Below, in pieces: positions 1 through 44,461 of a stretch of DNA of 44,461 nucleotides. A program made the position numbers and the translations under genes. The first letter of the stretch is position 1; each line of letters opens with the position of its first letter. The notes beneath the pieces are model-generated. The model did not search any database. It was not told the DNA's origin and saw only the letters and a list, made by a program, of their open reading frames with translations. This DNA comes from an uncultured Pseudomonadota bacterium (GTDB lineage Bacteria; Pseudomonadota; Gammaproteobacteria; Methylococcales; Methylomonadaceae): positions 1 to 44,461 of the forward strand of contig CAINHO010000046.1 of NCBI GenBank assembly GCA_903848935.1. Reading direction: 5' to 3'.

Positions 1-1
1 C

Positions 2-342
2 ACAAATGCTATTGGCGCATTGCTCAATGGAGCAATACTGACCATTTCTTTGTTTTCTTTCAACGTCAATTCTGACGTTTTCTATGCTTGGATGACGCAA
101 GATTTGTTACCAAAAGTACCTGTAGGCAGTGTCATTGTTATAGATAATGCTTCGTTTCATAAACGTGAGGACATTATTCAACACACAGGTTGTATTGCAG
201 ACAACTACCGCCTTACTCGCCCGATTTCAACCCGATTGAACACACTTGGGCGCAACTAAAATCTATTCGGAATACGATGAAATGTTCTATTGATGAACTT
301 TTTTCTTGCTCCATTATTGGTCATCTTTTTATAGCGCGTTAG
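2..342 (+). pseudogene. IS630-type transposase, 3' fragment, frameshifted
   Basis: The C-terminal part of a DDE transposase enters from the window edge. The first frame is open from base 2 and includes IDNASFHKR, the second catalytic Asp block of IS630/Tc1-like transposases. Near base 196-205 the homology moves to another frame, which reads LPPYSPDFNPIEHTWAQL, the block carrying the third catalytic acid, and stops at TAG 340-342. Neither frame alone holds both blocks, so the copy is interrupted by an indel. Some IS630 elements use programmed frameshifting, but that usually separates the N-terminal half from the catalytic half, not the last two catalytic blocks. Terminal inverted repeats were not recognised in 343-410. 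The element marks the left edge of the accessory region. Confidence 0.85.
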
Positions 343-410
343 CTATATTTTGATTCCGCAGAACATAAACGAATTTGGGATAAATATCCTGGAGGTTAGA
401 AACATCAAGA

Positions 411-1092
411 TTATAGTACCTTATCATCAACCAATAATTTCATCACAAGGGCTAATTTCACTCTTTTATCGGAATTATGGAATTTATCGCCTAGCTCATT
501 GAAAAATTTATCTGCCTTGTGTTGCGCTTCAGCGTCAATGTAAGCGGGAATAAGATGATTCACTTCGCCTTGGGCTTCATTGATTACTCGAATCACTGTT
601 ACTTTCGTATCGGAACCTTCTTTAACTTTGCGCTGATGTGCGTGCAACTCCAGTAAATCTTTCAATCTTTCGCCAAAATCGACTAAACGATAACTGGCTT
701 CAGTTTCATTTTCTTTTCGCCATTTTGATGGGGGTACTTTACCTAAAAAGGCGGCACACGATTCTAACCAAGCATCATCGCTTTCTTTGTTATTCTGCAA
801 GCGGGTAATAAATGCTTGTAACCCTTGCGAATCACGAGTGTATTTTTCTAAATCCGAATATTGACGACAATGTTCACGCAACGCTGATAAATCTAGTGTA
901 GTTTCAAAACCTAATGCCTCGCAAAGCAATTGTTTAAAGCGTTTCAGTAATTCTGAATACGCATTTTCGAGTGTTTTTAAATGCTGAACGAATGTTTGTA
1001 AAAAACCATCAACATTTTCGAGCGTTTCAAAACCACACGCTTGTGGCAAAATTTCAAAAAGTAATTTCACAGGGCTTTGCGTTTGTGAAAAC
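411..1092 (-). pseudogene. C-terminal fragment of a large protein, fused to a TnpB remnant
   Basis: An open frame of about 220 codons that is mostly helical and charged and ends at a stop at 411. It has no start of its own: the frame continues upstream without a stop into the zinc-finger end of the TnpB remnant, so the first residues after that finger (about SPVKLLFEILPQACGF) mark a recombination junction near 1085-1094. The style of the tail, with repeated leucine-rich helices, resembles the ends of large phage-exclusion ATPases, and broken BREX genes lie 3 kb away. That family link is an inference and no diagnostic motif is visible. It could equally be the tail of an unrelated large protein. 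Confidence 0.5.
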
Positions 1093-1584
1093 GTTAATTT
1101 TTCGTTTTTCCAACCACAACATGAACAGGTTTTAGAGCTTGCAAACCATCTATCTACTTTGACAATTTCTTTGCCGTACCACCAGTTTCACTTTGCCGAT
1201 TTTTTCAAGTTGAATGGTGTTTTCACGCAAAATAAATTTTTGATTCGGCAAGCGATAACTTTGATTGGAATCGCGATTTTTAAAGGACGGTCTGCCGATT
1301 TTCTTTTTGCGTGATTTTGAAAAATAGTTTTTCTTAAACGTTTTAAAATCCATTTCTTTTTGTTGCAATGCCGCCGCGCTGACTTCGCTCATCCACTCGT
1401 ATTTTTGTTTGAGTTGGGTTGATGTTAGCGATTGCTGTTGCTCAGTCTGATTTTTATCAAATTTATTGAATATTTTGACGTTATGATTCCACACCACGCG
1501 CACACAACCGAATGTTTTATTTAACAAAACCGTCTGTTGCTTAGTCGGATAAATCCGATATTTAAACGCTTTGAGTATCGTCAT
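1092..1584 (-). pseudogene. tnpB: IS200/IS605-type TnpB with internal deletion
   Basis: The N-terminal part begins at 1584 with KAFKYRIYPTKQQ and FGCVRVVWNHNV, the typical opening of the RNA-guided nuclease TnpB (OrfB). It reads to KIGKVKLVV near 1183. The next bases, in another frame, encode WYGKEIVKVDRWFASSKTC followed by SCCGWKNEKL, the start of the C-terminal zinc ribbon. Most of the RuvC nuclease domain, on the order of 200 residues in the family, is therefore missing, and the join sits in a short GGTGG/TGG overlap at about 1177-1184. The zinc ribbon is cut again after KNEKLT, where another gene's tail takes over. No TnpA or recognisable element ends were seen. The gene cannot encode an active nuclease. 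Confidence 0.85.
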
Positions 1585-1646
1585 TTTTTAGTTGTTTATT
1601 CAGTTTGGTTTGGTGTTTGCTTCGATTTCTTTATAAATTTGGCGCG

Positions 1647-1985
1647 TTACAATTTTGATAATTCCAGACGTATTTTTAACTCGATTTCATCCCAAGTTTT
1701 TTGCAAATCAAAAACTCCAATTTCTTCTTCGTTACCTAAAATCCAAGACGCAATATCATGTTCTACTGATTTATCAAGGTTAGGAAATTTCTCCGTTAAA
1801 ACATCGAGCATACTTGCGTAAAAAGTGTCCATGATTACACGATGTTGAAATTCGTCGTCATCCAAATAGTTATTTTTTAGCCTAATTATTTCATCATGTA
1901 AAAATTCATCCGCTTATTTTTCAATCAAACGAGCATCAACAAGATTGATGTTTTCCAAAATTTTTGTAATTTCTTCGTTAGTCAT
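1647..1985 (-). pseudogene. small hypothetical gene with in-frame TAA
   Basis: I do not recognise this acidic protein of about 112 codons. The open part (residues 25 on) is preceded in the same frame by an ATG at 1985 and MTNEEITKILENINLVDARL, interrupted only by a TAA at 1914-1916. A single C-to-T change from CAA would explain the stop, and the frame on either side is otherwise clean. If the stop is real, translation could still restart at internal codons, but no good ribosome site is visible. It is divergent from the HNH gene, with about 32 bp between the starts. The function is unknown. Confidence 0.5.
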
Positions 1986-2017
1986 AAATTTTATTTTCAA
2001 TTTGATATAAAGGCGCA

Positions 2018-2368
2018 ATGATACACAATCATTGCGTCAACAACTTAGCTGTCGGTAACAGAATGTCTAAAATTTATGATTTTTTAAACATCAGAGTCTA
2101 CCGTGTTTCATCTGCATGGAAAAAGAACAGAAAACGCCGCCTTAATTACGATGCGGGAAAATGTCAGGGAATGATTGTAAAAAATGGAGAATTAACTCGA
2201 TGCCTCAACACAATTGATATTCAAGTTCATCATAAAAGTTATGAACGTTTGGGCTATGAATTTATGGAAGATATGATTGTTTTATGTCGAAGTTGCCACC
2301 GCGTAGAACACAACCGACTAAACAAACAAGATAAACGGCAATTATCAATAGATTTCCAGGAGGAATAA
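2018..2368 (+). CDS. HNH endonuclease-like small protein
   Basis: A protein of 116 residues, or 101 if it starts at the inner ATG at 2063. The centre carries IQVHHKSYERLGYE followed by LCRSCHRVEH, the beta-beta-alpha metal fold of HNH nucleases, with cysteines on both sides (CQG, RCLN, CRSC) that could form a zinc knuckle. The first ATG has AAAGG just upstream, which favours 2018, while the second has no clear site. The stop overlaps the next start by one base (TAATG), with AGGAGG in between, so the two genes are translationally coupled. HNH proteins of this size act in restriction, homing or phage functions; the sequence does not tell which. Confidence 0.7.
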   Translation: MIHNHCVNNLAVGNRMSKIYDFLNIRVYRVSSAWKKNRKRRLNYDAGKCQGMIVKNGELTRCLNTIDIQVHHKSYERLGYEFMEDMIVLCRSCHRVEHNRLNKQDKRQLSIDFQEE

Positions 2369-2823
2369 TGTCTAAATTTTACGAAATCGAACCAACGTTG
2401 GAAAATTATTGGCGTTCAATTATTTTGTTTGGTCGCAATGTCGCGTCTTACAAATTCGCGTTAGCAAAATCTTTGTACGATTTGATAGATAGTGGTGAAA
2501 AGGTCATCACTTTGGACAAATTAGCCGTTCCATTTTCTAAGCATATCGCAGAACATTTGATTATTTGTGACAAACAAGGCACATCTGCAAACAGCCAGTT
2601 TTTAAACGCTTGTCGAGATTTCAACGCTCAAAAAATCACAAATAATGAATTGATAAAATTAACGGTTCAACTTGGATTCAATAACGTAATTGATGCTTTT
2701 CACAACGTACACGAACAAGAAGTGCCACAACGTTTTTTACAAGATGCTTACAACTGCTCAACAACTTATTACGGAATGTTGCAAAAATGGCAACCAAAAC
2801 AACAAGGCGATTCTATTTTTTGA
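2368..2823 (+). pseudogene. N-terminal part of an endonuclease-type protein, probably truncated
   Basis: The start has a strong AGGAGG at 2358-2363 and overlaps the HNH stop. The sequence opens FYEIEPTLENYWRSIILFGR and continues through NVASYKFALAKSL, ICDKQGTSANSQFL and GFNNVIDAFHNVHEQEVPQRF. From memory of the family, this is the N-terminal domain of larger HNH-type endonucleases of about 300-400 residues. Here the frame ends after 151 residues with an unrelated tail (GMLQKWQPKQQGDSIF) and runs 11 bp into the convergent methyltransferase gene. No HNH motif is present in it. It is read as a 3'-truncated gene; a short stand-alone version working with the upstream HNH protein cannot be excluded. 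Confidence 0.5.
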
Positions 2824-3400
2824 TTACAAAGTTATGCCAAGTTAAACCGCGTTTTTGTTCAATTTCGCTTTCATGCAATAAAATTTCACAGCCATTTTTT
2901 TCAAACAATTCTTTGAATGATTCAACGCTGATTGCTTCGTAAAGTTTGCCGTTTTCGCGTTTGTCTTTTTCATTTGTGCCACGAATTGAAATAATCAAAC
3001 GCCCGTCTTTTCTCAATAATTCTACAAGTCTAAAACAAGCGGCTTCAATTGCGATTTTATCTAAGTGCATTAAAACCGCAGAACAAAGAATGTTTTGAAA
3101 TTCTGAATTTTCAAAACTTGCCAATGTTGGCAAATAATCCAATTGAAAATCTAAAGCGGGATAAAGTTGTCGCGCTTGTTTTAGCATTCCTTCTGAAGCA
3201 TCAACGCCAACAACTGAAAAGCCATGATTGTTTAAAAAATTTGTATCGCGTCCAATTCCACAACCAATATCAGCAGTTGATTTGCCTTTTATAAAATACT
3301 GGTCGATGAGTTCATAAATCCGATGTGGTGTTAATGAAGCGTGCAATTTAGCTATTTCTTTGGCTTCTTGGTTGTAACTCTCTATGGTTATTTTGTCCAA
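2813..3400 (-). CDS. class I SAM-dependent methyltransferase
   Basis: A protein of 195 residues with a Rossmann methyltransferase fold. Motif I is STADIGCGIGRDTNFL (residues about 41-56), motif II ends in VVGVDASEGML, and the fourth strand region contains ILCSAVLMHL. The C-terminal half (LRKDGRLIISIRG, then a KLYEAISVESFKELFE block) fits small-molecule methyltransferases of the UbiE/SmtA style more than DNA methylases, because no DPPY/NPPY motif is visible. The substrate is unknown. It is convergent with the truncated endonuclease ORF and lies in an accessory region, so it may have arrived with it. The gene appears intact. Confidence 0.8.
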   Translation of the reverse strand: MDKITIESYNQEAKEIAKLHASLTPHRIYELIDQYFIKGKSTADIGCGIGRDTNFLNNHGFSVVGVDASEGMLKQARQLYPALDFQLDYLPTLASFENSEFQNILCSAVLMHLDKIAIEAACFRLVELLRKDGRLIISIRGTNEKDKRENGKLYEAISVESFKELFEKNGCEILLHESEIEQKRGLTWHNFVIKK

Positions 3401-3471
3401 AACTATGCCTGTTAAAGTTTAATTATTCGCAATTCTAAAACATTTCATAAAACGATGTTCACAGGTTTTTG

Positions 3472-3479
3472 GTATATAC
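3472..3479. promoter_or_regulatory. candidate VapB operator (GTATATAC palindrome)
   Basis: A perfect 8-bp palindrome, GTATATAC, lies 30 bp upstream of vapB and overlaps a TATACT sequence that could serve as a -10 box. VapB antitoxins autoregulate through short TATAC-type inverted repeats, so this is a reasonable operator, but it is assigned by position and pattern only. Confidence 0.4.
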
Positions 3480-3508
3480 TTTCAAAATATATTTTTGGAG
3501 AAAATACC

Positions 3509-3754
3509 ATGAGCATGACAACGGCAAAACTTTTTCAAAATGGCAAATCACAAGCTGTCCGTTTGCCAAAACAATTTAGATTTCAAGGTAATGAAGTCAA
3601 AATTTCAAAACAAGGCAACAAGATTATTTTAGAACCGATAGAAAATTCATGGGAAAAATGGTTTTCTTCGATGGATAAATTTTCAGACGACTTCATGGAC
3701 GGTGAACGTGAACAACCTAAAACACAAGAACGCGATTGGAGTGCGTTTGAATGA
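3509..3754 (+). CDS. vapB: VapB-type antitoxin
   Basis: A protein of 81 residues. Residues 4-40 carry the AbrB/SpoVT swapped-hairpin DNA-binding pattern of VapB (TTAKLFQNGKSQAVRLPKQF). The C-terminal half is acidic and ends in EQPKTQERDWSAFE, a typical toxin-binding tail with Trp and Phe. The start at 3509 is chosen over an upstream frame extension because GGAG lies 8 bp before it. The stop overlaps the vapC start by four bases (ATGA), the usual coupled arrangement of this toxin-antitoxin family. Expected to bind its own promoter with VapC. It looks intact and is the best-preserved system in the left 10 kb. Confidence 0.9.
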   Translation: MSMTTAKLFQNGKSQAVRLPKQFRFQGNEVKISKQGNKIILEPIENSWEKWFSSMDKFSDDFMDGEREQPKTQERDWSAFE

Positions 3755-4155
3755 CCAACTATTTACTTGATACCAACATCTGTATTTATCTGATTAAAAA
3801 ACGTCCACCCGAAGTTTTTGAACGCTTTCAACAAATCCAAATGAAACAGCTTCATATTCCAACTATTGTGTTATTTGAACTTTATTACGGTATTGAAAAA
3901 AATAATTCTCAGCGGCGTAATTTGGCGGCGTTAGAACAATTTACCGCACCGTTAAGCGTTGTAGATTTTACGATTGAGGCAGCAAAAAAAGCGGCAAAAA
4001 TTCGTAATAATTTGGAAAAAATGGGCAAGCCAATCGGCGCGTATGATGTTCAAATAGCTGCTATTGCGTTGGCGTTAAATATGACATTATTGACCAATAA
4101 CACTCGTGAATTTGAACACATTGAAGGTTTGAAAATCGAAAATTGGGTGAATTGA
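3751..4155 (+). CDS. vapC: VapC-type PIN-domain ribonuclease toxin
   Basis: A protein of 134 residues with a PIN fold. The opening YLLDTNICIYL gives the first catalytic Asp, a mid-protein VLFELYYGIE supplies the Glu, and GAYDVQIAAIAL plus TLLTNNTREFEHI give the later acidic residues and the conserved C-terminal block. The residue set is complete, so the toxin should be active. VapC enzymes cut tRNAs or rRNA when the antitoxin is degraded. The stop TGA overlaps the ATG of the cysteine desulfurase stub by one base, an unusual downstream partner. Confidence 0.92.
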   Translation: MTNYLLDTNICIYLIKKRPPEVFERFQQIQMKQLHIPTIVLFELYYGIEKNNSQRRNLAALEQFTAPLSVVDFTIEAAKKAAKIRNNLEKMGKPIGAYDVQIAAIALALNMTLLTNNTREFEHIEGLKIENWVN

Positions 4156-4318
4156 TGCACAAAAAAATTTACCTCGATTACGCCGCTACTACACCACCTG
4201 CGCCTGAAGTTATCGCAGTAATGGTCGAATCGCTAAATAATACTTTCGCAAATCCCGCTTCAACGCAGCATTCTTTGGGTGAACAAGCGAATCAACAAAT
4301 CGAAATGGCGCGTGAAAA
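4155..4318 (+). pseudogene. 5' stub of a NifS/IscS-type cysteine desulfurase
   Basis: The first 55 codons of a PLP-dependent cysteine desulfurase: KKIYLDYAATTPPAPEVI, then NPASTQHSLGEQANQQ. Full members run to about 380-400 residues, with the catalytic Lys and Cys far downstream, so this stub cannot work. After about base 4318 the sequence becomes the antisense of brxL, which marks a rearrangement junction. The ATG overlaps the vapC stop, so the stub is probably transcribed. Cysteine desulfurases (DndA/IscS) partner DndC-like PAPS-reductase-fold proteins in DNA sulfur modification, and a relative of DndC (brxP) is nearby; a former link is possible but unproven. Confidence 0.85.
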
Positions 4319-4319
4319 A

Positions 4320-5269
4320 TCGCCATCAAACCGCATTCACTGGTAATTTTGTCACCACCGATTGTGTAATGCCCCGATTCTAAATAGTCTTTAAATTTTG
4401 CGTGAATATCATCAACGCCTTTAAAACTAATCGATTGCCCTTCGTCCAAAACTAACACATCGTTTTTAGCCAATAATCCAACCGCTTTGGTATTTAAATT
4501 TTTAAAGAATTGCGCGGGGGTTAAACCACCGCCACTATTCAAATAAACGTGACGACTTAAATTCGAATAAATAAAAGATTTCCCTGTGCCTTTCGGTGCA
4601 AGTTCCATCATGTTTAAATTATTTTGCACCAGCGGCAACAATCTTAAAATCAGATTATTTTGCTCTGCTTCCGAATAAGCAAAAGGTTCATAACCCATTG
4701 CGCGTAAAATAAACGCAATCCATTCACGAGTTGTAAATTGTTCACGCGCCGCAATTAACTGTTTTAAATTCACTTTTCCTGATTGCATGGGATGAAATTC
4801 AATCAATTCAATCACGTTTGTCTTGCCTTCAAGTCGTACAATTAACCGTCCCGCGCCCCATTGTCCACCTTCAAGTAATGATTCGTTATTGCCTAAAACA
4901 TCATGTGTGACGCTAGCGGCAGTTTCGTCCAAACAAGGAATTGAAACTCGTTGTTTGTTATTTTTAATGTCAATACTGACTTCAAACTTATCCAAAATAA
5001 CTAATGTTTCACCACGTTGTAATTGGCGTTTAAGTTTGTCTTTTTCCGTTTTTGTCGGTAAATGTTTGCTCATAAAACCTGTAATAGCTTGATAAATCGC
5101 TTCATCAGACGTTTCTGATTCTTGAAATCGTGAAATCAATCACTCTTCAACAAAACTTGAAATAGCACGCACGATTTTCACGAATTTTTAAACGTCGCAC
5201 CAAGGCTTTATCAATGACTAAATCACTGAATAATAAATGGATTCTTTCGTCTAATTCTTGACCGTTCAA
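4320..5269 (-). pseudogene. brxL: BREX Lon-like protein BrxL, broken and 3'-truncated
   Basis: The N-terminal piece starts at TTG 5269 with GAGGGG five bases upstream, overlapping the end of the upstream gene, and reads NGQELDERIHLLFSDLVIDK. A 4-bp tandem duplication (5165-5172) shifts the frame; removing it gives ENRAISSFVEE, then an in-frame TGA (5140-5142) where Trp fits, then LISRFQ. The long remaining frame has the BrxL core: EGGQWGAGRL, the Walker A MELAPKGTGKSFIYSNLSRH, and the Walker B VLVLDEGQSISF. It is cut at about 4320 just after DKITSECGL by the cysteine desulfurase stub, so the end of the ATPase and the Lon-like protease domain are gone. At least three lesions make it non-functional. 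Confidence 0.85.
5165..5172. repeat. 4-bp tandem duplication (GCAC x2) that shifts the brxL frame
   Basis: GCACGCAC on the plus strand reads GTGCGTGC in brxL. Deleting one GTGC unit rejoins the two BrxL reading frames exactly at the conserved segment before VEEWLIS, so this is the frameshift mutation itself. Confidence 0.75.
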
Positions 5270-6344
5270 AACATCCCCTCAAAACGTTGTGCGCTCACAT
5301 CTTTTTCTAAAAGTACGGGAGGAAAATCAATTGCAATGGTTTTTAAAATAGTTTCGTTTGCCTTCACTCTTGAAACAGAATCTGAAACGTAATCAAAATA
5401 CAAAATTGCTTTTTGACTACCAAATGTTGCAATTTTTTGTACAAGTTCTTCACTTATAAGCGTTGAATTCGCGTCTAACGTGTCGCTTAATTCTGTCCAT
5501 AATGCAGACCAATCAACAATGACTAAATCGGCTAAAACGTTGGCGGATATTTCACCTGAAAGAATTTTGTGTTTCACGCTGTGCAAAACAGCAATAAATT
5601 TTTCGATTAACACGCCAGCTTGATTTTCAAGTAACGTTAATCAAGTAACGTTAATCTAGGCAAGGGTAATAATGATGCTGGAACTTCTAACGGCGGGAAT
5701 GCGAGGTCTAACGCATAACGACTGGCAAATTGTCGCAAATAAAATAAATGCTGTTGATAAGTGAATCGTTCAACAAACGTGGCTAAATCAACATTTTTTA
5801 ACATTTGAAGTAACAACATTCCATTTTCACGTTCAACATCTAAATCAAATTCAAGATGATTTAAAACATAATTTTGAATGGTTTTATCGTCAAGCAACAT
5901 TGAAAATGCGCTGGTTTGTTGACTTAACGCTTGAATAAATTCACCAAAATCATTTCCTGAAATTAGATTTAAATGGCAAGCCGCTAATAAATTTTTTTCA
6001 AATGAATTAAATCGAGGTTCAAATGACGGCGACTTTAACAAATTCAGCGAAACAATCTGCTCATTCGATAACCAATCTGGTAAAGCCATTTTCAATTTTT
6101 CGGCGAGTAATAAACGCGGAATTTTGTGCCTTGTTGGCAAAACATTTTCCCAACCTTCAAAATCGCGAAAACGTTGGTAAAGCACTTCACTGGTTAAGCG
6201 GATTCTTAATAATTCTGATGACTGTTCGCGCAAATGTTGAAAAATGCGTTGCGTTTGTAACATGACATCTTCTTCATTGGCTTGCACTTCAATTGCAGCT
6301 TCATCGTCAATATGAAAATAATCCAAAATAAATTGCACACTCAT
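5266..6344 (-). pseudogene. PglZ-position gene of the BREX operon, frameshifted
   Basis: Two open frames (6344-5637 and 5613-5266) join perfectly if one unit of a 14-bp tandem duplication is removed, giving RLTLLENQAGVLIEKFIAVL across the break. The result is about 350 residues, mostly helical (for example NSFEKNLLAACHLNLISGND), with VLADLVIVDWSALW near the end. The position, between the brxC-like gene and brxL, is that of pglZ in type 4 BREX. However, the alkaline-phosphatase-like PglZ domain with its conserved Asp residues is not recognisable and the family is normally about twice as long, so an internal deletion is likely. The name rests mainly on gene order. The end overlaps the brxL start. 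Confidence 0.5.
5627..5654. repeat. 14-bp tandem duplication that breaks the pglZ-position gene
   Basis: The 14-mer TCAAGTAACGTTAA occurs twice head to tail (5627-5640 and 5641-5654). Both copies are identical. It introduces a TAA and a frameshift; with one copy the coding frame is continuous. The perfect identity suggests a recent slippage or end-joining event. Confidence 0.9.
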
Positions 6345-6350
6345 AATGGA

Positions 6351-8109
6351 TTACTCGTAATCTGACAATAATTGTTGAAGCGTGTTTTTAATCTCGTCGT
6401 TCGATAATTTTGAAGAGGTAATGTGTTGACGTAATTGAATAATCAATGTGTCTACCGTCAAAATATCGGGTTGTAATTCTAAGATTGGAAGTTGCGTGTG
6501 ATGCTCAATTAAACTTTCTAATTTCCCTTGGCATTGACCAATTTCTTTTTCACTGCATTCTTCAAACGGTTTGTTGAGCATCGCCAAAGTAACGTGCTTC
6601 ACATCAATTTCATTTACATCGAGATGTTACTCAAAAATCTGTGCGACTGCCTTGGCTTGGGGTGTGGCGGATCCATGATTTAAACGCGCCACAAGTTGCG
6701 CTTTTTCTTCAATATTTTTCGGAATAACCTTTTGCAGAGTTTGTTTAATATCGTGGCGATTTACGTTTTCGACACGTTCAAAATCATTGAATAATTCATG
6801 TAACGCTTGTTCGTTTGAATCGTTGCCGATTAAATCGAGTAATTTATCGGCGATTTCTTGAGGCGATTTGGCAATGGCGTGAAAAAATTTCACCAATTCT
6901 TTCGTTTTATCGAGCAGTTGACTGGTAACAAAGCGGCGTAAATGATTTGCCGATTCTATCGCGTATTCTTCGGAAGATTTACCAGCAGAATTGACCAGTT
7001 TGAAATACTTGCCCACTAAAATCAGAGCGTTCAATTGTTTATTACTAAAATCAAATACCCGAATAGTGATTTTGCTGCCCTTTTCAAAGGCATTATTTAG
7101 ATTTGTAGCAAAATCTGTTTCATTACCTGTCGAGCCAAAACGCAATTGTTTTACTTTGTCACGAATCGCAATAGCGGCAAAAATTGCTAAATTACAACTC
7201 GGAATACCATAAGGTGGTGAAATTAACTCATCACGCAATTTACTAATAAGGTAAGGATTTTCACGTTTACGCACCAACGTGTCACGCATCAACGTTAATA
7301 CGTCTTTCAGTTTTCCGTCTGTTTCTTCAATGGATTTAATGGGATGCCGCTGAATAAATAAATCATTCGCGCCTAAAATTCCATCAATTAACGCAGAAGG
7401 TTCGCTAGTTTCTTTGTCTTCACCAAGTAAATCTGTTTGATAGGTAGGATTCGTTTCAAATTCCAAAATGCAATCGACAATTTTTTGAACTTTGCGACTG
7501 CCTGTATATTTTTCGTCGTTCAATTCATTCATGTTATTGGCACGAATCGGAATTTCATTGGGATAGACTTCATTTATTTGCTTTGCCAACAAATTTTTAA
7601 ACTCATTCCAGCTTTTACAATTCAACGCTTGTGCTGTGCCTGCTTGCCATAATTCACTTTTGCCGCTGGTTAAGCCATCACGTCCGTAAAAAATCTTAAA
7701 CAAGTTTAATAAATCTTGTCTTGTCCGTTCAAGTTTGGCTTGAAGTTGGCGACGTAAATCGTCAGTCGCGGTTTTTTCTTTAAGCAACAATTCAATCGAA
7801 AGATAACGACACAATAAACCCTCTGTGTTGAATTCAGTGCCTTCATAACTTACTGATTCAGCGCGAATGCCATTGGTCGGAATCCAAAAATAAACGTTGG
7901 CTGGCGCAGTTTCTTGAATACGCGCTTTGACTTAAGCAACGTCATCGTGGTCTTTGGCTAAAACTAAAACCAATTTGCCACTGATGAGCGGATTATCAAG
8001 TTTTAATGTGTTGACAATTGGCGGCGTGAGCAATTCAACGTCATAAGAACGCACGATGCCACACGCAGAAGGCTCTAATTGATGTCGGCAACAAATCGTC
8101 ACACATTGC
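6351..8109 (-). pseudogene. brxC: C-terminal part of a BrxC-like BREX ATPase gene, with two in-frame TAA
   Basis: One frame runs from about 8109 to the stop at 6351 and is interrupted only by TAA at 7932-7934 and 6627-6629. It starts QLEPSACGIVRSYDVELL, continues GKLVLVLAKDHDDVA, stop, VKARIQETAPANVYFWIPTN, then a long helical domain. It ends with a short domain (VKHVTLAMLNKPFEE...) like the BrxC tail. Both stops sit where CAA would fit. The N-terminal P-loop ATPase domain expected in BrxC is absent, and a DUF4007-like gene lies directly upstream instead, with a frame change near 8070-8109. BrxC-type proteins are the large ATPases of BREX and bind the modification machinery. The identification rests on operon position and overall sequence style. 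Confidence 0.6.
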
Positions 8110-9063
8110 AGGGTAATTTTTTAGCAACGTTTCAGCTGAACGCCCAGCAAAATGATTTAGTTTTTCTTCAATTAACTTCTCAACATTTACACCCGAATCG
8201 CCTAATAACGTCCATTGTTGGGTTAAATCATTTTTCCAAATTAAATGTGCGCCTTTCAACCATGCCAAATCCAAATACAGTTTTTCAGACGCGCTGGTAT
8301 TCGGTTCGGAATCCACATTCACCGCTTCGGTAAAACTAAAACACAATTTCCAGTTATTACTTTGTTCCATTCGACGTAAATGTTTTCGCAACTCATCATT
8401 CGAGCAACATAGAAAATGGGCTAATCCTGTTTGTGTGACTTCTGAAAAACTCACGCTTGGACGACTTTTAAAACAATGAAATTTCATCCTCGATATAGCA
8501 TGGGTAATAATTTCATCCGTTAATTTTGGTGAACCTAAACGCACGCTATCGCCTTGAGTTTCAATCAATCCTAAATCTTCTAACGGGCGGTCGTCTTTGA
8601 ACATTTTTAAAACACCGTCAAGATTCGGGTCTAGGCTTCCTTTCGCTGCATCTTCAATTTTTGAATCAATTTTATTTTTGATGTCATCAAATTTTAGCCA
8701 GTCTTTAGAGATATTTTCCAATGACGTGAAAAAACTTGCGTAAGGTTCGTTGCGTTCTGAAAAACAAATTGCTAAATGAATTGACCACCATGTTGATGAT
8801 TTTTCGAGTTTGAAATCATTTTTATCAACAGCACGGGCAAAATCGGTTAATTCATATTCGCCAGATTTAATTTTTTGAATAAGTTGCGCGGCAAGCATCC
8901 AACCCTGAATTCCACTAATCACATTTGCACCTGCAATTAGTTCTTTTCTTGCATCACGAAGTTTTGCTTTTGAAAAAAGGTCGCGGTGAATCTTTACAAG
9001 TTAAATCGTTTTACTTGTCCAAAATCTTGAAAGGGCAAAAGTTTGATTTCCTATAAGTGCCAT
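8041..9063 (-). pseudogene. DUF4007-like gene with in-frame TAA, apparently fused to brxC sequence
   Basis: Starts at ATG 9063 (AGGGA about 8 bp upstream) with MALIGNQTFALSRFWTSKTI, then TAA at 9001-9003, then the same frame continues LVKIHRDLFSKAKLRDARK and stays open to 8041. Features expected of DUF4007 are visible: an early HEx/FxxR-like block, the STWWSIHLAICFS segment, and FLCCSNDELRKHLRRM near residue 200. DUF4007 proteins occur beside PAPS-reductase-like genes in BREX and Dnd-type defence islands. The last 80 codons look more like the brxC-type partner (VNVEKLIEEKLNHFAGRSAE), so a deletion probably joined the two genes and removed the ATPase domain. Function is lost or doubtful. Confidence 0.5.
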
Positions 9064-9100
9064 AACGGTTTCCCTATTTTTAGAATTATCATGAATGTTT

Positions 9101-9888
9101 TTACAACATACAAATTAAACAACCATCGTCATCTTCGTCATTTTCTAAAACCGCCTGCATTAAGGTTTTCTTCTTTTCTTTATTTGGCGTTAAAGTAAAT
9201 TTTGCTTTGATTTCATCTTTTCTAGCTTCAATTTCGTCTAACGATTCCTTTTCTGACCATGTAAAACGCTTGCCTGTTTTTTCGTCGAATTTTTCATATT
9301 TTTTCGCCGCTTCAAATAATTCAGGATGATGTTCTAAAAGTCCGACCCATTCAATTTTCGCTGAAAAAAACAAAAATAACACCCCGAACGACTACGCCAT
9401 TCGTAGTATTTCGGCATTCCAAGACCAGATTTGTTAAGAATGTTAATGATGTCTTCTTTTGCTAAACCATCTTCTCGAAATGGAAGGCGCGTTGTAATTG
9501 TTGACTTACTTGATAAATAACCCGCCCGTTCAGGTTCATCAGCACGAATTCCAACATACTGAACAACCTCGTCATTACCTGCAAAATCTTCAAAAGGTTT
9601 TAATTTTAAGTTAATCGTACACCAGCGTTGTTGAGCAGAAGGCAAATAGTTGTTGTGCAATTTCATGTAAAAATCAAAATCCCGCACCGTGTTCAACCGC
9701 ACGATTTCTTTACCTAAATAGTCTTCCATAAGGTCAATAAATTGGAGAGTTCCGGGTAATTCTGCACCTGTGCCGGCAAAGAAGTATTCCATTTAGGGAA
9801 CTTTGTCACGCATATAAATCGCTAATGCTGCGCTGTCTTTTCCACCTGAAATACCAAGAAGGTGACGGATTGGTTTTGATGTGGTCAT
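9101..9888 (-). pseudogene. brxP: BrxP, PAPS-reductase-like BREX protein, nonsense and frameshift
   Basis: The start at ATG 9888 gives MTTSKPIRHLLGISGGKDSA, with the SGGKDSA PP-loop of the PAPS reductase/DndC family. TAA at 9793-9795 interrupts just before MEYFFAGTGAELPGT, which follows in the same frame. The second lesion is a one-base loss in an A-run (plus-strand T-run 9355-9358): the frame switches from RSGCYFCFFQRK to IEWVGLLEHHPELFE. The protein then ends in DDDGCLICML, with a terminal Cys pair. The QRWC, CYFC and CLIC cysteines match an Fe-S or sulfur-handling protein. brxP is the marker gene of type 4 BREX, which makes the operon assignment secure. An upstream frame extension to 10017 is unlikely to be translated. 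Confidence 0.85.
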
Positions 9889-9996
9889 GAATTGTTTTTG
9901 TGAATGACAAGATGCGTGGATTATATAGGCTTTTACGTTGCAACTTGGCGAAAATAAAGGGTAGTGGGTTAAATCTGTTGTTGAGCATAAAGAGGG

Positions 9997-10255
9997 GCTG
10001 TAGTAATTTAACAACAATAAATCTAACTTGAAAATCAGCGCGTTATAAAAAATAGTTTTCTTTCATACTGTTACCTGTAATTTGACTGAAATACCATTTT
10101 TCAAACGTGACTCCATTTTTTGAAAAAACTTATCGTGTAACAGTTCAATTTGCGCGAATAAGCGACTGTTTTTGTTGTAAATCGATTTTTGAGATTTTCG
10201 ATTTTAGACGATTCACAACAAAACAACATCATTTTGCAAATCCCCCACAAACAGT
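9997..10255 (-). repeat. about 259-bp intergenic element, copy 1 (inverted relative to copy 2)
   Basis: This fills most of the 428-bp gap between brxP and squalene synthase. Its reverse complement aligns along its full length with 31782-32037 at roughly three quarters identity by eye. The best blocks are GATGTTGTTTTGTTGTGAAT, TTATAACGCGCTGATTTTCA and TTGTTGTTAAATTAC. The ends form an imperfect inverted repeat (CTGT...ATTT at both sides), so it could be a small non-autonomous mobile element, a duplicated promoter region, or an untranslated RNA. No ORF of note is conserved: a tiny ATGAAA(G)... ORF is 7 codons here and 10 in copy 2. Nothing else is seen in the gap except the promoter listed separately. 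Confidence 0.8.
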
Positions 10256-10262
10256 CTATGAT
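10234..10262 (+). promoter_or_regulatory. candidate sigma-70 promoter for the squalene synthase-shc operon
   Basis: TTGCAA (10234-10239) and TATGAT (10257-10262) are separated by 17 bp and point toward the squalene synthase start 54 bp downstream. The -35 box lies inside the intergenic element, on the strand opposite to its hpnH-like orientation. Confidence 0.5.
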
Positions 10263-10316
10263 TGCGCGCATAAAACCTCTTTTTTCAACCCATAAACCGC
10301 GATTTCAAACTTCCAA

Positions 10317-11399
10317 ATGACGAACGAAACCCAAGCCGTTTTAGACAATTCAAAATCGTTGCACGACTTGTCCGATGACCAATTTCAAGCTGTTTTGCTT
10401 GAGGGCGTTTCTCGCACTTTCGCTTTGACGATTCCGCAACTGCCAAAAGTCTTATTTCCAGCGGTCGCCAACGCTTATTTATTGTGTCGCATTGTCGATA
10501 CGATTGAAGATGAAGTGTCGCTTTCGCCTGAACAAAAACGGTATTTTTGCGACGAATTCATCAACGTTGTGAAAACAGGCGAACAATCGGAAATTTTCGC
10601 GTTAGAACTCGCGCCACTTTTGTCAGACCAAACGATTCCTGCGGAACATCAATTGATTCACGTTATTCCACGAGTAATTCAAATCACGCACAGTTTTGAC
10701 CCCGTGCAAGTCAAAGCATTGTCAGAATGTGTTGAAACGATGGCGAAAGGAATGCCGATTTTTCAAGCGCAAAATTTGCACGATGGTTTGGAAACGCTCG
10801 CTGATATGGACAGATATTGCTATTACGTCGCGGGTTGTGTCGGTGAAATGTTGGCGAAATTGTTTTGTCATTATTCGCCTGAAATCGCTAAAAATGAGTC
10901 TGAACTGATGAAATTATCGGTGTCGTTTGGGCAAGGTCTGCAAATGACCAACATTTTGAAAGACATTTGGGACGACGCACAACGGGGCGTGTGTTGGTTA
11001 CCGCAAGATATTTTCACTGAAACGGGTTTTGATTTGAAAAATTTAACGCCTGAAACGAATGATGTGGCATTTAGCGCAGGTTTAGAACATTTAATCAGCG
11101 TCGCACACGAGCATTTGCACAATGCGTTGCGTTACACATTATTGATTCCTTCGCATGAAACGGGGATTCGTAAATTTTGTTTATGGGCGTTAGGCATGGC
11201 GATTTTGACGTTGCGAAAAATCAAAAGTAATTTGAAATTCAATCGTTCTGAACAAGCGAAAATTACCCGCAACAGCGTGAAAGCCACGATTATCAGTACA
11301 AACTTAGCGGTACGCAGTGACTTTTTACTCACTGCCCTTTTCAATGTTGCCAGTCGCGGACTTGTGTCACCTGATTGGACTTACCAAAATAAACCGTGA
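10317..11399 (+). CDS. sqs: squalene synthase (phytoene/squalene synthase family)
   Basis: A protein of 360 residues that condenses two farnesyl diphosphates, here most likely to squalene for hopanoid synthesis. SRTFALTIPQLP (residues 32-43) and the two Mg-binding acidic motifs DTIED (61-65) and DIWDD (216-220) are present. The length, the absence of a partner synthase gene, and the position directly upstream of shc fit a single-enzyme squalene synthase rather than the HpnC/HpnD/HpnE three-enzyme route. The start has no clear ribosome site, but no better in-frame start is available. An 18-bp gap separates it from shc. A phytoene-type product cannot be excluded from sequence alone. Confidence 0.85.
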   Translation: MTNETQAVLDNSKSLHDLSDDQFQAVLLEGVSRTFALTIPQLPKVLFPAVANAYLLCRIVDTIEDEVSLSPEQKRYFCDEFINVVKTGEQSEIFALELAPLLSDQTIPAEHQLIHVIPRVIQITHSFDPVQVKALSECVETMAKGMPIFQAQNLHDGLETLADMDRYCYYVAGCVGEMLAKLFCHYSPEIAKNESELMKLSVSFGQGLQMTNILKDIWDDAQRGVCWLPQDIFTETGFDLKNLTPETNDVAFSAGLEHLISVAHEHLHNALRYTLLIPSHETGIRKFCLWALGMAILTLRKIKSNLKFNRSEQAKITRNSVKATIISTNLAVRSDFLLTALFNVASRGLVSPDWTYQNKP

Positions 11400-11417
11400 T
11401 TTTTAAGGACGACTGTC

Positions 11418-13406
11418 ATGTTTAAAGAATCTCAAGACCACGCTTCACATTCTCCTGCTAGCTCGGCAACGCCCATTCACTCGAAAGCCTACAACTTAGA
11501 CAACGCCATTCAGCACGCCCAAAATAAATTATTAAGTTTGCAAAATGACGCAGGTTATTGGGTATTTGAACTCGAAGCAGACTGCACCATTCCTGCTGAA
11601 TACATCATGATGATGCACTATCTGGGCGACATCGATGAAACCTTACAAGCAAAAATTGCGGTGTATTTACGTTCACGTCAATCGGCAGATGGTAGTTATC
11701 CGTTTTATACGGGCGGAGAGGGTGATATTAGCGGTAGCGTAAAGGTTTATTATGCGTTGAAAATGTCAGGCGACGACATTAACGCGCCACACATGACAAA
11801 ATTGCGTGAATGGATTTTAGCGCAAGGCGGCGCAGCGAAAGCTAACGTTTTCACACGCATTGCACTAGCGACCTTTGAACAATTGCCATGGCGCGGCGTG
11901 CCATATATTCCCGTTGAAATTATGTTATTTCCAAAATGGTTCCCCTTCCATTTAGACAAAGTTTCTTATTGGTCACGCACGGTAATGATTCCATTGTTTA
12001 TTATTTGCACGTTAAAAGCGAAGGCGAAAAATCCAAACAACGTTAGTGTTTTAGAATTGTTCGTAACGCATCCAGATGAAGAACAGCATTATTTTCCTGA
12101 GCGCACAATGCTCAACAAATTCTTTTTAGGTTTAGACAAATTAGGACGAGTTACTCAACCATTGATTCCTAAAAAAGCACACGAACTAGCGATTCAAAAA
12201 GCGCACGATTGGTTTATTGAACGTATGAATGGCGAAGACGGTTTAGGTGCGATTTTTCCTGCAATGGTGAATTCTTACGAAGCATTGCTTTTGCTCGGAT
12301 ATGATAAAAATCACGAATTAGTTTTAACCGCCCGCAAAGCAATTGATAAATTGCTCGTCATCAACGAAAAAGATGCGTATTGCCAACCTTGTTTATCGCC
12401 CGTTTGGGATACGGGGTTGAGTGCATTGGCGTTGGAAGAAGTTCAAAAAACACATCCCCCCCGCCCCCCTTCAAAGGGGGGAGAAACATCACAAAGTTTA
12501 AATCGCGCTTATGAGTGGTTGAAATCCAAACAATTACACGACGAACCAGGCGATTGGCGTATTTCACGTCCGAATGTTAAAGGTGGCGGTGGTTGGGCGT
12601 TTCAATTCAATAACCCACATTATCCTGATGTTGACGATACGGCGGTTGTGGCATTTGCAATGGCAGAATCTGAAAATGCCAAATTGCACGATGCTTCGAT
12701 TCATTCAGCCACGCGCTGGATTATAGAAATGCAATCGAAAAATGGCGGTTATGGCGCATTCGATGTGGATAATACGGCTTATTATTTAAATGAAATTCCG
12801 TTTGCTGATCACGGCGCATTGCTCGATCCGCCAACTTCTGATGTGAGTGCGCGATGTGCGATGTTGATGGCGAAAGTTGCCAAAAATCATCCTGAATATG
12901 CAGAACCATTAAAACGAACAATTGCTTATTTACGCACCGAACAAGAAGCCGATGGCTCGTTTTTTGGACGCTGGGGAACGAATTATGTTTACGGCACTTG
13001 GTCAGTTTTACTGGCATTAGAACAAACCGATTTACCAAAAACGGATCCGATGTACACCAAAGCGGTGGCATTTTTGAAAAGCGTGCAACGTGCAGATGGC
13101 GGTTGGGGCGAAGATAATTACAGTTATCACGATACGAATTACAGCGGCAAATATCAATTTAGCACCGCATTTCAAACAGCATGGGCAGTATTAGCGTTAT
13201 GCGCTGCGGGCGAAGGCAAAAGCCCTGAAGTTAAAGCAGGAATTGATTTTATTCTACGCACGCAACAAGCGGATGGCGTTTGGAATGACAAATGCTTCAC
13301 TGCGCCAGGGTTTCCCAAAGTGTTCTATTTGAAATATCATGGTTACGATAAATTTTTCCCCTTGTGGGCATTGGCTCGCTATCGTAACGAATTGGATAAA
13401 AAGTGA
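11418..13406 (+). CDS. shc: squalene-hopene cyclase
   Basis: A protein of 662 residues that cyclises squalene to hopene at the inner membrane. The catalytic acid motif DVDDTA lies at about residues 404-408, and several QW repeats are visible (GSFFGRWGTNYVYGTW, GGWGEDNYSY, GVWNDK). AAGGA precedes the ATG by about 10 bp. Odd feature: residues about 345-356 (HPPRPPSKGGE) are encoded by a G/C palindrome inserted in frame in a loop between helices, upstream of the AYEWLKSKQ helix. The catalytic parts are intact, so activity is likely. The stop overlaps the hpnG GTG start (GTGA). Confidence 0.97.
   Translation: MFKESQDHASHSPASSATPIHSKAYNLDNAIQHAQNKLLSLQNDAGYWVFELEADCTIPAEYIMMMHYLGDIDETLQAKIAVYLRSRQSADGSYPFYTGGEGDISGSVKVYYALKMSGDDINAPHMTKLREWILAQGGAAKANVFTRIALATFEQLPWRGVPYIPVEIMLFPKWFPFHLDKVSYWSRTVMIPLFIICTLKAKAKNPNNVSVLELFVTHPDEEQHYFPERTMLNKFFLGLDKLGRVTQPLIPKKAHELAIQKAHDWFIERMNGEDGLGAIFPAMVNSYEALLLLGYDKNHELVLTARKAIDKLLVINEKDAYCQPCLSPVWDTGLSALALEEVQKTHPPRPPSKGGETSQSLNRAYEWLKSKQLHDEPGDWRISRPNVKGGGGWAFQFNNPHYPDVDDTAVVAFAMAESENAKLHDASIHSATRWIIEMQSKNGGYGAFDVDNTAYYLNEIPFADHGALLDPPTSDVSARCAMLMAKVAKNHPEYAEPLKRTIAYLRTEQEADGSFFGRWGTNYVYGTWSVLLALEQTDLPKTDPMYTKAVAFLKSVQRADGGWGEDNYSYHDTNYSGKYQFSTAFQTAWAVLALCAAGEGKSPEVKAGIDFILRTQQADGVWNDKCFTAPGFPKVFYLKYHGYDKFFPLWALARYRNELDKK
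12464..12481. repeat. perfect palindrome inserted in the shc coding sequence
   Basis: Arms CCCCCCTT and AAGGGGGG flank a 2-bp centre. The composition is far from the AT-rich surroundings, and it codes PPSKGG, a peptide that typically results from short palindromic repeat elements landing in genes. No second copy was seen in this window. Confidence 0.7.
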
Positions 13407-14143
13407 TTACTGGAATTATCGTTGCCCTTTCTGAAGAACTCAGCACTCTAAAAACTGTCCCAAACGCGCTGTGGGAACGCAGCATGATTCGTGGCAAATT
13501 CATCTTTTTGACCGACGACATCATTTTGATTTATTCGGGCGCAGGGGCAGAAAATGCTCGCAAAGCAGCAGAATTAGCCGTTTCAAAAGGCGCGACAAAA
13601 TTGATGAGTTGGGGTTGTGCAGCAGCGTTAAGTCCCGATTTAAAAATGGGCGATTTGGTTTTAGCCGATAGTTTATTGAATAGTGACGGTTTAGAAATGC
13701 CTGTGAATGCAACGTGGCATCAACACGCAAAAATGGTTTTAGGTTTAGAAGTGGCGGCGTATAAAGGCGCGTTGTTTAATAGTAATACCGTCGTTTCAAC
13801 CGCCGGCGCAAAACAAGAAATTTTCACAAAAACAGGCGCGATTGCGTTAGATATGGAAAGTGGCGCGATTGCTCAAGTTGCACAACATTACGCGCTGCCC
13901 TTTTTAGCGATTCGAACAATTGCTGATCCCTCCTCGATGGATTTACCTAACGCCGTTTTAAAAGCCTTAAACGAAAACGGCGAAATCGAAATCACCAAAA
14001 TCATCGCGTCACTCGTTTTTAATCCCAAAGAAATTCCGCATTTGATTCAACTTGGACAGTATTTTCAGCTCGCTAAAAAGACGCTTTCCACCGTTGCCAA
14101 AAAATTACCCGAAGTCATTGCCTTTAAATCAGTGTCCGCCTGA
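13403..14143 (+). CDS. hpnG: hopanoid-associated phosphorylase HpnG
   Basis: A protein of 246 residues of the nucleoside phosphorylase (PNP/UDP) family. In hopanoid synthesis HpnG removes adenine from adenosylhopane to give ribosylhopane. The family pattern is visible: IYSGAGAENARKAAELAV near the phosphate site, MSWGCAAALSPDLKMGD, and the base/ribose-binding segment ALDMESGAIAQVA (residues 148-160). The GTG start overlaps the shc stop, so it is coupled to shc. It acts on the product of HpnH, encoded 19 kb away in this window. Confidence 0.9.
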   Translation: MITGIIVALSEELSTLKTVPNALWERSMIRGKFIFLTDDIILIYSGAGAENARKAAELAVSKGATKLMSWGCAAALSPDLKMGDLVLADSLLNSDGLEMPVNATWHQHAKMVLGLEVAAYKGALFNSNTVVSTAGAKQEIFTKTGAIALDMESGAIAQVAQHYALPFLAIRTIADPSSMDLPNAVLKALNENGEIEITKIIASLVFNPKEIPHLIQLGQYFQLAKKTLSTVAKKLPEVIAFKSVSA

Positions 14144-14149
14144 TATAAT
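14141..14149 (+). promoter_or_regulatory. candidate extended -10 promoter for hpnN
   Basis: TGATATAAT combines the TGn extension with a perfect -10 hexamer. It overlaps the hpnG stop and lies 39 bp before the hpnN ATG. No good -35 box is seen, as is common for extended -10 promoters. Confidence 0.4.
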
Positions 14150-14187
14150 TCGCGCAATCGTTTTCCCTTTTTGATTGCCCATAATTC

Positions 14188-16791
14188 ATGAATCACCCCC
14201 GTTTTTATTCGCGCCTGTCGCATTGGTGCGAACAACAGATTGTTCACTTTCCTTGGTTTATTGTTTTAGCCGCCGTTTTACTTTGTGCAGGTTCGAGTTA
14301 TTTCGTCTACGAACATTTAACGGTCAATACGAATACCGCCGAAATGTTGTCGCCCGATTTGCCATTTCAACAAAATCAACGTCGCATTGATGAGGCATTT
14401 CCAGCCGATGCTTACACAACGTTGTTTGTGGTCGATGCCAATTCACCCGAAGAAGCGACGCAAAATGCAACTAAATTAGTCAATTTACTTCGCGCCAAAC
14501 CTGACCGTTTCGCGTCGGTTTATATTCCGACGGACAACGATTTTTTTCGTCAGCAAGCATTGTTATATTTAGAAACGCCTGATTTAGAAACCGTCGCCAA
14601 ACAACTCACCGATGCACAGCCGTTTATTGGGTATTTAGCGCAAAATTATTCGCTCGAAGGGCTGTTCGACATTATTCAAAAAGCGTTAAACGAAAAAGAA
14701 AATGCGTTGCCAATGGATTTAAATCCGTTATTGCTCGCAGTCGATAACACGATTAACGCGCAACTCGATGGCAAATCGTCCGCGCTTTCATGGCAAACGT
14801 TGTTAGCAAATAACAAACTTAACGACGATGCCAAACGGGTGTTAATTGTGGCAAAACCTGTGGTGCATTTTGACGAAATGTTGCCCGTCGATGCGGCGCA
14901 AGCCGCCGCGCATGAAGTCGCCAATAAAATCATGAACGAAAATTCAACTGTGCGTGTTCGGATTACGGGCGAAAGTGCGTTGGAACATGAAGAACTCGAA
15001 AGCGTCAGCAGCGGTGCAGAATTCGCTGGCATTGCGTCGTTGATTTTAGTTTTTGCGGTGCAGTGGATTGGCTTTCATTCGTTGCGCTTGCTGGTGATTA
15101 CTTACATCGTTTTGATTATGGGGCTAATTTTAACGGCAGGTTTTGCAGCGATTACGGTTGGACATTTGAACGTGATTTCGATTGCGTTTGCCAGTTTATA
15201 TATTGGTTTGGGCGTGGATTACGCGGTGCATATTTGTTTGTATTATCGGGAACGCAAAGCGCGTGGTTACTCGAATCTCGAGGCAATTCACCACAGCATG
15301 AGCGGTGTCGGTTCGTCGTTATTTTTGTGTGCATTGACGACAGCGTTAGGATTTTTAGCGTTTATTCCGACTGATTACGCAGGCGTTTCAGAACTCGGGA
15401 TTATTTCAGGCGGCGGGATTTTTATTGGACTGATTATTTCTCTGACGGTTTTACCTGCGTTACTTTGCATTTTGCCTGTGAATAATCCGAAGCCGATTAA
15501 ATCAGCGTTCGCGCCACAATTTATCGTCACGTTTCCGTTTCATTACGCAAAATCCATTCGGGTGGTGTCGATTTTATTGGCAATTGGCGCGTGTGGCATT
15601 TTGACCAATTTAACGTTCGATGCAAATCCGATTAACTTGCGCGATCCGCAAAGTGAATCCGTTTCAACCATTAAAGATTTATTGAAATCTAAAAATGATT
15701 CGCCGTTTGCTGTGACGGGTTTGGCGAATAATTTGGACGAGGCGAATGCGTTGGCGGCAAAAATGAAAACCCTGCCCGCCGTTCATGAAACGATTACGTT
15801 AAGTAGTTTTGTGGCTGAAAATCAAAACGAAAAATTGGCGATTATCGACGATTTGAATTTGATGCTTGGCAATCAGCTCGAAAATTTCAACGTCACGTTG
15901 CCTGAAAATCATGAACAACGCGCCGCGCTGGTGAAATTTAATGAGCAATTGAAACGGGCGATTACCGATAAAACACCCAATGCGCGGCTTGAAATGCTCG
16001 AAAAATTACAAAGTCACATTGAAATTTTTTTACACGAGCATAACGATGAACCTGCGATTTACGCACAATTTGAAAAAAATGTGTTAGGTTTATTGCCTTA
16101 TACGTTGGAACGTTTGCGAACCAGTTTAAGTGCGACGGCGTTTGATTTAGCCTCGATTCCAGAAGAAATGCGTTCGCATTGGGTCAATAAAAATGGGTTG
16201 TATAAAGTGCTGATTACGCCTGCGAAAGACCAAAACGTTGAAGCCAATATGAAAGAATTTGTTGAACAAATTAAAGGCGTAGATAACGCCGTTTCTGGTT
16301 TGCCGATTGCGAATGAAGCCGGTGGCGATGCAGTCGTGAAAGCATTTTTGCAAGCCTTCGGAGGCGCATTTACTGCAATTACGTTGTTGCTTTGGGCGAT
16401 TTATCGTCGTTTTTCACACATGGCAATTGTGATTGCACCGTTGATGTTAGCGGCTTTGTTGACGGGAGCAATGAATGTCTTGCTGGATAATCCGTTCAAT
16501 TTTGCGAACGTGATTGCGTTGCCGTTGTTGCTCGGAATGGGGATTGATAGCAGTATTTTAATCATGCACCGCCTGCATTTTAATAAAAACGAAGACGAAA
16601 ATCTGTTGCATAGCAGCACGACGCGGGGGATTATTTTTAGTTCGATTACCACGTTGTGTAGTTTTTCGAGTTTGTCATTTACCCATCATCAAGGCATGGC
16701 AAGTATGGGATTATTGCTGTCGATTGGGTTATTTTTTACGGTGATTTGTTCGTTGATTGTGTTGCCTGCTTGGAGCGGGAAGAGGGTTTGA
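14188..16791 (+). CDS. hpnN: hopanoid transporter HpnN (RND/MMPL family)
   Basis: A protein of 867 residues of the RND superfamily that moves hopanoids toward the outer membrane. The layout is typical: a transmembrane helix near residue 25, a long periplasmic domain, a block of about five helices (from IASLILVFAVQWIGF through VHICLYYRERKARGY to LIISLTVLPALLCIL), a second periplasmic domain, and a final helix block (AFTAITLLLWAIYRR to VICSLIVLPAW). GLGVDYAVHI and GMGIDSSILIMHR are the two conserved Asp-containing helix-4 segments of the MMPL/HpnN group. It lies in the cluster between hpnG and the accessory insertion; hpnO follows after about 1.3 kb. Confidence 0.92.
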   Translation: MNHPRFYSRLSHWCEQQIVHFPWFIVLAAVLLCAGSSYFVYEHLTVNTNTAEMLSPDLPFQQNQRRIDEAFPADAYTTLFVVDANSPEEATQNATKLVNLLRAKPDRFASVYIPTDNDFFRQQALLYLETPDLETVAKQLTDAQPFIGYLAQNYSLEGLFDIIQKALNEKENALPMDLNPLLLAVDNTINAQLDGKSSALSWQTLLANNKLNDDAKRVLIVAKPVVHFDEMLPVDAAQAAAHEVANKIMNENSTVRVRITGESALEHEELESVSSGAEFAGIASLILVFAVQWIGFHSLRLLVITYIVLIMGLILTAGFAAITVGHLNVISIAFASLYIGLGVDYAVHICLYYRERKARGYSNLEAIHHSMSGVGSSLFLCALTTALGFLAFIPTDYAGVSELGIISGGGIFIGLIISLTVLPALLCILPVNNPKPIKSAFAPQFIVTFPFHYAKSIRVVSILLAIGACGILTNLTFDANPINLRDPQSESVSTIKDLLKSKNDSPFAVTGLANNLDEANALAAKMKTLPAVHETITLSSFVAENQNEKLAIIDDLNLMLGNQLENFNVTLPENHEQRAALVKFNEQLKRAITDKTPNARLEMLEKLQSHIEIFLHEHNDEPAIYAQFEKNVLGLLPYTLERLRTSLSATAFDLASIPEEMRSHWVNKNGLYKVLITPAKDQNVEANMKEFVEQIKGVDNAVSGLPIANEAGGDAVVKAFLQAFGGAFTAITLLLWAIYRRFSHMAIVIAPLMLAALLTGAMNVLLDNPFNFANVIALPLLLGMGIDSSILIMHRLHFNKNEDENLLHSSTTRGIIFSSITTLCSFSSLSFTHHQGMASMGLLLSIGLFFTVICSLIVLPAWSGKRV

Positions 16792-16837
16792 TTATGGCGA
16801 AATTAACTTTTTTACAATTTACACAAAGGGGATTTTT

Positions 16838-17500
16838 ATGACAGAACATAAAACACGCAAAACATCTTCAACAGTTGATTTCTTCGCTAAATACAAAGAC
16901 CCTCGTTGGCAGAAAAAACGCCTTGAAGTCATGCAACACGCTGGTTTTCGATGTGAAAGCTGTGAATCAGAAGAGAAAACTCTCAATGTTCACCACAAGT
17001 CATACAAGAAAAATCATAATCCGTGGGATTATAAAATTTATGAATTGGAATGTTTGTGTGAAGACTGTCACAGTGAAAAACATGGAATAAAAGACAGGCT
17101 TACTGATGCACTTCATGATTTCAAGGTTTGTCCTTGCTTTGAAAATCCAGATGAAGAACTTTTAGGATTTCTAGATGGTAAGTTGACAGTCGCAGTTATT
17201 GAAAGTATCCCAACCTCTTACGAATATTTGCGGGGTTATTGTGCTGCTCATTTATTGGATGTAGATGAAATAAATAAAGATGGAAAACTTGATGAAATTA
17301 TCGATGCTAATAATGGTTTTCTCGATAGTAACATGTTCTGTTGGGCATTCATGTCATGCACAATTTCTGAAAAATGGCATGCCGAATATGAGAAAAGGAA
17401 CATTGTGACTGGTGTATATTCTCACTACCCCAGCTGGCTAATGGAGCAAATTCTAAAACAAGTAGCTCAAGTATTAGAGGACGATACAACTGCCCCGTAA
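16838..17500 (+). CDS. HNH endonuclease-like protein in the hopanoid cluster
   Basis: A protein of 220 residues starting at 16838, chosen because AAAGGGG precedes that ATG. The N-terminal part holds DPRWQKKRLEVMQHAGFRCE, then CESCESEEKTLNVHHKS and CEDCHSEKHG, an HNH metal site with two CxxC knuckles. The C-terminal 130 residues are acidic and unrecognised. The fold resembles the small HNH protein at 2018, but the sequences are not close copies. Nothing links it to hopanoids. It sits just before the duplicated hpnO start and probably entered with the neighbouring DUF4160-DUF2442 insertion. Substrate unknown. Confidence 0.75.
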   Translation: MTEHKTRKTSSTVDFFAKYKDPRWQKKRLEVMQHAGFRCESCESEEKTLNVHHKSYKKNHNPWDYKIYELECLCEDCHSEKHGIKDRLTDALHDFKVCPCFENPDEELLGFLDGKLTVAVIESIPTSYEYLRGYCAAHLLDVDEINKDGKLDEIIDANNGFLDSNMFCWAFMSCTISEKWHAEYEKRNIVTGVYSHYPSWLMEQILKQVAQVLEDDTTAP

Positions 17501-17530
17501 TTTCTCAAAAACTCACATAAGCCCAAGCTC

Positions 17531-17546
17531 ATGACCTTTAGCATCG
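17531..17546 (+). repeat. vestigial hpnO start, left copy of a 16-bp direct repeat
   Basis: ATGACCTTTAGCATCG is identical to the first 16 bases of hpnO (18074-18089). Read as protein it gives MTFSI, as in HpnO, then diverges and stops after 13 codons. The two copies bracket the DUF4160 and DUF2442 genes. Confidence 0.8.
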
Positions 17547-17574
17547 TCGAAGTTTTAAAAAAACGGATTTAAAA

Positions 17575-17832
17575 ATGCCAGAAATTAGTCGATTTTTAGG
17601 AATTGTTATTCGGATGTATCTTCGAGAACATCCGCCAGCCCATTTTCATGCCGAATATGGCGAATACGAAATCACGGTGGAAATTGAAACAGGTGTTGTA
17701 ACAGGAAAATTTCCTAGACGTGCGCTGATGGTTGTACTCGAATGGTATTTGCTGCACAAAGACGAATTGCTGAATAATTGGCAATCCGCCACGAACAAAA
17801 AACCTTTATCAAAAATAAAACCCTTGGAGTAA
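17575..17832 (+). CDS. DUF4160 family protein
   Basis: A protein of 85 residues opening MPEISRFLGIVIRMYLREH and continuing PPAHFHAEYGEYEITVEI, the signature of DUF4160. The biochemical role of the family is not established. Members are usually found directly before a DUF2442 gene, as here (3 bp gap), often in variable regions, and the pair has been suggested to behave like a toxin-antitoxin module. The gene looks intact. It is part of the segment between the two copies of the hpnO start. Confidence 0.85.
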   Translation: MPEISRFLGIVIRMYLREHPPAHFHAEYGEYEITVEIETGVVTGKFPRRALMVVLEWYLLHKDELLNNWQSATNKKPLSKIKPLE

Positions 17833-17835
17833 TCA

Positions 17836-18066
17836 ATGTTTATTCACGTTACCGCCGCAAAATATATTGAAGATTATCGCGTGCAACTTTCATTCAATGA
17901 TGGTTCAAACGGTGAAGTCGATTTGTCGAACGAATTAGAAGGCGAAGTTTTTGAACCGTTAAAAGATAAATCCTTTTTTCAATCATTTGTCCTCGAAGGT
18001 CACACATTGAGCTGGAACAACGGGGCGGATTTTGCGCCCGAATTTTTAAAAGAACTTACCCACTAA
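17836..18066 (+). CDS. DUF2442 family protein
   Basis: A protein of 76 residues. The order FIHVTAAKYIEDYRVQLSFN, then GEVDLSNELEGEVFEPLKD and TLSWNNGADFAPEFL is typical of DUF2442, a small beta-rich domain sometimes fused to a helix-turn-helix. No DNA-binding extension is present here. It forms a two-gene unit with DUF4160 (TAATCAATG junction) and ends 8 bp before hpnO, so it should be co-transcribed with the hopanoid genes. Confidence 0.85.
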   Translation: MFIHVTAAKYIEDYRVQLSFNDGSNGEVDLSNELEGEVFEPLKDKSFFQSFVLEGHTLSWNNGADFAPEFLKELTH

Positions 18067-18073
18067 AAAAACT

Positions 18074-19462
18074 ATGACCTTTAGCATCGAAACCCTCTTA
18101 AACGAACACAGCAACGATAAATTCGATTTGCATGAACAATTTTTAAACAACCAAATGGTGCGCGTTTTAAAAACCATTGGTTATGACCGCCATTACAAAA
18201 AAGCGGTCGGACAATATCTTTACGATCAAGAAGGCACGGAATATCTTGATTTATTGAGTGGTTTTGGAGTATTTGCAATTGGGCGAAATCACCCAACCGT
18301 CATCGAAGCGTTAAAAGAAACGCTGACCTTAGAATTACCGAATCTGGTGCAACTCGACGTATCGATTTTGAGTGGTTTGCTGGCAAAAGAAATTCTCAAA
18401 ACCACGCCTGAAAATTTAACCAAAATGTTTTTCTGTAATTCAGGCACAGAAGCGGTGGAAGCCGCGATTAAATTTGCCCGTTTCACCACGCAACGCGACA
18501 AAATCGTATTCTGCGACCACGGTTATCACGGTTTAACAATGGGTGCGTTGTCGCTCAACGGCGAAAACATTTTCAAAGAAGGCTTCGGCTCATTATTGCC
18601 AAACTGTGAAGCGATTCCGTTTAATGATTTAGTTGCGTTGGAAAAAGCGTTGAGCAACAAAGACGTGGCGGCGTTTATCGTTGAACCAATTCAAGGCAAA
18701 GGTGTAAATGTTCCCGACGACAACTATTTGCCCGAAGTCGAACGCTTGTGCAAACAATACGGCACGCTGTTTGTCGCCGACGAAGTGCAAACCGGTTTAG
18801 GACGTACAGGAAAATTCTGGGCAATCGACCATTGGAATGTGCAGCCCGACATGATTTGTATGGCGAAAGCGTTATCAGGCGGATTTGTTCCCGTCGGTGG
18901 CGTAGCAATCACCACCAAAATCATGGACACCGTTTATAACCGCATGGATAGAGCCGTCGTTCATGGTTCGACGTTTGCAAAAAATAACATGGCGATGGCG
19001 GCAGGTTTAGCGACGTTGGAAGTGATGAAAAATGAAAACTTAGTCGAAAACAGCATGAAAGTCGGTACAGAAATCATCAACGACTTGAACGTGATGAGCA
19101 GCCGTTACGAGTTTTTAAAAGAAGCTCGCGGCAAAGGAATGATGATTGCGATTGAATTCCAATCGCCAAAAAGTTTAACGCTCAAAGCGGCGTGGGCAAT
19201 GCTCGAAGCTGCAAATAAAGGGCTTTTTTGTCAAATGGTGACGATTCCGTTGTTCAAAGAACATCACATTTTGACCCAAGTCGCGGGGCATGGCATGAAC
19301 GTGGTGAAATTGTTGCCACCGTTAAATTTAACCCAAAAAGACCACGATACGATTATCAATGCGTTCGACAAAACAATTGCAGATACCCACAAAATCGGCG
19401 GTTCAATTTGGGATTTAGGCAAAAATTTAGCGGGTCATGCGTTGAAAAATCGAAAAGGTTGA
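18074..19462 (+). CDS. hpnO: hopanoid aminotransferase HpnO (class III, PLP-dependent)
   Basis: A protein of 462 residues of the acetylornithine/GABA aminotransferase class III family. HpnO converts the ribosylhopane-derived aldehyde to aminobacteriohopanetriol. Visible sites: FFCNSGTEAVEAAIKFAR (phosphate contact), DHGYHGLTMGALSL, FVADEVQTGLGRTGKFW with the PLP-binding Asp, and the Schiff-base Lys at about 265 in MAKALSGGFVPVGG. Assignment as HpnO rather than a general aminotransferase rests on the hopanoid neighbours. The first 16 bases are repeated 543 bp upstream, so an insertion has separated it from the rest of the operon. It is convergent with ntrB with a gap of only 6 bp. Confidence 0.88.
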   Translation: MTFSIETLLNEHSNDKFDLHEQFLNNQMVRVLKTIGYDRHYKKAVGQYLYDQEGTEYLDLLSGFGVFAIGRNHPTVIEALKETLTLELPNLVQLDVSILSGLLAKEILKTTPENLTKMFFCNSGTEAVEAAIKFARFTTQRDKIVFCDHGYHGLTMGALSLNGENIFKEGFGSLLPNCEAIPFNDLVALEKALSNKDVAAFIVEPIQGKGVNVPDDNYLPEVERLCKQYGTLFVADEVQTGLGRTGKFWAIDHWNVQPDMICMAKALSGGFVPVGGVAITTKIMDTVYNRMDRAVVHGSTFAKNNMAMAAGLATLEVMKNENLVENSMKVGTEIINDLNVMSSRYEFLKEARGKGMMIAIEFQSPKSLTLKAAWAMLEAANKGLFCQMVTIPLFKEHHILTQVAGHGMNVVKLLPPLNLTQKDHDTIINAFDKTIADTHKIGGSIWDLGKNLAGHALKNRKG

Positions 19463-19468
19463 AATCAA

Positions 19469-20500
19469 TTACGCAGAAAGTAAGGGCAGAATAATCACAA
19501 ACACCGTTCGCCCTTTTTCGCTGCTACATTCAATCACGCCTTGATGTTGCGAAATCAAGGCTTGCGAAATTGACAGCCCTAGCCCCGTTCCTTCGGCGCG
19601 TCCCGTGACCATCGGGTAAAAAATCTTATTCAACATATCGGACGCAATGCCAATGCCGTCATCGATAATTTCACAGCGCAACGCCAGTTTATAACGCTGG
19701 CGTTCTATTGTCGCATGACGGCAAATGCGCGTTTTCAACGTGACATTTCCCGATTCAGAAATCGCCTGCACCGCATTTCGGACAATGTTTAACACCGCTT
19801 GAATCAACTGATTTTTGTCGCCCAACAATTCGGGAATGCTGGGGTCGTAATCGCCATGAAGTTGGATATTTTCACCGACTTCCGTTTGCACCAACCACCG
19901 CACCCTTTCCAATACTTCGTGAATGTTGAGCATCTGTTTATTCGGCAATTCATTTGAGCCGAGCATTCGATTCACCAAATCTTGCAATCTGTCCGCTTCT
20001 TCAATAATAACGTGCGTATATTCTTTGAGTTCCGCATTCGGTAATTCCAAATCCAACAATTGCGCCGCGCCACGCAAACCACCTAATGGATTTTTAATTT
20101 CATGCGCCAATCCTCGAACCATCAAACGTGCGGTATTTTGTTGAGCGTGCAACTGTTCTTCTTGCGAAATCCGAAGCCGATTGTCAATCGGCACTAATTC
20201 GACAATCATTTCATCAAAATCCAACGATGTAATACTGACATTTACAGAAACGCTATGATTTGCACGATGCAATTCCAGCGCGTAATCAATCAACGATTCG
20301 CCAGTATCACGGCAATGTTTCAAATTATTAAAAAACGCGGCATCAGAGGATTTAAATAATTGCTTTGCCGAAATGCCTAACAGTTGCCGTTCACTATCCG
20401 CCAATAAAATCTCTGCCGCCGTGTTCAAATAACGTAAACACAGCATCGAATCAAACAACAAAACCGCCGTGTTTAAATTATCGAGCAGACGTTTGTACAT
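19469..20500 (-). CDS. glnL: nitrogen regulation sensor kinase NtrB (GlnL)
   Basis: A protein of 343 residues: an N-terminal PAS domain (about 1-110), the H-box GLAHEIKNPLGGLRG with His133, the N-box QAVLNIVRNAVQAI, and the G-boxes DDGIGIASDM and EGTGLGLSISQALI. No transmembrane helix is present, as expected of the cytoplasmic PII-controlled kinase that phosphorylates NtrC. The start directly abuts the gltX stop, so the two are likely one transcript. The usual partner ntrC (glnG) does not follow; hpnO converges instead. Confidence 0.9.
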   Translation of the reverse strand: MYKRLLDNLNTAVLLFDSMLCLRYLNTAAEILLADSERQLLGISAKQLFKSSDAAFFNNLKHCRDTGESLIDYALELHRANHSVSVNVSITSLDFDEMIVELVPIDNRLRISQEEQLHAQQNTARLMVRGLAHEIKNPLGGLRGAAQLLDLELPNAELKEYTHVIIEEADRLQDLVNRMLGSNELPNKQMLNIHEVLERVRWLVQTEVGENIQLHGDYDPSIPELLGDKNQLIQAVLNIVRNAVQAISESGNVTLKTRICRHATIERQRYKLALRCEIIDDGIGIASDMLNKIFYPMVTGRAEGTGLGLSISQALISQHQGVIECSSEKGRTVFVIILPLLSA

Positions 20501-21901
20501 TTACGCGGTTTGAATATGTGAAATGGCGCGTTGCAAACGGGCTAACGTTTTTTCTCTGCCCAGCAATGACAACGTAACATCAATCGACGGCGAAACGCCC
20601 GAACCACAAATGGCAACACGCAACGGTTGAGCGACTTTTCCCAAACCTAATTCCAAAGTTTCAGCCACATTCTTAACCACATCGTGCAAGGCTTCGGCTT
20701 CCCAGGTAGGTACTTTTGCAAAAGCCGTTTTCAAGGTTGCCAACACTTTATCACTTCCTTCGGCAAAAGCTTTTTTCGCCGCTTTTTCGTCGTAATTTTC
20801 AAATTCGCGATAAAAATAAACACTCGCTATCGCCATTTCAACTAAGGTTTTACAACGTTCACGTTGCGCTTTGACGAGTTCAATTAAATCGACTTCTTCA
20901 TGTTTTGCATCAATGCCCAATTGCGCCAAATGCCAAACTAAATGCGGCACGATTTCTTTTGGTTCGCTGTGCATCAAATAATGGTGATTCAGCCACAATA
21001 ATTTTTCCATGTTGAAGGTCGAAGCGGCACCATTCACGTCGGCAAGGTCGAAAAATTCAATCATTTCGTCGATGGAGAAAATCTCTTGGTCGCCATGTGA
21101 CCAACCCAAACGCACTAAATAATTCAATAACGCTTGCGGCAAATAACCTTCGTCGCGGAATTGCATCACGCTCACTGCACCGTGACGTTTCGACAATCGT
21201 GCGCCATCTGAACCCAAAATCATCGGCAAATGTGCGTATTCTGGCAACGGCGCGTTTAACGCTTTGAGAATGTTGATTTGGCGGGGCGTGTTATTGATAT
21301 GGTCGTCGCCCCGAATAACGTGCGTGATTTTCATATCCATATCATCGACGACGACGGTTAAATTGTAGGTCGGCGAACCGTCGGTGCGAGCAATCACCAA
21401 ATCATCGAGTTCTTTATTCGCAACAGTAATGTCGCCTTTGACCAAATCAGGAATCGTGATTGCATCATCAACAGGCGTTTTAAAACGCACAACGGTTTTA
21501 TCACTTTGCGGTTTATTCGCGTCACGGCACTTGCCGTTATAACGTGGTTTTTCTTTTGCCGCCATTTGTTGTTCGCGCAAAATTTCTAATTCTTCTTTGC
21601 TGCAATCGCAATAATAAGCGTGACCGGTTTCGAGCAATTGCCCAATAACTTCTTTGTAACGTGGAAAATTGTGCGTTTGAAATGTCGGTTCGGTGTCGTA
21701 ATTCAAACCGAGCCATGCCATGCCGTCAAAAATCGCTTGTACCGATTCCTGTGTGGAACGTTCTAAATCGGTATCTTCGATACGGAGAATAAATGTGCCG
21801 CCGTGTTTACGCGCATAAAGCCATGAAAATAAAGCGGTACGCGCTCCACCGACGTGTAAATAACCGGTTGGGCTAGGGGCAAATCGTGTAATAACTGTCA
21901 T
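20501..21901 (-). CDS. gltX: glutamate-tRNA ligase
   Basis: A class I aminoacyl-tRNA synthetase of 466 residues that charges tRNA-Glu. The HIGH-type motif is APSPTGYLHVGGARTA near residue 7 and the KMSKS-type loop is ARLSKRHG near residue 237. A zinc-binding insertion (YYCDCSKEEL ... KPRYNGKCRD) is complete. Length is normal. It is a single, intact copy in the window, directly followed by ntrB with no spacer, an arrangement that would couple nitrogen sensing to translation only through shared transcription. Confidence 0.97.
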   Translation of the reverse strand: MTVITRFAPSPTGYLHVGGARTALFSWLYARKHGGTFILRIEDTDLERSTQESVQAIFDGMAWLGLNYDTEPTFQTHNFPRYKEVIGQLLETGHAYYCDCSKEELEILREQQMAAKEKPRYNGKCRDANKPQSDKTVVRFKTPVDDAITIPDLVKGDITVANKELDDLVIARTDGSPTYNLTVVVDDMDMKITHVIRGDDHINNTPRQINILKALNAPLPEYAHLPMILGSDGARLSKRHGAVSVMQFRDEGYLPQALLNYLVRLGWSHGDQEIFSIDEMIEFFDLADVNGAASTFNMEKLLWLNHHYLMHSEPKEIVPHLVWHLAQLGIDAKHEEVDLIELVKAQRERCKTLVEMAIASVYFYREFENYDEKAAKKAFAEGSDKVLATLKTAFAKVPTWEAEALHDVVKNVAETLELGLGKVAQPLRVAICGSGVSPSIDVTLSLLGREKTLARLQRAISHIQTA

Positions 21902-21934
21902 GGTGTAAAACTCTAAAGGTGAAAATAAGAAAAA

Positions 21935-23014
21935 TTAAGAAGTCAGCGTTAATCGTAAATCGCGTCCAACGTGCCGAACATCGTGCCATTGCAACATTTT
22001 TTTATCGGTCATGGATTGCAATTCGGACAAGGCAAACGCGCCACGTCCTTTATCACCCAATATGCACGAAGCCATATAAATCAACCATTCATCAACTAAA
22101 CCGGCTTCGAGTAACGCGCCATTCAAGGTTGCACCGGCTTCGACAAACACATTGTTAATTTCTTGCGTGGCTAAAAATTCCATCACGGCGTGCAAATCCA
22201 AACGTCCATTTGATTCAGGCAAAACGTGGATTTCAAAACCCGCTTGTTTCAAAACGGCGTGTTTTTGTTCATTTGTCGAACACGTTAGAATTAAAGTTCG
22301 TCCGTCCAATTTCGCCATTTGTGCGTTAGGCGGCATTTGTAATTGGGAATCTAAAATAACGCGAATCGGTTGCACGATTGGGAAATCAACGCGAGCATTT
22401 AATGAGGGATTATCCGCCAAAACAGTTCCAATTCCCGTCAAAATTGCCGAACTTTCGGCTCGAAAACGATGCACGTCCGCACGCGCTTCGGGCGATGTAA
22501 TCCATTTGCTTTCGCCATTCGACAACGCGGTTTTGCCGTCCAAACTCATCGCAATTTTGCTGCGAACAAAGGGGCGATTTTTGGTCATTCGAGCAATAAA
22601 CCCCCGATTTAATTTTTCAGCATCGGCGCGTAAAACGTCACAAACCACTTCGATTCCAGCGGCTTTGCAACGTTCCAAACCACGACCTGCCACCAGCGGA
22701 TTTGGATCTGTCATGGCAACCACTAGCCGTTTAATGCCAGCGGCAATCAGCGCGTCACAACAAGGCGGCGTTTTGCCGTGATGACTACACGGTTCTAACG
22801 TAACGTAAGCCGTCGCGCCAGTTGTATTTTCAATCGCATTTTTTAACGCATTGATTTCGGCGTGTGCTTGCCCTGCCCTTTCGTGAAAACCTTCGCCAAT
22901 AATGCGTCCATTTTTCACCAATACACAGCCGACACGCGGATTCGGATCTGTGGTAAATCGTCCCAGTTCTGCGAGTTGTAAGGCTCGCGCCATAAATTCT
23001 AAATCAGTTTGCAT
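21935..23014 (-). CDS. ribD: bifunctional riboflavin deaminase/reductase RibD
   Basis: A protein of 359 residues that deaminates and then reduces the pyrimidine intermediate of riboflavin synthesis. The N-terminal deaminase carries HAEINAL and [12 protein letters not shown], the zinc ligands of the cytidine deaminase fold. The reductase domain begins near residue 145 with [18 protein letters not shown]. The ATG at 23014 ([12 protein letters not shown]) is preferred to one five codons earlier; either way the start overlaps the end of nrdR. The nrdR-ribD order is common in gammaproteobacteria. ribA lies 19 kb away. Confidence 0.95.
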
Positions 23015-23459
23015 CGTGTAAATTCGCAATCACATCGTTAAATTCGCTCACGTCTTCAAAACTCCGGTAGACCGATGCAAATCGGACGTAAGCCACATGG
23101 TCTAAGTTTCGCAATTCGTTCATCACTTTTTCACCCAAAAATTGACTGGCAACTTCACTGTCTGATTTTCCAATTAAACTGCGTTTGATTCGGCTGATGG
23201 CTTGTTCAACAGATTCACGATTAACAGGGCGTTTTTCTAGGGCTTTTATAAAACCTGAGCGCAATTTCCCATCGTCAAATGGTTCGCGTGTGCCGTTATG
23301 TTTCACCACGTCGGGCAATTGTAATTCGGCCACTTCGTAAGTCGTGAAACGCGCTTTGCACACCACACATTCACGGCGGCGGCGAACTTGATCACCTTCG
23401 TGGGCGAGACGTGAATCTAAAACACGAGTTTCGTGTTCTGCACAAAATGGACAACGCAT
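23004..23459 (-). CDS. nrdR: transcriptional repressor NrdR
   Basis: A repressor of 151 residues for ribonucleotide reductase genes. It has the N-terminal zinc ribbon [17 protein letters not shown] ... [13 protein letters not shown] and the ATP-cone domain from about residue 48 ([20 protein letters not shown]). Typical length. Overlaps the ribD start. The first gene of this pair is preceded by a 44-bp gap after the aspartic protease. Confidence 0.97.
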
Positions 23460-23503
23460 AATTAAATCCTAAAACAAAAAATCCTAAAAAATTTCCACAT
23501 GAT

Positions 23504-24034
23504 TCACTGTTCGGAAAGGTGCATTTCGCCGTTACGTTGTTCGATGTTGAATTTTTGCAAGACACTCATGCCGAGTAACGGCAAAGTAGCTAGATTGGAC
23601 GCAATATGAACTTCGACGTTTTTTAATTCAAAGGGTGCGATGGTTAGCTTTGATACATAAGCAACGCAATCTTGAACTTTTCCGTTCGCTGTATTCATTG
23701 TGACGAATATGCCTGTACAAGTAATTTTTGTTTTCTCGGCAAGTTGTTTCGACAACACAACAAAGGATGCTCCGGTATCAATCAGAAAGGGAAATTTAAC
23801 GCCATTTATTTCGGCGTTAATCAGATAATGTCCATTATCAACGTGTTTGAGCGTGATTTGCTTACGCTCGACGATGGGCAAATTCACTTTCACTTCGGTC
23901 TGCTTGTTTTCGATACACGGTGAATTTTGATATTTTGCATCACGTCCATCGGTCAAACATTTGTAAATTTCGGCCGTTGCGACAGGGCTAAAAACGCTCA
24001 TCACCAAAATCAGTAACTGCGTTTTTGCCTTCAC
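23504..24034 (-). CDS. secreted retropepsin-like aspartic protease with DUF4124-like N-terminus
   Basis: A protein of 176 residues. A signal peptide (MKAKTQLLILVMSVFSPVATA) is followed by a short DUF4124-like segment (EIYKCLTDGRDAKYQNSPC) with two cysteines, and then a clan AA protease domain with the catalytic FPFLIDTGASFVVLS and the structural LPLLGMSVLQKF turn. Only one DTG is present, so it should act as a homodimer, as in retroviral proteases. It follows bamC with one base between them (stop 24036, start 24034), so it may share the dapA-bamC transcript. The substrate is unknown; a periplasmic quality-control role is a guess. Confidence 0.8.
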   Translation of the reverse strand: MKAKTQLLILVMSVFSPVATAEIYKCLTDGRDAKYQNSPCIENKQTEVKVNLPIVERKQITLKHVDNGHYLINAEINGVKFPFLIDTGASFVVLSKQLAEKTKITCTGIFVTMNTANGKVQDCVAYVSKLTIAPFELKNVEVHIASNLATLPLLGMSVLQKFNIEQRNGEMHLSEQ

Positions 24035-24035
24035 G

Positions 24036-24749
24036 TTATTTACTCAAATCGACTTTAATTGCCTCGAATAAAATCATCAGCACTTTATTATCCGTGCCAT
24101 CGGTGAATGGATGTAATTCGGGATTTAAAACAGTGACAGCCGTTTTTGCATCCGATTCGTGGAATTGCAAAACGTAGCGTTGTTCATTTTCAGCGAACGG
24201 ATTAAACACAGAAACCGTATTATCCCAAAGTGATTTTTCGGGTTCAGCTTTCGGTTTTGAATCGGCAATTTGAATGTAAATTTGTCCGCTGTCTTGATTA
24301 CGATTCGTGATTTCGATGTTGCTGCGACTTAACGCTTTGCCGACAATTCGCCACGCTCGCACTGACGGCACATTCAAATTCAAAGTGGGTGCGTTTTCGT
24401 GCGTCAAACTGACTTGAATTTCGTTGCGCGACAATTCGGTTTCAGCATCGGCAAGCGGGGGACGATTTACCATTGGCGCGGTTTTTTCAATCGCAGGTGC
24501 AATCGTTTTCACCGCAGATTTTTGGTGTGTTATCGGTTCGACTTCTTTGGCAACGATTGGTTCAACAGGCGCAGTGCGTGTGGGTAACGATGGTTTTTGA
24601 ACTAAACCGGGTGGGATTACGAGCGGCGGTAATTCGGTGGTGAATTGGTAGTCTTTTTCTTTGTCGGGAAACCAACTTTGAAGCGTACTGCAACCATTTA
24701 CGCTTAAACCGCAAGCGATTAGAAAACTAACTCGTAATGACCTTTTCAT
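24036..24749 (-). CDS. bamC: outer membrane assembly lipoprotein BamC
   Basis: A lipoprotein of 237 residues. The signal peptide ends in the lipobox SVNGC, and a proline-rich unstructured stretch follows (YQFTTELPPLVIPPGL), which in BamC binds BamD. One helix-grip domain is recognisable in the second half (PSVRAWRIVGKALSRSNIEI onward). The E. coli protein is about 100 residues longer and has two such domains, so this is a short form. It follows dapA with 1 bp between them, the standard gammaproteobacterial arrangement. Confidence 0.88.
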   Translation of the reverse strand: MKRSLRVSFLIACGLSVNGCSTLQSWFPDKEKDYQFTTELPPLVIPPGLVQKPSLPTRTAPVEPIVAKEVEPITHQKSAVKTIAPAIEKTAPMVNRPPLADAETELSRNEIQVSLTHENAPTLNLNVPSVRAWRIVGKALSRSNIEITNRNQDSGQIYIQIADSKPKAEPEKSLWDNTVSVFNPFAENEQRYVLQFHESDAKTAVTVLNPELHPFTDGTDNKVLMILFEAIKVDLSK

Positions 24750-24750
24750 T

Positions 24751-25626
24751 TTAAATCACACCTGCTTGACGCATGGCTTCGCGCACGGCTTCTTCACATT
24801 CGAGCGTGAGCCACGTCAAAGGCAAACGAATACCTTTTTGCATCAAACTCATTTCGACCACCGCCCATTTCACTGGAATTGGATTGGCTTGAATAAATAA
24901 ACGGCTGTGCAATGCGTCGAGTTTGCGATCTATTTCGGCGGCTGTTTTCGTATCACCCGCGATTGCCGCCATAATCATTTCGTGTACCAAACGTGGCGCA
25001 ACATTGCCGGTGACGGTAATCGTTCCATTGCCGCCTAATAAACAAAATTCACGGCTGCTCGCATCATCGCCCGTGTAAATGGCAAAATCAGACGACGTTA
25101 AATCACGCAATTTTGTTACCCGCGTTAAATCACCGGTCGCTTCTTTTACACCGACAATGTTCGAAATTTTCGCCAACCGCCCAACCGTTTCGGGCAACAT
25201 ATCGCAAGCGGTTCGACCTGGAACATTGTATAAAATTTGTGGAATATCGACGGCTTCGGCAATCGCTTTGTGATGTAAATACAAACCTTCTTGCGTGGGT
25301 TTGTTGTAATACGGCGTAACAATTAAACACGCATCCGCCCCTAATTCTTTGGCGTGGCGTGTTAAGTTAATCGCTTCGGAAGTTGAATTTGAACCCGTAC
25401 CCGCAATTACTGGAATGCGTCCAGCGACGTTATCGACAACGAATTTAATCACTTGGCAATGTTCAGTTTCACTCAATGTCGCGGATTCGCCTGTCGTGCC
25501 GACAGCGACTAAAGCGTCTGTACCTTGCTCAATATGAAACTCTATTAAACGCGCCAAACTGTCAAAGTCTACAGCACCTTGATTGTCCATTGGGGTGACT
25601 AATGCGACGATACTACCTTGAATCAT
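24751..25626 (-). CDS. dapA: 4-hydroxy-tetrahydrodipicolinate synthase
   Basis: A TIM-barrel aldolase of 291 residues, first step of the lysine/diaminopimelate branch, condensing pyruvate with aspartate semialdehyde. Visible: GTTGESATLSETEH near residue 43, the catalytic Tyr in ILYNVPGRTACDM, and the Schiff-base Lys in IVGVKEATGDLTR near residue 161. Length is normal. It heads the dapA-bamC-protease run and is divergent from deaD, with a promoter candidate on each strand in the gap. Confidence 0.97.
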   Translation of the reverse strand: MIQGSIVALVTPMDNQGAVDFDSLARLIEFHIEQGTDALVAVGTTGESATLSETEHCQVIKFVVDNVAGRIPVIAGTGSNSTSEAINLTRHAKELGADACLIVTPYYNKPTQEGLYLHHKAIAEAVDIPQILYNVPGRTACDMLPETVGRLAKISNIVGVKEATGDLTRVTKLRDLTSSDFAIYTGDDASSREFCLLGGNGTITVTGNVAPRLVHEMIMAAIAGDTKTAAEIDRKLDALHSRLFIQANPIPVKWAVVEMSLMQKGIRLPLTWLTLECEEAVREAMRQAGVI

Positions 25627-25667
25627 GAAAGCTCTCGATGGGTTGAAAGTGAAATTTTTGTTGACGC

Positions 25668-25673
25668 ATTATA
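25668..25673 (-). promoter_or_regulatory. candidate -10 box for dapA
   Basis: TATAAT on the minus strand (ATTATA on plus), 42 bp before the dapA ATG. The upstream -35 region is weak. Confidence 0.4.
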
Positions 25674-25725
25674 ACAAGCAAATCCTTGAAAATGCCTAAA
25701 TTAGCAGAATAGGGCGTAAATGCGT

Positions 25726-25731
25726 TATAAT
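25726..25731 (+). promoter_or_regulatory. candidate -10 box for deaD
   Basis: TATAAT lies 67 bp before the deaD ATG with a TTAGCA at 25701 as a poor -35. The transcript would carry a leader with a small GCGC/GCGC inverted repeat, which could matter because deaD-type genes are often controlled through long leaders. Confidence 0.4.
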
Positions 25732-25797
25732 TCAAACATCAAAACGAATACCCTCCCCGCGCAATCGCGCATTCTCATATTTTACAGCAGGTAAATC

Positions 25798-27648
25798 ATG
25801 TCTGAAGAAACAACTCCGTTATTGTCATTTCGTGACTTAGGAATTATTGAACCCTTACTTAAAGCTCTTAAAGATGTTGGTTACGAAACCCCGTCACCGA
25901 TTCAAGCTCAAACAATCCCATTCATTCTCGATGGCAAAGATGTTTTAGGTCAGGCGCAAACTGGCACAGGTAAAACGGCGGCATTCGCGTTACCCATTTT
26001 GTCGCGCATCGATTTGAAACAAAAAGATCCCCAAGTTTTAGTATTAGCTCCGACGCGCGAATTAGCGATTCAAGTCGCAGAAGCCTTTCAACGTTATGCG
26101 TCACATTTAAAAGATTTTCATGTGTTGCCCATTTACGGCGGACAAGATTACAGCACGCAATTACGTTCGTTGAAACGTGGCGCACATGTTGTTGTTGGCA
26201 CGCCAGGTCGTGTGATGGATCACATGCGAAAAAACACGTTGTCGTTGGCTAATTTGAAATTTTTAGTTCTCGACGAAGCTGACGAAATGTTACGCATGGG
26301 CTTTATCGATGACGTGGAATGGATTTTAGAGCAAACGCCTGACAACCGTCAGATTGCATTATTCTCTGCGACAATGCCAAGCGTCATTCGCAAAATTACT
26401 GAAAAATATCTCAACAAACCTGAACACGTTACGATTAAAGTCACCACCGCATCGGCTGAAAATATCCGTCAACGTTATTGGTTGGTCAGCGGCGTGCATA
26501 AACTCGATGCGTTGACACGCATTTTGGAAGCGGAAACGTTCGACGGTATGATTATTTTCGTGCGGACGAAAACCGCCACGATTGAACTCGCTGAAAAATT
26601 AGAAGCACGTGGATATTCTGCGGCAGCAATTAACGGCGATATGTCGCAAAACTTGCGTGAACGTGCGATTAACCATTTGAAAAATGGCAAACTCGACATT
26701 TTGATTGCGACAGACGTAGCGGCGCGTGGTTTGGACGTGGACAGAATCACTCACGTTTTAAACTACGATATTCCTTACGACACCGAATCGTATGTGCATC
26801 GTATCGGTCGTACCGGTCGTGCGGGTCGTACGGGTGACGCGATTTTGTTTATTGCACCGCGTGAACGTAAATTACTCGCCAATATCGAACGCGCCACTAA
26901 ACAAAAAATTGAAGAGATGGGTTTGCCGTCTACTGAAATTATCAACAACAAACGGATTGCCCGTTTCAAACAAAACATTACCGATACATTGGCGGCAGAA
27001 GAATTAAGTTTCTTTGCTCAATTGATTCAACAATACGAAACCGAACACGATGTAACGGCATTGGAAATCGGCGCGGCATTAGCGAAATTAGTACAAGGTG
27101 ATGATCCGTTGTTAATGGCTCCGCCTAAAAAAGTGTCGGAACGTGACCGCGAACGTGACGAACGTCCACGTCGTGACCGTGACGATTCAAGTCGTGGACG
27201 CGGTGACAGAAATGAACGTCCAAGACGTGAATCAAGTGACCGTCCTGAACGTCGTCCAAAACGTGACTTCGGTTCGTCAAACATCGAAATGGAAACTTTC
27301 CGTATCGAAGTCGGTAACGCACACGGTGTAAAAGCGGGCAATATCGTCGGTGCAATTGCCAATGAAACTGGCATCGAAGGCGCACACATTGCACGAATTC
27401 GCATCGAAGAAGATTACAGCACAGTTGAATTACCTGCTGGAATGCCGAAAGAATTGTTAAACGAGTTACGCAAAGTGCGAGTTGCGGGACAATTGTTGAA
27501 CATTTCTAGCGTATCAGGTGGCAGTAAACCTGAAGGCAAATCGGAAGGTCGTAAAACGTTGAAATTCGACGATAACAAACCGAAAGATAAAGACAAAAAA
27601 CGCATGGGTTCAACCTCGCGTCGCGGAAAAGAATTTAAAGACGCATAA
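25798..27648 (+). CDS. deaD: DEAD-box RNA helicase DeaD/CsdA
   Basis: A protein of 616 residues. The helicase core has AQTGTGKTAAF, PTRELAIQV, VLDEADEML, SAT and HRIGRTGRAGRTG. A C-terminal extension follows, and then an Arg/Asp-rich, low-complexity linker (about residues 443-495) that should be disordered and bind RNA. The DbpA-type RNA-binding domain comes next (ETFRIEVGNAHGVKAGNIVG). A second charged tail ends the protein. This layout is that of cold-shock helicase CsdA, which acts in ribosome assembly and mRNA decay. AGGTAA precedes the start. A strong terminator follows. Confidence 0.95.
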   Translation: MSEETTPLLSFRDLGIIEPLLKALKDVGYETPSPIQAQTIPFILDGKDVLGQAQTGTGKTAAFALPILSRIDLKQKDPQVLVLAPTRELAIQVAEAFQRYASHLKDFHVLPIYGGQDYSTQLRSLKRGAHVVVGTPGRVMDHMRKNTLSLANLKFLVLDEADEMLRMGFIDDVEWILEQTPDNRQIALFSATMPSVIRKITEKYLNKPEHVTIKVTTASAENIRQRYWLVSGVHKLDALTRILEAETFDGMIIFVRTKTATIELAEKLEARGYSAAAINGDMSQNLRERAINHLKNGKLDILIATDVAARGLDVDRITHVLNYDIPYDTESYVHRIGRTGRAGRTGDAILFIAPRERKLLANIERATKQKIEEMGLPSTEIINNKRIARFKQNITDTLAAEELSFFAQLIQQYETEHDVTALEIGAALAKLVQGDDPLLMAPPKKVSERDRERDERPRRDRDDSSRGRGDRNERPRRESSDRPERRPKRDFGSSNIEMETFRIEVGNAHGVKAGNIVGAIANETGIEGAHIARIRIEEDYSTVELPAGMPKELLNELRKVRVAGQLLNISSVSGGSKPEGKSEGRKTLKFDDNKPKDKDKKRMGSTSRRGKEFKDA

Positions 27649-27660
27649 AACGTCACACAT

Positions 27661-27697
27661 AAAAAAAGCCGATACGCAAAAACGTATCGGCTTTTTT
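27661..27697. terminator. bidirectional rho-independent terminator between deaD and rpmE
   Basis: Stem GCCGATACG (27668-27676), loop CAAAAA, stem CGTATCGGC (27683-27691), with an A-run before and a T-run after, so it works for both convergent genes. Confidence 0.95.
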
Positions 27698-27712
27698 ATT
27701 GATAATAATAAA

Positions 27713-27913
27713 TTATCTGGCGAATCTTTTGTTGAATTTATCAACACGACCAGCTGTGTCTACAACGCGTTGTTTCCCTGTATAGAAAGGGTGGCAAGAA
27801 GAGCAAACTTCGATGTTTAAGTCTTTAGCCAACGCAGAACCGGTCACAAAAGTATTACCGCAACCACAAGTGACGGTAATTTGTTTATAATTAGGATGAA
27901 TTTCTGGTTTCAT
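27713..27913 (-). CDS. rpmE: 50S ribosomal protein L31
   Basis: The start at 27913 ([16 protein letters not shown]) gives 66 residues; an in-frame extension of seven codons is not needed by the family. The zinc-binding cysteines are present (VTCGCGNTF and [13 protein letters not shown]), so this is the zinc-containing C+ form of L31. Convergent with deaD across the shared terminator and divergent from xthA. Confidence 0.95.
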
Positions 27914-28003
27914 GATTTTTCGCATTGCCCACAACGGGCGGTTGATATTAAAAATGCGTATTTTACGGACTTAACTCACAATTCGCAATGGATTCAAACT
28001 TTT

Positions 28004-28771
28004 ATGCGTATTATTACTGTCAATACAAACGGAATTCGCTCGGCTGAACGCAAAGGTTTTTTTGCGTGGTTGAGCGAACAAAATGCCGATGTGGTTTGCA
28101 TTCAAGAAACCAAAGCCCAACTGTCACAGCTAGCCGAAAATATTTTCTGCCCCGCGCCGTATCACTGTTTTTATCACGATGCCGAAAAAAAAGGTTACAG
28201 TGGCGTTGCGCTTTATTGTAAAACCAAACCCGACGAAGTTATTCATGGAATCGGCATCGAAGACATTGACCGCGAAGGGCGTTTTATCGAAGCACGATTC
28301 GGAAATTTAAGTGTGATTTCGCTGTATTTACCTTCGGGTTCGTCAGGTGAAGAACGGCAAACCTTTAAATTTAGTGTGTTAGAACGGTTCGCCGAGTATT
28401 TAAAAACTTGCGCTTCAAACGGACGTGACACCATAATCTGCGGCGATTGGAACATTGCTCATAAAGCGATTGATTTAAAAAATTGGCGCGGCAATCAAAA
28501 AAATTCGGGATTTTTACCCGAAGAACGCGCTTGGTTGGATACTGTTTTTGCGGACGAAAAATGGTTTGATGCGTTTCGCTTAGTTAACCAAGATGCTGAA
28601 CAATACACATGGTGGTCAAATCGCGGGCAATCGTGGGCAAAAAATGTCGGTTGGCGCATCGATTACCAAATTATTAGCGCGTCACTGCAACACAAAGTGA
28701 CAGCCGCCACCATTTACAAAGACGAGCGTTTTTCCGATCACGCACCACTCATTATTGATTACAACGATTAA
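28004..28771 (+). CDS. xthA: exodeoxyribonuclease III
   Basis: A protein of 255 residues from ATG 28004; the longer frame runs back into the rpmE promoter area and is rejected. AP endonuclease/exonuclease III family motifs: ITVNTNGIRSAERKGFF, VVCIQETKAQ with the metal-binding Glu, ICGDWNIAHK with the catalytic Asp/Asn, WRIDYQI, and the final FSDHAPLIIDY. Repairs abasic sites. The following gene starts 9 bp downstream. Confidence 0.93.
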   Translation: MRIITVNTNGIRSAERKGFFAWLSEQNADVVCIQETKAQLSQLAENIFCPAPYHCFYHDAEKKGYSGVALYCKTKPDEVIHGIGIEDIDREGRFIEARFGNLSVISLYLPSGSSGEERQTFKFSVLERFAEYLKTCASNGRDTIICGDWNIAHKAIDLKNWRGNQKNSGFLPEERAWLDTVFADEKWFDAFRLVNQDAEQYTWWSNRGQSWAKNVGWRIDYQIISASLQHKVTAATIYKDERFSDHAPLIIDYND

Positions 28772-28779
28772 AAGAATTC

Positions 28780-29583
28780 ATGTCGAACACTTCAGCTAAA
28801 AAGGCAACCACTATGCGTAACGTCACGTTATTTGAATCCGAAAATCACCGTTTCATTTTGCTCAATGAAAGTGAACCTGGCGAAGAGGACGGCATTCGTT
28901 CGAATCAATATCTCATTACGCATCGTGACGAAGGGGTTTTGCTTGATCCAGGTGGTTTTGGCGTGATGCCGCGCGTGTTAGCGGAAATGTTGCGTTATAT
29001 CGAACCGAATCAAATTAAGGGAATTTTTTTGTCGCACCAAGATCCTGACATTGTCGGCGGACTTTCAACATGGTTAGAACTGTGTCAGTCGCCTGTTTAT
29101 GTTTCTAGTATTTGGATTCGTTTTTTGCCGCATTACGGTTTGAAAGACATGGTGCGATTTGTCGGCGTGCCGAATGAAGGTATGGTTTGGAATGAAGGCG
29201 GCGAATTTAATTTAAAAATCGTTCCCGCACATTTTCTACATTCCGAAGGACAAATTAACGTCTACGATCCGATTTCAAAAATTTTATTCACCGGTGATAT
29301 TGGCGCGGCGATGATGTTGGACGACGAAGATTATATTTTTGTCGATGATTTTGAAGCGCATATTTCGCATATTGAAGATTTTCATCGCCGTTATATGTGT
29401 TCCAACAAAGCGATTTTATGCTGGCTCGAAACAATTAAGGAACTTGATATTGAAATTCTCGCGCCGCAACACGGCCCAATTTATCGTGGTAAAGCCGTAC
29501 AGGAATTTTTCGATTGGTTTAGAGAATTGCAATGCGGCGTAGATTTAATGCAGCCGTTTGGACATTTTCCGCAAAAAGGCTAA
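28780..29583 (+). CDS. ODP-type diiron metallo-beta-lactamase-fold protein
   Basis: A protein of 267 residues, or 256 from the ATG at 28813, which has AAGG upstream. The metal ligands expected of flavodiiron/ODP domains are present: HxDxD-like SHQDPDIVGG (His86, Asp88, Asp90), AHFLHSEG (His151, His154), TGDIG (Asp173) and APQHGPIYRG. There is no flavodoxin domain, so it is a stand-alone oxygen-binding diiron protein rather than an FprA reductase. Such ODP proteins serve as O2, NO or redox sensors or scavengers next to signalling proteins. The next gene, a GGDEF-EAL protein, starts 4 bp after its stop, which supports a sensor role. Confidence 0.8.
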   Translation: MSNTSAKKATTMRNVTLFESENHRFILLNESEPGEEDGIRSNQYLITHRDEGVLLDPGGFGVMPRVLAEMLRYIEPNQIKGIFLSHQDPDIVGGLSTWLELCQSPVYVSSIWIRFLPHYGLKDMVRFVGVPNEGMVWNEGGEFNLKIVPAHFLHSEGQINVYDPISKILFTGDIGAAMMLDDEDYIFVDDFEAHISHIEDFHRRYMCSNKAILCWLETIKELDIEILAPQHGPIYRGKAVQEFFDWFRELQCGVDLMQPFGHFPQKG

Positions 29584-29587
29584 CGCC

Positions 29588-31756
29588 ATGAATTACACCA
29601 ATCATTTAGAAGAATTACGTTTTAATTTCGTTAATCAGATTACTGAAATTTTAGAAAATCAAACCCGCACGCAACGTTATTCCGTCAATAACATTGATTT
29701 AACGCACAACGTTAGCGATGAAATTATTGGAAAATTACAAACAGGTTTGCACGCTGAAACGCTAGCCGACACAAAAGTCGCTATGAAAAGTGCGATGCAA
29801 AGTTGTGAGCGAATGAATAAAAGTTTGGGTTTGCTGTTTGAACAGTATAAAAAACAACAGGCATCGAATCGAACCCGTATTCAAGAAGTGATTGTGGAAT
29901 TCAATCACGCGCTGCACGCTTTGTCGTCGGTACTGATTGAAAAAGATTTACTTGAACGTCAAAGCAAAGTGCTTGAAAGTATTATTTTGTCGCACGAACA
30001 CGTTTCGCAATGGAAGGAATTTGTCCAAGAAATTCTGGTAGATTTTCACAGTATTTTTCCGTTTAACTTTTTTTATATTGCCTTTGCCGAAGAACACGGT
30101 TTATCGCTGTATTTGTATATGTTGGGGCAATACAGCCCTGAAACGATGAAAGAAGCGCGGCAAAAACTCAGTCTGCAAATGATTGAAAGTATTGGCTTGC
30201 CAAAAGATGCGGTGCTGGATATTGAAGAATTTGTTGTGCCGTGTGATAACGCCAACTTTGTGAATAGCCAACTCGACATTAAGATGATTAGCGTTCCGGT
30301 GGCAGATCAATCCACGAATTTGGCGGGATTGCTTGGGGTCGCGTATGCGTCGAATCATAAAATTTCAGCCCAAGAAGAAAGTGTGATTCGGGCGATTTTA
30401 TCTGTGATGGTCATGGTCGTCGGTTCGAGTAAAACCTTGTCGCGTACGTTGTTGGAACTCGAATACTACGCACTTCACGACCCATTAACCGGACTATATA
30501 ACCGCCGCCAGTTCAATGACATTTTGGAATACGAAGTCGAACGTTGTGAACGTCATAATCATGAATTCAGTGTGCTGATGATTGATTTGGATAATTTCAA
30601 AGACATCAATGATTCATTCGGGCATCCAACAGGTGATTCCGCATTGCAAACGATTGCCGATGTTTTACGCAAACATACTCGCAAAGGCGATTTGTGTGCG
30701 CGAATTGGTGGCGATGAATTTGCGATTATCTTGGTCGAAACGGGCGCAGAAAGTGGTCATATTGTTGCCGAAGCGATGTCGAAAACGTTGCGTGAAACAG
30801 CATTGGCTTCGACACAAGGTGATCGCTATCATTTAACAATGTCGATTGGATTAAGTTGTTATCCACAAGATGCAAAAACGGCGGATGAGTTAATGGCTGG
30901 CGTTGACGTGGCGATGTATCGTGCTAAAGCGTTAGGCAAAGATGGCGTGTGTTTAGTTCAATCTATCGAAGAGCGCGTCAACATTCGTGAAACCCGCCAT
31001 CAAGTTGAAGAGTTGCGTGACGCGCTGCAAGATAATCGAATTGTGCCTTATTACCAATCGATTGTGGATTGCAAAACGGGTGAAGTCATGGCATTTGAAA
31101 CGTTGGCGCGATTAAAAACGCTCGATGGCGAAACACGTTCGGCAGCAATGTTTATTGAAACGATTGAAAAATATGGATTATCGCGTGATTTAGATCGCGT
31201 GATGATTACCAATTCGTTGGAGGCAAAACGTGCATTGATTAAAGCCAATGCACCTGAAGCGAAGGCGAAAATTTTTATCAATTTATCCGTGCAAGAAATC
31301 CAAGGACGTGGAATTTTGGGATTTGCTGAAGAAATGTGTCAGCAAATGGAAGTGCCACCGGAACAAATTGTGTTTGAGCTTTTGGAGCGTGATGCGATTG
31401 GTGACATGACGAATATGCGAAAATTTTTGAATAATTTACGCGCTAAAGGTTTTTCGTTTGCGTTGGATGATTTTGGAAGTGGTTATAACTCGTTTCATTA
31501 TTTGCGGGATTTACATTTTGAATTTGTGAAAATTGACGGTGCATTTGTTCGCAACATTATGAGTTCCAAGTTGGATTACGCACTGGTGCATAATTTATCA
31601 CGGTTGTGCCAAGATATTGGGATGTTGACGATTGCGGAATTTGTGGAAAACGAAGAAATTTTGTTGGCGTTACAAGATATGGGCATCAATTATGTACAGG
31701 GTTATCACGTCAGTATGCCGATTTCTGAAATGCGAATGACGGAAAGAAAGCGATAA
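29588..31756 (+). CDS. GGDEF-EAL c-di-GMP turnover protein
   Basis: A protein of 722 residues from ATG 29588. Residues about 1-135 are helical and may bind a partner; about 140-290 looks like a GAF-type sensor. The GGDEF domain has DPLTGLYNRRQF and an intact ARIGGDEFAIIL (about residue 370). The EAL domain reads FETLARL in place of EALLR but keeps the ExLxR pattern, with INLSVQEIQ, ELLERDAIGD, DDFGSGYNSFHYL, KIDGAFVRN and EFVENEEIL, so both activities look possible. No transmembrane helix is seen. Translationally close to the ODP gene, which probably feeds it the signal. Confidence 0.9.
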   Translation: MNYTNHLEELRFNFVNQITEILENQTRTQRYSVNNIDLTHNVSDEIIGKLQTGLHAETLADTKVAMKSAMQSCERMNKSLGLLFEQYKKQQASNRTRIQEVIVEFNHALHALSSVLIEKDLLERQSKVLESIILSHEHVSQWKEFVQEILVDFHSIFPFNFFYIAFAEEHGLSLYLYMLGQYSPETMKEARQKLSLQMIESIGLPKDAVLDIEEFVVPCDNANFVNSQLDIKMISVPVADQSTNLAGLLGVAYASNHKISAQEESVIRAILSVMVMVVGSSKTLSRTLLELEYYALHDPLTGLYNRRQFNDILEYEVERCERHNHEFSVLMIDLDNFKDINDSFGHPTGDSALQTIADVLRKHTRKGDLCARIGGDEFAIILVETGAESGHIVAEAMSKTLRETALASTQGDRYHLTMSIGLSCYPQDAKTADELMAGVDVAMYRAKALGKDGVCLVQSIEERVNIRETRHQVEELRDALQDNRIVPYYQSIVDCKTGEVMAFETLARLKTLDGETRSAAMFIETIEKYGLSRDLDRVMITNSLEAKRALIKANAPEAKAKIFINLSVQEIQGRGILGFAEEMCQQMEVPPEQIVFELLERDAIGDMTNMRKFLNNLRAKGFSFALDDFGSGYNSFHYLRDLHFEFVKIDGAFVRNIMSSKLDYALVHNLSRLCQDIGMLTIAEFVENEEILLALQDMGINYVQGYHVSMPISEMRMTERKR

Positions 31757-31781
31757 AATCCATATCAGTTTTTACCGTAAA

Positions 31782-32037
31782 ACTGTGGGGATTTGCAAAA
31801 GGATGTTGTTTTGTTGTGAATCGTAGAAAATCGAAAACATCAAAAATATATTTTCAATAAAAACAGCAGGTTATTCGCACAAACTAAACGGATACACGAT
31901 AAAATTGGACAAACGCTGGAGTCGGGCTTGAAAAAAGGGTATTCTAATAAAATTGCAGGTAAGCGTATGAAAGCAAACTATTTTTTTATAACGCGCTGAT
32001 TTTCAAATTAGATTGCTTGTTGTTAAATTACGACAGC
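31782..32037 (+). repeat. about 256-bp intergenic element, copy 2, leader of hpnH
   Basis: This fills most of the 311-bp gap between the GGDEF-EAL gene and hpnH. It matches the reverse complement of 9997-10255 along its whole length, with scattered substitutions and small indels. The 3' end (GTTGTTAAATTAC) lies about 30 bp before hpnH. Outside the two boundaries the flanks show no similarity. A 10-codon ORF (MKANYFFITR) preceded by AGGTAA is present, but its reading frame is not conserved in copy 1. No other gene was seen in the gap. Confidence 0.8.
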
Positions 32038-32067
32038 AACATCATTTATCATTTTCGGAGAACATTT

Positions 32068-33168
32068 ATGGGCGTTCCTTTACGTCAGCAGTTGGCAGTA
32101 GGCAGTTATTTAATCAAACAAAAACTCAAAGGCGTGAAAAAATACCCGCTGGTTTTGATGTTAGAACCGCTATTTAAATGCAATTTGGAATGTGCAGGTT
32201 GTGGAAAAATCGATTATCCCGACGATATTTTAGACAAACGTTTAACGTTTGAAGAATGTATGCAAGCCGTGGACGAATGCGGTGCGCCGATGGTTTCAAT
32301 TCCGGGTGGCGAGCCATTGATTCACAAAGATATGCCGCGCATTGTCGAAGGTTTAATTGCTCGTAAAAAATTCGTTTATTTGTGTACGAATGCACTACTT
32401 TTGAAAAAACGCATTGATGATTACAAACCGTCGCCTTATTTAACATTTTCAATCCATTTGGACGGAATGCAGGCGCGTCACGATGCGTCGGTTTGCCAAG
32501 AAGGCGTTTTCGACCGCGCGGTGGAAGCCATTAAATTAGCGTTAGACAAAGGTTTTCGTGTCAATATCAACTGCACACTTTTTCAAGGTGAAACCGCTCC
32601 TGAAGTGGCTGAATTTTTGGATTATGCGACCGAATTAGGCGTGGAAGGTATTACGATTGCACCGGGTTTTAGCTACGAACACGCACCCAAACAAGACGTT
32701 TTCATCAAAGGCAACGATGTAAAAGAATTATTCCGAGGTATTTTCAAAATCGGCAAAAACCGCAAATGGAAAATTAACCATTCGTCGTTGTATTTGGACT
32801 TTTTAGCGGGCAATCAAGATTACAACTGCACACCTTGGGGCAATCCAACCCGCAATGTTTTCGGTTGGCAAAAACCGTGTTATTTGTTGGCTGACGAAGG
32901 TTATGCTGCAACTTTTCAAGAATTGCTCGACACCACGCCTTGGGATAATTACGGCAGCGTTAATAATCCAAAATGTGCGAGCTGTATGGCGCATTGTGGC
33001 TATGAAGCGACCGCTGTGGAAGATATGTTGAAACATCCCATCAAAGGCTTGATGACTGCGATTTTCGGTATTAAAACCGAAGGCTCAATGGTTGAAACTG
33101 CTGCACCTGTTTCAAATCCTGCTTCAACGTTGGCAGGCATTCCGATAAACGTCGAACACACAAAATAA
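32068..33168 (+). CDS. hpnH: adenosylhopane synthase HpnH (radical SAM)
   Basis: A protein of 366 residues starting at 32068 (CGGAGAACATTT just upstream). It joins a 5'-deoxyadenosyl radical to hopene, the first step of side-chain hopanoids. The Fe-S motif is CNLECAGC (Cys38, 42, 45). MGVPLRQQLAVGSYL at the start, SIPGGEPLIHKDMPRIVEG, and a C-terminal Cys-rich SPASM-like part (PKCASCMAHCGYEATAV) are all typical. Heads a three-gene operon with hpnM and mlaA. Its product is the substrate for HpnG in the other cluster. Confidence 0.96.
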   Translation: MGVPLRQQLAVGSYLIKQKLKGVKKYPLVLMLEPLFKCNLECAGCGKIDYPDDILDKRLTFEECMQAVDECGAPMVSIPGGEPLIHKDMPRIVEGLIARKKFVYLCTNALLLKKRIDDYKPSPYLTFSIHLDGMQARHDASVCQEGVFDRAVEAIKLALDKGFRVNINCTLFQGETAPEVAEFLDYATELGVEGITIAPGFSYEHAPKQDVFIKGNDVKELFRGIFKIGKNRKWKINHSSLYLDFLAGNQDYNCTPWGNPTRNVFGWQKPCYLLADEGYAATFQELLDTTPWDNYGSVNNPKCASCMAHCGYEATAVEDMLKHPIKGLMTAIFGIKTEGSMVETAAPVSNPASTLAGIPINVEHTK

Positions 33169-33185
33169 TTTTTGCGGAGAACGTG

Positions 33186-33797
33186 ATGCGATTAAAAAAA
33201 TTAGCTATCGTCGCTTTTTCAGTTGGTAGTTTGTTTGCTACGTCAGTTTTCGGGCAAGAAGAAAGCACGTCGGCACGGCAAATCATCGACAAATTTCAAA
33301 CTGATTTAATTTCAGTTATGAAAGACGGCAAAAAATTAGGTTACGCGGGACGTTATGACAAACTCGAACCGGCGGTGACAAACAGTCACGATTTGCCAAA
33401 AATTGCCCGAATCGTGGTTGGCAAAGAAGGCGAAAAACTCAACGATGAACAACAAAAAAAATTAACCGATGTGTTCACAAAGTTAAGCGTTGCTTCGTAC
33501 GCGCATAATTTCAAAGATTACAGCGGTGAAGAATTTGTGATTGATTCGGAAGAAGAAACGAAAAATGGCGGTGTGGTGATTCATTCCCATTTGACGATTC
33601 CCGACGACAAGCCCGTTAAGTTTGATTATATGTTGAAGGAAAAAGGCACGAGCTGGCGAATTATCAACATTATTGCGAATGGTGTCAGTGATTTAGCGTT
33701 GAAACGTTCGGAATATACGGCGATTTTGCAACGCGATGGTTTCGATACGCTGATTGCAAAAATTAACGAAAAAATTGATAACTACGCGAAACAGTGA
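33186..33797 (+). CDS. hpnM: hopanoid-associated MlaC/Ttg2D-like periplasmic protein HpnM
   Basis: A protein of 203 residues from ATG 33186 (GGAG upstream; a GTG three bases earlier is the alternative). A signal peptide ends near VFGQ. The rest is the ABC-transporter auxiliary fold of MlaC (ARQIIDKFQTDLISVMKDG, HNFKDYSGEEFVI, WRIINIIANGVSDLALKRSE). MlaC carries phospholipids between membranes; HpnM is its paralogue in hopanoid gene sets. Next to mlaA in the same operon, so the two probably work on the same outer-membrane lipid path. Confidence 0.88.
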   Translation: MRLKKLAIVAFSVGSLFATSVFGQEESTSARQIIDKFQTDLISVMKDGKKLGYAGRYDKLEPAVTNSHDLPKIARIVVGKEGEKLNDEQQKKLTDVFTKLSVASYAHNFKDYSGEEFVIDSEEETKNGGVVIHSHLTIPDDKPVKFDYMLKEKGTSWRIINIIANGVSDLALKRSEYTAILQRDGFDTLIAKINEKIDNYAKQ

Positions 33798-33807
33798 GGC
33801 GCGAAAA

Positions 33808-34665
33808 ATGACCAAAAAAACTTTGGCAATGTTGATTTGTGGCGTTTTATTTGCCGCTAATGTGTCAGCACAAACAAACGATCCATACGAAAGTTTTAAT
33901 CGCACGATGTATGATTTCAACGATAGTGTTGATACTTACGTCGCTTCGCCATTGTCGAATGGTTATAAATTTATCACGCCGCAATTTGTACAAACGGGTG
34001 TGTTCAATTTTTTCGCTAATCTGAAAGGTGTGAACATTGTTTTAAATGATTTGTTGCAAGCGAAATTTTCACAAAGCGCGGCAGATTTAGGACGTTTTAC
34101 CTTGAATTCCACAGCGGGTTTAGGTGGATTTATTGATGTTGCTAAACAGGTTGGCTTAGAACAAAACGACGAAGATTTTGATCAAACGCTTGCGGTTTGG
34201 GGTGTGCCTCAAGGTTCGTATTTAGTGTTGCCATTTGCAGGGCCGAGTACCGTTCGTAGTACGCCCGCGTCGGCATTCGATACGGCTGCAAATCCAGCCA
34301 GTTACGCCAGTATTCTCGCTTATTACGTCAGTGCGCCGATTCAGTTTGCATCCGCAGTAAATGCGCGTGCAAATGCAGAAGGCGCATTGAAATTTATCAA
34401 TGAGGCGGCATTGGACAAATACGTTTTCACTCGCGAATCGTTTTTGCAATGGCGTAAAAATTTAGAAAATGACGGCAAAATCAGTGCATCAATTGACGAC
34501 GATTTGATGGTGGACGAAAAAAGTACCAATTTAAAATGGCGCGACGATTACAAACAGTTTGAAATTGCTGCAAAATCGTTCGGCAGTGTGGCGCAAAAGT
34601 TTGACCTCGCCGCTCAAAAATTCGAGTTGGCTGGTCAGAAAATCGAACAATTAAAGCATCGTTAA
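33808..34665 (+). CDS. mlaA: MlaA/VacJ family outer-membrane lipid protein
   Basis: A protein of 285 residues from ATG 33808. After the signal peptide comes the VacJ/MlaA core (DPYESFNRTMYDFNDSVD, RFTLNSTAGLGGFIDVA, DFDQTLAVWGVPQGSYLVLP, GPSTVRSTP). MlaA removes phospholipids from the outer leaflet. Odd point: E. coli MlaA is a lipoprotein, but here the leader (LICGVLFAANVSAQ) has no usable lipobox and looks like a signal peptidase I substrate. The C-terminal 70 residues form a charged helical tail with repeated AQKFELA-type units, possibly a coiled coil. A strong terminator follows. Confidence 0.9.
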   Translation: MTKKTLAMLICGVLFAANVSAQTNDPYESFNRTMYDFNDSVDTYVASPLSNGYKFITPQFVQTGVFNFFANLKGVNIVLNDLLQAKFSQSAADLGRFTLNSTAGLGGFIDVAKQVGLEQNDEDFDQTLAVWGVPQGSYLVLPFAGPSTVRSTPASAFDTAANPASYASILAYYVSAPIQFASAVNARANAEGALKFINEAALDKYVFTRESFLQWRKNLENDGKISASIDDDLMVDEKSTNLKWRDDYKQFEIAAKSFGSVAQKFDLAAQKFELAGQKIEQLKHR

Positions 34666-34682
34666 TCTGCGTCGTAAAAAGC

Positions 34683-34722
34683 AAAAAACCGCTAGCGTGT
34701 TCGTTCACGCTAGCGGTTTTTT
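34683..34722. terminator. rho-independent terminator after the hpnH-hpnM-mlaA operon
   Basis: Perfect stem CCGCTAGCGTG/CACGCTAGCGG with loop TTCGTT, A-run before and T-run after. It also lies downstream of the convergent hypothetical gene, so it can serve both. Confidence 0.95.
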
Positions 34723-34734
34723 TGCGTTAGAAAA

Positions 34735-35163
34735 TTAGAATCGCCCTTCAGCAAAAGTAATTAACGCGCGTGCATTCGGTAATAAGTCACTATCAAAAAC
34801 ATTTAACGAGGCACACATTTTATTGCGAATAACCTCATAAGCGTGTTTTGCAAGTCCGACTTGTTCTTTGGTTAAATTGCCTTCTACCCAATGTGGAATC
34901 GGTTGATCACACAAATCTCGACTGTAATCGAGGCATTTTTGACTCATCACACTAGCGAGTTCGTGATAATGATTCATTTGTGTTTTATCGCCACTTTTTT
35001 TAGCGGCAAGGTAGGTCTCATCGCGATGAATCAATTCAAGTCGTAAATTTTCGAGCGTATGCAAAAAAGCGGTGGCTTCTTGCAACATAACTTCCGGTTT
35101 TTCATGCTCTGCTATTTCAAGCAAGTGATTTTTTTTAGCGTTTGATTTAAATCGCGGATTCAC
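34735..35163 (-). CDS. hypothetical protein
   Basis: I do not recognise this protein. The GTG at 35163 is chosen as start because AAGGAG lies six bases upstream; a longer frame to 35208 would put that site inside the gene. The result is 142 residues, basic at the N-terminus, then helical with conserved-looking acidic and aromatic spots (LENLRLELIHRDETYLAAK, DYSRDLCDQPIPHWVEGNL). There is no signal peptide or membrane helix. Convergent with mlaA. Confidence 0.65.
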   Translation of the reverse strand: MNPRFKSNAKKNHLLEIAEHEKPEVMLQEATAFLHTLENLRLELIHRDETYLAAKKSGDKTQMNHYHELASVMSQKCLDYSRDLCDQPIPHWVEGNLTKEQVGLAKHAYEVIRNKMCASLNVFDSDLLPNARALITFAEGRF

Positions 35164-35249
35164 GATTTTCTCCTTTTTTCGTAATGTCATTAAATTGATC
35201 TTTCGCATTTCTCATCATCCTCATCGCGCCAAAATCAATAATTTTTAGA

Positions 35250-36080
35250 TTAAATTAACCGAATGGTCGTTTTTTCAATGTCTATGAGTTTTTGCTTATA
35301 TAACGCGCCAATGGCTTGTTTAAAGACTTTTTTACTCACACCAAACAGCGCGTAAATTTTTTCAGGTTCGCTTTTATCACTCACCGCGAGTTCGCCACCG
35401 TTGTCACGCAACATTTGCAAGATGGTATCCGTCAACGTTGTCACTTTGCCGTAACCGATTTCATCCAGCACTAAATCCAAACGTAAATCATCTCGAATCG
35501 TTTTGATATAACCGTCGATGCGTTGCCCCGTTCGCAAGGTTTGAAAAATTTCATTTTCATACAGCAAACCCCAATAAGCGTTATTCACAATGGCTTTGAT
35601 ACCTAAATCAGTTTCATCAGCAATCAACAAACTGACTTTTTGCCCCACTGTAAACTCATCCAGTTCGACTTCATCGGCAATAAATTGATTCAACTTTGTC
35701 GTCGCAACAAAACGTTCTTTATCATCTAAAAAGAGTTTGAAAAAATACGATTCGCCTACTTCTAATTCATGATGCTGTTCGCTAAACGGTACGAGCAAAT
35801 TCTTGGCTAATCCCCATTCTAAAAATGCACCGTAATAATTCACAGAAACAACTTTCAAATAAGCGATGTCATCGACTTGTGCTAACGGTTTTTGTGTCGT
35901 CGCAGCGAGATGTTCGTCGCCATCTACAAAAACAAAAACGTCAACGCTATCGTCTAATTCGTATTTCAACGGTTTTTTATCAATTAACAAAACTTGCTTG
36001 CCAGATTCGTCACTCAAATAAATGCCAGAACTGTTTTGTTTACTGATTTTAAGCGTGTTTATTTTACCAATGTTAATCAT
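35250..36080 (-). CDS. cvfB: CvfB-like S1 RNA-binding protein
   Basis: A protein of 276 residues. Tandem S1-type domains are visible: VVSVNYYGAFLEWGLAKNLL with FSEQH, then FTVGQKVSLL ... AIVNNAYWGLLYENEIF. A C-terminal winged-helix segment (EKIYALFGVSKKVFKQAIG) completes the CvfB (YitL) layout. CvfB proteins bind RNA and affect gene expression in several bacteria; the exact role is unclear. It looks intact and is transcribed away from the C1-pathway gene. Confidence 0.85.
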   Translation of the reverse strand: MINIGKINTLKISKQNSSGIYLSDESGKQVLLIDKKPLKYELDDSVDVFVFVDGDEHLAATTQKPLAQVDDIAYLKVVSVNYYGAFLEWGLAKNLLVPFSEQHHELEVGESYFFKLFLDDKERFVATTKLNQFIADEVELDEFTVGQKVSLLIADETDLGIKAIVNNAYWGLLYENEIFQTLRTGQRIDGYIKTIRDDLRLDLVLDEIGYGKVTTLTDTILQMLRDNGGELAVSDKSEPEKIYALFGVSKKVFKQAIGALYKQKLIDIEKTTIRLI

Positions 36081-36199
36081 AAGAAAAAGGCGTTTTAGCT
36101 AAGGAATACCGTAAATTGTAGCATAATTCGGGCATTAACACGCCGACGTGGCGATTCGTGGCAAAATAGGTTTTCTCACTTACTTTTTAAAATCAGGTT

Positions 36200-37249
36200 A
36201 TGAAAAATTACGCTATAGGTTGGGACATTGGCGGCGCACACGTTAAAGTCGCCGTTGTTTATCAACACAAAATTATCGCCATTCATCAAGCCCCATGTCC
36301 GTTGTGGCAAGGACTAAATCGCTTAGAATTTGCCGTGCAAACACTGTTGGCAAAACTGCCATCGCAAACGAATCAATGTCACGCGCTGACGATGACGGGT
36401 GAATTGGTAGATTTGTTTGCTAATCGTCATGAGGGTGTGCAGCAAATTATTGAAACGATGACGACGTTATTGACGAATCATGAAGTGCAGATTTTTTGCG
36501 GTAAATTAGGATTATTACCTGTCAGCGCAATTGATGAAACACATTACGAGATAATTGCCTCTGCAAATTGGCTTGCCAGTGCATCGTTGGCGGCAAAACA
36601 GTTTAAAGATTGTTTATTTGTTGATATAGGCAGCACGACGACGGATATTTTACTGTGCGAAAACAACGAAGTAATGGCATTGCATTGTAGCGATTATGGG
36701 CGGTTAATTTCAGGGGAACTCATTTATACAGGCATCGTAAGAACCCCAGTAATGGCAGTCACGCAAACAGTTTCAGATAACGGACAACACGTTGGCATAA
36801 TGGCGGAGCATTTTGCCACGACGGCGGATGTGTATCGTTTAACAGGTGAATTATCTGAAAATCACGATCAAATACCGACTGCGGATGGTGCAGAAAAAAC
36901 GATTGAAGCCAGCGCACGACGTTTATCACGCATGGTGGGCGATGATTTTAACGTTACCGAATTGGCGCGATGGCAAGCAGTGGCGCGAGATATTCGCCAA
37001 CAACACACCAAGCGCATTCAGCAAAGTTGCACGTTGCAATTAACGCGACATTCTTCGACTGAAAAAATTCCGTTGATTGGTGCAGGAATTGGGCGATTTT
37101 TGGTTCAAGAAATTGCCAAAAATTTAAATTATCCTTACGTTGATTTTTCAACGCTATTCACATCAAGTCATGACGAATTGGCGTTTAATGCGGCGGATTG
37201 TGCGCCAGCGGTGGCAGTGGCTTATTTGCTCACTAACGTAGACAATTGA
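36200..37249 (+). CDS. tetrahydromethanopterin-linked C1-transfer pathway protein (hydantoinase/oxoprolinase fold)
   Basis: An ASKHA-fold ATPase-like protein of 349 residues. The first phosphate loop is AIGWDIGGAHVKVAVVY and the second is LFVDIGSTTTDILLCENN; both carry the Asp-Gly pattern of the fold. Family members are found with H4MPT-dependent formaldehyde oxidation genes in methylotrophs and are related to archaeal MfnF of methanofuran synthesis. That makes it the best clue in the window for a C1-metabolising host. No other H4MPT genes are within the window. The exact reaction in bacteria is not certain. Confidence 0.85.
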   Translation: MKNYAIGWDIGGAHVKVAVVYQHKIIAIHQAPCPLWQGLNRLEFAVQTLLAKLPSQTNQCHALTMTGELVDLFANRHEGVQQIIETMTTLLTNHEVQIFCGKLGLLPVSAIDETHYEIIASANWLASASLAAKQFKDCLFVDIGSTTTDILLCENNEVMALHCSDYGRLISGELIYTGIVRTPVMAVTQTVSDNGQHVGIMAEHFATTADVYRLTGELSENHDQIPTADGAEKTIEASARRLSRMVGDDFNVTELARWQAVARDIRQQHTKRIQQSCTLQLTRHSSTEKIPLIGAGIGRFLVQEIAKNLNYPYVDFSTLFTSSHDELAFNAADCAPAVAVAYLLTNVDN

Positions 37250-37322
37250 ATTAGTCGCAGCAGATTTTGTCTCATAACGATATACTGCCCCACTTTATTT
37301 TTTATTTTCAAGAGCCTATCAA

Positions 37323-38711
37323 ATGCAACAACCTGTTAAATTTTCCAGTGCCGACATTTCTGCCCCTTTATTACAAAGTATCGAAGCGTTAGGTTATACC
37401 GAAATGACCCCGATTCAAGCGCAAAGCATTCCTTTCATTTTGGCGGGTGACGATATTATTGCCAAAGCAAAAACCGGTAGTGGCAAAACCGTCGCCTTTG
37501 GCATCGGTTTATTGTCAAAACTCGATGTGAACCTTTATGAAACTCAAGCGTTGGTATTGTGTCCAACCCGCGAATTAGCCGACCAAGTCAGCAAAGCGAT
37601 TCGTAGTTTGGCGAGTTTTATCCCAAATATAAAATTGCTGACGCTGTGTGGCGGTGTACCACAAGGACACCAGATTGCATCGTTGAATCAACACGCGCCA
37701 CACATTGTGGTCGGTACGCCAGGACGCATTCAAGACCATTTGAAACGCCAAAGTTTGAGCTTAAAAAAATTGCGTGTTTTGGTTTTGGATGAAGCCGACA
37801 GAATGCTCGATATGGGTTTTGAAGATCAAATTTCGTTTGTCGTTAAACAAACTTCTAAAACGAAACAAACGTTGTTATTTTCGGCGACGTATCCCGATTC
37901 TATTTTGGAAATGAGCGCACATATTCAACAGTCGCCCGTCGAAATTACTGTTGATGAAACCCATCACGAAGGACAAATCGAACAGTTTTTTTATAAAGCC
38001 GAAGAGTTGCAAAAACCGTTAGCAGTAGTCGCGTTGTTGGCGAAACATCAACCTGAATCGACCGTTATTTTTTGCAACACAAAATACAATTGTCAGGTAA
38101 TCGAGGATTGGTTGGGGCAACAAGGTTATTCGGCACTTTCGTTAACAGGCGATTTAGATCAGCGTGAACGCGATCAAACCTTGCTGCGATTTGCCAATAA
38201 AAGTTGTTCTGTTTTAGTCGCCACAGACGTTGCGGCGCGGGGTTTGGATATTAAGGATTTATCGACGGTGATTATTTATGACTTATCGCCAGACCCCGAA
38301 GTTCATGTGCATCGCGTAGGTCGAACGGGGCGAGCGGGACAAAAAGGCTTTGCGTTTAGTCTTTGCGCCGAATCTGAATTAGAACGTGCGAAAGCGATTG
38401 AAACCTATCAAAACACTTCGATTAAATGGGACAAATTTAATCCTGCAAAACTTCCCAAAAATACAACGCTCAGACCTGCGATGGTAACGTTAGTGATTGA
38501 TGGTGGACGCAAAAGTAAAATTCGTGCTGCTGATATTTTGGGGGCGTTGACGGGTGAAGCAGGTTTAGCGGGTAGCGAAGTTGGAAAAATTGATATTTTC
38601 GACGTTCGAACGTATGTGGCGATTAAACGCACCAGCGCGAATATCGCGCTGTCACGTTTGCAAGCAGGGAAAATTAAAGGACGAAAGTTGCGCGTTCGGG
38701 CGTTGGGGTAA
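37323..38711 (+). CDS. dbpA: ATP-dependent RNA helicase DbpA
   Basis: A protein of 462 residues with helicase motifs AKTGSGKTVAF, PTRELADQV, GTPGRIQDH, LDEADRMLDMGF, FSAT and HRVGRTGRAG. The last 75 residues form the DbpA RNA-binding domain (TLVIDGGRKSKIRAADILG ... VGKIDIFDVRTYVAIKR), which targets 23S rRNA hairpin 92. It differs from DeaD in this window by lacking the Arg-rich linker. A TATACT at 37281 may be its -10 box, but no -35 was found. Confidence 0.95.
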   Translation: MQQPVKFSSADISAPLLQSIEALGYTEMTPIQAQSIPFILAGDDIIAKAKTGSGKTVAFGIGLLSKLDVNLYETQALVLCPTRELADQVSKAIRSLASFIPNIKLLTLCGGVPQGHQIASLNQHAPHIVVGTPGRIQDHLKRQSLSLKKLRVLVLDEADRMLDMGFEDQISFVVKQTSKTKQTLLFSATYPDSILEMSAHIQQSPVEITVDETHHEGQIEQFFYKAEELQKPLAVVALLAKHQPESTVIFCNTKYNCQVIEDWLGQQGYSALSLTGDLDQRERDQTLLRFANKSCSVLVATDVAARGLDIKDLSTVIIYDLSPDPEVHVHRVGRTGRAGQKGFAFSLCAESELERAKAIETYQNTSIKWDKFNPAKLPKNTTLRPAMVTLVIDGGRKSKIRAADILGALTGEAGLAGSEVGKIDIFDVRTYVAIKRTSANIALSRLQAGKIKGRKLRVRALG

Positions 38712-38718
38712 CATTTTT

Positions 38719-38829
38719 ATGACAAACTACGAACAAAGCAAAACAGCACGCCGCGTTGCCGCCGTCGCTTATTTAATTTTTATGGCATTCATTTTGGGCG
38801 GCACTTATTTGTCGCAACACGGTTTTTGA
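38719..38829 (+). CDS. small single-pass membrane protein (36 residues)
   Basis: ATG 38719, 7 bp after the dbpA stop, with GGGGT about 10 bp upstream. The sequence has a basic N-terminus (YEQSKTARR) and one hydrophobic helix (VAAVAYLIFMAFILGGTYL), ending SQHGF. The arrangement is that of a genuine small membrane protein rather than chance: the charge pattern is positive-inside and it follows dbpA closely. Family unknown. Confidence 0.5.
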   Translation: MTNYEQSKTARRVAAVAYLIFMAFILGGTYLSQHGF

Positions 38830-38860
38830 ATTTATCGTGATAGATATTTAACAATGTCTG

Positions 38861-40081
38861 TCACGAAACCACCACCTTCGGAAATCTATCCATTTTGCGT
38901 AACACTGGAAATGCGAACATACATACCAGCGTTACGCCTATCGTTAAACAGCCGCCGACAATCACCGCTGGCACGACACCTAAAAATGCTGCCGTCATAC
39001 CCGATTCAAATTCGCCCAACTCATTCGACGCGCCAATAAAAACCGAATTGACTGCACTCACTCGCCCACGAATTGCGTCCGGCGTTTCCAACTGTACCAA
39101 AATATGTCGGATGTAAACGCTCACCATATCGCCCATACCGATTAGAAATAATGCGGTTAACGACACATAAAACTGTTCCGATACGCCAAACAACACCGTC
39201 GCGCCGCCAAATATCAGTACACCTGTAAACATCCACGCGCCAACCCGTCGCGTAATCGGGAAAAAACTTAACACAATTCCTGTGATAGTTGCGCCTAATG
39301 CGGGTGCGCCGCGTAATAATCCCAAACCCACCGAATCAACGTGCAGCACATCACTTGCATAAGCTGGTAACAACGCCGTCGCGCCACCGAATAATACCGC
39401 CAATAAATCCAATGACAACGCGCCTAAGATAATCGGACGCGAACGCACAAAGCGCAGCCCTTCCAAAACGCGGTGCAATGACATAGGTTCACGTTTATTG
39501 GGTGCAAAACTTACTTGAATCGGCAACATCAATAACACCGACACCGACAACAACACAGTCACGACGCTATAAACTATTTCCGTACCGAATAAATACAACG
39601 CACCGCCCAATGGTGGCGCGGCGATAACAGCAATGTGATATAACGAAGAACTCAACGCCACCGCACCCGCTAAACTTTCACTCGGCACTAAATTGACCAA
39701 AATCGCTTGTGCTGCCGGCATCATAAACGCTCGTGCCGCACCGTATAACGCCATCACTGCAAAAACTGGAAGCACCGATGTTAAACCTTCTCGTGCAAAA
39801 AATAACAGCAACAAACCACAAAGTAATTCCACAAAAAAACAAACCAATACAATCCAACGCCGATTCCATTGGTCTGCGAAATGTCCAGCAATCAAAATCA
39901 GCAGCGCAAACGGTAGAAATTGCGCCAAACCAATCAACCCTAAATCTAACGGATTACCCGTTTGTTGATAAATTTGCCAGCCGATAGCGACGCTTTGAAT
40001 TTGCACCGCAACGGTAGCGAGAAAACGAGCAATGACGAAAAGCGTAAAATTTTTATGCCGTAAAACAGAGAATGAAGTCAT
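38861..40081 (-). CDS. MFS transporter (EntS-like exporter family)
   Basis: A protein of 406 residues with about 12 hydrophobic helices. The MFS loop pattern after helix 2 is GHFADQWNRRWIVLVC, and the start (SFSVLRHKNFTLFVIARFL) and MMPAAQAILVNLVPSESLAGA are typical of the EntS-type (MFS_3) exporters. The ligand cannot be told from sequence and there is no siderophore gene nearby. It is convergent with the small membrane protein gene, 31 bp away. Confidence 0.85.
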   Translation of the reverse strand: MTSFSVLRHKNFTLFVIARFLATVAVQIQSVAIGWQIYQQTGNPLDLGLIGLAQFLPFALLILIAGHFADQWNRRWIVLVCFFVELLCGLLLLFFAREGLTSVLPVFAVMALYGAARAFMMPAAQAILVNLVPSESLAGAVALSSSLYHIAVIAAPPLGGALYLFGTEIVYSVVTVLLSVSVLLMLPIQVSFAPNKREPMSLHRVLEGLRFVRSRPIILGALSLDLLAVLFGGATALLPAYASDVLHVDSVGLGLLRGAPALGATITGIVLSFFPITRRVGAWMFTGVLIFGGATVLFGVSEQFYVSLTALFLIGMGDMVSVYIRHILVQLETPDAIRGRVSAVNSVFIGASNELGEFESGMTAAFLGVVPAVIVGGCLTIGVTLVCMFAFPVLRKMDRFPKVVVS

Positions 40082-40107
40082 AAATAATGTAGTTTAAAAA
40101 GAGGACG

Positions 40108-40203
40108 CTAACGCATTCGCGCCAAGCCTAAAATACCAAACATCACTAAAATCATGACAATCGTTTTGATGGTTTCAACGTTGTAATCACTTAGTTCAAT
40201 CAT
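40108..40203 (-). CDS. small single-pass membrane protein (31 residues)
   Basis: ATG 40203 overlaps the last 8 bases of the symporter gene, reading MIELSDYNVETIK followed by the hydrophobic TIVMILVMFGILGLA and RMR. An overlapping start and a clean acidic-helix-basic layout suggest a translated small protein coupled to the symporter. It might be a transporter accessory peptide. Too short to judge by homology; family unknown. Confidence 0.4.
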   Translation of the reverse strand: MIELSDYNVETIKTIVMILVMFGILGLARMR

Positions 40204-41440
40204 GTTTCGACCCTTTCACTAATTTTTGTACCACCAAACTGCCAATCATATCGCCTTCAACATTTGCAGCTGTTCGTAACGTGTCGAGCAATCGGTCAAT
40301 CGGTAATAAAATTGCAATCGCTTCCGCTGGCAAACCCACAGATTGCAACACCATCACCATCGTCACCATGCCCGCACTCGGAATACCTGGTGCGCCAATC
40401 GCCGCAAACATCGCGGTAAAAAAGACAATCAATTGCTGCGTCAAATTCAAATCAATACCGACTAAATTCGCCACAAATAACGCCGCCGCCGCTTCATAAA
40501 GTGCCGTGCCGTCCATGTTAATCGTCGCGCCCAACGGAATCACAAATTGCGCAATTTCTTTGCGAACGTGCAAATTATGTTCAGCGCAACGCAGCGTAAT
40601 TGGCAAGGTCGCCGAACTTGAACTGGTCGCAAATGCTGTCACTAACGCTTCTCTCGCGCCGCGCCAAAAACGCCACGGAGTCATGCCCGTCACCAAATAC
40701 AAAATCAGCGGCAACACCACAACGCCATGAAGTAATAAACTTCCCGTGACCACCGCAGCAAATTTCCCCAGCGTACTGAGTAACGCCAAATCTTGCGTGA
40801 CCACCAATTTAATCAACAACGCCATAATCCCAAACGGCGCAATTGTCATAATCCAGCGCACCATTTGCATCACGATTTCGAGCAATTCTTGTAACAAAAC
40901 GAGAATGTTTTTATAGCGTTCGCCGCCAATCACTAACGCAATGCCTAAAAATAACGCAAAAATCAACACCGCTAACACTTCACCTTGCGCCAATGCCGCA
41001 ACCGGATTCATAAACAGCCCGTGCAAAAACTTCGTGAAAAAATCCGCCGGACTTTGCTGTTTCGCCTCGAATTTGCTCATCGCATTTTGGAACATTTCCA
41101 GCTGCAAGCCTTGTCCAGGGTGAAAAATATGATTTGCCACCAATCCAATCACAATCGCCACTGCCATCGAAAATGCAAAAAAGCAAAGCGTACTAATCCA
41201 TACACGATGAATTTGTTTGTGGGCTTGTAAATTCGCTACGCCGACCGCAATCGACGTAAATACCAATGGAATCAACACCATTTTCAGCAAGTCGATAAAC
41301 AATGTGCCAACCAAATTAGCAGCGTACAAACTGGTCTGCGTCGTGGCGGAATCTTTGCCAATCGAAAGTAATCCGAAGCCAAAAGCCACACCTAAAAATG
41401 CACCGAGTAAAATTTGCGTGTTGAGCGAAGGGAATTTCAT
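40196..41440 (-). CDS. dicarboxylate/amino acid:cation symporter (GltP/DctA family)
   Basis: A protein of 414 residues of the DAACS (GltPh-like) fold. The first hairpin motif is FATSSSSATLPITLRCAE, the helix-7 motif NMDGTALYEAAAALFVAN, and the second hairpin and helix 8 are GAPGIPSAGMVTMVM and DRLLDTLRTAANVEGD. All residues needed for Na+ or H+ coupling and acidic-substrate binding are present. Glutamate/aspartate or C4-dicarboxylates are the likely substrates. It overlaps the upstream membrane protein gene by ATGA. Confidence 0.93.
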   Translation of the reverse strand: MKFPSLNTQILLGAFLGVAFGFGLLSIGKDSATTQTSLYAANLVGTLFIDLLKMVLIPLVFTSIAVGVANLQAHKQIHRVWISTLCFFAFSMAVAIVIGLVANHIFHPGQGLQLEMFQNAMSKFEAKQQSPADFFTKFLHGLFMNPVAALAQGEVLAVLIFALFLGIALVIGGERYKNILVLLQELLEIVMQMVRWIMTIAPFGIMALLIKLVVTQDLALLSTLGKFAAVVTGSLLLHGVVVLPLILYLVTGMTPWRFWRGAREALVTAFATSSSSATLPITLRCAEHNLHVRKEIAQFVIPLGATINMDGTALYEAAAALFVANLVGIDLNLTQQLIVFFTAMFAAIGAPGIPSAGMVTMVMVLQSVGLPAEAIAILLPIDRLLDTLRTAANVEGDMIGSLVVQKLVKGSKHD

Positions 41441-41934
41441 TTTGATGCCGTAAAAGTTTTTAGAAGAGCCGCGATTTGAATTTTAATCGCCGCTTTGAGT
41501 TTTAAACTGAGTTGATAAATTGCTGTTTGATGAATCACATCATGCGCCCAATGCAGCACGCCGCTAATGGTGTTGTAAATTTTCGCAAACCAACTGAACG
41601 TCAGTAACGCGGTTTTGACCAATCGAAAAATTCGCGCAATCAACAATGTGCCGAATAATTTAACGCCAATTTCTAGCAAAACGCCTTGCAAAATCGCGCC
41701 ATGCGCCAGTAAAAAAATCGCCAAAACATTAAACGGCGTGACAATAATCAGCGGAATCAAAAACGTCAGTAAGGCTTGTTTCGGTGACGCATTTGAAAGC
41801 CAAACATCGAACCGTTCCAAATGTAAAACACGCGAAAACCATTGTCCCGCCAACGCCAGCACGTCCCACAGCCATTCCTCTAAAATGACAAGGATTGCAA
41901 AAATAGACAGCAAGAACTTTTTAATCACGCGCAA
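41437..41934 (-). CDS. hypothetical membrane protein
   Basis: A protein of 165 residues with a hydrophobic N-terminus (LLSIFAILVILEEWLWDVLAL), two central helices (ALLTFLIPLIIVTPFNVLAIF and GVLLEIGVKLFGTLLIARIF), then a conserved-looking soluble part (LTFSWFAKIYNTISGVLHW) and a basic tail. I do not recognise a family. The stop overlaps the symporter ATG by four bases, so it is co-translated and may help the transporter or simply share its operon. Confidence 0.7.
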   Translation of the reverse strand: MRVIKKFLLSIFAILVILEEWLWDVLALAGQWFSRVLHLERFDVWLSNASPKQALLTFLIPLIIVTPFNVLAIFLLAHGAILQGVLLEIGVKLFGTLLIARIFRLVKTALLTFSWFAKIYNTISGVLHWAHDVIHQTAIYQLSLKLKAAIKIQIAALLKTFTASK

Positions 41935-41940
41935 ACCTCG

Positions 41941-42285
41941 TTACCATTCTAATAAATTCCACATATTTACTTCTGCGCCACGGTCTAACGAATTGCTCCG
42001 CACGTCCATTTTGCCATCACCATCAGTGTCACGCAGATAATACGGTAAACCCACGTCAGGCGTGACTTTAACCATGTACAACCGTCCGCCTAGACGATAT
42101 TCTTGAATAGTCTTTTTTTCTTTGCGGACAATCGTAATATCGGGTTCTAAAACTTCACCACTTTTCACCGATTTTGGTGATTCGGGAACATCGGGGACAT
42201 TTTCTAAACGTGGTGGCGCGTCGTCTTCAAGCGCGTAAACGGCAAACGGTAATAACAATAAACTCACTAAAATTAAACGGCGCAT
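41941..42285 (-). CDS. DUF2782 family exported protein
   Basis: A protein of 114 residues with a signal peptide (RRLILVSLLLLPFAVYA) and the DUF2782 core (YRLGGRLYMVKVTPDVGLPYYL followed by DTDGDGKMD). The family is small, periplasmic and found in gammaproteobacteria, with no known function. The gap to the downstream membrane protein gene is 6 bp, so it likely starts a DUF2782-membrane protein-symporter operon. Confidence 0.85.
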   Translation of the reverse strand: MRRLILVSLLLLPFAVYALEDDAPPRLENVPDVPESPKSVKSGEVLEPDITIVRKEKKTIQEYRLGGRLYMVKVTPDVGLPYYLRDTDGDGKMDVRSNSLDRGAEVNMWNLLEW

Positions 42286-42350
42286 AACGTATTCTCTTCG
42301 TTAAAAATGGAAAGGATGGATTTAAACACATACTTGAAAATCGCATAAAC

Positions 42351-42962
42351 CTAGGATTCACAGTAATTTTCACTGAACAAATGCGCCATTTTCACGGCTT
42401 TGGTTTTCAAGTAATCGACGTTATCTTCATTCGATGCAATTTCTAATGGCACCCGCGCCACCACGTTAATTCCTAACCTTTCCAGCGCATCAATTTTTGC
42501 AGGATTATTGGTTAATAACGCGACGGAATGGACTTTCAAATTCTTCAAAATGGCGGCGGCAACATCGTATTCACGTTCGTCGGCTAAATGCCCTAACGCT
42601 AAATTTGCATCCACGGTATCGAAACCGTGGTCTTGCAAATTGTAGGCTTGTAACTTGTGAAATAGTCCGATACCACGTCCTTCTTGACGCAAATAAATCA
42701 CCACGCCACAACCCGATTTCTCGACAAATTGCATGGCTCGTTCTAATTGTTCGCCACAATCACATCGCCGCGAACCAAAAACGTCGCCGGTCAAACATTC
42801 GGAATGCACACGCACTGGCACATTTTTTTGTCCCGCAATGTCGCCTTTGACTAAGGCTAAATGTTCTTTTTCGTCTTGATTGGTTTGGTAATAATACAGT
42901 ACGAAATCCCCGTTTTTCGTCGGCAATCGGGTTTGCAAAGTGGTTGTTAATTCTAAATTCAC
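42351..42962 (-). CDS. ribA: GTP cyclohydrolase II
   Basis: A protein of 203 residues, first step of riboflavin synthesis. Zinc ligands are in SECLTGDVFGSRRCDCGEQL, and the catalytic and GTP-binding segment is IYLRQEGRGIGLFHK. It is the stand-alone RibA form, not fused to RibB. Length is normal. The start at 42962 has only weak upstream signals but fits the family. Confidence 0.95.
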   Translation of the reverse strand: MNLELTTTLQTRLPTKNGDFVLYYYQTNQDEKEHLALVKGDIAGQKNVPVRVHSECLTGDVFGSRRCDCGEQLERAMQFVEKSGCGVVIYLRQEGRGIGLFHKLQAYNLQDHGFDTVDANLALGHLADEREYDVAAAILKNLKVHSVALLTNNPAKIDALERLGINVVARVPLEIASNEDNVDYLKTKAVKMAHLFSENYCES

Positions 42963-43058
42963 GTTCTTGGTTTACCTAAAAATGACAGGATGCGCTTATT
43001 GTAGCGGTTGGCGGTTATTTTAGCCGCAAAATGGCGCGTAAAAAAACCATCAAGAATT

Positions 43059-44461
43059 TCAAACTTTGATCGGAATAGGAAACAACAATCTGAACGTCGT
43101 ACCTTGATCGGGTTCGGTTATATTTGAATCCACCAAAATATGACCGCCCGAACTATGCACCATACCGCTTACCGTCGATAACCCCAATCCCGTGCCTTCG
43201 CCCTGCTTTTTAGTTGTGAAAAAAGGATCAAACATTCGACTAATTACTTTTGGCTCAATTCCCGTGCCGTTATCCGATACGTTTAGTTCAATAAAATTAC
43301 CCGTCATCTTTTCTGCACACGCGACACAATGCGCGGTTAAGTCCGTCACCATTTTCAACGAAATCGTAATAATTCCACCCCGCTCTTTCATGGCATCTCG
43401 CGCATTCACCGCTAAATTCATGAGGATTTGATGCAAATCAATGGCATCAATTTCAATATTTGCGTCGCAAGAGTTTCGATTGCCACAGGTACTACAATCG
43501 CCATTATTGATGTGACACGGCGATTTAAATTCAATCTTAATTCGACTGGTGAGCGCGGGATGTAACATCTTCAACACTTCGTTAATCACTTCTTGCGTGG
43601 GTTTGATGTCTATTTCTTTTATGTGAGTAGTGGTGTCTTGGCGACAATAGGTCAGCATTTTTTCAATTAACGCCGCCGCGCGTTTACTCGCTAAATCAAT
43701 TTGACGGGTATTATTTTCAAGTTCATCTTTTGCCGCGTCTAATCCTTTGCCAGTCATATCACCACTAACATCTTTATTCATTTCGTTGTAACCCAACACA
43801 CACGCCAAAATGTTATTAAAATCGTGGGCAATACCAGAAGTCAATCGTCCAATACTTTCAAGTTTTTGTATGTGATTCATTTGCCGATTTAGAATCTTAT
43901 TTTCGTGATTCGCCCTTGTAATTTCGACATTTTGTCTTTCTTTTTCATCGTTTAAAGCAGCAAGTTCTTGAAGACTTATCGTAATTTCTTCATTCGCTAA
44001 AGAAAGACATCTATTTGCCCTGTTTGAATCGGCATACTCTTTATTGACGGCAGATAGTTGCTTGTTTAACGCAATGTATTCATTGGCGCGTTTTTCCTTT
44101 TCATCGTTTTGAAACGCTAACTCTTTATTCGCAATCTGAAGTTCACTGGCTCGCGCTTCTTTTTCATCGTTTTGAAACGCTAACTCTTTATTCGCAATCC
44201 GAAGTTCACCGGCGCGTGCTTCTTTTTCATCGTTTTGAAACGCTAACTCTTTATTCGCAATCCGAAGTTCACCGGCGCGTGCTTCTTTTTCATCGTTTTG
44301 AAACGCTAACTCTTTATTCGCAATCTGGAGTTCACCGGCGCGGGCTTCTTTTTCATCGTTTTGAAACGCTAACTCTTTATTCGCAATCTGAAGTTCACTG
44401 GCTCGCGCTTCTTTTTCATCGTTTTGAAACGCTAACTCTTTATTCGCAATCCGAAGTTCAC
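43059..44461 (-). CDS. histidine kinase with repeat coiled coil, N-terminus outside the window
   Basis: The frame is open from the window edge to the stop at 43059; the ATG at 43880 is internal. From the N-terminal side it holds at least five 21-residue repeats (KELAFQNDEKEARAGELRIAN type), a longer charged coiled coil, the H-box SIGRLTSGIAHDFNNILA, the N-box ILMNLAVNARDAM, and G-boxes DNGTGIEPKVISRMFDPFF and GEGTGLGLSTVSG. Between the H- and N-boxes lies a Cys cluster (CHINNGDCSTCGNRNSC), plus HCVACAEKMTG later, which could bind metal or an Fe-S centre. The sensor part is not visible. No response regulator gene is downstream within the window. Confidence 0.88.
   Translation of the reverse strand, partial: ELRIANKELAFQNDEKEARASELQIANKELAFQNDEKEARAGELQIANKELAFQNDEKEARAGELRIANKELAFQNDEKEARAGELRIANKELAFQNDEKEARASELQIANKELAFQNDEKEKRANEYIALNKQLSAVNKEYADSNRANRCLSLANEEITISLQELAALNDEKERQNVEITRANHENKILNRQMNHIQKLESIGRLTSGIAHDFNNILACVLGYNEMNKDVSGDMTGKGLDAAKDELENNTRQIDLASKRAAALIEKMLTYCRQDTTTHIKEIDIKPTQEVINEVLKMLHPALTSRIKIEFKSPCHINNGDCSTCGNRNSCDANIEIDAIDLHQILMNLAVNARDAMKERGGIITISLKMVTDLTAHCVACAEKMTGNFIELNVSDNGTGIEPKVISRMFDPFFTTKKQGEGTGLGLSTVSGMVHSSGGHILVDSNITEPDQGTTFRLLFPIPIKV
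44101..44461. repeat. 63-bp tandem repeat coding for a 21-residue coiled-coil unit
   Basis: TCATCGTTTTGAAACGCTAA recurs at exact 63-bp spacing from 44101 (44101, 44164, 44227, 44290, 44353, 44416) and runs off the edge. The copies differ at a few positions only, mainly in AATCTGAAG/AATCCGAAG and in CACTGG/CACCGG. The multiple-of-three period keeps the reading frame. Confidence 0.95.

Follow-up and report, generated by a model that had tools for sequence, protein, structure and literature searches.

Two inverted copies of one intergenic region lie beside hopanoid operons

The window, the whole 44,461-nucleotide stretch of DNA analysed here, comes from a genome (G000) of a methane-eating bacterium that is 90.82% complete in 51 contigs. 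Two of its operons carry genes linked to hopanoids, bacterial membrane lipids that serve as geological biomarkers. The squalene synthase gene sqs (10317..11399, plus strand; PF00494, with a TIGR01559 match below its cut-off) is the first gene of sqs-shc-hpnG-hpnN, and shc, hpnG and hpnN follow on the same strand at 11418..16791 (TIGR01507, TIGR03468 and TIGR03480). Further along the plus strand lies the radical SAM gene hpnH (32068..33168; PF04055 and PF11946), which we named from this pair of domains and its hopanoid neighbours rather than from an HpnH model. Downstream of it are mlaC-like and mlaA-like genes (33183..34665, plus strand; PF05494 and PF04333). Both sqs and hpnH gave a single match per genome in 18/18 genomes of the genus.

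In a BLAST search against the window's own genome, positions 9997-10245 on the minus strand aligned with 31787-32037 on the plus strand; the match spans about 250 bases, is 83% identical and has an E value of 8.8e-68. The pair of inverted elements of about 255 bp described in an earlier note is therefore real, although the identity of 75% given there was too low. A repeat search also recovered this pair, broken into three inverted arms: 152 nt at 81% identity, 56 nt at 93% and 55 nt at 84%. In a pairwise alignment, homology fades near the ends given in the earlier note. The next-best match in the genome, among the 30 matches listed, had an E value of 0.158, leaving two clear copies in a genome that is 91% complete.

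We refer to the repeated region as E. Copy S (9997..10245, minus strand) lies between an sspD-like gene and sqs, and has kept the sqs promoter side. The neighbour had been called brxP, but its match to SspD is far better (E 6.6e-69 versus 6.6e-4 for BrxP); this sspD-like gene is interrupted by an in-frame stop. Copy H (31787..32037, plus strand) directly precedes hpnH and forms its leader, as had been proposed, and E likewise stands directly before hpnH in relatives. Copy S reads away from squalene synthase, so the two copies face opposite ways relative to their genes.

Relatives carry a single region between divergent operons

In 15 of the 18 genus genomes, one E makes up the entire intergenic region between divergent sqs and hpnH operons, with a length of 353-376 nt including the start codons. 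The same divergent gene pair was found at 82 of 117 further loci. E in these genomes is thus a conserved intergenic region between divergent operons with predicted promoters, as expected of a divergent promoter region. The observation that both elements touch hopanoid genes is borne out, and this contact is ancestral because relatives carry a single E between the two operons. The same arrangement supports one option of the earlier note, a duplicated regulatory region; its interpretation as a whole is partly supported.

The remaining three genomes, G000 (the window), G008 and G017, have the operons split, and each has an E copy on either side. This gives six split copies, three on the sqs side (S) and three on the hpnH side (H). 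Copies S and H of the window were aligned with the 15 intact E regions.

Candidate promoters and paired sites within E

A consensus scan of the region returned four promoter-like sites against 1.3 expected, including the predicted sqs promoter TTGCAA-N17-TATGAT (10234..10262, plus strand). Among 45 divergent loci, this box is present with at most four mismatches in 37 and at most six in 39. Immediately upstream of the sqs -35 in copy S lies a site that we call O1 (TGTTGTTTTGTTG; 10216..10228, minus strand), and pattern matching placed the far O1 of copy H at 31804..31816 (plus strand). Each copy contains the exact pattern TGTTGTTTTRTTG once, and the genome has no other instance; the reversed control pattern occurs four times. 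A 14-mer of O1, ATGTTGTTTTGTTG, is present in 15/15 intact regions.

Conserved columns define a middle element, M (AAAAACAG..TTATT), at 10157..10173 (minus strand) in copy S and 31859..31875 (plus strand) in copy H. A second outer site, O2, was located by pattern match in copy S, where it is the far site (TGTTGTTAAATTACTACA; 9999..10016, minus strand), and in copy H, where it falls within the hpnH leader (TGTTGTTAAATTACGACA; 32018..32035, plus strand). Across the genus, 13 of 14 O2 matches are inside E, with two per split genome, and the reversed control pattern gave nine matches. Conservation also points to a stretch CTGGAGTC...GGGTATTCTA (31916..31946, plus strand) as a putative hpnH promoter or activator region. 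Its CTGGAGT and GTATTCTA are found in 15/15 intact regions, and its TATTCTA in 42/65 distinct regions outside the genus. The simple promoter scan does not list this stretch, for which a promoter role may be proposed from its conservation.

In many genomes O1 and O2 share TGTTGTTTTRT, while their 3' parts differ (AAT versus ACA). The spacing between them is 211-214 bp in all six split copies and 211-215 bp in 13/15 intact regions, the remaining two having 190 and 191. Over 72/80 distinct loci, O1-O2 distances gave R of 0.43 at the 10.5 bp helical period, 0.57 at 11.0 and 0.55 at 12.5, so that the helical period has no specific peak.

The split copies have decayed unequally

Each split copy has kept the promoter columns of its own operon. 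The S copies retain 26, 27 and 26 of the 28 conserved columns of the sqs promoter, which is degraded in all three H copies (17, 15 and 9 columns). Conversely, the putative hpnH promoter region keeps 65/67 columns in each H copy, compared with 59, 38 and 32 in the S copies, where it is degraded in two of three. M retains 13/13 columns in all six copies, and O1 and O2 are both retained in all six. Within the window, the far O1 of copy H has 17/17 columns beside an sqs promoter with 17/28, and the far O2 of copy S has 14/15 although no hpnH is present there.

When copies were pooled and columns taken as independent, the far O2 of the S copies was better kept than the idle promoter (44/45 versus 129/201, p = 4.7e-7), as was the far O1 of the H copies (46/51 versus 41/84, p = 4.1e-7). 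In single copies, two of the six such tests were not significant. The hpnH region of the S copy of G000 has barely decayed (59/67; O2 test p = 0.48), so O2 retention in this copy is uninformative alone, and O1 in the H copy of G017 is weak (13/17 columns, p = 0.11). The S copies of G017 and G008 keep O2 at 15/15 even though the columns from CTGG to O2 have been about halved (38 and 32 of 67 left); this stretch measures 100 nt in G017 and 101 nt in G008, and 100-102 nt in intact regions. The ancestry of E, its duplication, its unequal decay and the retention of its sites and spacing can be read from these alignments.

Origin of the split arrangement

A single origin of the splits was rejected by rpoB for the groupings tested, namely all three genomes together, G000+G017 and G008+G017. 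For sqs, where G008 contributes 198 nt only, the AU test rejected all three together (0.0115) and G000+G017 (0.0252), whereas the SH test rejected neither (0.133 and 0.216); G008+G017 and G000+G008 were not rejected. No grouping of split genomes was rejected by hpnH (p-AU 0.19 to 0.62). A clade of the S copies was not rejected (p-AU 0.196). Both hpn genes rejected the rpoB grouping G000+G001+G003+G011 (bp-RELL 0.0008 and 0), and exchange of the hpn locus between lineages is therefore possible.

Inversion of the DNA between the copies by recombination, raised in the earlier note, was not observed, and the gene order inside indicates other rearrangement. Were the segment between the G000 copies inverted, the divergent pair of the ancestor would be re-formed; one 21.5 kb inversion does not by itself account for the gene order within that segment. 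Six relative contigs that hold the end of the EAL gene were inspected; this end has nrdR or ribD next to it in three and E in none, so an inversion model needs further rearrangement.

Alternative explanations

Several other readings of the repeat pair were weighed. Insertion of a small non-autonomous mobile element near hopanoid genes would fit two copies in inverted orientation with short CTGT/ACAG ends, but this similarity, described earlier as imperfect inverted repeats, spans 4-5 nt, and E is the native divergent intergenic region of relatives. Multiple dispersed copies and terminal inverted repeats, as in a MITE, were not found, nor were target-site duplications seen by eye flanking the copies. 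There are two clear copies only, the full-length genus matches that were followed up lie at hpn loci, and no match was found on plasmids, leaving this reading extremely improbable. That one copy forms the hpnH leader, and that a short stem can form within O2, could suggest a structured RNA leader or riboswitch. We regard this as very unlikely: 4/46 predicted pairs have changes on both sides, the leader folds with a z of -0.86 (hpnH-sense strand only), Rfam gave no match to the repeat, and copy S reads away from sqs. The hairpin that O2 can form is weak; by virtue of it, O2 retention in S copies could serve the end of a neighbouring gene. A short peptide encoded in the hpnH leader, considered by eye, was dropped because its frame is not conserved.

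Two further accounts, each of which we judge improbable and to a like degree, concern how the copies arose. The far halves might be neutral leftovers of a rearrangement that carried a duplication, such as an inversion that doubled the sequence at its breakpoint, and not yet be erased. The inverted G000 copies, whose segment on inversion restores the divergent pair, and the little-decayed S copy of G000 (59/67) agree with this, and inversions accompanied by duplication have been described from bacteria (PMC8963470). Against it, the S copies of G017 and G008 hold an intact O2 and an intact-range length in a region that has otherwise lost so many columns. Alternatively, the whole locus could have been duplicated, or a second hpn locus acquired, after which one sqs operon and one hpnH operon were reciprocally lost. 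The G000 copies are 83% identical to each other and copy H is 88% identical to the G011 region, and neither the hpnH tree nor the sqs tree agrees with rpoB. However, a tblastn search of the 1.1-1.3 kb adjoining every one of the six copies detected no remnant of a missing partner (best E 0.26), the copies end close to O1 and O2, and a core tree groups both G000 copies with G001, G003, G011 and G004, with weak support.

A probable two-site control region kept by both operons

We consider it likely that E is a two-site divergent control region, with sites needed by both operons, which was duplicated when the operons separated. The ancestral E was a single region between divergent sqs-shc-hpnG and hpnH-mlaC-mlaA operons. 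Its predicted sqs promoter lies at one end and its putative hpnH promoter region nearer the opposite end; it also holds M and two TGTTG-type sites, O1 and O2, about 212 bp apart. In the window lineage the operons moved apart and E was duplicated, one copy staying with each operon. Copies then lost the promoter serving the operon that was no longer adjacent and retained O1, M, O2 and their spacing. A putative regulator would bind O1 and O2, probably cooperatively or via a short DNA loop, and both operons would need both sites, a joint control proposed, like the promoters, from sequence. It is possible, though we hold this only tentatively, that three lineages separated the operons independently, E being duplicated each time because neither operon can do without the two outer sites at their fixed spacing, as in a repression or activation loop that works with one promoter left.

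Since each operon kept its own E copy, evolution shows which parts each may need. The split genomes amount to a natural promoter dissection, and E offers defined candidate control sites that are directly testable in cultured Methylomonas. Our search of the literature on hopanoid gene control in methanotrophs found no paper on E. In Methylomonas sp. DH-1 on methanol, hopanoid genes are up 3.4- to 6.4-fold and a gene called sqs, which may not be the hopanoid-linked sqs, is up 5.7-fold (PMC6373157).

Comparison with known systems

E resembles two-operator control regions with DNA looping, such as lac, and also ara and gal. As in lac, two similar sites flank promoters at a near-constant distance; in E, by contrast, the loop is hypothetical, the regulator putative and the constancy of spacing evolutionary only. 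In duplication-degeneration-complementation, two regulatory copies each lose complementary parts. The E copies do likewise, but here the promoters partition and the outer sites stay in both copies.

A third comparison is with DDAI, with which Helicobacter work by Furuta in 2011 reportedly dealt. A 128 kb inversion in Thermus strain 15W is named as DDAI; one of its breakpoints falls within the opening 22 bp of a gene of the arsR family, next to the intergenic region between aioB and arsR (PMC8963470). In the window the orientation of the two E copies would fit such an event, but a single inversion leaves the internal gene order unexplained, and among the split genomes the relative orientation of the copies is readable in one of three cases. 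Furthermore, at 83% identity the E copies of the window are old, and the parts in which they have decayed complement each other.

Copies of a probable shared control region in the window genome

As the earlier note had described, the window carries a pair of elements (~255 bp by its estimate) that match end to end: the two stretches are 83% identical across ~250 bases. Copy S (9997-10245, -) lies beside sqs, the squalene synthase gene that opens sqs-shc-hpnG-hpnN, and copy H (31787-32037, +) precedes the hpnH-mlaC-mlaA operon. In the alignment, homology extends from inside the predicted sqs promoter to ~30 nt upstream of the hpnH start. When the search for more copies that the note had proposed was run, only two clear copies of this region, E, were found in the genome (2.4 Mb, 91% complete; the window is one of 51 contigs), along with matches in 17 of 17 other genomes of the genus. 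The neighbour that had been named brxP is actually an SspD-like gene carrying an in-frame stop (9334-9888, -). It belongs to remnants of an SspBCD-like defence island (411-9888, -) that also include sspC-like pieces (411-1070 and 6627-7814, -) and an SspB-like gene (8041-8922, -), alongside a short BrxL-like gene (4210-5139, -). A fragment at 1150-1584 (-) matches models of both the IS605 OrfB helix-turn-helix and Cas12f. The gene 3' of hpnN (16757-17500, +) weakly matches IscB, an RNA-guided endonuclease (E 7.6e-5, well short of the cut-off), and a relative with 66% identity likewise sits after hpnN in G007. A repeat search found, where the contig ends, an array (44016-44456) of tandem repeats with a period of 63 nt.

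Arrangement of E in relatives

In 15 of the 18 genus genomes, whose loci were read, a single E makes up the entire sqs-hpnH intergenic region (353-376 nt including start codons), and the two genes diverge in transcription around it. We inspected 117 further loci, comprising 12 from one search of relatives, 80 kept of 583 relatives in an hpnH scan and 25 others; some represent the same genome twice and five are genus members. The same divergent pair was present in 82, 33 were without sqs in the stretch available and 2 were arranged otherwise. Adding the genus rows gave 80 distinct regions, 65 from outside the genus. The predicted sqs-direction promoter box is TTGCAA-N17-TATGAT in the window; many relatives, read by eye, have TTGCAA-N17-TATTAT. 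Among 45 divergent loci, 37 contain the box with ≤4 mismatches and 39 with ≤6. No paper listed by the literature searches had a title or abstract opening about E.

Every genus genome has one match each to sqs and hpnH, the G008 sqs being truncated by a contig end. Three genomes are split: the window genome, G008 and G017. Their operons lie either 21.5 kb from each other or on separate contigs, and each adjoins its own E copy. The genes next to these copies are not the same in the three genomes. The window genome has sspD-like and GGDEF-EAL genes there, G017 has genes resembling recQ and a PAS sensor, and G008 has a mutY-like gene and one for a DUF5765 protein. As bins, G008 and G017 are drafts (contamination 5% and 4%, respectively); nonetheless, each single contig shows E without the partner gene. 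A search of 1.1-1.3 kb next to each E copy detected no remnant of the missing partner.

Retention of distant sites in split copies

Taking columns that are conserved in ≥80% of the intact regions (n = 15), we scored both predicted promoters, two putative sites, O1 (near the sqs promoter end of E) and O2 (near the hpnH end), and a middle element between them. The sqs promoter keeps 26, 27 and 26 of 28 columns in S copies and 17, 15 and 9 in H copies, from which its -10 part is absent by eye. The hpnH promoter region keeps 65 of 67 columns in each H copy; S copies keep 59 (window), 38 (G017) and 32 (G008). The middle element retains 13 of 13 columns in all six copies. Judged from column conservation, the far sites are retained as well, with 14, 15 and 15 of 15 columns for O2 in S copies and 17, 13 and 16 of 17 for O1 in H copies. 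One-sided Fisher tests of far site against idle promoter, which assume independent columns, gave p = 0.48 (window), 0.0006 (G017) and 0.00008 (G008) for S copies, 0.002, 0.11 and 0.00004 for H copies, and 4.7e-7 (S) and 4.1e-7 (H) when pooled.

The exact O1 pattern occurs in the window genome in the two E copies only. Because a reversed control pattern occurs four times, the O1 count itself is not unusual, only its places. Allowing ≤2 mismatches, O2 has 14 matches in 11 of 18 genus genomes, 13 within E and one elsewhere in G006, with exactly two in each split genome; the reversed control has 9. The seven genomes that gave no match have an O2 that has diverged, as does the E of G006. A TGTTGTTTTRT core is common to O1 and O2 in many genomes; the two sites differ in the flanking columns, which alone carry independent information family-wide since sites were chosen by the core. 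O2 tends toward dyad symmetry (3.8 of 6 pairs, compared with 2.4 for 241 other TGTTG sites), a comparison that is in part circular, one arm position having served to choose the sites.

O1 and O2 lie 211-214 apart in all six split copies. Of the 15 intact regions, 13 have a distance of 211-215; the other two, L184 in G009 and L173 in G010, measure 190 and 191, with ~22 nt deleted between the sites, or roughly two turns of the helix. Distances in 72 of the 80 distinct loci are clustered, without a peak specific to 10.5 bp.

Number of split events and rearrangement

Each split genome groups with intact ones in the rpoB tree: G001, G003 and G011 join the window genome, G004 joins G017, and G002 and G015 join G008. 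Three separate events are needed on this tree, and the rpoB topology test rejects all three tested groupings of split genomes. In contrast, the hpnH test allows one origin (p-AU 0.33). The sqs test, to which G008 contributes 198 nt, rejects one origin by AU (0.0115) and not by SH (0.133). A group uniting the window genome and G001, G003 and G011 is rejected by both genes; by these topology tests, the hpn genes have a history partly unlike that of rpoB. Given this conflict, we limit our claim: more than one split event is likely and three are possible.

Inverting the segment between the window copies would restore the ancestral divergent pair, as in inversion-associated duplication. In six inspected relative contigs, the end of the EAL gene adjoins nrdR or ribD in three and E in none, indicating at least one further rearrangement. 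Compared with G001, G007 and G008, the window has, within 23459-31756, the block running from 23504 as far as the EAL gene in inverted orientation with respect to nrdR/ribD.

Proposed joint control

We infer a regulator, a loop and a selective reason for retaining E. One putative regulator would bind O1 and O2 and set both promoters. Once rearrangement had parted the operons, the lineages to persist would have been those where each operon retained a whole E unit, with decay of the promoters left idle. This joint control model is consistent with Methylomonas sp. DH-1, where methanol jointly induces hopanoid genes and a gene named sqs, which may or may not be the hopanoid-linked one (PMC6373157).
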